A stretch of 64,000 nucleotides of DNA from Sycon ciliatum (taxonomy: Eukaryota > Porifera > Calcarea > Leucosolenida > Sycettidae): assembly GCF_964019385.1 (NCBI RefSeq), contig NC_088655.1:17846690-17910689 (forward strand). Reading direction: 5' to 3'. Each line of letters opens with the position of its first letter. The stretch's first letter is position 1. Below are positions 1 through 64,000 of this stretch, piece after piece. A program made the position numbers and the translations under genes. The notes beneath the pieces were generated by a model. The model had not been told where the DNA came from, ran no database searches, and saw nothing but the letters and a program-made list of their open reading frames with translations.

Positions 1-727
1 GATTTTCCTGCAAGAGGAATGATGAAATCACGTGCCTCGTGACACAAGAATGCCAGGTCTCGTAGATCACGGTTCAGCAGTTGTTCCGAGTCACCTTGAT
101 CAAGCGCTCCTGCACTTACATGGATCACCCGTTGATCTAGATCGGATCAAGTGCATCTTGATGTCCAGCTCAAGAGCACGCATGTCGTGTTGTAGGCCTT
201 CCAGCTGGGACTTTCCCTCAACATGCAGCACAGAGACGGGCGTGTAGGGTCAAATCACGTTGTTCATGACGTAAGAAATCTGCCATGTGGCCGCGCCACA
301 TACTTCATGCAACCAGTGTTGGCCGCGTGCTGGTCAACTCCAAGCGACCTTGATGGCATGGACCACGCTCATTCCTTGCTGTTGCAGATCTACGTGGATC
401 ATCAGCATGTAAACCAGCCGTAGTTCCTGTTGAACCATGTTCGGGATGAGCGAGGTTAGTGTGAAAAAATGCATCCCTGTTCTTACTGCAAGAGGAAATA
501 TCTCCAAGAATTCTTGTCAATGCAATAATGCTAGCATTATAACGATAGTTTCTGCATGTTCTGAGCAGAGCATGCAAGAAATATAATGCATCTTACCTCC
601 TCCCTCATGGTCCGTTTCGAATAGCGCCTCAGGAACGATCGTGATCGTGTGCATTGTGTCGTGTACCAGAAAGCATTATTCTACGTCACGATCCACGTGA
701 TTTCTTCATTCCTCTTGCAGTAAAATC
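1..727. mobile_element. Non-autonomous DNA element with 34-bp inverted ends
   Basis: The first 34 bases of the window reappear inverted at 694-727, with 32 of 34 positions matching (core CTGCAAGAGGAATGA). A third, direct copy of the core lies near 485-500. There is no long coding frame inside, and the interior is rich in CACGTGA/TCACGTG-like words. This fits a MITE or other internally deleted DNA transposon. The left end may extend past the window edge, so no target-site duplication can be read. Confidence 0.65.
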
Positions 728-1421
728 CAAAAACTACACGCAAAAATACAGTCACTTTTGCATCAACTGTTGCAACGAAAAATGTTGGTGGCGCAAGGAG
801 AAGCTTGTCGTTTGGAGTGACAAGTGATCACCGCTACTTTTCCTTGTCAGAGTCAACAATACACTTTGTTCTGCAGCGTTGGGAGTGGTGTTGGAGTAGA
901 AATTGCTGACTAGACGTCGCGGAGGGGTGAGCTTTCCTGCGCAGGTATGAGTTTGGACGTATTTCAGAATGGTCGAGTGGAAAAATTCAAAATTGTTTAT
1001 TTCAAGAAAACCCCAAAAGGATGATGGGGGACATGTCCTCAGTGCTAGAAGAGGTGTTCTACTATCTGCCGGTGTATAGTGTTTGCTTATTGAGGACGTA
1101 GCTCGCTGTTTTATCAGCGCTTGTAATTTGGCTATTTTCAAGACGATCATTTGTGGCGTCAAGGGATGATTGCCCTCGTCTTCTGGGATGCTGGCGTGGC
1201 TAAGTAGTGCTGCCCCAAGAACTCTTCTAAGGTGAGGTAATGATGGCTTGATGGAGTTTTGTTCGTAGCTTGTTCTTGCACGCTGTGCCGTGGCTCGTTT
1301 GTTGACCCATAAATCGTGCCAATATTGGGCCAATATTGAGGGGTATACCAATTTCATGGTTCCCTTCAAAAGATTTTGTGCGGGCTTTGGAATGTCGATC
1401 TACACCCCAAAGCAAACCTAC

Positions 1422-1484
1422 CTGCAAAATTTGAGCGAAATCTGAGAGATCGACTTGCACATATGTTCTGGTTTTCTCAGACAT
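1422..1484 (-). CDS. Possible first coding exon, product unknown
   Basis: An ATG at 1484 opens a 21-codon frame (MSEKTRTYVQVDLSDF...) that ends exactly at CAG followed by GTAGGT, a strong splice-donor context, at 1421. Downstream to about 752 one frame stays open for roughly 200 codons, but it starts only at a TTG and has no recognisable domain, so I do not call it a gene. The donor could be chance. No similarity is recognised. The rest of 730-1540 holds nothing I can name. Confidence 0.2.
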
Positions 1485-1540
1485 GCTCTCTTAAATATTC
1501 ACTAGTCTGAGGGAAAGAGACAAACGGGAAAGGTCTGAAG

Positions 1541-1546
1541 AAAAAA
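1541..1546 (-). terminator. Pol III T-run after the tRNA-like sequence
   Basis: Six consecutive T on the minus strand lie about six bases past the 3' end of the tRNA-like cloverleaf, the expected place for RNA polymerase III termination. Confidence 0.4.
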
Positions 1547-1552
1547 TTGACT

Positions 1553-1624
1553 GTCACCACCAGGACTCGAACCAGGGACCCTCGCTTGTAGCTAGCGATG
1601 CTCTAACCACTGAGCTATGGTGTA
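1553..1624 (-). tRNA. tRNA-like sequence, probable pseudogene (anticodon position CTA)
   Basis: The minus strand folds as a 72-nt cloverleaf. It has a 7-nt acceptor arm with five outer-to-inner pairs and two mismatches, a D-arm GCTC/GAGC with an 8-nt loop, an anticodon stem TCGCT/AGCGA, and a T-arm with the B-box GGTTCGAGTCC and one T-T mismatch. A run of six T (plus 1541-1546) follows as a pol III terminator. The anticodon loop reads AGCTACA, so positions 34-36 would be CTA, but position 33 is G rather than the near-invariant U. That, with the acceptor mismatches, argues for a tRNA pseudogene or SINE head rather than a working suppressor tRNA. Confidence 0.5.
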
Positions 1625-1684
1625 GTCGTCATCCCAGCGTAGACTGTTCAACATTTTCTTCAGACTCCGTAACTCACACTTCCT

Positions 1685-2340
1685 GTGAATCCACACAAAT
1701 ATTAAATACATAATAAAAAAACATATGGCCACGACGGCCTTCCCAACATACCCCCTCATTGACACATCCGTATCAAAGAATGAGTAAAATGAGAAAAGCG
1801 ATCGAACTGACTAAAGATGGCGATAAGTCCATCTAAAAAGTGCGTACGGACTGTCAGCCTTCCACAACCGGACATAGCCGTACAACTGACTTGGTTACCT
1901 GCTTGCCTCCGACCTGGAGCTTAGCGACACACACTCTGCCGTCAGAACCAGGGTAGACCTCCAACACCAGTCCAAGAGGCCACCTGCCACGGGGGTATCA
2001 GCTGACACAACGAGGACGATGTCACCGACACTGAGATCCGGGTATTCTTTCCACCACTTGGAGCGACGATTCAGGGCTGGTATCCACTCCTGCATCCACC
2101 TTCGCCAGACATGGGATACAAGCATTTGGACGTGTTGCCAGCGGCGCGGAAGACAAGGTGACTCGACGGCAAGATGATAGTGCTCAATGCGTCCAACCAG
2201 GAAGTGATTCGGTGTGAGTGGCAAGTAGTCACGGTTGTCACTAGAGGGAGGAACAATTGGGCGAGAGTTGAGTAGCGCCTCTGCGCTGCAGGAATGCTGT
2301 TCGCAGCTCCTCGTCGGTCACAGAGTCATTATCTCACACG
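1685..2340 (-). mobile_element. BEL/Pao LTR-retrotransposon fragment, copy 1
   Basis: This is a 3' remnant of a BEL/Pao element on the minus strand. It contains the end of the integrase region, then a purine-rich tract (GAGGGGG, near 1755-1761), then TGTTGGGAAGG at about 1747 as a candidate 3' LTR start. The LTR is cut off after some 60 bases, where similarity to the second copy at 22.6 kb ends. No gag, protease, reverse transcriptase or 5' LTR is present, so the element cannot be active. BEL/Pao elements are confined to animals. Confidence 0.75.
1895..2224 (-). pseudogene. BEL/Pao integrase C-terminal region (DUF5641), broken
   Basis: The translation begins with a [11 protein letters not shown]-type motif and continues through RRW...WRRW...[11 protein letters not shown] and a GDIVLV strand. 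These are hallmarks of the DUF5641 domain at the C-terminus of BEL/Pao integrases. About 25 codons before the expected end, within a run of C, the frame shifts. The conserved last strand continues in another frame and closes near 1830. The same shift occurs in the paralogue at 22827-23156, so it predates the duplication that made both. It is a dead fragment of a self-integrating polyprotein. Confidence 0.8.
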
Positions 2341-2345
2341 TTCCC

Positions 2346-2457
2346 CTAGTAGTATAGGGGGAGGGTGAGACTTGAGAGGTCGGCCCGAAGGGCCGATCGA
2401 GAAAGTCGATTTTGGCTCACCGCCAGGTGAGCCAAAACCCCCTCCCCCTATACTACT
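2346..2457. repeat. 112-bp hairpin-rich element, copy 1
   Basis: The ends AGTAGTATAGGGGG and CCCCCTATACTACT are inverted repeats. Inside are two more perfect hairpins, TCGGCCC/GGGCCGA and GGCTCACC/GGTGAGCC, giving a three-stem fold on either strand. A near-identical copy lies at 23275-23390. It sits exactly where the POU 3'-flank module begins, so it looks like a tiny MITE inserted there before duplication. Confidence 0.6.
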
Positions 2458-2809
2458 GACATACCTAGCACATTGTAGTCTGGCGTTGGACTTAGGAGAG
2501 TGCGATTGCTCGATGAGTGCAATTTTAAAGTTGCTTAGATGAATGAGAGCAGAGTGTGTTTTGGATATCAAATATGGCACCGGCCAGTAGCCAAGACCTC
2601 AAAACAATGCAGGTCATATCTTGCGCATTTACCGGTATACATTAGATCAGGGGCTTGACTAACATGACTCAACTAAATTACGGTTCACAACCATAAACAA
2701 CATGAAACGACATGCGCACAAATGCGAGGTGGGACAAATAACAATCAGATAGTTACTTTGAATGGGATTATAGGAACAATCCAACTTGAACAATGTTGTT
2801 TGTGCTGTA

Positions 2810-3120
2810 AAAACAATAGGAGGACAGAGGAAGTGTTTTTACTCAGAGTTTCACGCACTAAGCGATCATCAGAAAACAGTAATTGGAAATCTGGATCAGT
2901 ATTGGTTTATATCCTCACAAAGCAAAGTGTAAATAGCTGCAGTGCAAAGCGTGAATGACAGCAGTGGTGAAAGGTGACAACCACTGGAGCTGGTTGTCTC
3001 TTACTTAAAATAAGGTGTTGGCTGTAGCTGGTTTAAGTCTGTCCTCCTATTGTTTGAACCAGCTCTACCACTCGGTATTGAGCACTCTCTTGGACAGCCT
3101 GGAACCTCTCTGTTTTGTTT
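2810..3120. mobile_element. 311-bp insertion with 13-bp direct repeats
   Basis: The insertion interrupts the POU 3'-flank module. TGTTTGTGCTGTA flanks it at 2797-2809 and 3121-3133, a likely target-site duplication. It contains the inverted pair AATAGGAGGACAG (2815-2827) and CTGTCCTCCTATT (3039-3051). Related sequence occurs at 40086-40290, where the two parts are arranged head to tail instead of inverted. Confidence 0.55.
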
Positions 3121-3221
3121 TGTTTGTGCTGTATGTTTTTTAAAACTCCCCGCATGAGTTTTCAGGCGATCGAGATGTCCATCATAATAATATTAGAAAC
3201 TCGGGTATTGAGCCATTAATA

Positions 3222-3398
3222 AATGTAGAAAAGAAAAAGAACATATGGAAACGAGTAAAGAATGTGTCACTACTCTGTGAGTTTAGTGCCTAGTTGTTGC
3301 ACTTTCTGACTGTATTATAGTATCTAGTTACAGTGGTGGAGAGTTACTCTTAATTCGTTTCCATTATGTTCTTTTTCTTTTCTCCATTAATAATATTT
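3222..3398. mobile_element. Short A/T-rich MITE, copy 1
   Basis: The ends GAAAAGAAAAAGAACATA and the inverted TATGTTCTTTTTCTTTTC enclose about 100 bp containing GTGCCTAGTTGTTGCACTTT. Copies lie at 11389-11566, 24688-24850 and 28660-28885. Three of the four occupy the same place in the 3' flank of truncated POU copies, so they were co-duplicated. There is no coding capacity. Confidence 0.6.
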
Positions 3399-3453
3399 GA
3401 TTTTGATTTACAAATTTTCAATTCCTTCAGGAAAATTCCCGCCCAGGTTTTCG

Positions 3454-3720
3454 TTATTCAGACTCAGAATCCACAGAAATATCCTCTTCATTTTCATCGC
3501 GATCTTCTTCTCTTTGGTCTTGTGAATCTTTGGATTTGCTGGTGCTACATTCACTGCGCGGTTGAGTTCGGGGTGCTCTTCTAGCATTCTTTTTGAACCG
3601 TGTATAGCAACGCCAATTCTGTATGGTTTTTGCCCTTACGGCAAAACTGTTTGCCAATTCGGCTACATTTTGTGCAGATGGCCAATGATCTTGAGCAAAT
3701 TCATCCGTCAGAACAGCATG
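3454..3720 (-). pseudogene. Truncated POU-homeobox copy: homeodomain and tail only
   Basis: The minus-strand translation covers most of a homeodomain (HAVLTDEFAQDHWPSAQ...ELANSFAV...IQNW), the basic RTQPRSECSTSKS segment and an acidic tail ending in DSESE before TAA. Helix 3 is damaged. The motif WFxNxR seen in the intact copies is WRCYTR here, so Phe49 and Asn51 are lost. Homology to the intact genes stops abruptly at about 3720 and is replaced by an unrelated module (3745-3897: ...TACTCGAAGAGTTCATTTC...). That module adjoins the fragments at 11621 and 24918 and also occurs alone at about 27975-28115. It is a non-functional fragment. Confidence 0.8.
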
Positions 3721-3904
3721 CTCAACGAAGTCGCACCAACTTCGTCTTCACGTGTTACTCGAAGAGTTCATTTCATTTATTTCACCCATAGACCATACGT
3801 TTCATTCTTTGCGAATGGGTTTACTCACAAAGCATATAGAGTGAAACGAGAAAGTAATACCCGTAGCAATACTTATCTTGCTAGTGAGTACTGCAGCGCC
3901 TAAA

Positions 3905-4219
3905 CGGTGGGAGGTGAGTAGATCAGACCCACCACCAAGTGGTCAAAGACCGAAATCCCATTAGATGCATCCATGTTACCCTTGTGCCAGGCCACGAGTT
4001 CCCAATTAACTGTGGGTCGCAGCACGGCTGGAAAAATTCCTTCCGCTTCCAAGCAGGACTTGAACCTGGTACCCTCTGTTTCTCAATCATGGTCTTAGAC
4101 CATCCCACTATGCCTGCCTGCCTAGCTGCATCTGCGCCTTTGATCCTAGAGGGTGGTGGCGTTCCCACGGCGGATGCGGAAAACTCGGCTTCCAGCCGAG
4201 TCTCACGCGAACCGTGAAA
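3905..4219 (-). mobile_element. tRNA-derived SINE family A, rearranged copy
   Basis: It contains the same tRNA-like head as the copies at 4994, 8891, 12803 and 28162 (A-box-like GGCATAGTGG, B-box GGTTCAAGTCC on the minus strand, about 4046-4122). The roughly 97-bp end segment that normally lies at the left edge is instead on the right (4123-4219) and inverted. This inverted, permuted layout is unique in the window. Confidence 0.6.
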
Positions 4220-4286
4220 TTTATTTTTTATTTTAGTGAGTACTGTTCTACCTACATGTGCATGCAGTTGTTTCACATACTTGAAG

Positions 4287-4660
4287 ACGGTTGAAGTACA
4301 AATTCAATGTCATGTATTTAAAGGAAGAACAATGGACCAATCAACTACGAGTTAGGCTATAATGGTCGGCGTGTCCGCGAGGATAGGAATATCCTCAAAA
4401 TCTTCGCTTTCTCTTCTAGCGCAGCAAGTTTCTTCCAAGCACCGACACAACAACCATCCATCTCGAGTGCGTTTGTCCTGTCGGTACAAGTAGCCACCAA
4501 TGCTGAATACTTGTTTTCCACAAGTTGTAAAAGTATTGAATTTCATGATTCCAAGATTTGATTCCAAGATTCCGAGATTCGAACTCACGATAACCTCTTG
4601 GTGTCTATGACAAGTATTTTATGCTTATTTCTACTTGCCGCTGAGTTATCCAGCCCCAAA
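4287..4660 (-). mobile_element. tRNA-derived SINE family B, copy 1
   Basis: On the minus strand a tRNA-like head carries an A-box-like AACTCAGCGG and a B-box GAGTTCGAATC (about 4570-4655). It is followed by a body of roughly 280 bp reaching TATAATGGTCGGCG and an A-rich end near 4325. Copies lie at 12110-12467 and, head-truncated, at 26055-26385. A 78-codon minus frame through the body is partly kept between copies, but I see no reason to think it is translated. Confidence 0.55.
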
Positions 4661-4990
4661 CACAACTCGCGTTAAGATATGCAGCGCTAACCGTTCTTAG
4701 CGCTGCATTGGCAAAGGCTTATACTTTGCGGCGCTGGATAAAGATAAGCTGTCACAAAATAGGCGGAGAATCTCGGCGAAACAAACCCGTGCGCGCCTAA
4801 CATTGATGCTGATATAGTGGGTGCTGCGGCGAGTGTGCTATGATGCGGAGTGCGGTTTTGGGTGGCTGAAGCGTATGTTAAGCTAATTTCCACTAACACC
4901 ACCAGTTACTTGACAGTCAGCTCATGCGATAAAATAATCATTTCACGAATGTAACTAGACACATCTAATTGTTAACTAAAACTAACAACA
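4661..4990. other. Intergenic sequence with one hairpin, no gene
   Basis: It is shared with 12470-12800 as part of the 7.8-kb duplication. It contains the hairpin CAGCGCTAA/TTAGCGCTG near 4682-4706. A 71-codon minus frame (4687-4902) is kept in both copies, but the copies are near-identical overall, so this says nothing about selection. Confidence 0.4.
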
Positions 4991-4993
4991 CAA

Positions 4994-5310
4994 ATTCACG
5001 GTTCGCGTCAGACTCGGCCGAAGGCGTATTTTTCAGCATCCACAGAAACGCCACCAACCTCTTGGATGGAGTCGCAGATGCAGCTCCTAAAGGGTTGTAG
5101 GTGAGTAGATTAGACCCACCACAACGTGGTCAAAGACCGAATATCCCATTCACTGCATCCATGTTTCCCTCGTGCCAGGCCACGAGTTCCAAAATAACTG
5201 TGGGTCGTAGCACGTCTGGAAAAATCTTTCCGTTCCTAAGCAGGACTTGAACCTGGTACCCTCTGTTTCTCAATCATGGTCTTAGACCATACCACTATGC
5301 CTGCCTGCCT
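4994..5310 (-). mobile_element. tRNA-derived SINE family A, copy 2
   Basis: The minus strand carries an A-box-like GGCATAGTGG, a potential arm GGTCTAAGACC and a B-box GGTTCAAGTCC. The body runs to the common end TTCACGGTTCGCGT at about 4994. The layout matches the copies at 8891, 12803 and 28162. Confidence 0.65.
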
Positions 5311-5932
5311 TAAACTAACAAGAGACACACAAAGAAGAAAAAGCAAGAAAATAACAGGAAACCACAGGAAACAATGTAAAGATACATACGAGTACGTGCG
5401 AACAAAAAGAGTTTTAACTCTGAGTTTCACGCAATAAGTTGTGAGCTCAAGACATACCTTGCACATTGTAAACTGGCGTTGGACTTATGCGAGTGAGATA
5501 ACTCGATGAGTGAAACTTGATAATTGCTTGGTTGAATGAGAGCAGAGTGTGTTGTGAATATCAAATATAGCACAGGCCAATAGCCAAATGCGCAAAACAA
5601 TGCAGGTCATATCATGCGCATTTACCAATATACACTAGACCAGGGACTTGACTAACATGACTCAAACTTAGACGAAATTGCGGTTCACAACCATAAACAA
5701 CATGAAACAGCATGCGAACAAATATGACCTGGGACAAATAACAATCAGACAGTTACTTAGAATGGGTTAATGGGAACAATCCTACTTGAACAATGTTGTT
5801 TGTGTTGTATGTTTTTTGAAACTCCCCCCATGAGTTTTTAGGCGACAGAGATGTCCATAATGATAATAGTTATTAAAGTTATTGGATTACTAATTTCCAA
5901 TAACTTCAGGATAATGTCCGCCCAAGTATTCG

Positions 5933-7609
5933 TTATTCGGACTCAGACTCTTCTGAAGTATCGTCTTCATCTTCATCGAGATCTTCCACTCTTCGGTCTT
6001 GTGAATCTTGCGATTTGCTGGTGCTATATTTCCTGCCCGGTTGAGTTCGGGGTGCTTTTCTAATATTCTTCCTGGCCCGCTGATTGGCAAACCATTTTCG
6101 TATGTTTTTTGTCCCGACGGCAAAATGCTTAGCCAATTCGGCTAACCTTTGTGTAGATGGCCAATGATCTTGATCAAACTCATTCGTCAGAACACCATAC
6201 TGATCCTTTGAAAATAGGTTGTGGGCTCGGCCACTTCGCAATTTGGTAGTACTTGTATCTCGTGGGGCACTAGCGTTCATGTCTACGTCATCTAGCCATG
6301 CTTTGAATATTTGGTACAACGAATTCATTGTAGCGTCACAATATAAACGCCTGTCGAACATGCTGATAGATGCCCGATTTATTGGAAATTTGGCGCCATA
6401 GGATTTGCAGAGTATCGACGCGAGTTTTTCTTGCGAAATATTTGCCCGTTCCCTTGCTGTTTTGAGAGCCTTGCGAAACGCCTTATGATCATAACTCAAT
6501 AAATCTGTCTTTGCCGTCGAAGAAGAGTGATCCAATGCATTTGGTATCGGGCGATTTAGGGATGATCTGTAATCTCTTGTTGTCTGCACATGCGAAGCCT
6601 CCTCGCTGTTTTGCTGTTGTGATGTACTCAAGGCGAAAGAACAAGCAATCACAGGTAAACTAGAAGGTGGATCTGTTTGTGTTGTAAATAATCTTCTGTT
6701 GGCTGATGGCGGATATGGGGATGCTCCATAGCGCCTTTTTCTCTCCGTATGAGAAATATACTCACGGTTTTGCTGTTGCAAGTTACTGACGGCCGAAGAA
6801 GAAGCATAACCCTGTAAAGCAGATGGTGTATCGTGCTGCGCTGAACTGCGGGCATTCGATATGCTTCTATGGTCTTGGGAGCAAGATGCGGATGCTGTAT
6901 AATTCCTTGTTCTGGGAACAAGGGAAACGTTTTCGGAGTAATGCTGCCACTGGTGATGCTCCTGCTCTGGATTGAGAGAGGAATTATACGAGATGCCTTC
7001 TAGTCGCTCTCTTGCTCCATGATGCTGAGTAGGAGTCCTAGAAGCAATAGCAGGCTGTGTAAGGTAAGAGCCACTGCTAGAACTGGCATATTCCACTTGC
7101 TGCAAGCCAGACGAACGAGATACAGATACGGACCCACTTGCAGGTGATAGCTCCGAACCAATGGTCACATCGGGTTCGACGGGTCTGGAAGTGAAGTAGT
7201 TTGTTTCGGTTTGAGCTGGCCGGGGCCCATTCAGCCAACGGGAAATTTCTTGATCGTCGTTGGCAACTTGCTTCCAATCCAATGCAATTTTCTCAGCAAA
7301 ATCTAGCGGTTTGTCTTTGGAGTACTGTCGTGTCTCGATCTTTTCCAGCACGGCAGTAAGCTCCTTTCGCAGGGGATACGAATCCCAGGGACGTCGATCA
7401 CAGTTGTGCTCCATTTCCAGGCTAAGCTTTGATGGACAATTCGATGACGTTGGTATCGCCATAGATGTGCTTGATGGGTGATTGAAGTGTGATGTGGAAT
7501 CTGGTATGATCTCAGTGCTGGGCGACGATGTCCTGCTCTTTGCTGTTGAAGTTGAAGACTTGATCCAAGAAGGGACACCTGTCGCCGTTCGTGGTGAATG
7601 GTTAGCCAT
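5933..7609 (-). CDS. POU-homeobox protein, intact copy A (558 aa)
   Basis: This is a probable nuclear sequence-specific DNA-binding transcription factor. Residues 373-443 match a POU-specific domain: F-x-K-A-L-K-x-x-R, then SQE, SYGAKF, SISMFD, and MNSLYQ..KAWLDD, lined up with the canonical FAK..K..R, TQ, LYG..F, ISRFE and M..L...WL.D. Residues 459-518 form a homeodomain with L16, F20, I45, W48, F49, N51 and R53 conserved; residue 47 is Lys and residue 50 Ala, unusual for POU proteins (usually Val and Cys). The linker is about 15 residues. Residues 1-372 are Ser/Gln-rich and contain imperfect repeats of about 50 residues (around 263-307 and 316-353, with a weaker one before them). Residues 526-558 form an acidic tail (DLDEDEDD). 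The ATG at 7609 is chosen because the same MA(N/D) start is shared with the other copies and an in-frame stop lies just upstream. CTTTCAG at 7619-7625 could be a 3' splice site of a 5'-UTR intron. No canonical AATAAA is obvious just after the stop. Expression is unknown; it could still be a young pseudogene. Confidence 0.85.
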   Translation of the reverse strand: MANHSPRTATGVPSWIKSSTSTAKSRTSSPSTEIIPDSTSHFNHPSSTSMAIPTSSNCPSKLSLEMEHNCDRRPWDSYPLRKELTAVLEKIETRQYSKDKPLDFAEKIALDWKQVANDDQEISRWLNGPRPAQTETNYFTSRPVEPDVTIGSELSPASGSVSVSRSSGLQQVEYASSSSGSYLTQPAIASRTPTQHHGARERLEGISYNSSLNPEQEHHQWQHYSENVSLVPRTRNYTASASCSQDHRSISNARSSAQHDTPSALQGYASSSAVSNLQQQNREYISHTERKRRYGASPYPPSANRRLFTTQTDPPSSLPVIACSFALSTSQQQNSEEASHVQTTRDYRSSLNRPIPNALDHSSSTAKTDLLSYDHKAFRKALKTARERANISQEKLASILCKSYGAKFPINRASISMFDRRLYCDATMNSLYQIFKAWLDDVDMNASAPRDTSTTKLRSGRAHNLFSKDQYGVLTNEFDQDHWPSTQRLAELAKHFAVGTKNIRKWFANQRARKNIRKAPRTQPGRKYSTSKSQDSQDRRVEDLDEDEDDTSEESESE

Positions 7610-7620
7610 ATGAACGTCCT

Positions 7621-8317
7621 GAAAGATATCGGTTATTTGTTCTCTTCACCCGGAAAACAATACCGATAGAAGACAAACTGTGCAGTGAGAGAGAATCTTA
7701 GAATTCGGTGTTCGAAGAGAACCGACGACAACGGATAGAAAGACACTTGATAAGCTACGGGGTTGGGAGAAGTCTACGGACATTGAAGACTGTCTCCAGA
7801 ACTACAGTGTTTTGAGCTTCCTCAGGAGATAATATTTCACAGCTTATATTGCCAAAGTGAGGGCTAAAGAAAATTAATTACAAGTGAAAGGGGTTCGCTG
7901 TTAGTAACACTTGGCGGGAACAATCACAACTGGAATGTGACAAGGTCTCGCACTGAATCCCCTCGTCCTTGGAAATTCAGCTATTTGAGCATCCTGAAAG
8001 GCGTCAGTACATTCAACGGATCGTTCTTCTCACATGTGCGTATCACTCAATCATTTAAATTTTCTAAAGCTGTTCATAGTTGCACAACTCGGCTGTATGT
8101 CAGTAATTACAGCATTCGCATTCACACTTACCCAGCTTGATACACCATCAGCTACCGGTACTTCTGTGCATTTGTTGCCCTCTGCAGTCGCAATAATTCG
8201 ATAACGTTTTCTCAAGTCTGGCACACTTTTTTCAGTTCTTCTACATGTCCGAGGTCAACAGTGGCCCATTCTCTTTTATCCACCTCTTTGCGCTATTGGC
8301 CACACATTCATTTCTGA
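7621..8317 (-). other. 5' flank module of POU copy A
   Basis: This sequence lies upstream of the POU start and recurs upstream of the other copies (15325-16030, 20792-21395) and alone at 26390-26760. It must contain any promoter or 5'-UTR exon. I see no clear TATA box, and the first exon and donor cannot be placed with confidence. Confidence 0.5.
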
Positions 8318-8640
8318 TGGTGACAGTTCAGACTTAGCGCTCTAACACAGGTCTGCAAGTAGTCACGTGAGAGTCCCCTGGGGCATTCACTCCGTGAACT
8401 CACTCACTACTAATCTGGCCGGGCGTCCCACTGCTGTTGTCTCCATGGTATATTCATTCTACAGTTATGGCATGGTGTTGGAAAACTCAGACACGTTACG
8501 GCCATGCTTGCGGACACTTGAGAGGACCGTGGGGCATTCACTCCGCCCGCCGAATAGTCGATAGATACTGTTTGTCTACTGTAACACTGCTTTATCTACT
8601 CTTGATATTATTAATCCGTGTTAGACTCGTTTGTTAGAGG
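8318..8640. repeat. Single arm of the inverted-arm element seen at 16.3-17.5 kb
   Basis: It starts near GTGACAGTTCAGACTTAGCG and includes the CACGTGAGAG and CATTCACTCCGTGAACTC segments and GATACTGTTTGTC. It matches the right arm at 17199-17475 in direct orientation, and 16278-16553 and 26920-27195 in inverted orientation. No second arm is present here. Confidence 0.6.
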
Positions 8641-8890
8641 GTTACACAAGTAAGACTCGTAGCAATACCTGTCTTGCTAATGATGACTGTTCCACTTACA
8701 TGCAGTTGTTTCACATACTTGAAGACCATTGAAGTACAACCATACATGTATATAATGAAGAAACATGGACAAATGAACTATGCCTTAGGCTATAATTTCC
8801 ACTAACACCACCAGTTACTTGACAGTCAGCTAATTCGATAACATAATTATTGCACGAATGTGACCAGACACATCTAAAACTACCAAACAA

Positions 8891-9206
8891 ATTCACGGTT
8901 CGCGTGAGACTCGGCCAAAGGCCCAGTTTTCTGCATCCGCAGGAACGCCACCACCCCTTGAACCAAAGCGCAGATGCAGCTCCGATACGGTTGGAGATGA
9001 GTAGATTAGACCCACCACAAAGTGGTCAAAGACCGAAATTCCCATTCACTGCATCCATGTTTCCCTCATGCAAGGCCACGAGTCCTCCATTAAGTGTGGG
9101 ACGCAGCATGGCTGGAAAAATCCTTCCGCTTCCAAGCAGTTCTTGAACCTGGGATACTCTGTTTTTCAATCATGGTTTTAGACCATACCACTATGCCTGC
9201 CTGCCC
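8891..9206 (-). mobile_element. tRNA-derived SINE family A, copy 3
   Basis: It has the same end segment, body and tRNA-like head as the copy at 4994. It is more diverged; the B-box region reads GGTTCAAGAACTG. It lies just before the unannotated stretch 9210-10950. Confidence 0.6.
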
Positions 9207-9209
9207 AGA

Positions 9210-10952
9210 ACTAACAAGACACACACAAAGACTCCTGGGAACCTCCTTTTGAAGTTGAATCGGTATAGCCTTGTCAACAGGTGACGTAAGCAGGAATAAT
9301 CCCGGCCGTTGATCCACGTATCACGCTCTGAGCGTTAATTTCCCGGGACCAACATTACGAGTGCTATAACTCAAGAACCGGTCTTTCTATCGCTTTGATA
9401 ATTGTTCGAGGTGACAGCTGAGAGTTTTCTCTTCAATCTACATATGAGCCAGAGTACGCCAAAATATGACCACAGACCAAAATTCGGTTTCAGTTTTTTG
9501 TTCAAAAATGATCTAACACACCTAATGTTCACTGTCTGAAAGTTTTGGATTGATCCGACATGTCTAAGTATTGCTACAATGGTATTATATGCAGCACTGT
9601 TGAAATGGTGAAATTCTATGTACAGCAATGGGATTGTCATTTTTGCTCACAATTGATATGCCCCTTGGTTCATCCTTTTCGGGTCAGTTGCTATGTCGAG
9701 GGTCTTATAGCATGAGCTGAGAGGTACTCAGCCACATCACAATTGTGTATAGGCAGCTGAGATGGGTGTCCGAAATACCTCCTGTTTGGAGCACCACTGG
9801 AGAACCGCCAGCGAAAACACGGTCAACATCAGACTAATAAGATGGCGGAAGAAGTTGGCACTCCATGTCCTCTCCATCACACTACACCTGTGCTTTCAGA
9901 TATACAGTATACACTGCTGCACACAGTGTTACTCAACATACTAGACGTCGCAGTTATATTCCCCACACCAAAGCCCATCTGCACACGGTTTTCTCCGCAC
10001 ACCAGAGAGTACTGCTTTCGCTGCATACTAATCATGCTAGCGATGTTCCGCATAAGGGTACTCAAAATTATCGACTTGAGCAAGTTGAGGTAGCAGCAGA
10101 GTCCAGTGATTGTTTTTGGACTTGCAACCAATACTGGCATTGTCCTGGATATGTGCAGCAATGACCATTCTGGCCAAATCATCGGCCGACTCACCTCCCA
10201 AGTCAGTGTCGATGCCAATCGCTTGCCAGGTTGTCATCAGAGTAGAATTCCTCATCACTGCAGATCGTGGGACTACCAGCATCAAATCTTTTTACGCTCG
10301 ATGAAAGTGTCGCCCTCATATGACTCGTCGCTGTAGCCATCATCGTCTTCCTTCTGTTTCCGACTCGAATCCTCAAAATATGTTATCCTGCGCATGGAGT
10401 GCGATGATGTCGTCTTCTTCCGCTCCGCAGTACATTACTTCTACTAGGCTCTTCTGTCGATACATCGATGACGATCAGTTTTAGGCGACTCAGCGCAACA
10501 TGGAATACAAACTCTAACAAATAAACTTACTTGCAACAAAGAATTGCATCCGGAACAGTCCAGTCGACCGAGGAGAACAACATCAGCGACTGGCGTTGCA
10601 CTGCACTGCACTTCATATTTTTTGCTGCGGAATTCAAATCGCGATTTTCTCGAATTTTTCAAAAAACCCTGTGGTCATGTTTTAGCGCGCTCGGGCTCAT
10701 AAAAAAATTATTTCGATCTCTCCAAAAGAGATTTGACCATGTGACGATAATGTCAAAATGCCTACCCCATCGATCATCGGTGTTCGATCAATGTATGGGC
10801 CAGCCAATAAAGGGTTAACTCTGAGTTTCACGCATTAAATTTTACGAGTAAGTTCATGTTTTTGACACTTTAGTCTAGCATTTTGGGATATGGTAGGGAT
10901 ACTGATGGGGAGATGGTAAAATAAAGGTGGTTAAACATCAAGTTGTTTTCTG
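9210..10952. other. Sequence with no supported gene
   Basis: No recognisable domain occurs on either strand. A short minus frame at 10282-10395 (ATG, 37 aa) encodes an acidic peptide with DDDGYSDESYEGD and could be an exon, but there is no supporting neighbour. From about 10815 the sequence begins to match the left part of the POU 3' flank seen elsewhere (GAGTTTCACGCA, GGTGGTTAAACATCAAG, also at 30500). Confidence 0.4.
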
Positions 10953-11388
10953 ACATACCTAGCACATTGTAGTCTGGCGTTGGACTTAGGAGAGTGCGAT
11001 TTCTCGATGAGTGCAACTTTAAAATTGCTTAGATGAGCAGAGTGTGTTTTGGATATCAAATATGGCACCGGTCAATAGCCAAGACCTCAAAACAATGCAG
11101 TTCATATCTTGCGCATTTACCTGTATACATTAGATTAGGAACTTGACTAACATGACACAACGAAATTGTGGTTCACAACCATAACCAAAATGGGACGGCA
11201 TGCGCCCAAATGCGAGGTGGGACAAATACCAATCAAACGGTTACTTAGAACGGGATTAGGGGAACAATCCTACTTGAACAATGTTGTTTGTGTGGTATGT
11301 TTTTTTTAACTTCCCCGCGTGAGTTTTAAGGCGATAGAGATGTCCATCATAATAATATTAGAAACTCGGGTATTGAGCCATTAATAAA

Positions 11389-11566
11389 TGTAGAAAAGAA
11401 AAAGAACATAATATGGAAACGAGTTAAGAATGTGTTACTACTCTGTGAGTTTTGTGCCTAGTTGTTGCACTTTCTGACTGTATTATAGTATCTAGTTACA
11501 GTGGTGGAGAGTTACTCTTAACTCGTTTCCATACGTTCTTTTTCTTTTCTACATTAACAATATTAG
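11389..11566. mobile_element. Short A/T-rich MITE, copy 2
   Basis: It has the same inverted ends (GAAAAGAAAAAGAACAT and its complement) and interior as the element at 3222-3398, at the homologous position of duplication copy B. Confidence 0.6.
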
Positions 11567-11620
11567 GTTTTGATTTACAAATTTTCAATTCTTTCCGGAA
11601 AATGTCCACCCCGGTTTTCG

Positions 11621-11886
11621 TTATTCGGACTTAGAATTTACAGAAATATCCTCTTCATTTTCATCCCGATCTTCCTCTCTTTGGTCTTGCGAATCTTTGG
11701 AGTTGCTGGTGCTACATTCACCGCGCGGTTGAGTGCGGGGTGCTTTTCTAGAATTATCTTAGGACCGTTGATAGCAGCGCCAATTCCGTATGGTTTTTGT
11801 CCTTACGGCAAAACTGTTTGCGAATTCGACTACACTTTGTGTAGATGGCCAATGACCTTGAGCAAATTCATCCGTCAGAACAGCAT
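11621..11886 (-). pseudogene. Truncated POU-homeobox copy in duplication B
   Basis: This is the homologue of 3454-3720: acidic tail, basic segment and partial homeodomain, further damaged by small frame changes so that no frame covers it all. It stops at the same breakpoint, after GAACAGCATGCTC, and is followed by the same foreign module. It is non-functional. Confidence 0.75.
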
Positions 11887-12109
11887 GCTCGACGAAGTCG
11901 CAAAAACTTCTTCTTCACATGTTACTCGAAGCGTTCATTTCATTTATTTCACCCATAGACCATACGTTTCATTCTTTGCGAATGGGTTTACTCACAAAGC
12001 TAATCGAGTGAAACGAGAAAGTAATACCCGTAGCAATATTTGTCTTGCTTGCGAGTACTGTTCAGCCTACATGTACATGCAGTTGTTTCACATACTTGAG
12101 GACGGTTGA

Positions 12110-12467
12110 AGTACAAATACATTCATTTAAAGGAAGGAAAATGGACCAATCAACTACGAATTAGGCTATAATGATCGACGCGTCCGCGAGGAAAGTAATA
12201 TCCTCAAAACCTTCGCTTTCTCTTGTAACGCAGCAAGTTTCTTCCAAGCACCGACACAACAACCGTCCATCTCGAGTGCGCTTGTCCTGTCGGTACAAGT
12301 AGCCACCAAGGCTGAATACTTGTTTTCCACAAGTTGTGAAAGTATTGAATTTCATGATTCCAAGATTTGATTCCAAGATTCAGAGATTCGAACTCACGAT
12401 AACCTCTTGGTGTCTATGACAAGTATTTTATGCTTATTTCTACTTGCCGCTGAGGTATCAAGCCCTA
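12110..12467 (-). mobile_element. tRNA-derived SINE family B, copy 2
   Basis: It is co-duplicated with 4287-4660. It has the same head (AACTCAGCGG replaced by ACCTCAGCGG, B-box GAGTTCGAATC) and body. Confidence 0.55.
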
Positions 12468-12802
12468 AACACAACTCGCGTTGAGATATGCAGCACTAAC
12501 CGTTCTTAGCGCTGCATTTGCAAAGGCTTATACTTTGCGGCGCTGGATAAAGATAAGCTGTCACAAAATAGGCGGAGAATCTCGGCGCAACAAACCCGTG
12601 CGCGCCTAACATTGATGCTGATATAGTGGGTGCTGCGGCGAGTGTGCTATGATGCGGAGTGCGGTTTTGGGTGGCTGAAGCGTATGTTAAGCTAATTTCC
12701 ACTAACACCACCAGTTACTTGACAGTCAGCTCATGCGATAAAATAATCATTTCACGAATGTAACCAGACACATCTAATTGTTAACTAAAACTAACAACAC
12801 AA

Positions 12803-13120
12803 ATTCACGGTTCGCGTCAGACTCGGCCGAAGGCGTATTTTTCCGCATCCACAGAAACGCCACCAACCTCTTGGATGGAGTCGCAGATGCAGCTCCTAAA
12901 CGGTTGTAGGTGAGTAGATCAGACCCACCACAACGTGGTCAAAGACCGAATATCCCATTCACTGCATCCATGTTTCCCTCGTGCCAGGCCACGAGTTCCA
13001 AAATAACTGTGGGTCGTAGCACGTCTGGAAAAATCTTTCCGTTCCTAAGCAGGACTTGAACCTGGTACCCTCTGTTTCTCAATCATGGTCTTAGACCATA
13101 CCACTATGCCTGCCTGCCTT
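12803..13120 (-). mobile_element. tRNA-derived SINE family A, copy 4
   Basis: It is nearly identical to 4994-5310 and lies at the homologous place in duplication copy B. Confidence 0.65.
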
Positions 13121-13740
13121 AAACTAACAAGAGACACACAAAGAAGAAAAAGCAAGAAAATAACAGGAAACCACAGGAAACAATGTAAAGATACATACGA
13201 GTACGTGCGAACAAAAAGAGTTTTAACTCTGAGTTTCACGCAATAAGTTGTGAGCTCAAGACATACCTTGCACATTGTAAACTGGCGTTGGACTTATGCG
13301 AGTGAGATAACTCGATGAGTGAAACTTGAAAATTGCTCGGTGGAATGAGAGCAGAGTGTGTAGTGAATGTCAAATATAGCACAGGCCAATAGCCAAATGC
13401 GTAAAACAATGCAGGTCATATCATGCGCATTTACCAATATACACTAGACCAGGGACTTGACTAACATCACTCAAACTTAGACGAAATTGCGGTTCACAAC
13501 CATAAACAACATGAAACAGCAGGCGAACAAATATGACCTGGGACAAATAACAATCAGACAGTTACTTAGAATGGGTTAATGGGAACAATCCTACTTGAAT
13601 AATGTTGTTTGTGTTGTATGTTTTTGAAACTCCCCCCATGAGTTTTTAGGCGACAGAGATGTCCATAATGATATTAGTCATTAAAGTTATTGGATTACTA
13701 ATTTCCAATAACTTCAGGATAATGTCCGCCCAAGTATTCG

Positions 13741-15312
13741 TTATTCGGACTCAGACTCTTTTGAAGTATCCTCTTCATCTTCATCGAGATCTTCCACTCT
13801 TCGGTCTTGTGAATCTTGCGATTTGCTGGTGCTATATTTCCTGCCCGGTTGAGTTCGGGGTGCTTTTCTAATATTCTTCCTGGCCCGCTGATTGGCAAAC
13901 CATTTTCGTATGTTTTTTGTCCCGACGGCAAAATGCTTAGCCAATTCGGCTAACCTTTGTGTAGATGGCCAATGATCTTGATCAAACTCATTCGTCAGAA
14001 CAGCATACTGATCCTTTGAAAATAGGTTGTGGGCTCGGCCACTTCGCAATTTGGTAGTACTTGTATCTCGTGGGGCACTAGCGTTCATGTCTACGTCATC
14101 TAGCCATGCTTTGAATATTTGGTACAACGAATTCACTGTAGCGTCACAATATACACGTCTTCTAGAATTTCTGATAGAGTTCCTAGCGTTTGGAAATTTG
14201 GCACCATAGGATATGCAGAGTATGGATACGAGTCTTTCTTGTGAAATGTTTGCCCGTTCTCTTGCTGTTTTGATCAATTCGCAAAAGGCCTTATGATCAT
14301 AACTCAATATATCTGTGTTTGCCGTCGGAGAACAGCGACCCATTGTACTTGGTTGTGGGAGACATGGGGATGATCCGTATTCGCTTGTTGTCTGCCCAAG
14401 GGAAGCGTTCTCGGTGTTGTGTTGTTGTGATGTACTCAAGGGTAAAGAGGAAGAAATCCCAGGTAAACTAGAAGGCGTATCTCTTTGTGTTGTCAATAAT
14501 ATTTTATAGGCTGGTCGGGGATATGGGGATGCTGCATGACGCCTTGTGCTCTCCGTATGAGAAACATACTCACGGTTTTGCTGTTGCGAGTTACTGATGG
14601 CCGAAGAAGAAGCATATCCCTGTAAAGCAGATGGTGCATCGTGCTGCGCTGAACTGCGGGCATTTAATCTACGTCTTTGGTCTTCGGAGCCAGATGCGGA
14701 TGGTGTGTATTTCCTTGTTCTCGGAACAAGGGAAACGTTCTCTGAGTAATGCTGCCACTGGTGTTGCTCCTGCTGTGGATTGAGTGAGGAATTATACGAG
14801 ATGCCTTCTAGTCGCTCCTTTGCTCCATGATGCGGAGTAGGAGTGTTTGACGCAAAAGCAGATGATAGCTCTGAACCAATAGTTTCATCGGGTTCGACGC
14901 GTCTGGAAGTGAAGTCGTTTGTTTCGGTTTGAGTTGACCGGGGCTTATTCAGCCAACGAGCAATTTCTTGAACGTCGTTGACAACTCGCTTCCAATCCGA
15001 TGCGTCGTCTTCAGCAACATCGAGCGGTTTGTCTTTGTAGTATTGTCGTGTCTCAATCTTTTGAAGCACGGCCGTAAGCTCATTTCGCAGGGGATACGAG
15101 TCCAAGTCATTCGCCAGTTCCAGGCTAAGCCTTGGTGAACTATTCGATGACTTTGGTATCGCCATGGATGTGGTTGATGGATGACTGAAATATGATGGGG
15201 CACTAGTTACGATCTCAGTGCTGGCCAACGATGTTCTGTTCTTTGCTGTTGCAGTTGAAGACGAGCCGCAAGAAGAGACACCGGTCGCAGTTCGTTGTGG
15301 TTGATCAGCCAT
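13741..15312 (-). CDS. POU-homeobox protein, intact copy B (524 aa)
   Basis: This is a paralogue of the 5933-7609 gene with the same architecture: a Ser/Gln-rich N-terminus with imperfect repeats, a POU-specific domain at about residues 339-409, a homeodomain at about 425-484 and an acidic tail. The homeodomain is almost unchanged from copy A (W48 F49 A50 N51, K47). The POU-specific recognition-helix region is different: SIRNSRRR replaces SISMFDRR, so the canonical IS.F(E) core is lost, although SQE and SYGAKF remain. The open frame continues 58 codons upstream to another ATG at 15486. I start at 15312 because MAD(Q/E) is the start shared with the other copies, and a candidate splice acceptor (CTTTCAG) lies about 10 bases upstream. 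Compared with copy A, some 30 residues of the N-terminal region are missing. DNA binding through the POU-specific domain may be altered. Confidence 0.8.
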   Translation of the reverse strand: MADQPQRTATGVSSCGSSSTATAKNRTSLASTEIVTSAPSYFSHPSTTSMAIPKSSNSSPRLSLELANDLDSYPLRNELTAVLQKIETRQYYKDKPLDVAEDDASDWKRVVNDVQEIARWLNKPRSTQTETNDFTSRRVEPDETIGSELSSAFASNTPTPHHGAKERLEGISYNSSLNPQQEQHQWQHYSENVSLVPRTRKYTPSASGSEDQRRRLNARSSAQHDAPSALQGYASSSAISNSQQQNREYVSHTESTRRHAASPYPRPAYKILLTTQRDTPSSLPGISSSLPLSTSQQHNTENASLGQTTSEYGSSPCLPQPSTMGRCSPTANTDILSYDHKAFCELIKTARERANISQERLVSILCISYGAKFPNARNSIRNSRRRVYCDATVNSLYQIFKAWLDDVDMNASAPRDTSTTKLRSGRAHNLFSKDQYAVLTNEFDQDHWPSTQRLAELAKHFAVGTKNIRKWFANQRARKNIRKAPRTQPGRKYSTSKSQDSQDRRVEDLDEDEEDTSKESESE

Positions 15313-16114
15313 ATGAACGTCCTGAAAGATATCCGTTATTTGTTCTCTGCAACCGCAGCACAATACAAATAGAAGACAAATTGTGCAGTGAGAGAAATTT
15401 TTGGAATTTGGTGTTCGAAGAGAACCAACTACAACGGATAGAAAGACAGTTGTTAAGCTACGGGCTTGAAAGTTGTCTACGGGCATTGAAGACTGCAGCC
15501 TGGACTAACGCGTTTTGCGCGTCCTCAGGGGGGAATATTTTACAGCTTCTGTTGCTAAAGTTAAGGCTGAAAAAATTAATCACAAGTGAAAGGTGGTCGC
15601 TGTTAGTAACACTTGGTAGAAAAGAATCACAACTGGATTGTGATACGATTTCGCACTGAATCACCTCGTCCTTGGAATTTCAGCAACTTGTGCATGCTGA
15701 AACGCGTCAGTACGTTCAAGGGATCGTTGTTCTCACATGTGCGTATCGCTAAATCATTTAATAATCTAAAACTTTTCATATTTGCACCACGCAGTCTTAC
15801 CTTAGTAATTATAGCATTCGAATTCACACTTGTCCAGCTTGACACACCGTCAGCTATCGTTACTTCTGTGTACTTGTTACCTACCATAGTCGATATACTT
15901 CATATATTATACGTTTTAGGTTTCTCAAGTCTGGCACCTTTATTCACTTCTATGTGTACGAGGTCGCCAGTTGTCCAAGCTGTTTTAGGCTGCATATCCT
16001 TGCGCTATTGGTATCACATTCATTGCCGAGAGCCCTCAAAGTCTGTGCTCACCTTCGAGGAGCAACGCTGACTCATTCTTCACTCTGGTGTGTCACGAGG
16101 TGTTTGTCGCGCTG

Positions 16115-16204
16115 TAAACGGAGGAGAGGTTGTGTTACAATGGTATTGTAACACCCCCTCTCCTAATGCATATTTTTGTTATATTATAACAAAAATATGC
16201 CTTA
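16115..16204. repeat. Two adjacent hairpins
   Basis: GGAGAGG...GTTACAAT and ATTGTAAC...CCTCTCC form one stem at about 16119-16162. GCATATTTTTGTTATA and TATAACAAAAATATGC form a second, perfect stem just after. A run of about 14 C follows near 16258-16272. A collapsed relative without the first hairpin lies near 26818-26850. Confidence 0.55.
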
Positions 16205-16277
16205 TGCTACAGACTCAGGGGGTAAAGTGGAGAGACGAAGAGCAACGACGATGAACCCCCCCCCCCCCCCCCGGCTA

Positions 16278-17475
16278 GAACAGTATCTAACGAGCATGCG
16301 GCGGGCGGAGTGAACGCCCCATGGGCCTCTAAAGTGTCCGCAAGCGTGGCCAGAACGTGTGCGTATTCCAACACCATATCATAGTAGTAGAATAAATATA
16401 CCATGGAGAAAACAGCAGTGGGACGTCCGGCCAGTTTGGTGGTGAGTGAGTTCACGGAGTGAATGCCCCAGGGGCCTCTCGCGTGACTACTTGCCATACT
16501 GTGTTGGAGGGATGAGTCTGAACTGGCACCCTTATTTCCAGTACATCTACATGTATACTGTCATATTTGATAAATCTTGTTTTGTAGAATTCCCCATGTG
16601 TGTATATTGCTCTGTACTGTTGTGCATTGAGCACTCTACATTGAACTGCCTTCACCGGCCTTGTCTATAATATTATCATTTACAATCTGCGGACAGAGTT
16701 ATGACAGTCAAGTACTCTTGTACTAAGTTTGGCTCCACAATCCAGTGTGTCGTTACTATAATAGCTTTCGTGTCTTAGGTTGTTGGTATGTCTGTTGGCT
16801 CTGGGTTCCCAGTACTCAGTAGCCGAGGCTGGTTGGTAAAGTATCTCTAAGTTCACCTCAAGGCACCAGTGCATCTAGTGTCTGCTTCTATCAAAGCAGC
16901 CTGCTGCCTGAACTTTGAAGTACTTCTTACCCCAGGAAGTGTAGGGTGTGCATAGATGCATAGCACTGTTTTGGTCGTTATATACCGATGTACCCCGTGT
17001 GGTGTAGACCAGGTGTGCATTGTTGGTCGTTTCATATGGCTTCGCCAGTTGTGTGCATTAGATAGTTATCTGGCGCAAGTTTTTTTTTGTTCACTAAGAT
17101 CTATTTCGCTAACTATAAAAGAAAATCTGTGGGTGCAGATCCAGTGCATTTGCAGATTTGCGTGTTTTTCTTGCGACTGGCGTATACATGGTACACGTAC
17201 ATGAAGATGTACTGGAAATAAGGGTGACAGTTCAGACTTAGCGCTCTAACACAGTACTGCAAGTAGTCACGTGAGAGTCCCCTGGGGCATTCACTCCGTG
17301 AACTCACTCACCACCAATCTGGCCGGGCGTCCCACTGCTGTTGTCTCCATGGTATATTCATTCTACAGTTATGGTATGATGTTCGAAAACACACACGTTA
17401 CGACCATGCTTGTGGACACTTGAATCGCCCGAAGGGCATTCACTCTGCCCGCCGCATGGACAATAGATACTGTTT
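16278..17475. mobile_element. Element with about 275-bp inverted arms
   Basis: The left arm 16278-16553 and the right arm 17199-17475 are inverted copies, sharing CAGTATCT...GCATGCGGCGGGC, the TTCACGGAGTGAATGCCCC segment and CCAGTACATC. The interior of about 645 bp has no recognisable gene. Solo arms occur at 8318-8640 and 26920-27195. This is consistent with a foldback-type DNA element or two inverted copies of a repeat. Confidence 0.6.
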
Positions 17476-17929
17476 GTCTACTCTTGTTTATGTACTCTTG
17501 ATATTATAAATCCAGTTTAGGTACTGCTATGGTATTAATCACATTATAATGGCCTACAGTGTATACCAGATTCACACTGACGGTGTCCGGCTAGTTTCCA
17601 CCAATCATATTTTGCTTTGCCTGGTTCAATATCCTTTGTTCTCAACTGGGTTTGCATTTTTCTTGATGATTCATCATTTTATCAATGTTTGCATTGCATT
17701 TCGATTCATTTTGGGTTTTTTGCCCGTAAAAGATGCTGTCATTCGTGCATAGAAACGTGGTTCTGCAATTGCACCCGCTCATTCCGCGACGGTGATTTGG
17801 TTTATTTCTCCAATGGCTAGTTTTAGATCCAGCTGATTGAGGTGGCAATTCTCACCACGCCTAGACTTAGGCATAGTTTACAGCAAACAATAGGCCTTTT
17901 TTCTTTGCCTTCTTTGTCCTTATGCTGGA
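17476..17929. other. Sequence with no supported gene
   Basis: Short frames only. From about 17930 the sequence matches the POU 3'-flank module. Confidence 0.4.
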
Positions 17930-18382
17930 TGACATAAATGAGCAGAGCGTGTAGTGGATATCAAACTCAAACTCAAATGGGGAAAGGCAAATCAAATCAA
18001 ATATGGCACCGGCCGATAACCAAGTGCGCAAAACAATGCAGGTCATATCATGCGCATTAACCGGTATACAGTACATGTAGACTAGGGACTTGACTAACAT
18101 GACTCAAACGTATACGAAATTGGCGTTCACAACCATAAACAACATGATACGGCATGCGAACAAATGTGACCTGAAACAAATAACAATCAGACAGTTACTT
18201 AGAATGGGATTATGGGAACAATCCTACTGGAACAATGTTGTTTGTGTTGTATGTTTTTTGAAAATCAGTTTTCAGGCGAGAGAGATGTCCATCATCATTA
18301 TGGACATTGGTTATTGATTAACAAATTTCCAATTACTTTAGGAACATGTCCGCGAAGGTATTTGTCATTCGGAGTCAGACTC

Positions 18383-20779
18383 TTACGGAGTATCCTCTTC
18401 ATCTCCATCGAGATCTTCAACTCTTTGGTCTTGTGAATCTTGCGATTTGCTGGTGCCACATTCACTGCCCGGTTGAGTTCGGGGTGCTCTTCGAATATTC
18501 TTCTTGGACCGTTGATTGTCAAACCAATTTCGTATGGTTTTTGTCGTTACGGCAAAACTGTTAGCCAACTCGGCTAACTTTTGAGCAGATGGCCAATGAT
18601 CTTGAGCAAATTCATCCGTCAGAACAGCATACTGATACTGTAAAAGTAGCTTGCAGGCTCGGCCACTTCGCAATTTGGCAGTACTTGTATCTCGTGGGGG
18701 ATTATAGGGGAAGTATACCCTAAAATCAAATTTTCACCAGTTGTAGTCTTCGGGGTGCTGAGTCGACTGGTCTTGGTCCGAGGAAGCTGAGACGCTCCCT
18801 TCCTCCTTTATTCCCAATCGAACTCGCGCACTTCCACCGAAACTGGGTGACTGCGCCCTACTAGATGGGGATTTGTATGCAAAATGTCACTAAAAGCGCC
18901 ATTTCGTTCTTATAAAAGCACGGATGACCGCGATTGGCCCATATGTTGTAGTCTTTTGGACGCTGAGTCGACTGGTTTTGGTCCGAAAAGGCTGCGATGC
19001 AGCGTTCCTCCTTTATTCCCAATCGAACATGGTTGAACAAGCGGTCACGTGCTCCTGCGTACACCAGTCAGCTGGTCACCGTGCCTGCAGGGTACAACTT
19101 ACTAGCCTGTTTGACCTTTTTTGGGTGCAGTCCTGTCACTCGAGTTGAACTCGAGTTGAACCTTGGTGGGAAAGTTGTCGCCTGCTGGCGCGGTGACCAG
19201 GTGATTTGGGCACCCAGGAGCACGTGACCGCTTGTTCAACCATGTTCGATTGGGAATAAAGGAGGAACGCTGCATCGCAGCCTTTTCGGACCAAAACCAG
19301 TCGACTCAGCGTCCAAAAGACTACAACATATGGGCCAATCGCGGTCATCCGTGCTTTTATAAGAACGAAATGGCGCTTTTAGTGACATTTTGCATACAAA
19401 TCCCCATCTAGTAGGGCGCAGTCACCCAGTTTCGGTGGAAGTGCGCGAGTTCGATTGGGAATAAAGGATGAAGGGAGCGTCTCAGCTTCCTCGGACCAAG
19501 ACCAGTCGACTCAGCACCCCGAAGACTACAACTGGTGGAAATTTGATTTTAGGGTATACTTCCCCTTTAACGTTCCTGTCTACGTCATCAAGCCATGCTT
19601 TGAATATAGGGTACAACGAATTCATTTTAGCATCAGCAAATAAACGTCTTCTAAAATTTCTGATAGAGTGCTCAGTGTTTGGAAATTTGGCACCGTAGGA
19701 TATGCAGAATATGGATGCGAGTCTTTTTTGTGAAATGTTTGCCCGTTCTCTTGCTGTTTTGACCAATTCGCAGAAAGCGTTATGATCATAACTCAACGAA
19801 TCTGCCTTTGCCGCCGGAGAAGAGTGATCCATTGTACTTGGTAGTAGGAGATTTGGGGATGATCCGTAATCGCTTGTTGTCTGCCCAAGCGAAGCGTTCT
19901 CGCTGTTTTGCTGTTGTGATGTACTCAAGGCTAAAGATGAAGCAATCCCAGGTAAACTAGAAGGCGTATCTCTTTGTGTTGTCAATAATCTTCTATAGAC
20001 TGGTGGGGGATATGGGGATGCTGCATGACGCCTTGTGCTCTCCGGTTGAGAAACATACTCACGGTTTTGCTGTTGCGAGTTACTGACGGCCGAAGAAGAA
20101 GCATATCCCTGTAAAGCAGATGGTGTATCGTGCTGCGCTGAACTGTGGGTATTTGATCTACTTCTTTGGTCTTTGGAGCCAGATGCGGATGGTGTGTAAT
20201 TCCTTGTTCTCGGAACAAGTGAAACGTTCTCTGAATAATGCTGCCACTGGTGTTGCTCCTGCTGTGGATTGAGGGAGAAATTAAACGAGATGCCTTCTAG
20301 TCGCTCTTTTACTCCATGATGCTGCTTGAAGCAAAAGCAGATGATAGCCCTGAACCAATAGTTACATCGGGTTCGACGCGTCCGGAAGTGAAGTAGTTTG
20401 TTTCCGTTTGAGTTGGCAGCCAACGGTCAATTTCTTGAACGTCGTTGGCAACTCGCTTCCAATCCGATGCGTCGTCTTCAGCAACATCGAGCGGTTTGTC
20501 TTTGGAGGATTGTCGTGTCGTGACCTTTTGAAGCACGGCCGTAAGCTCATTTCACAGATCATACGAGTCCAAGTCATGCTCCAGTTCCAGGCTTAGCCTT
20601 GGTGAACTATTCGATGACGTTGGTATCGCCATGGATGTGCTTGATGGATGACTGAAATGTGATGGGGCACTAGTTACGATCTCAGTGCTGGCCGACGATG
20701 TTCTGTTCTTTGCTGGTGCAGTTGAAGACTGGACGCAAGAAGAGACACCAGTCGCAGTTCGTGGTGGTTCGTCAGCCAT
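18383..20779 (-). pseudogene. POU-homeobox copy C, split by a foldback element
   Basis: It starts with the shared MAD(E) ATG at 20779. The frame hits a stop at 20552, where the intact copies have Arg-Asn-Glu. It reopens to about 20309 and then shifts by one base at about 20330. A long open stretch follows with the Ser/Gln-rich region and a POU-specific domain (SQKR, SYGAKF, SIRNFRRR, MNSLYP..KAWLDD). After KAWLDDVDRN the frame enters the palindromic element 18702-19570. Beyond it the homeodomain is intact (IRNWFDNQRSKKN, with Asn47 and Asp50), and the tail ends early at a TAA at 18383, inside the acidic region. At least three defects make a single full-length product impossible. A separate homeodomain-only product is conceivable but unsupported. 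Confidence 0.85.
18702..19570. mobile_element. Long palindromic foldback element inside POU copy C
   Basis: The ends read TTATAGGGGAAGTATACCC and its near-exact complement. The two arms are almost perfect inverted repeats of about 350 bp, separated by roughly 130-150 bp. Each arm itself contains two copies of an approximately 84-bp segment (GTAGTCTT...GCTGAGTCGACTGGT...TTTATTCCCAATCGAAC). It sits between the POU-specific domain and the homeodomain; about six bases of the host sequence (CACTAG) are missing at the junction. It has no transposase. Confidence 0.75.
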
Positions 20780-21368
20780 ATGAACGTTCTGAAAGATATC
20801 CGTTATTTTTCCTCTGCACCCGCAACACAATACAAATAGAAGACAAATTGTGCAGTGAGAGAAAATATTTGAATTTGGTGTTCGAAGAGAACCAACTACA
20901 ACGGATAGAAAGACAGCTGATAAGCTACGGGCTTCAAAGTTGTCTACGGGCATTGAAAACTGCAGCCTGGACTAACGCGTTTTGAGCTTCCTCAGGGGGA
21001 AATATTTCACAGCCTCTGTTGCTAAAGTTAGGGCTGAAAAAAATTCCCCATAAGTAAAAAGGTGTTCGCTGTTAGTAACACTTGGCAGAAAAGAATCACA
21101 ACTGGAATGTGAAAAGATTTCCCACTGAATCACCTCGTCCATAAAATTTCAGCTACTTGAGCATGCTGAAACGCGTCAGTACGTTCAAGGGATCGATTTT
21201 CTCACATGTGCGTATCGCTAAATCATTTAACAATCTAAAAATGTTCATATTTGCACCATTCACCCTTACCTTAGTAATTATAGCATTCGAATTCACACTT
21301 GTCCAGCTTGACACACCGTCAGCTATCGTTACTTCTGTGTACTTGTTACCTACTATAGTCGATATACT

Positions 21369-21575
21369 TCATATATTATACGTTTTTACTGTACAATTTG
21401 AAATTTTCAGTTCATGAGAAAAATAGAAACAGTTATATCTTGCTTGGATCGTGGAGTTCATTCGCCATGCCTCGCGAAGAAGTAGCACATCGTCGACGTC
21501 GACGGATGAAGAGGTTTCTCTCCATAGCTCGATGAGCTTCTTCTCCAAGTCGTCAGAAAACACTACGCGAGGCAT
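21369..21575 (-). pseudogene. MADF/SANT-like first-exon fragment (Harbinger type)
   Basis: The ATG at 21575 gives MPRVVFSDDLEKKLIELW followed by SSVDVDDVLLL, then degenerates. The same opening (MPRVxFSxxLExKLIELW) starts the fragment inside the Harbinger-like element at 58842-59666. This is the N-terminus of a Myb/SANT or MADF-like DNA-binding protein such as the accessory ORF of PIF/Harbinger transposons. Helix 2 and 3 residues are missing. No element ends are visible nearby. Confidence 0.5.
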
Positions 21576-21689
21576 GATGTCGGTACAAAAGCAATGGTAC
21601 AAAAGAAATGCGACAGAAACGGCAATCAAAACAACGGGAAGCTACTGGAAGAAAGAAGACGGAAAATACTCGGAAAAAAAACACCACAG

Positions 21690-22615
21690 AATTCAGAAAT
21701 GACAGGCAAAAAAAGGAAACTACAACTTAGTACAAGTATATGTACAGGAGCAGTGCAGTACGAACACGAGGAAAGAAAGCATGAATAATATTCTGGAGCC
21801 TTTCAACGTTCAATAGTTCTCCGGCCTCCTGACCTCACACAGCTTTCCAAACGGCTTGAAAGCAAAAAACCTCGTAGGAGAGGGTTCCGTTTCCGCTGAA
21901 ACCTTTCAAGCGGCTTTCAAGGGCTTTTTTTATTTTCGGAACCGTCACCGTGGCAACATTCACACGTAAGTCACTTGTATGCGGTTTTTCAAGTAGTGTG
22001 AGTACAGCCTTACGTCCGTGAACTTTTACGTCAAAAAGTGAAAAACCTCACGTAAAATTTGACGTGTTTTACGTGAGTTGACTGTCCCGCACGTAAGTTC
22101 ATGACGTGAGTTTTTGGAAGTTTCGCTTGGTTATTCCGACCGAATTTCTGTGAGTTTCCGGAATTTTATCGAAATTGTTGGAAGATTTGATATTTGTGCG
22201 AACTAAACCCGAATCCTGCCAGGCAAAATTTCACGTCACGTCCCACGTGTAACTTAACTTCTAAAAATTACATGTAACGTGAGATTTGCACCGCGTTTTG
22301 AAAAAGGCAAAAAACGTGTAACTTAACCTCTCTAATGAAAGGAAACACCGCAAGAAAAGACAAAACGAAAATACATGTCCCTTTGTCAAAACTTAGAAGA
22401 AACAAACAAAATGCCACCAAGAGACATTTTGAGAGTCAACGTCAATACTCTTGTGCCGTTGTGACAATTCTTGTCTTGCATTGTGCAATGCAAGAAACAA
22501 ACAACCTACGAAATAACTCGTGAACTAACTGTAGGCTAAATCACTACATGTACGCGAAATTGCGTTCCAAAATATACGAAACTTTCTGAGACATTTCATA
22601 TTTCGCATCCTGAGA
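21690..22615. other. Non-coding stretch rich in ACGTGA/TTACGTG words
   Basis: No gene. Between about 21960 and 22330 there are many CACGTAA, TTACGTGA and GACGTG words. The sequence CTTAACCTCTCTAAT at about 22323-22337 also occurs at about 57069, near similar ACGT-rich sequence (57025-57065), suggesting a shared diverged repeat. Confidence 0.35.
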
Positions 22616-22619
22616 GAAA

Positions 22620-23272
22620 TATTGAATAAATAGTTAATACATAATAAATAAACATATGGCCACGACGGCCTTCCCAACATGCCCCCCTCCTTGATACATC
22701 CGTATCAAAGAATGAGTAAAATGAGAAAAGCGATCGAACTGACTAAAGATGGCGATAAGTCAATCTAAAAAGTGCGTACGGACTGTCAGCCTTTCACAAC
22801 CGGACATAGCCGTACAACTGACTTGGTTACCTGCTTGCCTCCGACCTGGAGCTTAGCGACACGCACTCTGCCGTCAGAACCAGGGTAGACCTCCAACACC
22901 CGTCCAAGAGGCCACCTGCCACGGGGGTATCAGCTGACACAACGAGGACGATGTCACCGACACTGAGATCCGGGTACTCTTTCCACCACTTGGAGCGACG
23001 ATTCAGGGCTGGTATCCACTCCTGCTTCCACCTTCGCCAGACATGGGATACAAGCATTTGGACGTATTGCCAGCGGCGCAGAAGACAAGGTGACTCGACG
23101 GCAAGATGATAGTGCTCAATGCGTCCAACCAGGAAGTGATTCGGTGTGGGTGGCAAGTAGTCGCGGTTGTCACTAGAGGGTGAAACAATTGGACGAGAGT
23201 TGAGTAGCGCCTCTGCGCTGCAGGAATGCTGTTCGCAGCTCCTCGTCGGTCACAGAGTCATTATCTCACACG
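22620..23272 (-). mobile_element. BEL/Pao LTR-retrotransposon fragment, copy 2
   Basis: This is a paralogue of 1685-2340: the integrase end, the purine tract and the first roughly 60 bases of a 3' LTR. Similarity to copy 1 continues rightward through the hairpin-rich element into the POU flank, so it spread by segmental duplication and not by a separate integration. Confidence 0.75.
22827..23156 (-). pseudogene. BEL/Pao integrase C-terminal region (DUF5641), copy 2
   Basis: It shows the same motif order as 1895-2224 ([31 protein letters not shown]) and the same frameshift in the C run before the last strand. Only scattered substitutions separate the copies. Confidence 0.8.
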
Positions 23273-23274
23273 TT

Positions 23275-23390
23275 CCCCTAGTAGTATAAGGGGAGGGTGA
23301 GACTTGGGAGGTCGGCCCGAAGGGCCGATTGAGAAAGTCCCTTTTGGCTCACCGCCAGGTGAGCCAGAACCCCCTCCCCCTATACTACTG
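23275..23390. repeat. Hairpin-rich element, copy 2
   Basis: It repeats the three nested stems of 2346-2457, with small substitutions mainly outside the stems (GGCCCGAAGGGCC and GGCTCACC/GGTGAGCC kept). Confidence 0.6.
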
Positions 23391-23674
23391 ACATACCTAG
23401 CACTTTGTAGTCTGGCGTTGGACTTAGGAGAGTGCGATCGCTCGATGAGTGCAACTTTAAAGTTGCTTAGATGAATGAGAGCAGAGTGTGTTTTGGATAT
23501 CAAATATGGCACCGGCAAATAGCCAAGACCTCAAAACAATGTAGGTCATATCTTGCGCATTTACCGGTAATTAGATCAGGGGCTTGACTAACATGACTCA
23601 ACGAAATTACGGTTCACAACCATAAACAACATGAAACGGCATGCGCACAAATGCGATGTGGGACAAATAACAAT

Positions 23675-24532
23675 AAGAATAATGATAGGTACTGAATAAT
23701 GCAATGAATATAACTAAATGCGCACTCATATCACAACCATGGGGACGAATCATGTATTCCAGAACGTTTTCTTGTCACAATTATCAATGGAATTCGTGAC
23801 TAAAGAGAATGATGAAACTACAATAGGATTTATACACTTGCAGTGGAACAGCGAGGATACAAGCATAGTAAGAAAAATAGCACAAACCTAGGAACAATTT
23901 GCACAGGTAATAAACTATAGGTGAGGTGAGAAATGATAGGAAATTCAGCAAGTGCAGTGTGACAATGGACATGCATGTGTAAGTGTGTGTGAGTTCGAAT
24001 TTACTGGAATAGCGTAAGTGCGGTGACATTTTCTTTTTGTTTACAAAGATTTGGATCACGAATGCGAATGTAGACTGCTTCTAGAACTTTTAACTGCTTG
24101 AAACTACTTGCAGAACGAACAACACTGAACCAAGAATCATCATAACTTTCACGACACACGGGGTTAGACAACAAATGCACTTACGCTATTCCAATAAATT
24201 CGCACTCACACACACTTACACATGCATGTCCATTGTCACACTGCACTTGCTGAATTTCCTATCATTTCTCACCTCACCTATAGTTTATTACCTGTGCAAA
24301 TTGTTCCTAGGTTTGTGCTATTTTTCTTACTATGCTTGTATCCTCGCTGTTCCACTGCAAGTGTATAAATCCTATTGTAGTTTCATCATTCTCTTTAGTC
24401 ACGAATTCCATTGATAATTGTGACAAGAAAACGTTCTGGAATACATGATTCGTCCCCATGGTTGTGATATGAGTGCGCATTTAGTTATATTCATTGCATT
24501 ATTAAGATTATTGTCTCCACGTCGCCTTTTTA
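23675..24532. mobile_element. Foldback element with about 328-bp arms in a POU 3' flank
   Basis: The arms 23695-24021 and 24177-24504 are near-perfect inverted repeats around a 155-bp loop. The element splits the POU 3'-flank module between ACAAAT...CAAT and AGATAGTTACT. Each arm holds the same 79-91 codon hydrophobic frame read inward, which simply mirrors the palindrome. No transposase is present. Confidence 0.75.
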
Positions 24533-24687
24533 GATAGTTACTGAGAAGGGGATTATGGGAGCAATCCTACTTGAACAATGTTGTTTGTGTGGTATGTTTT
24601 TTAAAACTTCCCCGCGTGAGTTTTCAGGCGATAGAGATGTCCATCATAATAATATTAGAAACTCGGGTATTGAGCCATTAAAAAATG

Positions 24688-24850
24688 TAGAAAAGAAAAA
24701 GAACATATGGAAACGAGCTAAGAATGTGTTACTACTCTGTGAGTTTTGTGCCTAGTTGTTGCACTTTCTGACTGTATTATAGTATCTAGTTACAGTGGTG
24801 GAGAGTTACTCTTAACTCGTTTCCATACGTTCTTTTTCTTTTCTACATTT
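24688..24850. mobile_element. Short A/T-rich MITE, copy 3
   Basis: The same inverted ends and interior as 3222-3398, again in the 3' flank of a truncated POU copy. Confidence 0.6.
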
Positions 24851-24917
24851 CAAATTATATTAGGTTTTGATTTACAAATTTTCAATTCCTTCAGGAAAAT
24901 GTCCGCCCAGGTTTTCG

Positions 24918-25183
24918 TTATTCGGACTTAGAATTTACAGAAATATCCTCTTCATTTTCATCGCGATCTTCCTCTCTTTTGTCTTGTGAATCTTTGGATT
25001 TGCTGGTGCTACATTCACCGCGCGGTTGAGTTCGGGGTGCTTTTCTAGCATTCTCTTTGGACCGTTGATAGCAACGCCAATTCCGTATGGTTTTGTCCTT
25101 ACGGCAAAACTGTTTGCGAATTCGGCTACATTTTGTGTAGATGGCCAATGATCTTGAGCAAATTCATCCGTCAGAACAGCATG
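24918..25183 (-). pseudogene. Truncated POU-homeobox copy, third homeodomain-tail fragment
   Basis: It encodes IRNWRCYQR in place of helix-3 WFxNxR, then the basic RTQPRGECSTSKS segment and the acidic tail to SKSE-stop. A one-base change breaks the frame upstream of helix 3. It ends at the same GAACAGCATGCTC breakpoint as 3454-3720 and 11621-11886, so all three descend from one truncated ancestor that had already lost Asn51. Confidence 0.8.
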
Positions 25184-25599
25184 CTCAGCGAAGTCACACC
25201 AACTTCTTCTTCACATGTTACTCGAAGAGTTCATTTCATTTATTTCACCCATAGACCATACGTTTCATTCTTTGCGAATGGGTTTACTCACAAAGCTAAT
25301 CGAGTGAAACGAGAAAGTAATACCCGTAGCAATATTTGTCTTGTTAGTGAGGACTGTTCAACCTACATGTACATGCAGTTGTTTCACATACTTGAAGACG
25401 GTTGAAGTACAAGTACATTCATTTATTATTATGTTATTATTATGAACAGTTTCGCGTACTTGAGGACTAGCCTCTTTCCGCCTCTGTGTTCCTGAGCAAT
25501 AGAAGGAGAGAGACAAAACTATACTATTATGATGATGACAAGGGAAGACATGGACTGCAAGGTACGGTTTACAAATCGACAATAAGCAAATAGCACTGA

Positions 25600-26053
25600 G
25601 AAGGATGGGCAAATTCTGTTTCGTCAGTGTTCACTGTGCGTTTTTTACGAAGGCCTTCCACACTTGCCTGTCGGATGCCTTCTGCCGGAGGCTCTGCAGA
25701 TGCGGGCTCCTCTTGAGTGGCGTTTGTCTGTGGACGCAGTCTTGCTGGATCTGGGTGACTGAAGTAGTCAGAGGTCTTCCTGGCTTGGCTGTGTTCGGTG
25801 GATTGAAGTAGAGTGCCATGGCTTGTTGCAGTGGTGTGTCTTCGGGTAGGCGTAGGACATGTCCCAGCATGGTCATTCTTCGTCTGTGGACTTCCTCGGA
25901 GATGGGCTGGCTCTGACATCTCCGGTATAACTCGATGTTTGTGATACGATTGGGGTAATGTATGCCCAGTAGCGAGCGAAGCTGTTGCCTGTGGAACACG
26001 TCCAGCTTGTTGATCCCCACGTACAGCAATTGTACAATAGGGTCGGCATTCAT
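25600..26053 (-). pseudogene. LINE reverse transcriptase, C-terminal fragment
   Basis: The translation runs INKLDVFHRQQLRSLLGIHY, then RRCQSQPISEEVHRRRMTMLGHVLRLPEDTPLQQAM and PGRPLTT. This is the conserved post-palm 'cysteine/HRR...LGH(V/I)LR' region of many invertebrate non-LTR reverse transcriptases. The catalytic palm is absent. The right boundary is cut at 26053 by SINE B sequence. It is dead. Confidence 0.65.
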
Positions 26054-26054
26054 T

Positions 26055-26385
26055 TAAAGGAAGAAAAATGGACCAATCAACTACGAGTTAGGCTATAATG
26101 GTCGGCGTGTCCGCGAGGATAGGAATATCCTCAAAACCTTCGCTTTCTCTTCTAGCGCAGCAAGTTTCTTCCTAGCACCGACACAAAAACCGTCCATCTC
26201 GATTGCGCTTGCCCTGTCGGTACAAGTACATGTAGCCAACAAGGCTGAATACAACTTCGGATATAACGACAGTGTCGTTATAAGCGAAGTTGACTTTCCT
26301 TGTTTTTTCACGATAAGTTGTGAAAGTATTGAATTTCATGATTCCAAGATTTGATTCCAAGATTCAGAGATTCGAACTCACGATG
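26055..26385 (-). mobile_element. tRNA-derived SINE family B, copy 3 (head truncated)
   Basis: It matches the body of 4287-4660. The B-box GAGTTCGAATC survives near 26370, but the A-box side is gone. It is interrupted by the miniature inverted element at 26252-26292. Confidence 0.55.
26252..26292. mobile_element. 41-bp pogo-like terminal-repeat remnant
   Basis: CAACTTCGGATATAACGAC, three bases, then GTCGTTATAAGCGAAGTTG. The two halves are the terminal repeats of the pogo/Tigger-like MITE at 52558-52757 brought together with almost no interior. Confidence 0.6.
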
Positions 26386-26389
26386 ACCT

Positions 26390-27195
26390 CTCTCTACGGT
26401 TCAAGTAATCGTTGCGCGTTGTTCTCACCTGTGCGTATCGCTAAATCATTTAATAATCGTCTAAAACTGTTCATATTTGCACCGCTCAGCCTTCCCTTCG
26501 TAATTATAGCATTCGAATTCACACTTGTCCAGCTTGACACACCGTCAGCTATCGTTACTTCTGTGTACTTGTTACCTACTATAGTCGGTATACTTCATAT
26601 ATTATACGTTTTAGGTTTCTCAAGTCTGGCACCTTTATTCACTTCTATGTGTACCAGGACACCAAATGCCCAAGCTGTATTAAGCTGTATCTCATTGCGC
26701 TATTGGTATCACATTCATTTCTGAGGGCCCTCAAAGTCTGTTCTCACCTTCCAGGAGCAACGCTGACACATTCTGAACTCTGGTGTTTCACGCGGTGTTT
26801 GGCGCGCAGAAAACGGAGGAGAGGAAGTGTTACAATATAACAAGAATATGCCTTATGCTGCAGACTCAGAGCGTAAAGTGGAGAGACGAAGAGCAACGAC
26901 GATAAAGAGCCCCGGCTAGAAACGTTTCTAACGACCATGCGGCGGGCGGAGTGAATGTACCATGGGCTTCTCAAGTGTCCGCAAGCGTGGCGGTAACGTG
27001 TGCGTATTCCAACAGCATACCATAGTAGTAGAATAAATATACCATAGAGACAACAGCAGTGGGACGTCCGGCCAAATTGGTGGTGAGTGAGTTCACGGAG
27101 TGAATGCCCCAGGGGACTCTCACGTGACTACTTGCAGTGCTGTGGTGGTACGCGAAGTCTGAACCGTCACCCTTATTTCCAGTACATCTACATGT
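26390..27195. repeat. Detached POU 5'-flank module plus an inverted element arm
   Basis: 26390-26760 matches the 5' flanks of the POU genes (CACACTTGTCCAGCTTGACACACCGTC and following). 26920-27195 matches the left arm of the 16278-17475 element. No POU coding sequence is attached, so this is a leftover of the duplications. Confidence 0.6.
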
Positions 27196-27304
27196 ATACT
27201 ACAATCATATTGAATGAAATAAAATTGTATCGGAGAATTCGACATGAGTGTATACTACTCTGCACTTTTGTGCATTAAGCACTCTACCTTGAGCTGCCTT
27301 CACC

Positions 27305-27800
27305 GTCCTTGTCTACGAGAGAGCTTGGAAGCTCAGGGCCCTACGCTATGCTTATTTGCCTTGATGACCTAGACAAAAAAACCATAGGGATGTTATAAAT
27401 TCTTTAAAAATTACTTTTTTTTAGACATAACCTGGGATTCGAACCCGCACCATCGCGTGCCCTGCATGCATCCCCCATTACTCTTCGCATACATAATAAT
27501 TCTTCCAAGTTGCTTCACGTTATGATCTTGCATTTGAAAGCCCTATTTGAATATGCATTGTGGCCAGCCGTCTTTGATGATACGGTACGGTACGGGATAG
27601 GTACGGGACAGGTACGATCGAGGGTAATACGACACCGTCTACCGCCTTGATGACGGCAAAAAAAGCATAGGGATGTAATAAACTTTTCAATTCTCCTTTT
27701 TTTCAGGCATATCCTGGAATTCGAACCCGCACTATCGCCCTACATGCATTTCCCCATACACTTCGCATTCATACCCATTCTTTTCGAGCATTATCCGCTA
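27305..27800. repeat. B-box repeat, two direct half-units
   Basis: It contains GGGATTCGAACCCGCAC (27429) and GAATTCGAACCCGCAC (27718), both with the B-box on the minus strand, plus a GGTACGGTACGG tract and the end motif AGCTTGGAAGCTCAGGGCCCTACGCTATGC (27312). The same building blocks form inverted units at 55381-55869 and 61895-62424. Confidence 0.5.
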
Positions 27801-28161
27801 AGGGCTAGCCCCAGTCTCTGAAAGCCAGTGAAAAAATAACGCCCTATTTTGAATAGTGCCCCCGCCGGCCCCCGAGGCTTATAACCAAGCGGAGGGGCAA
27901 ATCTGGTGTTCTTTTGCAAATGCACTTGTCCATCTCAATGCAGTGGTGATTTCCGGATCAAAATCACAGCTATTGTTGCCTCTTCTTCACATGTTACTCG
28001 AAGAGTTCATTTCATTTATTTCAGCCATAGACCATAAGTTTCCTTCTTTGCGAACGGGTTTATTCACAAAGCTAATCGAGTGAAACCAGAAAGTACTACC
28101 CGTAGCAATATTTGTCTACACCACCAGTTACTTGAGAGTCAGCCTATGGGATAAATTAATC

Positions 28162-28472
28162 ATGGTTCGCGTGAGACTCGGCCAAAGGCCCAGTTTCCCG
28201 CATCCGCATGAACGCCACCAACCTCTTGGATCAAAGCGCAGATGCAGCTTCTAAACTGTGGGAAATAAGTAGATCATACCCACCACAAAGTGGTCAAAGA
28301 CCGAAAATCCCATTCACTGCATCCATGTTTCCATCGTGCCAGGCCACGAGTTCCCAATTAACTGTGGGTCGCAGCAGGGCTGGAAAGTCCTTCCACTTCC
28401 AAGCAGGACTTCAACCTGGTATCCTCTGTTTCCCAGTCATGGTCTTAGGCCATCCCACTATGCCTGCCTGCC
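28162..28472 (-). mobile_element. tRNA-derived SINE family A, copy 5
   Basis: It has the end segment GGTTCGCGTGAGACTCGG, the body and the tRNA-like head. The foreign module found beside truncated POU copies (about 27975-28115) lies immediately to the left. Confidence 0.6.
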
Positions 28473-28659
28473 TTAAACTAACAAGACACACAGAAAGAAG
28501 GAAATACAAGAAAACAACAGAAAACAACAGAAAACCATGTACAGCTACATGCGAGTGCGTGCAAACAATAAGAGGACGAAAAACTTGCACGCGGTTTCAC
28601 GCACTACATTTTAGGAGTAAGTTCAAGTTTCTTTCACCTTAGTCTAGCATATTGGGATA

Positions 28660-28885
28660 TGTGGAAAGGAAAAGGACATAATGGATGCGAGTTAAGAGTA
28701 ACTCTCCATCAAAGCAACTAGATACTATATACAGTCAGAAAGTGCAATAATTAGGCACAAAACTGACAAGAGTACTGAGACATTCGACGTCTTGACACCT
28801 AGCTTCAACACATCTCCGTAGCGCTAACCTATCCAGGTACAGTGATGGAGAGCTACTCTTAACTCGTATACATAATTATGTCCTT
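28660..28885. mobile_element. Short MITE, copy 4 (longer, diverged)
   Basis: The ends GGAAAAGGACATAATGG and CATAATTATGTCCTTTTC are inverted, and the interior matches the 3222-3398 element inverted, with an extra central segment. The right end abuts a hAT-like terminus. Confidence 0.5.
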
Positions 28886-28888
28886 TTC

Positions 28889-29212
28889 AGGGGCGGATCC
28901 AGACCCCAAAGCTGAGGGGTGCGAGGATGAAACTTACATAATTATTATATATAATTATACTTCCTTGGAGTACGCCAGCCACGGATAAATTTCAATCCAC
29001 GAGAGCTGAAAACGTCTTCCAGATGTCGATGGGTAGTCCATGCGGTTCGAAGGCTTCCAGACATTATCTAGGAGCGACTTGATGTCATCATTGCTGGCAT
29101 TCTCCATCAATCCAGCAAATCGCCCAATGTCAAAAGGATGATGGCTCTCACAACGACGCTTAGCAGCAGGCTCCATGGTCTCACCAGCTGGTCCACCAGC
29201 TGTGTCCGACAT
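28889..29212 (-). pseudogene. hAT-type transposase / ZMYM-like N-terminal exon fragment
   Basis: The ATG at 29212 opens an 85-aa frame: MSDTAGG..., a basic KRRC patch, HPFDIGRF, then FQLSWIEIYPWLAYSKE. This is the conserved run just before the TTF-type zinc finger of many hAT transposases and ZMYM-like host proteins (W..YPWL.YS). The frame stops where that zinc finger should begin, with a possible donor GTATAA at the junction. CAGGGGCGGATCCAGACCCC-like sequence at 28889 resembles a hAT terminal repeat, so this is probably an internally deleted hAT element. No matching right terminus or 8-bp duplication is evident. Confidence 0.55.
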
Positions 29213-29934
29213 CTCCGCTCAGCATGCACAGAAACGGAGTCGGAACAAGCAGTGAGAATTTGAAAGAAGCTAACACGACAAATGAACACGACAAATGAAA
29301 CATGCAACGTCAAAAGTAAAGAACTTCGAAGTGAGTTTGTTGCCAGTGAAAAAGTAACAGTTAGTTCCAAAAAAGTTCTATTCCAAATGTGCAGCCCTGG
29401 CGCGTTGACGTGCACAACGAGCAGTTGAGCACGTGTCCAGAACGATCACGTGATTGCACACAAATCATCCGCGGATCCGCGCAGCGAGCCTGGGGCTGGC
29501 CTGGCCTGACCTTTTTTTTTTTTTTTGGAAAAATCCTGACGGGTTCATTTGCACCCTTCGCACTCCGAGTTTCATATTGGGATATGTTAGGGATAATAAT
29601 TATCACTTTTAAGATGTAAAGAACTCTTCATTTCAAATGGTGAACGGTACTATTCGGCCAATAAAATGCTCTTCCTCTCCTCTCCTCCATGCGCTCTCAC
29701 AGCCGACTCACTGCTACCCTCAGTAGCCATTACATACACCAACCAAGGAAGGATTGCAGGTAGATACTGAAATTCCTCCTGACAGCTGTTTCGCCTTCAT
29801 AAGGCTCATCAGAGAAGGTGATATTGAATAGGATGATATCAGGTGGAGATGGTCAGATTTATACTACAAAACATGGGCGCAAGTTTACGGGCAAAGTGTG
29901 AGAATGAGAAGTTACAATTCTCCAGCAACACAGT

Positions 29935-30045
29935 GCCAGGGGTTCCAAGAAAATGGCAGGTGAGTAATCCAATCACAAGCTGCTCACCTCTCCAGCAACA
30001 CAGTGCCAGGGGTTCCAAGAAAATGCCAGGTGAGAAATCCAATCA
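29935..30045. repeat. Two-copy tandem repeat of about 69 bp
   Basis: CTCCAGCAACACAGTGCCAGG...AAAATGGCAGGTGAG...CAATCACA is repeated from about 29920 to 30045 with few changes. The surrounding 29220-30200 has no recognised gene; a poly-T run lies at 29512-29527. Confidence 0.6.
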
Positions 30046-30225
30046 CACTGAGCTGCTAACATAAATTTTCTAACGGCTAGGTGATAGTTTTTAAGAATTT
30101 TGGCGAGCCACCAAACAAAGTGAAAGAAAGTAGAGTACTAAGCGTGCAGTGCAGCAAAAGTTACAAAGAGTGCACACACGCATGAATGGACTGTAGTTAC
30201 ATGTAGATCTACTTTTCACTTGGGC

Positions 30226-30480
30226 AGTTCTCCAGCCAACCGCGCAGGCATGCAGAGACGCACCACGTCGACTGTCCCAGCAGAGTCCCCCTCCGGCGTT
30301 CTCCCGAGCAACAGATCTCCGCTGGCCGTCACACCTTGCTGCGGACCGTACGTGGCCGGACCGACCGCTACCTCGCGCTGTCCCCATTTGCGCCTCCGTT
30401 GCTCGCTGCCGTTGAACGTCGAGACAACCCGGCCGAGCGTGGCGAAAGCAGAAATGAGAGTCCTAGGAGGAATTCGCTCG
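30226..30480 (-). other. GC-rich open segment, function unknown
   Basis: A GC-rich island lies inside AT-rich surroundings and is open on both strands. The minus frame (ADERIPPRTLISAF...GSEQRRRKWGQREVAVG...GDLLLGRT) looks more protein-like. It is fused upstream to POU-flank repeat sequence, so the island is an insertion. I recognise no family. Confidence 0.3.
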
Positions 30481-31856
30481 TCTGCATGGTAAAAGAAAGG
30501 TGGTAAAACATCAAGTTGTTTTCTGACATACCTACATATAGCACATTGTAGTCTGGCGTTGGACTTAGGAGAGTGCGATCGCTCTATGAGTGAAACCTTA
30601 AAGTTGCTTGGATGAATGAGACCGGAGTGTGTATTGGATATCAAATTATGGCACCGGCCGATAGCCAAGTACGCAAAACAATGCAGGTCATATCAAGCGC
30701 ATTTACCGGCATACATTAGACCCGGGACTTGACTAACATGACTCAAAACGTAGACGAAATTGCCGTTCACAACCATAAACAACATGAAACGGCATTCGAA
30801 CAAAATTATTTGTGAGATGGTACAAACAACAATCAGACAGTTACTTAGAATGGGAGTACGAGGTGAATAGCATTTTCTGGACATGAAAATAAAATAGAGC
30901 CCCACTGGCTGTGTGTTTTACATTTTTCATATCTTTTTGTATCTATTGTATGGCCTACTCCTTCATCTTTCCAAATTATGTGACAATTGCCCATGCTGTG
31001 ATCCGAGAGACTTTATTGCAGGATGTTTTCGACAGGCTAATTTGTTGGCCTAAATTTCAGTGTATGGAATTCTGGACATGAAAGTAAAATAGCGTCAATA
31101 GGCATCCTATACTGCAACATTTTTGTTATTTTTTCTATTGGTGGACTGCAGTTGGCCTCTTCACACTTCCCGCCAACAGGTCCAAGACTATATAGCGTCT
31201 GAAGTGGAGTGCACATGGGGAAGCCAACGATTCGTCCATAACTTCTTATTTTACTCAAAATTCAAAATTCTCATGCGACATAGTACGACAAAACTCGTTG
31301 AAATGCCTCACAAGAAAAGGCTATCAACAAGGCATCGACATGAGGAGAAACTACAACAGCCCAGCTGTCAACTACGGCAAGAAAAAACTTCATCAACCTG
31401 ACTGACTTGACTCTACACGCGACGAAAAATTATTTTACTCGAAATGTCCAGAAATGTACAATGTTCAGAAATAGCAATTCACCTGGTATGGGAACAATCC
31501 TACTTGAACAATGTTGTTGTCGTTGTATGTTTTTTACCCCCCCCCCCGCATGAGTTTTCAGGAGAGAGAGATGTCCATCATAAAAAAGTATGGTTATTGA
31601 TTAAAAAAATTACAATTACTTCAGGAAGATGTCCGCCTAGGTATTTGTTATTCTGACTCAGACTCTTCAGAAGTATCCTCTTCATCTTCATCGAGATCTT
31701 CCACTCTTTGGTCTTGTGAAGCTTGCGATCTGCCTGGTTGAGTTCGGCGTGCTCTTCGAATATTATGCCTGGTTCGTTTATTGGTAAACCAATACAGTAT
31801 GGTTTCTGTCCTTAAGGCAAGACTGTTAGCCAATTCGGCTAACTTTTGTTGAGATG

Positions 31857-32431
31857 TTTTCATTTCTTGTTGGCTGAGTTTTACGAAATAAACAAGAAAT
31901 GTTGTTCTTTTCGAACGAACAGGTCTGGGACCGAGGTCCAACAGTTTTGGGCGTACTGGTACGCCGCAGTCCCTCATCTTTTGTTTTCTTGCTTTGCAAG
32001 CTGGTTTCCCACCCTCCCTCCCAATGAGGAGCTTTGTACGGTTTTCACACACAGATCATGATTGTGAGAGCGCTGCGTTACTCTCTCTCTCTGATAGATT
32101 TCTCAATATTGCTGCTACAATACAGGTTATAAGTTGTGCGAGGTGTGGAATGTGCGGATGCTCTGTCGATTGCTCTGCTTTTCTGTATGATTCACCTCGC
32201 ACAATGCTGTCACTCTATGAGGTGTTGTTTTCGCTGGACGTTTTTCTGTCTGTGTTCTGGACACAAGAGTGCAACCAGCCTTGCTGTGGCTGTCCCCCTG
32301 TGGCTGTCCCCCCGCAGTTGTTATTCTGTGATGAGTGTGTGAGTGTGTGTGTGTGTGTGTGTATGTGTGAGAGAGAGAGAGTGTGTGTGTGTGAGTATGT
32401 GTGCAGTACTGACGTGTGAGTGAGAAAAGAA
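31857..32431. mobile_element. Insertion splitting the homeodomain of POU copy D
   Basis: 575 bp interrupts the homeodomain between the GATG and GCC of GATGGCCAATG. It contains a CTCTCTCTCT run and a (TG)n tract at about 32335-32400. No element ends are recognised. Confidence 0.5.
32335..32400. repeat. (TG)n/(GA)n microsatellite
   Basis: GTGTGTG runs with an embedded GAGAGAGAGA block. Confidence 0.9.
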
Positions 32432-32618
32432 GGCCAATGATCTTGAGCAAACTCATCCATAAGAACAGCATACTGATACTGTGAAAGTAGCTTGCGGGCT
32501 CGGCCACTTCGCAATTTGGTAGTACTTGTATCTCGTGGGGCACTAGCGTTCCTGTCTACGTCATCTAGCCATGCTTTGAATATTGGGTACAACGAATTCA
32601 TTTTAGCGTCACTATACG

Positions 32619-32967
32619 GAGAAAGGAGCAGTACTCCCACGTAATATCTTACATCAGATGCCGTCTCTCATTTGACCTGTTGCGATCATCCATCATGTGT
32701 TTGCGGGGTTCACGGGGTCTTTTCCGTGAGCGATCGGTTCGGCATCCGGAGTCTGCTGAGCTGGTTGTTGCTGAGGCCCAGGTTGCTCGCATGTGAGAAT
32801 CTATAAATTGCAGCAGATTATTTTTATTATAAATACTGGACATGGATATTGAATTAAACTGTACTCAGTGACTTTTTACATTTTACAGGCTACGTTTTAT
32901 TGTTATTGTTATTATTATTGTAAAGCTTTCCTTTTGAAAAAAGAAAAAAAAACTAAAAAAAACTAAA
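32619..32967. mobile_element. Retroposed insertion with A-rich end and 8-bp duplication
   Basis: ACTATACG flanks the insertion at 32611-32618 and 32968-32975. The right end is A-rich (AAAAAAGAAAAAAAAAC, AAAAAAAAC), typical of reverse-transcribed RNA; the 8-bp duplication is short for LINE-driven events. The source of the RNA is not recognised. Confidence 0.55.
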
Positions 32968-33402
32968 ACTATACGTACACCTTTCAAACCTGCTGATAGA
33001 GTTCACATTGTTTGAAAATTCGGCACCATAGGATTTGCAGAGTATCGATGCGAGTCCTGCTTGTGTAATGTTTGCCCGTTCTATTGCTGTTCTTACCACC
33101 TTGCAAAACGCCTTATGATCATAATTCAACGAACCTGTCTTTGCCGTCGGAGAAGAGTGATCCATTGTATTTTTGTAATGGGCGATTTGGCGATGATCCG
33201 TACTCGCTTGTTGTGTGCCCAAGGGAAGCGTTCAGGCTGTTTGCTGTTGTGACGTACTCAAGCCTAAAGAAGAATCAATCACAGGTAAACTATAAGGTTC
33301 ATCTGGTTGGGTTGTTAATAATCTTCACCAAGCGGTCATTCGAAGAGTGTTGACGGGTGAACTGTCGATCTGACACCTTTTGGGTATCCGTCGTCAGTCG
33401 GG

Positions 33403-34448
33403 GAGATGTCCTATCTAGGACATCGCACTCTGAATGAGTCTGATTGGTTACCTGTCCCAGAGTTGTCATGGAAGCGTCGGTCGCGCACACGCGATGAAAA
33501 GAAGTGCTGCGTGAGCATTTCTGAATGTATGTGGAGGATGCACGATCGTAATGGCGATATATTTCTTTCCGAATTGGTCAAGTTTGAGGGAATAGGCGGA
33601 GAATATCAGACATCGGCGGGGATTGAGGTAGTGTATATTCGATTCGCCATCGAATACCCGACCGAATGGCCGTTTTCGTTTGGGGATTTCATGTGGGGTT
33701 TCTCGTAGCCACGCGGCGCTTCTTCGGAAACGATTGCTTCTAATTATTTGAATGTTTTGCCTTTGGAATGTTTCTTCACGCCCCGTGCGTTCATTTCGCC
33801 CCAAACCTGGCCATGCAGAGGAGGACGACGAGGCAGCAGGCGCTAGGCCCGTAAATCACTGCCTGGAAGATATTATTTGGCCAAAGCTTGCTATTGGCGT
33901 TTTTGATTTCTTGGATACGACAGCTCTTGGCTAAAACTGGACCTTGGACGGTCTTTCTTGGATATCAACCCAGGACGTGGTGGTCATGGACGTATCGCCA
34001 TCGCTTTCAGCCAGATACTTCTGCTGCCTGAAACCAGTGGCGAAAGTAAAAACTTTATCGCAGCAGCAGCTACTGCTCTGCTGAAAGTGCGAACACAAAT
34101 TAATTGCTTCGCCAACCCTCTTGTGCACTTGCAATTTTCAATGCGACCGAAACGATTCGCTTGCCAGTTCCTTTGTCCAGGCGTACTCCACAACGAGGAA
34201 AATAAAATTCGTGAAGGCAAGAGGCAAGATGGGAATCTCGACTCGCTTGAGACAAGCCGCCAGGAGAACGACAACTAATAATTACTTTTGAGACGAAAGG
34301 CCTTTTGTTGCGTTTGTTTTGAGTGAGACATGTTCATCTTCCTCGGCCGCGACACGAAGTTTTGAGTCACGTGTCACGATTACTATGGGAACAGCATAGT
34401 ATGTATGCTGGGGCATGCTGGGTTCCGAGATGTCCTATCTAGGACATC
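33403..34448. repeat. 1-kb segment bracketed by a 22-bp quasi-palindrome
   Basis: GAGATGTCCTATCTAGGACATC occurs at 33403-33424 and 34427-34448 as exact direct repeats; each is itself a 9-bp inverted repeat around TC. The enclosed 1002 bp is compositionally unlike its flanks and has open frames on both strands (33406-33708 plus, 33958-34278 plus), without a recognised domain. Either the repeat is a long target-site duplication or two recognition sites bracket the segment. Confidence 0.5.
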
Positions 34449-34565
34449 TCCAGGACTGGTCGTAGGCCCATGATGCGGCATGCGTCAGGAAGCACAATCG
34501 CATGCTACTCTTGTTTATAGTGTTATAGTACTCGAGTTAGTATGGTATTATAGTACATGCGTACA

Positions 34566-34795
34566 TGCGTACATGCGTAGCGCCATCAGGTACAACATTC
34601 CTCCCACCGTACAAGTGCTTAATGATTGGCGTAGCACTGGCAGAGCTAGCGACAGCAGAGCTGATACGTACATGTAGGCGTACATGCGTAGCGCCATCAG
34701 GTACAACATTCCTCCCACCGTACAAGTGCTTAATGATTGGCGTAGCACTGGCAGAGCTAGAGACAGCAGAGCTGATACGTACATGTAGACGCGGC
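34566..34795. repeat. Two-copy tandem repeat of about 116 bp
   Basis: GCGTACATGCGTAGCGCCATC...GCTGATACGTACATGTAG is repeated twice with only one or two substitutions, and is preceded by extra TACATGCG units. Confidence 0.75.
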
Positions 34796-34799
34796 CAGT

Positions 34800-35300
34800 C
34801 CTTACATGTAGTCAATGTGTCGACAGTCTTGGTTTCGCATACCCTCGGCCACTCTTTCCCAGTATCGCAAACGCAATGTTGACAACTACAAGCGGGTTTA
34901 TTTCTTTTTCTAAAAAAATTAAAAACTTGGAGATATGGAGATATTATTAAAAAAATTCAACCATGCGGAGAATAGCACGTAAATCGCGCCTCTTTATGCC
35001 TTTGCGATTTTTCTCAAATTTCGAAAATGTCTCATCCATTCTTGTTGGAATAAATATATATTTATGTCTCTTTCCCTCAAACCAGTTATTATATTATTTA
35101 TATTTATATTTATTACAACATCTCAAGACTCGGTGGAAACATCGGCCAATGTTAAGAGAGTGGGTGATTGCCAACCACGGCGATAAATAAAAGTAAGTGG
35201 AGGGAAAAGAAAGAGTAGCAAAATGAACAGCAACAACAACTCTGTTAAGAAAGATAATGTCAAATTAAAACAGTGAAAACACAAGACGCAAAGGACATCA
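34800..35300. other. AT-rich sequence without a gene
   Basis: No frame or repeat of note on either strand. Confidence 0.4.
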
Positions 35301-35310
35301 GGATAATGAG

Positions 35311-36879
35311 CTATTTATGTCGTAGTAAATAAGGGGCGGCACGGATCTTAAACAGGCGGGGTGAGTTCAGACCCTTAACTTCTCTGGGTAGAGTGAGCCA
35401 AACAGAATAAGCAATAAAGAGAGGGGAGCGCAAAAGAGTGGATGAGTTACACTTAGGGAGTAAGAGCGAGTTTCTAGTTCTTAGAGAAGAGAACCAATTA
35501 AAACACATGAGATGAGGTGGGCACAACTCAAGCTTAATAGAATGGACAAGAGAAGCCAGGTGTGCACTGCGGCCATGTGATAACGGGGTTGTGTGAGCGA
35601 TTTTATAAAGGGCGGATGATGAGAGCATACGGGGTTGGCGGAGGAGAATTTTAAGGATTTTTCTTGTGGTGTATTTCAAGCTTTGCAGCAGCGGAAGAGG
35701 ATAATCCAGCCCAAGACGTATCGGCATAATCAAATATTGGGCGAAGGTAGGCTAAATAAAAATGAAGTTTGCCAGAAAGTGGGAGGTAGGAGCAGTGGGG
35801 GGAGAGAATTCCTAAGGATTTACTTGATTTTTTACAGATATATTCGATGTGGGGTACCCAAGAGAGTGCAGAGTCAATCACAATGCCAAGGTGTTTGTGA
35901 GAAGACACTATGTCAATTGGATTTGGAAAGTTGGCATGGATGAGGGTTGTGAACTCTGGCTGGGGCGGGAAGAGCATGATCTTTGTTTTTGATAGATTTG
36001 GGGACAATCTTCAGGACAGTACAGTAACGTACTGATAACGCCCAGAGAGATAAGATTTCAGCCAGGAGAGTGGTTATTTACGTACCCTGAATGCATGCTC
36101 GAGCTTGGCCAAAGGTCCTCGATGCCAGACGGTATCAAACGCCTTGGCAAAGTCCAAGAAGCAAATACCAGCAAGCGCTCTGTTATCCCTATGCTGGCAC
36201 ACCTGTTGCACGATACGGGTCAGTTTAAGAGGTGGAGTCACCTTTACGAAACCCAGATTGTGCGGGACTCAGAACGCGAAACATGTCTGTATAAGTGATC
36301 ATAAAAGATGCGTTCACATACTTTGGACACGCAGGGAAGAAGGGAGATAGGGCGGTAGTTTGCAGGTTCGTGGCGGGAAACTTTCTTGTGTACAGGTATG
36401 ACTTTCGCTGTTTTCCATGCGGAAGGGAATATGCCCGTGGTAAATGACCTGTTGAAAATATGGCACAAAGGGAATGCTATGGATGGTGCCAGGGCCTTGA
36501 GAACCCGGTTGGGGATGCCGTCGGGACCAGATGCCTTGCACGTCGGAAGATTCTTCAGATGACACAAGACAGTGGCAGTTGTGGTGATGACGGACGTGAA
36601 ACAAGCTGAGGGCTCCGAGGGGATGAGAATAGGGGGAATAGAGAGCAACGGGTCATCTGGCCGAGTCACAGAGGCAAACTGGGGTTTTAATGCGGTAGCC
36701 TTGGCCAAAGGGTCAGCCGCCTGCTGAGTCCCTGTGGTGAGTGACGGAATTTCCCGTGATACGTTTCGAATTCTTGCTTGTCTCACAAACTGGTGAAGCG
36801 ATGGACGGTGTCTACCCTGCAAATTAGTTTGCACTGAGCGGATATAAGCTCTGTACCTTGTCCGCGTCAGGGTTTTCAC
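35311..36879 (-). pseudogene. CR1/L2-like LINE reverse transcriptase, internally deleted
   Basis: On the minus strand: the thumb-proximal start (KASGPDGIPNRVLKAL, FNRSFTTGIFPSAWKTAKVIPVHK, NYRPISLLPCVSKVCERI) in one frame to about 36244; then, after frameshifts, GICFLDFAKAFDTVWH (palm motif A, about 36096-36170); then a direct jump to NLSKTKIMLFPP and LGIVIDSALSW (36007-35651); and a C-terminal tail (35733-35311) with a LPKCNSSTLLRSPLFIAYS-type ending. The segment that would hold the VPQGS..GP and YADD motifs is missing, so it is catalytically dead. An endonuclease-like piece at 38091-38328 may belong to the same element. Confidence 0.75.
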
Positions 36880-37319
36880 TATAATTATTTCGCTGCTGTT
36901 GGTATGCTTGATTGTTTTGTTGTGTTGGGTACTTCTTTAAAAATGCTATAGAGATCATATTTCCACTTGATTGCTGTGCGGAGATGGGCATCAACCCAGG
37001 GTGGCTGACTGGGCCGTGGGCAGCGGTGAGAATACGGCGAGCTCTGCATTCACACTATCCCAGACGGAAGATGGCACGGATTTAAAGTCATATAACGGCT
37101 TTGCAGGAACATTCCTGAAGTGGTATTGGGGTGCAGCAGCGGGATGTACAGGTTCCTGCACGAGTACGACGGCAGTACCGCGGAATCCAGCCCGCGCCGC
37201 GATAGCGGCAAGGGCTGGATGAACAGCGGTACTGGCCGAGTATGAGTGACTGGAACGTGTTTCCCGTGTGCACCCAAGCCAAATAAAGAGATACATTACA
37301 GACACACCTGCATTGTGTT

Positions 37320-37676
37320 TTAATTTTGTGATTGTTTTCTGGTACAGTTTTTTGTAGTAGTCCATAGTGCGTTTTTTCTGGCGGTGCCATTGACATTGCA
37401 GACTGGCATCGGGCATTCTGGCTGTTCTGTTCCTACGGATTTTTCCCACGTCTTGATCGGAAACCTCGGCAAATTGCGCGGATCCTGCAGGTTGCTGAGC
37501 ATTGCACGCTTTGGTTGAGGCTCATCCGGCTCGTCCAAGATCTCCTTCGCGAGCGACTCCGCAATAAAAGTTTCAGTCTCTTCCTCAACTTTTCGGAGGA
37601 GCTCATTCAGACGCCAATATCGTTCAACAAAGGGGCTTCTTTTTTCCCAGTTCCAGATCAAATGTTGGAGCGCCAT
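37320..37676 (-). CDS. Unidentified 118-aa ORF, possible exon
   Basis: The ATG at 37676 opens MALQHLIWNWEKRSPFVERYWRL, an acidic helical stretch rich in Glu (LLRKVEEETETFIAESLAKEIL, possible coiled coil), a KRA basic patch and a C-terminal basic region. The composition looks protein-like, and the start lies about 145 bp from the hairpin array at 37821. I recognise no family. It sits between the endonuclease-like and reverse-transcriptase-like parts of a minus-strand LINE, so it may be a separate insertion or the first exon of a host or transposon gene. Minus frames at 36991-37449 overlap it in another frame and are not supported. Confidence 0.35.
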   Translation of the reverse strand: MALQHLIWNWEKRSPFVERYWRLNELLRKVEEETETFIAESLAKEILDEPDEPQPKRAMLSNLQDPRNLPRFPIKTWEKSVGTEQPECPMPVCNVNGTARKNALWTTTKNCTRKQSQN

Positions 37677-37820
37677 GATGACAGTTGTGGTTGCAAAGTG
37701 TCTGGAGATATGTGGATTTTGTAGAAGAAAAAAAACAGTCGCTCTTCTGCTTTAGTTATTTTATTAGTAACCAATGAAAGACCTTGAAGTAGAGAGTCAG
37801 TCCAGTGGCTACTGACCTAC

Positions 37821-38084
37821 GCGACGGGCAGTGGAATCCGTTCCTGCCCGTCGTCACTTCACGACGGGCAGTGGAATCCGTTCCTGCCCGTCGTCACTTG
37901 ACGACGGGCAGTGGAATCCGTTCCTGCCCGTCGTCAAGTGACGACGGGCAGTGGAATCCGTTCCTGCCCGTCGTCACTTGACGACGGGCAGTGGAATCCG
38001 TTCCTGCCCGTCGTCACTTGACGACGGGCAGTGGAATCCGTTCCTGCCCGTCGTCACTTGACGACGGGCAGTGGATCCAGTTCC
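37821..38084. repeat. Array of 40-bp hairpin units (six full, one partial)
   Basis: Units start at 37821, 37861, 37901, 37941, 37981, 38021 and 38061, exactly 40 bp apart. Each is ACGACGGGCA, a 14-base loop GTGGAATCCGTTCC, then TGCCCGTCGT, so every unit is a perfect 10-bp stem. Spacers are TCACTTCA or TCACTTG-like, with one inverted (CAAGTG). The seventh unit loses its second half. Confidence 0.9.
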
Positions 38085-38090
38085 ATCTGG

Positions 38091-38328
38091 CTTTGAGCAG
38101 GCAGGACTGCGCTTTCCAGCCCGCGCTGTTTGATCTGTCATTGGTCAACTCCAAGGCGACAATCACGTGACATACGGGAAGTCCGTTTGCAGCAGGTTCC
38201 TCACGATAAACAGCATCAGTAGGCAGTAGGAAGTGACTGAGGATCTGTGCGTGGTCAGATGCACCAAGAGGAGCAAGAGATGTAACAGAGATTAGTAGGT
38301 GGGGATGATCCGTGTATGATGGGGACAC
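38091..38328 (-). pseudogene. LINE endonuclease-like C-terminal fragment
   Basis: The translation contains HPHLLISVTSLAPLGASDHAQIL, resembling the end of the APE-type endonuclease domain of non-LTR elements (P(I/L)G.SDH, with the catalytic His). There is no start codon in context and the rest of the domain is absent. The downstream part is cut by the hairpin array. Confidence 0.45.
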
Positions 38329-38329
38329 C

Positions 38330-39335
38330 TACCAAAAAAGAAAAGAAATACAAGCGCCTTACTTTCGCCCTACAGTGCCAAAGGCATGGTTGCTGATGTA
38401 CTCGGTCTTAGTGAAATATTACATATTCTGAGCTCTATTAGTACTTGCAGAAGCTGCGCCCCCTCGAATAATATTTTTTGGGCAAAGGAGAGGCGGACAT
38501 TGCAGGACAGCAGAGGTTTTCTATAAAAGACTGTACCCTGAAGTGGATGATGGTAAAATAGGCACAATCATCCGGAAGGGCTATGTACATATAAATTTGA
38601 TAAATGGCCATGTCAATGGATGCTACTGATGGAAATGCCACTTCACGTTTATGGTGTTATGTTTTTTTCTCCTTAAGTTAACTGCAACGATTTACTGGCT
38701 TAACCATTGAAAAACGTTTTGAAGCGATGCCAGCACACGCAGTCTGAACAAATGCTGAGACTTTGAGACGCTAAAGGACGTTGTTATAAGAAAGAAACTG
38801 TGTGTATGAAGTGGGAAAAGAACATTGTTAGAATTTGATCCTGACTATGCTATACCTTCCAGATACCTACAGCCATTATATGTAACGATTACCGGTATGT
38901 ACATGAAGGCCTTAGGGTCTGTTCGGAATGCCCAAGGAAAATAATAAAATACAACACAATACATGACTGCTTGCCGCTAGATTTGGCTGACGTTGCTCGT
39001 ACTAAAGACATAGTAAAATAGATTTAGAGAATCAAGTTACTCCTTCTAAGGAGCCGGCCCTTTGATGACGAAAGGCCGAGTATCTGTGTGTGTATGTCTT
39101 TATGTGCGCGCGTATATGTATGCGTTTGAGAAAAATGAAAAAAGACCAACAAATTGGGATTCACTGGCCCGAAAATGCCACTTCATAGCTGTGTGGTGTA
39201 GACCAGGCTGAATAGTGGTGGTCCATTCTTCATCCTTGCAAGCTGTTGAATGGTGTAATCCCAGCACAAATCGCTATGACTTCTGCTGTAGCATCGCTAT
39301 CCTCACCTCCTGAAATGGGCGTCAAATGGTCAATG

Positions 39336-39379
<44 letters not shown>

Positions 39380-40080
39380 TTCTGGCGTTATCCCGTACAT
39401 ATACCGTATCGTAAAATGAGTGTGTAGTGAGTTTCGAAGGATACTAGTAGATCTAGATAGAGCATCGGGAGCACCGTACGAGGTAGGATATGTTGGGGGA
39501 AATGCGGGAACTAGGACAAAATGCAAGGTGCCCGTCAGTTTCGTTCAGAAGGAGATGCAGCGGAGTAGGAAAGGGTCCCAGCTTTGGTTGTTAGACGCTA
39601 TGCCTGTGTTAACAAATCGCATGTCTTTGGCCCATGGCTGATGGAGCAGAGAAGAAGGAAAAGAAAACTGCGTTCAAGAATACATGTTCGGTGAAGAATA
39701 TGCAGGTAAGTGGCTAGGTAACTGAAACTGTTGACTGTTTTGGACATAAAGGACTATGTCGCATTGTACGTGGAATAATTAATGGTATAGTTTAGATCGC
39801 AGTATTGTAATGGTCGTGGTTTGATTTTTTTAATGGAAAACTTTGGAAGATATCGCATTGTCGTTCGAATGTTAATGGGTGTGATATATGAACTCCAGGA
39901 ACGTGCTGATAGGAACGTGCTGATAGGAACGTGCTGATAGGAACGTGCTAATAGGAACGTGCTAATCGGGTAGATTGCAGTGTTTCAATGTTTTAATGGG
40001 CGCGGATGTTGTATAAATAGGCTAGGTTTGGTGGAGGTGGAATTTCTTTAATGCTGTTGGCAGCAAAAATAGATAATATA
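38330..40080. other. No gene found; two simple repeats
   Basis: A (TG)n tract lies at about 39337-39377. AGGAACGTGCTRAT is repeated five times at 39897-39967. TATAAATA at about 40012 could be a TATA box, but no gene follows. No protein domain is recognised. Confidence 0.45.
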
Positions 40081-40085
40081 CTATA

Positions 40086-40290
40086 ATACAGAGAGGTTCC
40101 AGGCTGTTTAAGAGAGTGCTCAATACCGAGAGGCAGAGCTGGTTCAAACAATCCGAGGACAGAGAAAGTGTTTTATCTCAGTTTCAGGCACTAAGCGATC
40201 ATCAGAAAATAGTAATGAGTAATTCTGGATCAGTATTGGTTTATATACCCACAAAGCAAGGTGTAAATGGCTGCATCATGACGCAAATCT
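40086..40290. repeat. Relative of the 2810-3120 insertion
   Basis: AGAGAGGTTCCAGGCTG...CTCAATACCGAG...CTGGTTCAAACAAT, then GAGGACAG and AAGCGATCATCAGAAAA. The same two parts are found at 2810-3120, but inverted with respect to each other there. Confidence 0.55.
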
Positions 40291-40435
40291 AAAGGTTGTG
40301 AATGCCGGCAGTGCAAATCTTGAATGACTACATCATGGGGCAATATAACTATACTCAACCTGCGGACAGACTTATTTGTAACGCTTTCAATAAACGGAAC
40401 CATGTGAAGCGTCATTTCACGAAAATTCTAGAGAA

Positions 40436-40870
40436 CTCCTCCGTCAGTACAACAGACTGATCCTCGAAAAGTGGCTTGCGGGCTCGGCCACTTAGCAATA
40501 TAACTGTTAGCCAATTCGGCTTACTTATGTGTAAATGGCCAATGATCTTGAGCAAACTCATCCGTCAGAACAAAAATATATAACTGTCAGCCAATTCGCC
40601 TGATTTTTGTGTAGATGGCCAATGATCTTGAGCAAACACATCCGTCAGAACAGCATACTGATCCTAGAGAAGCAGTGATGGACAAAGGATGTTGGAAATG
40701 TAATGTGATTTATGTGAAGAATATTTACAAGAGGAACGACTACTTGTCGGCCGGACTCGCACTACTCAAAAGTATCCTCTTCATCTTCATCGAGATCTTA
40801 CACACTCGCTGCAAGCCAGGCGAACACGATACTGCTACAGACCCACTTGCAGATGATAGCTCTGAACCAA
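40436..40870 (-). pseudogene. Scrambled POU-homeobox relic
   Basis: Three partial, tandem copies of homeodomain helix 1-2 sequence (complement of GGCCAATGATCTTGAGCAAAC, at about 40536, 40616 and a first remnant at 40440-40500) are followed at 40760-40870 by the acidic-tail sequence fused directly to an N-terminal-region piece (GSELSSASGSVAVSCS). It is not coding. Confidence 0.6.
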
Positions 40871-41067
40871 TATTGCGAAGTTTGCGCGATTCCTTAACGC
40901 AAAGCAACGCACCATTGCCCGTTTGGTCTGCGATACAAAATATAATTTCAACAACAACAACATCTGGGGTCTGGAGGTACGGTAGGTGTTGTTTGGCAAC
41001 ACTGATGTTCGATTTCGTGATGTCACTAACAATCGTCGTAAAATCCATAAATTCTGTTGAATGCTTG

Positions 41068-41800
41068 CACACTCGTGGTTGCGAATTTCACGCGAATTGG
41101 CGCCTCGCAAGTTCTGAATCTTTCGGAATATTGGTTACTCGGTTTGCATGGAGTGCACACATAATTCGTGTCTTCAACAAGGCCATCAGAAATGATTTAG
41201 CCGTTTCCTGCATTGCACAGAATCCAACTTCTGATCACCATTTTTTACGCTTCCAATCTGCCTGGGCCTCGAATTCTTGCGAATTGGCGCCTCGCAAATT
41301 CTGCATCTTTCGGAATATTGGTTACTCGGTTTGCATGGAATGCACACATAATTAGTGTCTTCAACAAGGACATCAGAAATGATTGAGCTGTTTTCTGCAT
41401 TGCACAGAATGCCGCAAATTTTCGGTAAAAGGCTCCACATGGTTCCGGAAGATTGCTGGGACAAGGCTTTGGTATTAACGGGTTAACCGACTTCTGAAAC
41501 CGCAACAATACGTAAGCAGGCGGTGGGGGAACACTACCTTCAGTACGATATCTTTGGAACATAGTTGCTAGTTGGGAGTAATCTTTCGTCACAGCGAGCG
41601 CAACGCTCTCCCGGCTGCACAGCCGTCTTGCAGTACTCTGTCATATTGGGAAGATTTATCTTTAGTTGGGAGTAATCTTTCGTCACAGCGAGCGCAACAC
41701 TCGGCTGCACAGCCGTCTTGCAGTACTCTGTCATATTGGGAAGATTTATCTTTGTCTTTTTGGCCTTGTGGTCATGAATGCTGCCTGCTGACCATGAAGT
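41068..41800 (-). pseudogene. Cysteine-containing ORF family, copy 1 (unknown)
   Basis: The minus strand encodes, across two frames, a KINLPNMTEYCKTAVQP segment with CARCDERLLP in an overlapping frame, and further on DVLVEDTNYVCIPCKPSNQYSERCRICEAPIR. The C-x2-C pairs suggest a zinc-ribbon-like fold. Internal duplications are present: the VCIPCKP block occurs twice (about 41090-41170 and 41280-41350), and the YCKTAVQP block twice (41571-41663, 41664-41756). I recognise no family. Related copies lie at 42065-42265 and 47140-47660. Confidence 0.4.
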
Positions 41801-42064
41801 AAGTAAGTAAGCATAAAGAAGTCGTAACTCGGCAGTCGTTGAGAACAGCCAGTGGTGGCGCTACTTCAACCTACATGTACATTGCGTGGAGTCGACCACC
41901 AAAACACCAACAATGAAATTAGCTTAAATTCTGTTGGATGCTGGCACACTCGTGGTTGCCTCGAAGAAGACAGAAATTCTCTGCGTACTTGATTTAGTAC
42001 GCTGACAGAAGGCAAATTGTCTCCAAAGACATAAAGCGGAACAAAAAATGTGTAAATAGTTGAT

Positions 42065-42265
42065 TCGGCTTTGTAACTTCTGATCACCATGTTTATCGCT
42101 TCCAAGCCACCTGGGCCTCATATTCTCGCGAATTGGCGCCTCGCAAATTCTGTATCTTTCGGAATATTGGGTACTCGGTTTGCATGGAGTGCACACATAA
42201 TTCGTGTCTTCAACAAGGACATCATAAATGATTTGTCGTACTCTTCTTTTCCACCTGCCGTCTTC
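42065..42265 (-). pseudogene. Cysteine-containing ORF family, copy 2
   Basis: It encodes IIYDVLVEDTNYVCTPCKPSTQYSERYRICEAPIREN. It abuts the first satellite unit; the same minus frame runs from the satellite into this block. Confidence 0.4.
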
Positions 42266-42297
42266 TCGGTATTTGAAGACCAGAGCTCGAAATTTTC

Positions 42298-45200
42298 GGA
42301 GGTATGTAACCAGCAAATAGAGATCGTTGTTGTCCGCTATGATGTCCAGCGTGAATCGAGCGTGGGAATGAGAACGCGGCAACCCGGGCAGGCTGCACAG
42401 TACCCAGCTCCAGAGGCTGCAGGCATCTGCGCTTTTAATATTCCATATCCTGGAGGTATGTGACCAGCAAATAGAGATCATTGTTGTCCGCTATGATGTC
42501 CAGCGTGAATCGAGTGTGGGAATGAGAACGCGGCAACCCTGGCAGGCTGCACAGTACCCAGCTCCAGAGGCTGCAGGCATCTGCGCTTTTAATATTCCAT
42601 ATCCTGGAGGTATGTGACCAGCAAATAGAGATCATTGTTGTCCGCTATGATGTCCAGCGTGAATCGAGCGTGGGAATGAGAACGCGGCAACCCGGGCAGG
42701 CTGCACAGTACCCAGCTCCAGAGGCTGCAGGCATCTGCGCTTTTAATATTCCATATCCTGGAGGTATGTGACAAGCAAATAGAGATCATTGTTGTCCGCT
42801 ATGATGTCCAGCGTGAATCGAGGGTGGGAATGAGAACGCGGCAACCCGGGCAGGCTGCACAGTACCCAGCTCCAGAGGCTGCAGGCATCTGCGCTTTTAA
42901 TATTCCATATCCTGGAGGTATGTAACCAGCAAATAGAGATCATTGTTGTCCGCTATGATGTCCAGCGTGAATCGAGCGTGCGAATGAGAACGCGGCAACC
43001 CGGGCAGGCTGCACAGTACCCAGCTCCAGAGGCTGCAGGCATCTGCGCTTTTAATATTCCATATCCTGGAGGTATGTGACCAGCAAATAGAGATCATTGT
43101 TGTCCGCTATGATGTCCAGCGTGAATCGAGCGTGGGAATGAGAACGCGGCAACCCGGGCAGGCTGCACAGTACCCAGCTCCAGAGGCTGCAGGCATCTGC
43201 GCTTTTAATATTCCATATCCTGGAGATATGTGACCAGCAAATAGAGATCATTGTTGTCCGCTATGATGTCCAGCGTGAATCGAGCGTGGGAATGAGAACG
43301 CGGCAACCCGGGCAGGCTGCACAGTACCCAGCTCCAGAGGCTGCAGGCATCTGCGCTTTTAATATTCCATATCCTGGAGGTATGTGACCATCAAATAGAG
43401 ATCATTGTTGTCCGCTATGATGTCCAGCGTGAATCGAGCGTGGGAATGAGAACGCGGCAACCCGGGCAGGCTGCACAGTACCCAGCTCCAGAGGCTGCAG
43501 GCATCTGCGCTTTTAATATTCCATATCCTGGATGTATGTGACCAGCAAATAGAGATCATTGTTGTCCGCTATGATGTCCAGCGTGAATCGAGCGTGGGAA
43601 TGAGAACGCGGCAACCCGGGCAGGCTGCACAGTACCCAGCTCCAGAGGCTGCAGGCATCTGCGCTTTTACGATTCCATATCCTGGAGGTATGTGACCAGC
43701 AAATAGAGATCATTGTTGTCCGCTATGATGTCCAGCGTGAATCGAGCGTGGGAATGAGAACGCGGCAACCCGGGCAGGCTGCACAGTACCCAGCTCCAGA
43801 GGCTGCAGGCATCTGCGCTTTTAATATTCCATATCCTGGAGGTATGTGACCAGCAAATAGAGATCATTGTTGTCCGCTATGATGTCCAGCGTGAATCGAG
43901 CGTGGGAATGAGAACGCGGCAACCCGGGCAGGCTGCACAGTACCCAGCTCCAGAGGCTGCAGGCATCTGCGCTTTTAATATTCCATATCCTGGAGGTATG
44001 TGACCAGCAAATAGAGATCATTGTTGTCCGCTATGATGTCCAGCGTGAATCGAGCGTGGGAATGAGAACACGGCAACCCGGGCAGGCTGCACAGTACCCA
44101 GCTCCAGAGGCTGCAGGCATCTGCGCTTTTAATATTCCATATCCTGGAGGTACGTGACCAGCAAATAGAGATCATTGTTGTCCGCTATGATGTCCAGCGT
44201 GAATCGAGCGTGGGAATGAGAACGCGGCAACCCGGGCAGGCTGCACAGTACCCAGCTCCAGAGGCTGCAGGCATCTGCGCTTTTAATATTCCATATCCTG
44301 GAGGTATGTGACCAGCAAATAGAGATCATTGTTGTCCGCTATGATGTCCAGCGTGAATCGATCGTGGGAATGAGAACGCGGCAACCCGGGCAGGCTGCAC
44401 AGTACCCAGCTCCAGAGGCTGCAGGCATCTGCGCTTTTAATATCCCATATCCTGGAGGTATGTGACCAGCAAATAGAGATCATTGTTGTCCGCTATGATG
44501 TCCAGCGTGAATCGAGCGTGGGAATGAGAACGCGGCAACCCGGGCAGGCTGCACAGTACCCAGCTCCAGAGGCTGCAGGCATCTGCGCTTTTACGATTCC
44601 ATATCCTGGAGGTATGTGACCAGCAAATAGAGATCATTGTTGTCCGCTATGATGTCCAGCGTGAATCGATCGTGGGAATGAGAACGCGGCAACCCGGGCA
44701 GGCTGCACAGTACCCAGCTCCAGAGGCTGCAGGCATCTGCGCTTTTAATATTCCATATCCTGGAGGTATGTGACCAGCAAATAGAGATCATTGTTGTCCG
44801 CTATGATGTCCAGCGTGAATCAAGCGTGGGAATGAGAACGCGGCAACCCGGGCAGGCTGCACAGTACCCAGCTCCAGAGGCTGCAGGCATCTGCGCTTTT
44901 AATATTCCATATCCTGGAGGTATGTGACCAGCAAATAGAGATCATTGTTGTCCGCTATGATGTCCAGCGTGAATCGAGCGTGGGAATGAGAACGCGGCAA
45001 CCCGGGCAGGCTGCACAGTACCCAGCTCCAGAGGCTGCAGGCATCTGCGCTTTTAATATTCCATATCCTGGAGGTATGTGACCAGCAAATAGAGATCATT
45101 GTTGTCCGCTATGATGTCCAGCGTGAATCGAGCGTGGGAATGAGAACGCGGCAACCCGGGCAGGCTGCACAGTACCCAGCTCCAGAGGCTGCAGGCATCT

Positions 45201-46763
45201 GCGCTTTTAATATTCCATATCCTGGAGGTATGTGACCAGCAAATAGAGATCATTGTTGTCCGCTATGATGTCCAGCGTGAATCGAGCGTGGGAATGAGAA
45301 CGCGGCAACCCGGGCAGGCTGCACAGTACCCAGCTCCAGAGGCTGCAGGCATCTGCGCTTTTAATATTCCATATCCTGGAGGTATGTGACCAGCAAATAG
45401 AGATCATTGTTGTCCGCTATGATGTCCAGCGTGAATCGAGCGTGGGAATGAGAACGCGGCAACCCGGGCAGGCTGCACAGTACCCAGCTCCAGAGGCTGC
45501 AGGCATCTGCGCTTTTAATATTCCATATCCTGGAGGTATGTGACCAGCAAATAGAGATCATTGTTGTCCGCTATGATGTCCAGCGTGAATCGAGCGTGGG
45601 AATGAGAACGCGGCAACCCGGGCAGGCTGCACAGTACCCAGCTCCAGAGGCTGCAGGCATCTGCGCTTTTAATATTCCATATCCTGGAGGTATGTGACCA
45701 GCAAATAGAGATCATTGTTGTCCGCTATGATGTCCAGCGTGAATCGAGCGTGGGAATGAGAACGCGGCAACCCGGGCAGGCTGCACAGTACCCAGCTCCA
45801 GAGGCTGCAGGCATCTGCGCTTTTAATATTTCATATCCTGGAGGTATGTGACCAACAAATAGAGATCATTGTTGTCCGCTATGATGTCCAGCGTGAATCG
45901 AGCGTGGGAATGAGAACGCGGCAACCCGGGCAGGCTGCACAGTACCCAGCTCCAGAGGCTGCAGGCATCTGCGCTTTTAATATTCCATATCCTGGAGGTA
46001 TGTGACCAGCAAATAGAGATCATTGTTGTCCGCTATGATGTCCAGCGTGAATCGAGCGTGGGAATGAGAATGCGGCAACCCGGGCAGGCTGCACAGTACC
46101 CAGCTCCAGAGGCTGCAGGCATCTGCGCTTTTAATATTCCATATCCTGGAGGTATGTGACCAGCAAATAGAGATCATTGTTGTCCGCTATGATGTCCAGC
46201 GTGAATCGAGCGTGGGAATGAGAACGCGGCAACCCGGGCAGGCTGCACAGTACCCAGCTCCAGAGGCTGCAGGCATCTGCGCTTTTAATATTCCATATCC
46301 TGGAAGTATGTGACCAGCAAATAGAGATCATTGTTGTCCGCTATGATGTCCAGCGTGAATCGAGCGTGGGAATGAGAACGCGGCAACCCGGGCAGGCTGC
46401 ACAGTACCCAGCTCCAGAGGCTGCAGGCATCTGCGCTTTTAATATTCCATATCCTGGAGGTATGTGACCAGCAAATAGAGATCATTGTTGTCCGCTATGA
46501 TGTCCAGCGTGAATCAAGCGTGGGAATGAGAACGCGGCAACCCGGGCAGGCTGCACAGTACCCAGCTCCAGAGGCTGCAGGCATCTGCGCTTTTAATATT
46601 CCATATCCTGGATGTATGTGACCAGCAAATAGAGATCATTGTTGTCCGCTATGATGTCCAGCGTGAATCGAGCGTGGGAATGAGAACGCGGCAACCCGGG
46701 CAGGCTGCACAGTACCCAGCTCCAGAGGCTGCAGGCATCTGCGCTTTTAATATTCCATATCCT
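42298..46763. repeat. 154-bp satellite, 29 tandem units
   Basis: Units begin GGAGGTATGTGACCAGCAAAT and recur every 154 bp with very few substitutions; 29 units fill the interval exactly. The monomer contains TGATGTCCAGCGTGAATCGAGCG, GGCAGGCTGCACAGTACCCAG and GGCTGCAGGCATCTGCGC. Because 154 is not a multiple of three, the 66-codon minus frames in every unit overlap the next unit in a shifted frame and are not genes. The high identity points to recent expansion or ongoing homogenisation. Confidence 0.95.
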
Positions 46764-47066
46764 GGATTTCGCTCGGCTGCAGGCATCTGCGCTTTTAATA
46801 TTCCATATCCTGGATTTCCTTCGGCTGCAGGCATCTGCGCTTTTAATATTCCATATCCTGAATTTCCCTCGGCTGCAGGCATCTGCGCTTTTAATATTCC
46901 ATATCCTGGATTTCCCTCGGCTGCAGGCATCTGCGCTTTTAATATTCCATATCCTGGATTTACCTCGGCTGCAGGCATCTGCGCTTTTAATATTCCATAT
47001 CCTGGATTTCCCTCGGCTGCAGGCATCTGCGCTTTTAATATTCCATATCCTGGATATCCCTCGGCT
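46764..47066. repeat. 48-bp tandem array derived from the satellite end
   Basis: Each unit is the final 40 bp of the 154-bp monomer (GGCTGCAGGC...ATATCCTGGA) plus an 8-bp TTTCCCTC-like joiner, in about six copies. Period 48 keeps frame, so both strands are open: plus reads AAGICAFNIPYPGFPS repeats, minus reads GYGILKAQMPAAEGNP repeats. Translation is not supported. Confidence 0.9.
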
Positions 47067-47139
47067 TAAATGTTGGTTGTGTACACCCTTCCTCTGTGGT
47101 ATTGAAGTGCCCCTGCCTCATCACCTCGTTTGATTGGCA

Positions 47140-47660
47140 GCATTCAAAGCGGAACAAAAATGTGTAAATAGTTGATTCGGCTTTGTAACTTCCGATCACC
47201 ATTTTTTACGCTTCCAAGCCACCTGGGCCTCGTATTCTCGCGAATTGGCGCCTCGCAAATTCTGTATCTTTCGGAATATTGGTTACTCGGTTTGCATGGA
47301 GTGCACACATAATTCGTGTCTTCAACAAGGACATCAGAAATGATTTTAGTGGTTTCCTGCATTGCACAGAATGCCGCAACTTGTCGGCAAAAGGCTCCAC
47401 ATGGTTCCGTATGATTGCTGGGACAAGGCTTTGGAATGGTGCCTTTGGTATAAACGGCTTAACCGACTTCTGAAACCGCAACAATACGATATCTTGGAAG
47501 ATAGGGGCTAGTTGGGAGTAATCTTTCGTCACAGCGAGCGCAACGCTCGGCTGCACAGCCGTCTTGCAGTACTTTGTCATATTGGGAAGATTTATCTTTG
47601 CCTTTTTGGCCTTGTGGTTATGACTGCTGCCTGCTGACCATGACATTGTGGGTAAAGAAG
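47140..47660 (-). pseudogene. Cysteine-containing ORF family, copy 3
   Basis: It encodes NLPNMTKYCKTAVQP and, in another frame, DVLVEDTNYVCTPCKPSNQYSERYRICEAPIREN. The frameshift between the two halves lies at about 47350-47450. It resembles 41068-41800 without that copy's internal duplications. Confidence 0.4.
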
Positions 47661-47984
47661 CATAAAGAAGTCGTAACTCGGCAGTCGTTTAGGTGGTGGC
47701 GCTACTGCCAACTACATGACTGAACGTTGTGGAGTCGACCACCACAGCGCCTACAATCAAAGTAGCTTATACCGGTCGTATAAATTATGTTGAATGCTGG
47801 CAGATTCGTGGTTGCCACTGAGTCTCAAAAAACATTGCGAAGTTTGCGCGATTCCTGACCGCAAAGCCACATCAGGGTCTGGTGGTACGGTAGATGTTGT
47901 TTAGCAACACTGATGTTCGATTTCGCGATGCCTGAGCTCACCGGAAGCAGTGAAAGGGGATTGGACCAATGTATCACACGATCC

Positions 47985-48775
47985 CAGTGACGAGTCGAAG
48001 CAAGAAGACAACCCAATTTCGGAAATAAACATCCTAACGGGTAGATACTTGAGAACGGTTTTATTCATAACACCATGAAGTACGAGTCAAAGCAAAAAGA
48101 CAACCCAATTTCGGAAATAAACATCCTAACGGGTAGATACTTGAACGGTTTTATTCGTAACACCATGAAGTACGTGTCAAAGCAAAAAGACAACCCAATT
48201 TCGGAAATAAACATCCTAACGGGTAGATACTTGAGAACGGTTTTATTCATAACACCATGAAGTACGTGTCAAAGCAAAAAGACAACCCAATTTCGGAAAT
48301 AAACATCCTAACGGGTAGACACTTGAGAACGGTTTTATTCATAACACCATTAAGTACGAGTCAAAGCAAAAAGACAACCCAATTTCGGAAAAAAACATCC
48401 TAACGGGTAGATACTTGAGAACGGTTTTATTCATAACACCATGAAGTACGATTCAAAGCAAAAAGATAACCCAACTTCGGAAATAAACATCCTAACGGGT
48501 AGATACTTGAACGGTTTTATTCATAACACCATGAAGTACGATTCGAAGCAAAAGGATAACCCAACTTCGGAAATAAACACACTAGTGCGTAAGAAAAATG
48601 GGATTGCATGAAGTACGAGTCAAAGCAAAAAGACAACCCAATTTCGGAAATAAACATCCTAACGGGTAGATACTTGAGAACGGTTTTATTCATAACACCA
48701 TGAAGTACGATTCAAAACAAAAGGATAACCCAACTTCGGAAATAAACACACTAGTGCGTAAGAAAAATGGGATTG
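47985..48775. repeat. About nine tandem units of 90-92 bp
   Basis: The unit is GTCAAAGCAAAAAGACAACC...AACATCCTAACGGGTAGATACTTGAGAACGG...AACACCATGAAGTAC. Most units are 92 bp; two are 90 bp (TTGAACGG for TTGAGAACGG), and a variant spacer ACACTAGTGCGTAAG occurs twice near the end. Confidence 0.85.
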
Positions 48776-49062
48776 CACGCTGTGGAGTCGACCACTGGTC
48801 GTAGAACGCATAAATTCTGTTGAATGCTGGCGCACTCGTGGTTGCCCCATGAGTCTTGAAATACACCCCCAGCGCTCCCCCCATCTGGTGTCTAGTGGTA
48901 AGGTAGATGTTGTTTAGCAACACTGATGTTCGATTTCGCTATGCCTGCTATGGATCAGCGGCAACGGCACGCTTGTAGGCACTACGAGTGGCTGAGAGGC
49001 TGCGTCCAGCATGTTAGAGACTTCTATGGCTGCTGCTTTCACATCTGATGTTGTCACCTTTG

Positions 49063-49235
49063 CAGGTATGAGCTCACTGGAAGCAGTGAAAGGGGATTGG
49101 ACCGATGTATCATACGATCCCAGTGACGACAGCGTACTGGATATGACAGCATTGAGGGCATCACTGAGAGAGCATCACGCTCGATTCACGCTGGACATCA
49201 AAGCGGACAATGATCTCTATTTGCTGGTCACCACC
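49063..49235 (+). CDS. Exon-like segment sharing sequence with the satellite
   Basis: After a candidate acceptor (CACCTTTGCAG) the plus frame reads MSSLEAVKGDWTDVSYDPSDD, then SVLDMTALRASLREHHARF, then TLDIKADNDLYLLVT. The last part (about 49176-49232) is the inverse of the start of the 154-bp monomer, where the minus strand encodes HARFTLDIIADNNDLYLLVT. The part before it recurs at 47938-47995. This looks like a real but unidentified exon, or a relic of one. Confidence 0.35.
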
Positions 49236-49399
49236 AGGCGGTGGTGCGCTTTCGTCACAGGCAGCGCAGCGGTCTTCTTGCTGCACAGCCGTCTTGCAGA
49301 ACCTGAGGCATAACTCGGCAGTCGTTGAGGACAGCCAGTTGTGGTCACATTATTAAAAACGGGCGGAACTACAGTTGCAGTTGTCTGTCCTGAGGTCCT

Positions 49400-50580
49400 T
49401 GTCTATTCACTGCCTGGTCGAGTTCGGGCTGCTTTTCTAATATACTTCTTGGCCCGTTGACAGTCAAACCACTTCCGTATGGTTTTTGTGATCCATTTTC
49501 CTTGGTAATGGGCGTTTTGAGGATGATCCGTAATCGCTTGTTCTCTGCCCAAGCGAAGCGTTCTCGCTGTTTTGCTGCTGTGATGTACTCAAGGCTAAAG
49601 AAGAAGCAATCCCATGTAAACCAGAAGGCGTATCTGTTTGTGAAGAGTGATCCATTTTACTTGGTAATGGACGTTTTGAGGATGATCCGTAATCGCTTGT
49701 TCTCTGCTCAAGCGAAGCGTTCTCGCTGTTTTGCTGTTGTGATGTACTCAAGGCTGAGGAAGAAGCAGTCCCAGGTAAACCAGAAGGCGTATCTGTTTGT
49801 GTCGCAAAACGCCTTGTGATCATAACTCAATAAATCTGCCTTTGCCGTCGGAGAAGAGTGATCCATTTTATTTGGCAATGGGCGTTTGGAGGATGATCCG
49901 TAATCGCTTTTTCTCTGCCCAAGCGAAGCGTTCTCGCTGTTTTGCTGTTGTGATGTACTCAAGGCTAAAGAAGAAGCAATCCCATGTAAACCAGAAGGCG
50001 TAGCTGTTTGTGTCGCAAAACGCCTTTTGATCATAACTCAATAAATCTGCCTTTGCCGTCGGAGAAGAGTGATCCATTTTACTTGGTAATGGGCGTTTTG
50101 AGGATGATCCGTAATCGCTTGTTCTCTGCCCAAGCGAAGCGGTCTCGCTGTTTTGCTGTTGTGATGTACTCAAGGCTAAGGAAGAAGCAATCCCATGTAA
50201 ACCAGAAGGCGTATCTGTTTGTGAAGAGTCATCCATTTTACTTGGTAATGGGCGTTTTGAGGATGATCCGTAATCGCTTGTTCTCTGCCCAAGCGAAGCG
50301 TTCTCGCTGTTGCGAGTTAATGACGGCCGAAGGAAAAGCATATCCCTGTAAAGCAGTATCGTGCTGCGCTGTACTGCGGGCATTCGATCTACTTCTATGG
50401 TGTTGGGAGCCAGATGCGAATGCTGTGTAATTCCTTGTTCTAGGAACGAGGGAAACGCTCTCTCGGTAATGCTCCTGCTGTGGATTGAGGGAGGAATTAT
50501 ACGAGATGCCTTCTAGTCGCTCTTTTGCTCCATGATGCAGAGTAGGAGTGCTAGAAGCAATAGCAGGCTGTGCAAGGTGC
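49400..50580 (-). pseudogene. POU-homeobox relic with amplified linker repeats
   Basis: A short homeodomain helix-3 piece (49405-49485) is fused directly to the Ser/Gln-rich linker. That linker segment is repeated five times, starting at 49490, 49649, 49860, 50071 and 50230 (159, 211, 211 and 159 bp apart). The 159-bp unit is 53 codons (QTDTPSGL, ALSTSQQQNSENASLGQ, RTSDYGSS). The 211-bp units add 52 bp of POU-specific-proximal sequence and break the frame. Upstream of 50330 it continues into ordinary N-terminal linker sequence. The POU-specific domain is lost. It is non-functional. Confidence 0.75.
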
Positions 50581-50589
50581 TGAAGGCAA

Positions 50590-51150
50590 TTTGCAGAAAC
50601 GTTGGAATAATTATTGTGAAATGAGTTTGACTCTTGCAGTGTTAAGGGAAGAGAGCGTGTGTACTCTACTCAGCTGTTTATGAAACTGCAGGAAGCCTCC
50701 CCACTTTTATTTCTATGTATTGTTGTTCGAAGAGTATCGTCTTGTGATCTGTCTGTCTGTGTACCCTTCAGGTATCCACTTTAAAAGACCACGGCTCGCT
50801 ACAAGGACCCTAACTCTATCGAACGTCAGACAGACTATCTGACTAGGCACCGACGCTAGCAATGGACTTCATTCTTTTCACATCTTCGGCGAAGGTTATA
50901 TCAGCTACAAGCCAGTCTGTGTACCAGTCTATGTAGGATTTGCACCAGTAGTTCACAAAACGACGGATTGTCTGTGTGTTTAACGACGTGTCATCGGAAC
51001 TGGAGTTGATACTGCGGGTAGAAAAACTGTTCTAAGTGACGTCGAAGGATTCCATCATTCAATTGGAAAAATTTACGAAACTAGTATCTTCTATTGACCT
51101 CCCACAGCTCTCCGGTAGTGGAGATGTAATACCGATTTTTGTATTTTTGT
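50590..51150. other. No gene found
   Basis: Short frames only, with no recognised repeat. Confidence 0.4.
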
Positions 51151-51159
51151 ATTGTGTTT

Positions 51160-51545
51160 TATTATTATACTTGGGCATTCCCAACAGACCCTACGGTCTT
51201 CTCACAGGGTGCCCAAGATGAATGAATTGCTTAAGTTCCTGGCGAAATGAACTGGGGATATGATTTGTGCGAATGGATTCGGGAAGCGCATTAAAGCGGT
51301 CAACACCAAGGAATGAAATATATTTGAATCCAGCCTGATCTTGTACAATGGGTAAAGAAAGGAACTTGGTCGCGGGTGACTCTATCTGTGTGAGCGCAGT
51401 CGCGGCGAAGGGAGAACATGTCAGAGAGGAGTGAACTGCAGATATTGTGGATGCAACGGAACACGAAGAATATGGACTTGTCTAAGCTAATGATGTGGTA
51501 CCGCTCAAGCATGTACAGTGGAACCTGTCTAAGACGACCGCTCAT
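51160..51545 (-). pseudogene. LINE reverse transcriptase 3' end fragment
   Basis: The minus translation has IISLDKSIFFVFRCIHNICSSLLSDMF and, after a frame change, FNALPESIRTN and FRQELKQFIHLG, the typical C-terminus of CR1/L2-like reverse transcriptases. It ends in HLGHP and an AT-rich tail near 51160. No catalytic motifs remain. Confidence 0.6.
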
Positions 51546-51967
51546 GGGACCTTCAAAGCGTGGTGTCTGTTACCAGGTGGTCTTCTTATACAGGGTTAAT
51601 TGACTAGAAATAGCATCAATTGACGCCGATCGGCAAACTCTCGCTCACAGCCATCACCAGCAAATACAATAAATAAATTTGCAGCAAAATGAAGACCTGA
51701 GTTCACAAAATGAAGCCCTCAGTGGGCGCGAAACGCTACTACTGCGCAGGCTCTCTAACTGTACGATTGGAATATTGAAAGTTCTAAGATATTTTGTGAG
51801 TTTGGAGCTTGTTTGAAAATGCACATGCCGCATGCGATGACGATTACAGATTAACCTTCATCGTAAATGATTTAGGCAATGGTAGTTAAACAAAAGTCGA
51901 ACAGAAATTCTGCAGTTTGAACATGAAACTACTTAGCTTTATCCGAACCTGGGTCACAGTTGATGAC

Positions 51968-52140
51968 TTTCGGTATCAAACCCTTCAAAACTTTCCTCTT
52001 CATCTTCATCTAGATCTTCCACTCCATGGTATTGTGACTTTTTCGATTTGCTGATGCAACATTCACTTAACGGTTGAGGAATGAGAAAGGGGTGTATTTC
52101 GAGAATTCTGTTTGCGCTATTGATTGCAGTTAGGCATTTC
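51968..52140 (-). pseudogene. Degenerate POU-homeobox tail relic
   Basis: The minus strand still encodes the PLSECCISKSKKSQ and VEDLDEDEEESFEG remnants of the basic segment and acidic tail. The homeodomain part beyond is unreadable. It is the most diverged copy and the farthest from the cluster. Confidence 0.6.
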
Positions 52141-52557
52141 CCAAATTGGTCCGATTTTTTCGCCTAATCGGCTTTTCGATCGGCCGAGGAGAATGTCCAA
52201 ATTCGGTCATGTATTGAGCCCCAAAGTCAGAATTCGGCTCAAACTACTTGAAGTTACCGTTCACAGTAGCCAGGTAACGTGTACAGTTGCATGCACGCTA
52301 TAGAGACACTGAAACATATCTCATTCGGCGAATTCAGTGCGAAATTTGTAAGTTCGGCGCATTTGTCGCCGACTTCTTGACAGCCATAGATTTCGGCGTC
52401 TTTTCCTGCTGCCCTATTTCGGAATTGCCTAAAGTCACCTTTCACAGTACTATACTTACAGAAATTGTACTTGCATTTTTCACTGGATAGTCTAACGCTA
52501 TTATATCGCCAGGCACGGAAGCTTTATGAAGTTTACCACTTCTCAGTTTCCGGCATA

Positions 52558-52757
52558 CAGTCAACTTCGCTAAAAACGACTGCGGATATAACGACAATTC
52601 GCGAATAACGACATAATTGTCATGCATAGAGCAAAGTCCCATCCAACTGTGACACATAATTATAATGAGACTTCGGGTATTACGACACTTCACGAATAAC
52701 GACACTTTTCTGATGCCCCACCGAGTGTCGTTATAAGCGAAGTTGTCTGTACCACTG
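52558..52757. mobile_element. pogo/Tigger-like MITE, 200 bp
   Basis: It begins CAGTCAACTTCGCT and ends AGCGAAGTTGTCTGTACCACTG, with CGTTATAAGCGAAGTT-type inverted repeats and further internal ATAACGACA units. It is flanked by TA at 52556-52557 and 52758-52759, the Tc1/mariner-superfamily target duplication. There is no transposase. Confidence 0.75.
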
Positions 52758-53126
52758 TACCACTGTACCTAGTTTCGCGTGTCGAACAATATTGCCTAAA
52801 TCTTGTTTTTTCGACTATGTTCACATACCCAACTCGTAAAATTTAATAATGATGGAAGACAATGGTACTGAGACTAGAACAAACGTGACAACTACTGTAG
52901 GGGCTGCACCGAGACGCAGCAGTGATGGTGGGGCATTGAATTGCCATTGATGGCTCTGCCCACCTGAGGTCTCGGCATCACGGCCAAAAACACGCACTAA
53001 AGTATTGCAGTCACTTTTGTTTCAATGCTTTTCCAGTGTTCTATTAGCATCCCTGGTTCTCAATCTATTGATGTTCCTCCTCTCCTTTGGCTTTTCAGAT
53101 TTTGAGATGTGTCCACTCCCTACATA

Positions 53127-53226
53127 CAGTGCTAGCAACTGAAATCCGACCCTCTTAGCGGTGCGCTAGCCGCGTTAGCGATTCGTACGAGACGCTAGGG
53201 GGGTCGGATTTCAGTTGCCAGCACTG
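53127..53226. mobile_element. 100-bp palindromic MITE, copy 1
   Basis: CAGTGCTAGCAACTGAAATCCGACC and its inverse GGTCGGATTTCAGTTGCCAGCACTG enclose about 50 bp of imperfect palindrome. A shorter copy lies at 60911-60992. Confidence 0.75.
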
Positions 53227-53312
53227 CACTTCTCTTTTTACTTATATTTTTATTATTTTATTATTATCAAATTTTTGATAGGTCCATCCCCACAGGCCTA
53301 AGGCCTTCTTAC

Positions 53313-53808
53313 GGCGCGTTCAGACTGGCGTAAGAAAACAAGCGGAATGTGATAGTTGTCAAGGTGAATCGCTCACGTGACGTTCCCGCCAGCGTAAACA
53401 CGGAAAAGGTTTCCCACCACTCTGCAGGCCAGTGGAATGCAGATTCCGGCGGCACGCGGAGCGCTTTTGATATCCTTGCAGCACATGTTCCGTCTTTTTG
53501 TTTTATTTCAGCCTCTACTCTTACAGTCTGACTGCATGCTTTCAGTTTTGACTTCTAGACTGCCAACTTCTCCCATCATGCCGAAATCTTTGTTCGACTC
53601 AGCAATGGAGCTGGAGTTCATGGAGCTGTACGTGGTGATTTTTGCGGGCCGTTCTGCAGGCAAAACGCTTACTGCGAACGAGAAGCATAATCTGATCGCG
53701 GAGCGGATGAATGCCACCCAAGCACCAAACACTCCGGACATAGTATTCTTTCTGTCGACAAGCACAAGCAAAAGCACAATGATCCAGTATCTCAACAGAC
53801 TGAATTAG
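53313..53808 (+). pseudogene. Harbinger-type 5' end with MADF/SANT-like exon
   Basis: GGCGCGTTCAGACTGGCG near 53313 resembles a PIF/Harbinger terminus after TTA. The ATG at 53578 encodes MPKSLFDSAMELEFMELY, then LTANEKHNLIAERMNA, a SANT/MADF-like helix pair with the same MP(K/R)xxF start as the fragments at 21575 and 59407. The frame is lost before helix 3, and a tandem repeat cuts the element at 53808. Confidence 0.5.
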
Positions 53809-53812
53809 TTTA

Positions 53813-54019
53813 TTCCCGTAGCTATGCAGAAGACGTTACTTCAGTAACGTCTGGCGCTAGCCAGGGTCCACACAGCTTTAATTCCCGTAGCTATGCAGAA
53901 GACGTTACTTCAGTAACGTCTGGCGCTAGCCAGGGTCCACACAGCTTTAATTCCCGTTGCTATGCAGAAGACGTTACTTCAGTAACGTCTGGCGCTAGCC
54001 AGGGTCCACACAGCTTTAA
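53813..54019. repeat. Three tandem 69-bp units
   Basis: TTCCCGTAGCTATGCAGAAGACG, the palindrome AGACGTTAC-TTCA-GTAACGTCT, then GGCGCTAGCCAGGGTCCACACAGC; units start at 53813, 53882 and 53951. A single unit recurs at 61777-61845, also beside TTTG repeats and the TCACGCCTGGCGCTATCC motif. Confidence 0.85.
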
Positions 54020-54021
54020 TT

Positions 54022-54062
54022 TGGTGTTTGTTTGTTTGTTTGTTTGTTTGTTTGTTTGTTTG
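54022..54062. repeat. (TTTG)n microsatellite
   Basis: About ten GTTT units. Similar tracts occur at 55320-55350 and 55910-55956, always next to GTCACGCCTGGCGCTATCC. Confidence 0.9.
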
Positions 54063-54249
54063 TGTCACGCCTGGCGCTATCCCGTATCTGTCCCGTACCG
54101 TATCGCACAGCTGGCCATTTGCTGGCTCCCGTATCTGTCCCGTACGGTACGGTACCATCAAACACAGCTGGCTACAAACAGCTGGCCACAATATTATGTA
54201 CATGTATACGACTCCCTGTGTGTTGCATATGTGCTTGAAGGGGACGGTT

Positions 54250-54990
54250 GAACTTTTTGTAGCTCCGTTTTATCTGAGTTTTCAGTCGTTCCTCTTACTA
54301 GTCTTGCCAAGGGGGTGGCTCTGGGTCCACCAGAGTTGCCCCTGGCGTATTTCTGAATTTGCTGGGGCGAGGGTTCCGCGACGCGGTCGCCAAGGCAGTG
54401 TCTTTTCAGTCACGACCGTTGTCGTCCTCGTCTCTCCTTTCGCGGTGGTGTAGCTGACCCCCGAATGGTTTCAAACTGCGAAGCTCGGAGGGGTACAATG
54501 GTGGCAGAGGCATGAGCTGTGAGTGGAGACGGTTGCTGGAGATGGATGGTGTTGCAGGGAGAAGAGTTACGCTGCCTGACGCCGCGTGGGAAATTGTTTG
54601 AACCTGCAATTTCAGTTCGAGCGCGGTGGACTTCTAGACGATGTGTCCTCATGGCTGTTTTTCAACGCTTGGCCTATCGCTGATATCCCTGCGTGGGATG
54701 TTCTTCCAGTGGAGTCCAGGTGGAACTTCGGGTGCCCACACTCCATCACCTGGTTGATTGTTTCGGAACTTCAAAAATTATTATTGTTTCCTATTTTGTG
54801 CGCATATCTTGTCATCTCTCTTTTCTATACGTCGCACACCAGATGTACTACTATCGCCGTCTTTCTCTTGCTTTCTCTCCCTGCTTGCTGTTTTTTCTGT
54901 TTCTGTTGCCACTGTCCCTCATCATACCCATGCTTGGGTGGTGGGCGGCATGACCCGTTAGGGTAGCTGCCAATACAGTACGACTCCCTG
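54250..54990. other. No supported gene
   Basis: Open frames here are Cys/Leu/Phe-rich products of pyrimidine-rich sequence, with no recognised domain on either strand. Confidence 0.4.
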
Positions 54991-55250
54991 ATGTATAGAG
55001 AGACTTTCCGGAAAGAAATAGGGAGACGAGGAGGAAATGAAATTAGAATGGATGTTAGTTGCCGAATAGGTGATAGGATGCGTCAGCAAAAACATACTTT
55101 GGAAGAGAGATCCCGTCGTCTCCAAAATAGGCGTGAACGGGCGAGTCAGCGCCGGTCACAGGAAACGTCGGCAGAGTGATCCCGTCGACTCCAGAATGCG
55201 CGTGCTCGGCAGAGTCAGCGCCTTCCCAGGAAACATTTCCATCAGTTCCC
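54991..55250 (+). pseudogene. Arg-rich repeat protein fragment, copy 1
   Basis: The plus frame reads MRQQKHTLEERSRRLQNRRERASQRRSQETSAE, then a stop, then SRRLQNARARQSQRLPR. This 22-23 residue R/E-rich repeat (RLxxxRxRxxxRR..ET) resembles the N-terminal repeats of Helitron/Helentron-like and related mobile-element proteins. The identification is tentative. The second copy starts at 56186. Confidence 0.35.
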
Positions 55251-55380
55251 ACAACATGCACGATGAGCTAAGTAACAAAGCATAGCGTAGGGCCCTGCGC
55301 TTCCAAGCTCTCTCGTTTGGTATTTGTTTGTTTGTGTGTTTGTTTGTTTGTTTGTGTCACGCCTGGCGCTATCCGTATCT

Positions 55381-55869
55381 GACGGCAAAAAAGCATAGGA
55401 TGTTATAAATTTTTCAATTCTCCAATTTTTTTTCAGGCATATCCTGGGATTCGAACCCGCACTATCGCCCTACATGCATTCCCCCATACACTTCGTTTTC
55501 ATACCCATTCTTCCAATTTGCTTCACGTTATTATCTTGCGTTTGAAAGCCCTATTTGAATATTGCGGGCAGCTAGACGGTGTCGTATTACCCTCGATCGT
55601 ACCTGTCCCGTACCTATCCCCTACCGTACCGTGCCATCAAAGACGGCTGGCCACAATGCATATTCAAATAGGGCTTTCAAATGCAAGATCACAATGTGAA
55701 ACAACTTGGAAGAATTAGTATGTATGCGAAGTGTATCGGGGGATGCATGCAGGGCGCGCGATAGTGCGGTTTCGAATCCTAGGTTATGTCTTAAAAAAAA
55801 GGATTTTTTTAAAGAATTTATAACATCCCTATGCTTTTTTTTTCTAGGTCATCAAGGCAAAAAAGCATA
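55381..55869. mobile_element. Inverted B-box repeat, copy 1
   Basis: Two related arms in inverted orientation each carry a pol III B-box-like GGTTCGAATCC (minus in the left arm, plus in the right; the right arm here has GGTTTCGAATCC). The outer ends are GGCAAAAAAGCATAGGATGTTATAAA and TTATAACATCCCTATGC...AAGCATAG. CGTAGGGCCCTGAGCTTCCAAG borders the right side. It could be two SINEs head to head or a foldback element. Copy 2 is at 61895-62424. Confidence 0.55.
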
Positions 55870-56185
55870 GCGTAGGGCCCTGAGCTTCCAAGCTCTCTCG
55901 TTTGGTATTTGTGTGTGTGTTTGTTTGTTTGTTTGTTTGTTTGTTTGTTTGTTTGTGTCACGCCTGGCGCTATCCCGTATCTGTCCCGTATCTGTCCCGT
56001 ATCTGTGACTATAAAGGCTCTACAGGATTGTACATAACAGCTGTCCACAATATTTGCGCCCTCCTGTATATGTCCCGTACCGTACCAATATTCGTCGTAT
56101 TATGCATATGACTCCCTGATGTAGAGGGGGATTTGGAAAGAAATAGGGAGACGAGGAGGAAATTAAATTAGAATAGACGCCGATT

Positions 56186-56520
56186 AGGTGATAGGATGCG
56201 TCAGCATAAACATACTTTGGAAGAGAGATCCCGTCGTCTCCAAAATAAGCGTGAACGAGCGATTCAGTGCCGGTCACAGGAAACGTCGGAAGAGAGATCC
56301 CGTCGACTCCAGAACGCCCGTGATCGGTAGAGTCCGGCGGTACCAGGCAACGTCAGGACAGACATCCCGTTGAGTCCAGAACGCCCGTGATCGGCAGAGT
56401 CTAAGCCGGTCCGAGGAAACGTCAGGACAGACATCCCGTCGAGTCCAGAACGCCCGTGATCGGCAGAGTCAGCGCCGGTCCCAGTAAACGTCAGGGCAGA
56501 CATCCCGTCGACGCGCAGAA
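56186..56520 (+). pseudogene. Arg-rich repeat fragment, copy 2, decaying into a 66-69 bp tandem array
   Basis: The plus frame EERSRRLQNKRERAIQCRSQETSEERSRRLQNARDR is followed by a stop. The DNA repeat (CCCGT...AGTCCAGAACGCCCGTGATCGGCAGAGTC) then continues for about three more units out of frame. Related to 54991-55250. Confidence 0.4.
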
Positions 56521-56775
56521 AAACTAAATCTGCAGCCTCTTTTGCCGTCGAACAGGATACGTATTTATATAGGAGACTGTAAAGTTATGTAATGTCCAAA
56601 TTTCGACGTGAGCAGCAGGTCGCTCGCGTTGATTTTTTCGACGTGCGAGCCAAATAACGCCAGCTGAACTTTCGCGTCGCAGACATCCCGTCGACGCGCA
56701 GAAAAACTAAATCTGAAGCCTCTTTTGCCGTCGGACAGGATATGTATTTTAGGAGACTGTAAAGTTATGTAATGT
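56496..56775. repeat. Two-copy repeat of about 190 bp
   Basis: GACATCCCGTCGACGCGCAGAAAAACTAAATCTG...TTTTGCCGTCG...GGAGACTGTAAAGTTATGTAATG occurs twice, starting at about 56498 and 56681. 56780-57330 holds no recognised gene. Confidence 0.65.
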
Positions 56776-57337
56776 GCTCCACAGGCAACCATGCATTCGG
56801 CGTCGTCATTGGCTCAACAGGTCAATGTAAATGTATTACTACAAAAAGGCCAGAAAATCAGATTCCTGTATTAAAATCAACTAATGTTCGCTGGCGATTT
56901 AATTTCGCTGATTTCGCCGCTTGGTACCAACCGGCCAAAGTAAATCGCAGGCCAACGTTTGTAGGCAAATGATGCATGATTGAGCAATGGATGCATGTGA
57001 GAGCAAAACTACCGATTGATTTCAAATTTGACGTGAAACTGCGCGTCACGTCGGAAATAACGTGCATCTTAACCTCTCTAATCGAGAGGTTTCTATTTCT
57101 CATCGGCCAAAATTTGTTGATTTACAATATAAGGAGATAAAAATTAAAGGAGCAAAACAAAAGTAGATGATTATTAGAGAAATAACAATCCGCAATAAAT
57201 TCTGCAAATACTTTTGCCTAACTCATAATATTCAAACCGATTGAAACGTTTTTGCAATACAATGATGTGTCCAATCAACGGAAAAAGACAATTCCATCAG
57301 TTCTTATAACATGTACGATGAGCTAGGCAAAAAGCAT

Positions 57338-57385
57338 AAAAGCATAGCGTAGGGCCCTGAGCTTCCAAGCTCTCTCGTTTTGATA
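57338..57385. repeat. Solo end motif of the B-box repeat family
   Basis: AAGCATAGCGTAGGGCCCTGAGCTTCCAAGCTCTCTCG, also at 55286, 55864 and 62418 and inverted at 27312. 57390-58000 has no recognised gene. Confidence 0.6.
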
Positions 57386-58009
57386 TCCAACTCAAACTGA
57401 GTCAACTCAAATAATTTTTCAAATGTCGAAGCTTCACATGTATTGGCCAGTCCAGCGGGATACACGTGCAGTGTGATTGCGATTCCCGGGATTACGCTGC
57501 AGCTTTCCGGCGGCTATTCACGCCAGTCTGAGGGTACCCTAGAAATGAAAGTACTGGATTACGGAATAGGTGCAGTGAATTGGTTTGGAGAGACTCCCAT
57601 GATACAATAGCTATCCATTTACCTCTGGAGAATCTGTAAATAAACCATACAGTAGAGGCACAAAAACATCGATTTTTGGCGAATTCAGTGCGAAAAGTAA
57701 ATATTTGGCGAAAAGATGGGTGATTTCTTCAAAACAACTAATATGCCGTCTTATTTCGGCGATTTGGGAAATGCCTACTTTGTGGACACGCGTCATGTTT
57801 TCTGAAAAAGGTGAGGTCAATACAAAGCTGCCCTCAGGAAATTTACAGCTGACTATGCTTATGCAATCAACGGAATTCCGCCACCTTGCAGTTGATTTTC
57901 CCCATTTCTCTCCTCATCAATCCCTACTTCTCTTTGTACATACATCTACATCTACTGTTCTTTCAATCAAATGAACCCTTCGATAGGCACATTGCCTTTG
58001 GGTCATTTC

Positions 58010-58010
<1 letters not shown>

Positions 58011-58039
<29 letters not shown>
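58011..58039. repeat. (AAT)n microsatellite
   Basis: About ten uninterrupted ATA/AAT units. Confidence 0.9.
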
Positions 58040-58040
<1 letters not shown>

Positions 58041-58061
58041 AAATTTCTGATGGTGAGTCTG

Positions 58062-58479
58062 AGGGCATGTTCGATTGGTAAGGATCGGGATCGGGATCCA
58101 GATCTCAGATCCTTCGGATCCTTCAGATTCAACTGAACACTTTATTTTGGACCATGACTGTTGCCATGTTGACAATGGCGCTCACAAGTCACCCAAAAGG
58201 GGTGAACGTCGTACTCATCGCGTGCGTCGTACCAAAAGTCAACAAGCTCTATCTCTATCCACGTGTGCGTACCACAATGTGTACAAAAATGATTTTTACC
58301 CGCCATATACGCACAAAGGTCACATTTGGATCCGTTGGATCCGGTCAACCCTGCTCCCCGAGGTGGGTTGACCAGATCCAAATCCGAAGGATCCGGATCC
58401 GGATTCGACCAATCGAAAGGGTGCGAATCCAGTGGATCCGGTGGATCGGGATCCCGATCCTACCAATCGAACATGCCCT
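58062..58479. mobile_element. 418-bp palindromic element rich in GGATCC
   Basis: It starts AGGGCATGTTCGATTGGTA and ends TACCAATCGAACATGCCCT, followed inward by GGATCGGGATC-type repeats. GATCC/GGATC words recur throughout both arms (GGATCCGTTGGATCC, GGATCCGGATCC). The interior (about 58140-58310) is open on both strands but has no recognised domain. This fits a MITE. Confidence 0.7.
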
Positions 58480-58841
58480 GAAGATTGTGCAGAAGAGATG
58501 CGGAGTTGAACACTATATTCCCGTAGCTTTTATTTTTTATTTTTTTTATTCCCGTAGCTATCGTAGTACCCCGTATGTGTACCGCACCGAGAATTGAGTA
58601 AATGTATGTAGTGCGTACCGTAGCATAGATCTAGAAAGAAAGTCACCAGCCTTTCTGGATTTTTATATTTTTAGGGTTAATATGAATTCGGATAGCTCAA
58701 CAGTGCAAAAGTACAACTACAAAGAGTACGGAATAGAAGGCCCCGAGAACCGGAAACCAAAAACAAAACAAAAACGGCAACATCAATTTACTGATTATGC
58801 ACATTGCTTGAAAGCAAATCACAACAATGATTAAGACTTAA

Positions 58842-59666
58842 GGCCGATTCCACACCACGCCGAAAATGGCTTTGCCTTGAAGGCAAAAAGTGGCTTATAA
58901 AGTGAAGCGGCATTCACACCTACAAGTGTCGATCACGGGACTTTGCTTCGAAGGTTAGACTGTGAGGCTTTCCTGTGCTTGATCTAGCAACGGCGGTAGT
59001 GGAGAGGCTCTTTGTTGGTCCAAATCCTCGAATATCACCCATTTCCCCCTGCCCAATCTTGAAATTTGACCACGCAAGCGCACGCTGTGTTACCTGTATA
59101 GGCGGATTCTAGGTCATAGGTCGAATATTTGTCAACCTCGCTAACAGGCATTCCGGTGGCAGTTTTCGTTGTGTATGTCTCGTACAGTCCTTTCGCCTTC
59201 GTTTTCATGTTGTCGATTTTGGAATGGATGATCGACGCAGTATAGATTGCCTCCTCCCGGAGCTGTTCAGCAAACAAATTCAGTTTGATGGCGATCTCAT
59301 CCAGCGTAGCTCCTACGAACTGTACCGCCCGGAGGTTGCCTCAAATGTCCGTTCCAAAGCTCGATCAGCTTGCCCTCAAGCTCCTGGCTAAACATGACCC
59401 TAGGCATTGTTGACAGCTCACAACCCACCACAACTGAAAGATACGACAGGGAACACATTCGGAAAAATCCAAAGGCTGAAGAAAAGTCAGAAAAGTGTCC
59501 TGAAAAGGTAAAAAGTTGCCTTGAAAGAGGGTGCTGGTGTTGCTTTGTAGACAACAAGCACTTTTCACTTTCGCGCGTTTCTCAAAGTGGTCGCCATGGC
59601 AACTTGCCTGAAAAGTGCCTGAAAAATGGCTTTTTAGAGAGGATTTGGTGTAGTGTGGAATCGGCC
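58842..59666. mobile_element. PIF/Harbinger-type non-autonomous element, TSD TAA
   Basis: The terminal repeats GGCCGATTCCACACCAC and the inverse GTAGTGTGGAATCGGCC are flanked by TAA at 58839-58841 and 59667-59669. The 3-bp TWA duplication and the terminal sequence fit PIF/Harbinger. The only coding material is a broken SANT-like exon pair on the minus strand; there is no DDE transposase. Confidence 0.8.
59035..59407 (-). pseudogene. Myb/SANT- or MADF-like DNA-binding exon of the Harbinger element
   Basis: The ATG at 59407 reads MPRVMFSQELEGKLIELWNG; after a frameshift at about 59330 comes VGATLDEIAIKLNLFAEQL, then SKIDNMKTKAKGLYETYTT, the third helix with the usual I..KI.N.K.K...Y pattern. 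This is the type of DNA-binding helper encoded by PIF/Harbinger transposons, here broken. Confidence 0.6.
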
Positions 59667-59669
59667 TAA

Positions 59670-60290
59670 GCTGTCTTTTAGCCAAATAGCCAATTTGACG
59701 CGGAAATCTGCGAAATAAGTGCAGGACTTCAGGTCGTCTGGTAAATAATTCCAAACAAGAGCCGATTTACTGGATGCTAGCCCGGTGGGTGCCAATCTCT
59801 TGCCTTCGGCGGAGTGCTGACGAATTCAATACAGGTCTCCCAAACTTTCAACTTCTTCTGAAGTCGTTACCCCGGCATACATTTCCAAGGCAATTACAGC
59901 GGTTCCGCACGTACTCTGACGATGGTGGAGGCGACATCGTTACTGTCGATCGTCTTGCAACCTCCTAAGACTTTTGCATGAGTAATTTTATTTTTATTCA
60001 CTTCAAAAGAACGTAACCACCAGGAAAGCTTACAAAGAAGAAAAAGAGTAAGACAGATAGAGAGAGAGAGAGAGATTTGGGGTATGATTCGGGGAGAACA
60101 AGACATTGAATGGTGGTCGCATTGAATGGTGAAATCAAAAGCACAACACATAAAAATTAGTAATGGCAGGCTCCAATCAATGAAGTTCATTTTTGGATTG
60201 CATGAAGAAATTGCAAGGTCTATCCATCTTGTCTTCAGCACTTTGCTGGTCCCGCAGCTGCAATACTCGTTGCGATTCATTTTGCTAACC
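59670..60290. other. No supported gene; short (GA)n
   Basis: Only short frames; GAGAGAGAGAGAGA at about 60060-60076. Confidence 0.4.
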
Positions 60291-60294
60291 TCAC

Positions 60295-60590
60295 CAACGC
60301 GCTGTGGGGCACTTTCAACTCTCTCTGCTGCTCAACCGTCTTGCAGAACTCGAGTCGTAACTCGGCAGTCGTTGAGGATTGCTAACGTTCACCAACGCGC
60401 TGTGGTGCGCTTTCAACTCTCCCTGCTGCTCAACCGTCTTGCAGAACTCGAGTCGTAACTCGGCAGTCGTTGAGGATTGCTAACGTTCACCAACGCGCTG
60501 TGGTGCGCTTTCCACTCTCCCTGCTGCTCAACCGTCTTGCAGAACTCGAGTCGTAACTCGGCAGTCGTCGAGGATTGCCAATGCTAGCGC
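60295..60590. repeat. Three tandem 98-bp units
   Basis: CAACGCGCTGTGGTGCGCTTTC...CAACCGTCTTGCAGAACTCGAGTCGTAACTCGGCAGTCGTTGAGGATTGC, starting at 60295, 60393 and 60491. The motif GTCGTAACTCGGCAGTCGTT also occurs singly at about 41821 and 47670, and a relative at 49311, beside the cysteine-ORF and satellite region. Confidence 0.85.
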
Positions 60591-60910
60591 TACTGCCAAC
60601 TTCCTGCGCTGGCTGAGCGCTTGCCAAGCTCTCTTCTCCTACATGTACATGACTGTATGTATATCACCCACTGACTGACACACTGCGGCGGGCCTTGGGG
60701 AGGCAGATACAAGTCGTCTCGTTGTGAGAAGACACCATTGCCTGTTCGGTTGAACGACTCTACAGATGTGCAGTGACAAATGTACTTGAGCGGTATGTAT
60801 AAGATGTGTGCGTTACTTGAGTACCAGAGTATGAGATACGTGATAAATATACGCTGACGATATACTGTCACATTGTATAGTGCTTACTACAGTGCGTAAG
60901 TACATTACGT

Positions 60911-60992
60911 ACACTGCTGGCAACTGAAATCCGACCCCCTTGGCGGGGCGCCGCACCGGCAAGGGGGTCGGATTTCAGTTGTCAGCACTGTG
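60911..60992. mobile_element. Palindromic MITE, copy 2
   Basis: CTGGCAACTGAAATCCGACCCC, a GGCGGGGCGCCGC core, then GGGGTCGGATTTCAGTTGTCAGCAC. Same family as 53127-53226 with a different centre. Confidence 0.75.
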
Positions 60993-60999
60993 CATGTAG

Positions 61000-61770
61000 G
61001 AATGTACGTTGCAGAGTCGACCAACAGAGCGCTTACAATGCAAGTCAAATGCATAATTTCGATTTGATCCTGGCACAATCATGGTTGCCTCTGAGAAGAA
61101 AAAAGTTCTCTGGGTACTTGATTTTGCACGCTAACAGAAGGAAAATTGTCTCTAAAGATACACTTATGCGAAGTTGACATATATTATTATTTAAAGGAGC
61201 CATGAACACTAGTATAGCCTGTTTTTGGTGTGGTGAAGACATTCTGAACAATCTGTAGAATATTATCACTTGGTAGAAATTTGGAGGAATCTACGCCGCA
61301 TTGCAGTGAAGTGGATAGGTAATAGTTAGAGACAATTTTTAAAAGTAATGAACTGAATACACGAACTTAGAGCTCGTTGGAATAACCATCTTCAGAACTG
61401 AATACAGTGCTGGTGAAGAGGTTGTCACGCGGAAAGATTCATGCGCTATTCTGGCAAACTGAGGGTGCATTATGCGGGATTTGACACGGAATGGCGTAGT
61501 TATTAGCATTGAAAGTCGTTGAATATTTCAAATGATCAAATCCAAGTATGCTCACAAATTTATTGTGGTCCAAAGAAATTGTGAATCTGTCCAGGTAGCC
61601 CATACTAGCTACTTTTTTATTATTTTATATTTTTTATCTGGAACACAGCCCTACAAAGAGGCATGTGGACTACTATCAATTTTACGTCAGATTCGAATGT
61701 TGCACCAAACGTTGTCCTGCAGACAGGTGCAATAACCCAATATGTTTCATTTGGGCTACATGGCGAACTC
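61000..61770. other. No supported gene; diverged repeat at left
   Basis: 61015-61165 resembles 41870-42030 (GTCGACCA, GTTGCCTC, GTACTTGATTT, GCACGCTAACAGAAGG), showing the same dispersed repeat family. Nothing else is recognised. Confidence 0.4.
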
Positions 61771-61894
61771 TGTTTATTCCCGTAGCTATGCAGAAGACGT
61801 TACTTCAGTAACGTCTGGCGCTAGCCAGGGTCCACGCAGCTCTAATTTGGTGTTTGTGTGTTTGTTTCTGTCACGCCTGGCGCTATCCGTATCT

Positions 61895-62424
61895 GACGGC
61901 AAAAAAAGCATAGGATGTTATAAATTTTTCAATTCTCCTATTTTTTAAGGCATATCCTGGGATTCGAATCCGCACTATCGCCCTACATGCATTCCCCCAT
62001 ACACTTCGCATTCATACCCATTCTTCCAAGTTGCTTCACGTTATTATCTTGCGTTTGAAAGCCCTATTTGAATATTGCGGGCAGCTGTATGTGGCCAGCT
62101 GTGTGTGATGGTACGGTACGGTACGGTACGGGAGACGGTGTCGTATTACCCTCGATCGTACCTGTCCCGTACCTATCCCCTACCGTACCGTGCCATCAAA
62201 GACGGCCACAATGCATACTCAAATAGGGCTTTCAAATGCAAGATCACAATGTGAAACAACTTGGAAGAATTAGTATGTATGCGAAGTGTATCGGGGGATG
62301 CATGCAGGGCGCGCGATAGTGCGGGTTCGAATCCCAGGTTATGTCTTAAAAAAAAGGATTTTTTAAAGAATTTATAACATCCCTATGCTTTTTTTTGTCT
62401 AGGTCATCAAGGCAAAAAAGCATA
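61895..62424. mobile_element. Inverted B-box repeat, copy 2
   Basis: It has the same two-arm layout as 55381-55869, with GGGATTCGAATCCGCAC (left arm) and GTGCGGGTTCGAATCCC (right arm) and a GTACGGTACGGTACGG tract at the centre. It is preceded by the 69-bp unit and TTTG repeats, as at 54 kb. Confidence 0.55.
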
Positions 62425-62503
62425 GCGTAGGGCCCTGAGCTTCCAAGATCTCTCGTTACTATTAAACCTGGGCGTTAGAAAAATAATATCGATCTCACTG
62501 TAA

Positions 62504-64000
62504 AACTGGCATCAACGATTCCTTTCTGTCCTCGACAGGCATGCGCCATTGCAGCAATGCAAGATTAAGACAGGCAAGCTTCATCCTCCATGGTCTGACA
62601 GAGAGCTATACAAGATAAACCAGCTGAAGCGTCGCCTGCATCGAAAGTGGCTTGCTGACAAAGCCAACTCTGAAGCTCACGCAGCATATAGACGTGCCCG
62701 CTCGGTTGCTGCGAATACAAACAGGTGCAAACGCAACCAGTACTTCCAAAGTCAGTGCCAAGATAATTGCCAGAACCCACGCAAGTTATGGTCAGTCCTA
62801 AATACTGTGACTGGACGCAAGAGACAATCAATCCAGCCGACATGCGACATCGAACATGTTGCGTCCACGTTTGGCAAGGTAGTCTCTGATGATGCTCGAC
62901 CTTCAGTTCTCTCTATGCCTCAGGGACCACAGCCTCGGTCTGCCCTGACCTCATTCCAACATGTGCGTGCCTGCGATGCTGAACAGCTTTTGAAGCGCAT
63001 CGACCCGCGCAAAGCAACTGGGAGCGACGGCATCCCAGGCTTACTTCTAAAGTACTGTGCCGACCTGCTAGCACCATCAGTTGCAGCACTTTTCAATGCG
63101 TCCCTGACCTCCGGCACTGTACCCGCTGGCTTTAAGCGTGCGTATGTGACCCCATTGCACAAGGCTGGCGATCCATCTGTCGCCAACAATTTCCGTCCTG
63201 TGTCCCTGCTCCCAATTCTCTCGAAGCTGCTAGAGAAGGTGGTGCAGAAGGCACTTGTCACCTTTCTGGATATGGCTGGTTCTCTGCCCAGCACACAGTT
63301 TGCATTCCGGACAGGACATTCCACGGAGGATGCCCTTGTGCTGATGGTAAACAGGATCCTCGCCTCAAGAGACCGCCGCATGTTCACGGGTGTGGTCCTC
63401 CTGGATATGTCGAAGGCGTTCGACAAGGTTCGCCACCAGCAACTAGTCGAAGATCTCTTCTGTGTGGGCGTCACTGGAACAGCGCTCCAGTGGCTCATGT
63501 CATACTTGTCTGATCGCTGCCAGATTGTCCAGCTGGGATCCCAGCTTAGCACAGTGGCAGCCTGCTCCTGTGGAGTACCACAGGGGTCGGTATTAGGTCC
63601 ACTGCTGTTCAGCCTTTACACCCGGGACATACCATCTGTTGCCCAGCAAGCTGAGTCCATCCAGTTCGCAGATGACATCGCACTGACCTGCAGTCGCCCA
63701 ACACAACAGGAACTGACCGCCACTCTCTCCAGAGCAGTGACATGCATTGCTGACTGGCTGAAGCAGCGAGGTTTGATCCTTAATGCATCAAAAAGTCAGG
63801 CATTGGTAGTACCGGCTGGGAAGCTAGAAGCGCAACCTGAACTGGACGTATGGTGTCATGCGACTAAGCTGCCATCTGTCTCTTCTGCTCGCTACCTCGG
63901 AGTTCACATTGACAGCGCCATGTCTTGGAACACCCAGATGGATAGGTGCGTTGCCCGCCTCACCAAGAAAGTCGGTGTGCTGTGGCGGATGCGCCGCTGC
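62504..64000 (+). CDS. CR1/L2-like LINE reverse transcriptase, 5' truncated, running off the window
   Basis: An open plus-strand frame follows a stop at 62501 and continues unbroken to the window end (about 499 codons). It begins inside the spacer between endonuclease and reverse transcriptase (LDRHAPLQQCKIKTGKL, PPWSDRELYKINQLKRRLHRK), so the 5' endonuclease part is missing here. Then come the RT domain: KATGSDGIPGLLLKYCADLL, PLHKAGDPSVANNFRPVSLL, SLPSTQFAFRTGHSTEDAL; palm motif A VVLLDMSKAFDKV (about 63392-63430); motif B GVPQGSVLGPLLFSLY (about 63571-63618); motif C QFADDIALT (63662-63688) with both catalytic Asp; and later LGVHIDSAMSW. All core motifs are intact, so this copy is young. 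There is no ATG at the truncation, which falls just after the B-box repeat end motif. It would copy LINE RNA by target-primed reverse transcription. Confidence 0.85.

Follow-up and report, generated by a model that had tools for sequence, protein, structure and literature searches.

POU genes are regarded as deeply conserved developmental switches, and the proteins of the canonical classes I-VI carry a POU-specific domain followed by a homeodomain. The residues Gln44, Thr45 and Arg49 of the former and Cys50 and Asn51 of the latter are typical of POU recognition but do not define the class. Six POU families are distinguished in total (PMC4245813), and the gene numbers reported for five well-studied animals range from 4 to 16 (oyster 4, fly 5, sea urchin 4, amphioxus 7, human 16), which agrees with a sequence-only reading of the DNA described here in which POU genes were said to be few in animals (PMC5322547). 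Tandem homeobox arrays that evolve by birth and death are reported for the ETCHbox genes of eutherian mammals (rabbit LEUTX, Obox/TPRX2), with gene conversion, 45-79% pseudogenes and positive selection, some of whose sites are in the arm and the helix of the homeodomain (PMC8208926).

The window, a stretch of 64 kb from the calcareous sponge Sycon ciliatum, contains a series of POU-homeodomain copies that all lie on the minus strand in tblastn searches with a 558-aa protein as the query. This protein is encoded by an open gene at 5933-7609 (tblastn match 5936-7609) and consists of an N-terminal region, a POU-specific domain (6281-6499, 73 aa), a homeodomain (6056-6241, 62 aa, recognition helix WFANQR) and an acidic tail. 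The second open gene is a 581-aa ORF at 13741-15486 with a tblastn match at 13744-15312, the start common to its relatives being 15312; in DNA it is 99-100% identical to the first gene over the homeodomain and tail and 78-85% identical over the POU-specific domain. In a disrupted long copy (18368-20779) the two domains are separated by an inserted palindromic element (18702-19570) with 399-nt arms that are 97% complementary. The remaining matches comprise a homeodomain-tail relic of 60% identity (3457-3723), a second such relic (11681-11890), homeodomain fragments (24978-25186), three pieces of a broken copy (31702-33324), short homeodomain fragments lying mostly inside an 80-bp tandem repeat (40509-40663) and a broken copy with a middle part that has expanded into tandem repeats of 159 and 211 bp (49412-50579). 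Seven relics of the homeodomain-tail kind lie downstream of array genes, at a distance of about 2-2.5 kb. The two full genes, the disrupted copies and the fragments on a single strand had all been read from the letters and are recovered by tblastn; of the range proposed for them, 2458-52140, matches cover 3457-50579 and the outermost ends gave no protein match.

The earlier assignment of a POU-specific domain and a homeodomain is borne out by Pfam, phmmer and the predicted fold. Pfam places the homeodomain of the 5933-7609 gene above its cut-off (E 7.8e-10) and the Pou match of the same gene (E 0.0023, 18.3 bits) under the cut-off of 27; the 13741-15486 gene has a homeodomain (E 5.6e-10) and no Pou match in the Pfam scan, and 19482-20423 on the minus strand has a Pou match under the cut-off (E 4.4e-4, 20.6 bits). 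HMM support for the POU-specific domain at full threshold comes from outside the window, where 5 of the 7 group B and C relatives scanned whole pass both cut-offs (L050, L057, L071, L086 and L087), with L072 falling short for Pou and L058 for Homeodomain. Against PDB sequences, phmmer aligns the POU3-type chain 7xrc_C across both domains (residues 372-517, E 1.1e-5), and the top 29 ranked matches of the predicted fold are all POU proteins, 28 of them with E of 0.001 or less; the best-matching PDB chains belong to classes 3 and 2. A chance origin of these matches is excluded because of the E-values together with the genome-wide clustering. Of the canonical POU loci fetched, the class III/II-like gene L034 was the only one to match the window protein. 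The POU-specific domain stands N-terminal to the homeodomain in one frame, and the canonical recognition residues are not those of the array family: among 20 open genes Gln44 is present in 3, Thr45 in 1, Arg49 in 9, Cys50 in 1 and Asn51 in only 10. The array family thus appears to be a divergent POU-homeodomain family, assigned by architecture only.

On contig C14 an array spans about 0.53 Mb; by a hand-merged list it comprises 38 long copies and 9 relics, and the window occupies one of its ends. In at least 19 of these long copies both domains are open, and one further open copy is found on contig C3. Among the matches scored (78 of 151 candidates), 94 of 95 protein matches fall on C14, and every match listed between 17.36 and 17.90 Mb is on the minus strand. 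Pfam Pou matches with E up to 10 lie within 2.7 Mb of C14 in 62 of 81 cases and form three diverged groups. The clustered expansion noted earlier was correct but understated, and the view of a multigene family with turnover through duplication, truncation and insertion is supported. Gene DNA is confined to one C14 segment and the C3 copy among 73 DNA matches, from a genome search in which 40 of 2042 candidates were scored. The C3 copy and one array copy have homologous flanking DNA outside the gene; the C3 copy arose by segmental duplication and is not a retrocopy, because the shared flanks extend beyond the gene. The titles and abstract openings listed in literature searches (POU expansion, homeobox selection) describe no large tandem POU array, which is weak evidence that such an array is new to the literature.

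Besides the scale of the array, the second feature that goes beyond the sequence-only reading is the concentration of amino-acid change at DNA-facing residues. In the main set of 20 open genes, comparison of models M2a and M1a gives a 2dlnL of 32.1 for the POU-specific domain (P 1.1e-7) and 28.6 for the homeodomain (P 6.1e-7), with P values of 0.028, 0.57 and 1 for the N-terminal, middle and tail regions outside both domains. The positively selected residues of these genes, POU 43, 44, 45, 49 and 54 and homeodomain 5, 7, 41 and 50, are mostly at DNA-facing positions, although homeodomain 41 and POU 54 are not known as classic base contacts. A predicted helix at 42-49 of the 73-aa POU segment holds or adjoins the selected segment positions 41, 42, 43 and 47. 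The enrichment of selected sites at a list of presumed DNA contacts is significant in the 20 genes (P 4e-5) and in a wider set (P 1.7e-3). This wider set was drawn from 44 distinct POU and 27 distinct homeodomain stretches, matches with gaps or stops having been skipped beforehand, and omits group B (ten POU, three homeodomain) and one stop-bearing homeodomain; it gives a 2dlnL of 39.4 for the resulting 34 POU sequences and 34.8 for the 23 homeodomains, and picks out residue 1 of the POU segment as well. The codon models are the author's own implementation with nucleotide-tree proportions fixed, and the 20-gene run gave numerical warnings. In null simulations, confined to the POU domain, the maximum 2dlnL was 5.58 over 20 runs with one tree and 7.85 over 20 runs with two conflicting trees, against the 32.1 observed. 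Individual sites are less well supported than the model tests: a FEL-type P below 0.05 is reached only at positions 41, 42 and 52 of the POU segment and at positions 9 and 34 of the homeodomain segment, and P exceeds 0.1 at POU segment 43 and 47 and at homeodomain residue 50.

Tree-free counts give a dN/dS of 2.32 for the POU recognition helix against 0.43 for the remainder of the domain, and 1.84 for the homeodomain contacts against 0.83, with dS at 0.12-0.20 across regions and dN/dS of about 0.9 in the N-terminal and middle regions. Residues W48, F49 and R53 of the homeodomain are fixed in 20/20 open genes and residue 50 shows eight types. Residue 51 is canonically Asn, and its absence in half of the genes implies that some array homeodomains may bind DNA abnormally. 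The POU-specific domain and the homeodomain have different histories, and the mosaic pattern among array copies is strong. Group B (12 stretches per domain, less one each because of a stop) backs the POU positions only and is not a full replicate: dN/dS is 1.94 at the five POU positions selected in the 20 open genes and only 0.90 over the whole helix, and a model test of the POU domain (2dlnL 8.04, P 0.018) barely exceeds the recombination null. The homeodomain contacts of group B stand at 1.31 against 0.99, and the model test there is not significant (P 0.13). Group C (loci L071-L074, L086-L091 and L058) was inspected by eye, with an open frame in six. Tandem POU loci on contig C1 show no helix excess (0.88 against 1.37 for the remainder, 4 of 7 loci counted), a weak control because it consists of four genes in which dS is low and the ratio exceeds 1 in the remainder of the domain.

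A tandem birth-and-death array with a flank-sharing copy on C3, a mosaic history and selection at mostly DNA-facing positions is probably best read as a host transcription-factor array that diversifies its DNA targets. Copies would arise by segmental duplication and swap segments through gene conversion, and many would die; we infer that both processes also lie behind the copies within the array. In the open copies both DNA-binding modules would keep their scaffold and the base-reading residues would change under positive selection, which is proposed to yield an array of factors with differing DNA preferences. The selected changes are expected to alter DNA specificity. By analogy with zinc-finger arrays, the most likely driver would be targets of fast-evolving sequence such as transposable elements or satellites in the germline or early embryo.

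A somewhat doubtful alternative is a reproductive or embryonic array of the ETCHbox/Obox kind, shaped by dosage, redundancy and developmental or sexual conflict and targeting host genes. It would account for the strong mosaic pattern and for the interruption of one or both domains in up to half of the 38 long copies, features in keeping with those of ETCHbox. However, the selected homeodomain sites reported for ETCHbox lie chiefly in the N-terminal arm and a single one falls in the recognition helix (PMC8208926), whereas here selection strikes recognition positions of both modules; this points to shifting DNA targets, which is itself compatible with host-gene targets. It is unlikely that the variable positions serve protein-protein or allelic recognition instead of DNA reading, as the loss of Asn51 in 10/20 genes and the selection on homeodomain 41 might suggest, since POU residues 44, 45 and 49 are named as DNA-interacting in Oct4 (PMC4720428) and homeodomain residues 5 and 50 touch DNA in ANTP (PMC11832328). 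Relaxed constraint, in which the array would consist mainly of dying copies with drifting domains, fits the ratio near 0.9 in the N-terminal and middle regions, the stops or frame breaks in many copies and the lack of Asn51 in half of the 20 homeodomains, but is rather improbable because drift does not yield a dN/dS of 2.3 in one part of a domain and 0.43 in the rest of it at similar dS, nor would it be expected to leave three invariant homeodomain residues and so many open copies.

An assembly artefact, with haplotypes or repeats set out as false tandem copies, could be suspected from some pairs with a DNA identity of 98-99% over kilobases (17.853 Mb against 17.569 and 17.751 Mb, 17.364 against 17.687 Mb, and 18.227 against 18.513 Mb). 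This is very unlikely, as 26 of the best 30 protein matches are at most 90% identical to the window gene, array copies differ from one another in indels and flanks, and the diverged groups B and C lie nearby; the sequence-only reading had named a single copy in an independent long-read assembly as the mark of an artefact, and within the present assembly the protein search found many copies. That a mobile element captured a POU gene and spread it is scarcely credible: palindromic elements do lie in and beside copies (relatives of the 18702-19570 element occur on C1, C2 and C7 and in the flank of the C3 copy) and one copy is on a different contig, but the element is also found elsewhere without the POU gene, the scored matches place the gene DNA in a confined array plus one flank-sharing copy and not in scattered copies such as element ends or target-site duplications would mark, and a domain-alignment scan of viral contigs confirmed no relative among 60 pattern matches. 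The whole-genome DNA search (40 of 2042 candidates scored) and the flank comparison thus reject the POU gene as mobile cargo, and the choice left open earlier between a host family and mobile capture is largely settled for the host by the confined segment and the C3 flanks.

The host array may have a further component in an N-terminal block of three predicted helices (7190-7459, minus strand), common to group A copies and to L072 of group C. The block gave no match in the Pfam scan, none convincing among PDB sequences (best E 0.51) and nothing better than E 5.8 in the fold search, and an effector role for it is conjectural.

The known systems resemble the array in part. The array differs from the canonical POU classes, with their few genes, in being a large tandem array with altered recognition residues. 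Unlike ETCHbox genes, which are mammalian and derived from CRX, its genes do not look like CRX homeodomain duplicates but have the POU architecture, with two DNA-binding modules that both carry selected recognition positions. The homeodomain of Odysseus (OdsH) of Drosophila evolves rapidly. This homeobox duplicate is tied to hybrid sterility (PMC10917504) and, as a single unc-4 duplicate and not a POU array, is a loose analogy. With KRAB/FiNZ C2H2 clusters the array shares lineage-specific expansion, selection on DNA-contact residues and a conserved N-terminal sequence that lies outside the domains binding DNA (PMC10547256); contact-residue selection among recent paralogs is found here as an evolutionary pattern, with weaker per-site tests. 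The likeness is of evolutionary pattern only, as the array family has a two-module POU architecture, and Pfam scans of the window genes and seven group B/C relatives found no zinc finger and no KRAB. Contact-focused change is known from zinc-finger arms races and is unexpected in the deeply conserved POU family. Many paralogs with strong contact differences, including the loss of Asn51, represent a natural experiment on POU and homeodomain specificity. It is tentatively suggested, as a plausible analogy, that the array is the POU-homeodomain equivalent of KRAB zinc-finger arrays, an arsenal of regulators on the megabase scale that would chase selfish or satellite DNA through two coupled DNA-reading modules, positive selection and gene conversion, with the conserved N-terminal helical block as a possible effector. 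If so, the POU-homeodomain, like the zinc finger, could be recruited into arms-race style evolution.

The POU-homeodomain array referred to as group A occupies the minus strand of contig C14 between 17.36 and 17.90 Mb, in a Sycon ciliatum assembly of 538 Mb and 313 contigs. It comprises at least 38 long copies and at least 9 relics, totals that were merged by hand with the broken copies at window positions 31702-33324 and 49412-50579 counted as relics. In a protein search of the assembly, in which the best 78 of 151 first-look candidates were scored, 94 of the 95 matches listed fall on C14. Group A is flanked by two diverged groups, B (C14 18.2-18.6 Mb, plus strand, ~30% identical) and C (C14 16.0-16.8 Mb, both strands). 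A search with the Pfam Pou profile (E up to 10, all 81 candidates scored, counted by hand) places 62 of 81 matches, the weakest of which may include some by chance, inside C14:15.96-18.64 Mb (A 23, B 16, C 23). POU genes are described as animal-specific in an excerpt of PMC4245813, and a section of PMC5322547 gives 4 to 16 per genome in five well-studied animals; the sequence-only reading, which had described a clustered expansion of a normally small gene family, is borne out across the assembly.

The window (C14:17846690-17910689) contains two open members, both identified by ORF and Pfam, at 5933-7609(-) (558 aa) and 13741-15486(-) (a 581-aa ORF). Broken copies and relics, found by protein match, span 3457-50579, and every one of them is on the minus strand, as had been noticed. 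One long copy (18368-20779, minus) is disrupted by a palindromic element of ~0.87 kb with long inverted arms (~18702-19570), which lies between the two domains. The first window gene is a POU gene by architecture, as first proposed: its homeodomain scores above the Pfam cut-off and its own Pou domain below it, in PDB the protein matches a POU3-type chain best, across both domains, and POU proteins fill the top 29 ranks when its AlphaFold2 model is compared with PDB, 28 of these matches having E of at most 0.001. The model, built from 24 aligned sequences, is modest (mean pLDDT 73.5, pTM 0.42), which makes the relative placement of the POU-specific domain and the homeodomain unreliable, and has helices where both recognition helices belong. 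Both Pfam cut-offs are passed by five of the seven group B and C members scanned. The same scan shows a doubled POU-specific domain in one group C locus (L071) and a doubled homeodomain in another (L086), which is module duplication within the cluster. The window also contains a minisatellite near the array's end (42298-46766, a 154-bp unit in 29 copies, 98% matches), a reverse transcriptase ORF that leaves the window (62549-64000(+), Pfam RVT_1 E 8.9e-38) and has the appearance of a non-LTR retrotransposon, and a tRNA-Pyl-like gene called by ARAGORN (1552-1624(-)), most likely a false call given an animal genome.

A DNA search with the single open copy on contig C3 and its flanks (best 40 of 2042 candidates scored) gave 73 matches, of which only those to the C14 array and those on C3 involve the gene itself. 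The remaining matches, on C1, C2 and C7, are to the palindromic element in the C3 flank and show 98% similarity across the 0.66 kb contained in the query. Further flank segments are common to the C3 copy and one array copy, so the C3 copy moved by segmental duplication. On the matches scored, the question of a host family or a POU gene captured by a mobile unit is largely settled in favour of the host family. For the window copy of the element a target-site duplication of 3 bp is possible: the alignments of its flanks overlap by that length against the locus L061 and do not overlap against the second window gene. Duplicated blocks extend past the gene: across 4.7 kb, the first gene of the window shares 98.6-98.7% identity with its nearest copies. 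Between the two window genes, identity is 99-100% in homeodomain and tail and 78-85% in the POU-specific domain; the POU tree is rejected for the homeodomain (p-AU 8e-54) and the homeodomain tree for the POU domain (p-AU 6e-5), which implies that segments were exchanged among copies.

Positive selection is favoured by site models in 20 group A genes whose frames are open across both domains, 19 of them on C14 and one on C3. The statistic 2dlnL is 32.1 for the POU-specific domain (omega 3.9 at 14% of sites) and 28.6 for the homeodomain (omega 6.2 at 7% of sites), and the signal is weak or absent elsewhere (N-terminal P 0.028, middle P 0.57, tail P 1). Numerical warnings were raised in this run and none were printed for the wider set, which adds in-frame domains of broken copies and agrees (2dlnL 39.4 for 34 POU sequences, 34.8 for 23 homeodomain sequences). 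In the 20 genes, posterior probabilities above 0.9 fall on POU segment positions 41, 42, 43, 47 and 52 and homeodomain residues 5, 7, 41 and 50; POU 46 and the first POU segment residue exceed 0.95 in the wider set, where POU 47 falls to 0.86. Homeodomain 41 and POU 54 (segment 52) are not known as classic contacts. PDB-match alignment equates POU segment 42, 43 and 47 with Oct residues 44, 45 and 49, listed among the DNA-interacting residues of Oct4 in part of a modelling study (PMC4720428), and residues 5 and 50 of the ANTP homeodomain touch DNA according to an excerpt of PMC11832328. The selected sites are enriched at a partly presumptive list of contacts (POU 27, 44, 45, 49; homeodomain 5, 47, 50, 51, 54), with P 4e-5 for the 20 genes and 1.7e-3 for the wider set.

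Tree-free counting in the 20 genes, with dS 0.12-0.20 in all regions, gives dN/dS of 2.32 for the POU recognition helix (5-95% 1.8-3.6, subsamples of 12 of the 20 genes) against 0.43 for the rest of the domain, 1.84 for homeodomain contacts against 0.83, and 0.94, 0.88 and 0.69 for the N-terminal, middle and tail regions. Null simulations of the POU domain (n=40, half with two conflicting trees) reach a maximum 2dlnL of 7.85, compared with 32.1 observed. Per-site tests are weaker, with P < 0.05 only at POU 41, 42 and 52 and homeodomain segment positions 9 and 34. The contacts form 16 distinct POU motifs, 15 distinct homeodomain motifs and 17 combinations; the scaffold residues W48, F49 and R53 are invariant in all 20 genes and residue 50 takes eight types. 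Residue 51 is N in 10, H in 5, Y in 3 and R in 2; with Asn51 gone from half of the genes, some homeodomains may no longer bind DNA normally.

In group B (11 sequences per domain) POU 20, 42 and 43 are selected (2dlnL 8.04, P 0.018) and site models give P 0.13 for the homeodomain. The dN/dS there is 1.94 at the five POU positions selected in group A, 0.90 for the whole helix against 0.41 for the rest, and 1.31 at homeodomain contacts against 0.99. Recognition helices also differ between group C genes, as judged by eye only. Tandem POU genes on C1 serve as a weak control: in four of the seven loci, with dS 0.05-0.07, the POU recognition helix has dN/dS 0.88 and is nearly fixed, compared with 1.37 in the remainder of the domain. 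In this second, more canonical group (C1:63.63-63.84 Mb; L036-L039, L042-L044, L047), an internal repeat of the linker is amplified and some copies are broken. On C9 (18.888 Mb(-) and 19.079 Mb(+); L032/L033/L040/L041), a gene that combines two POU-specific domains with a single homeodomain occurs as two inverted copies, identical in ORF DNA and ~190 kb apart.

Outside the two domains, group A shares a conserved N-terminal block of ~70-90 residues with a single group C gene, at 41% identity. Three helices are predicted for it (mean pLDDT 69.9), searches of Pfam, PDB sequences and PDB folds gave no convincing match, and it is at most a candidate effector. Ahead of the shared start, several group A frames remain open for another ~55-65 codons and contain a conserved peptide there, possibly because the protein is longer or because a 5-prime exon lies in this stretch.

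By analogy, the pattern of selection in group A resembles that of zinc-finger arrays, for which part of PMC10547256 interprets positive selection at DNA-contacting residues as indicating an arms race against transposable elements. Among homeobox genes, the closest parallel known to us is provided by the ETCHbox arrays, as portrayed in an excerpt of PMC8208926.
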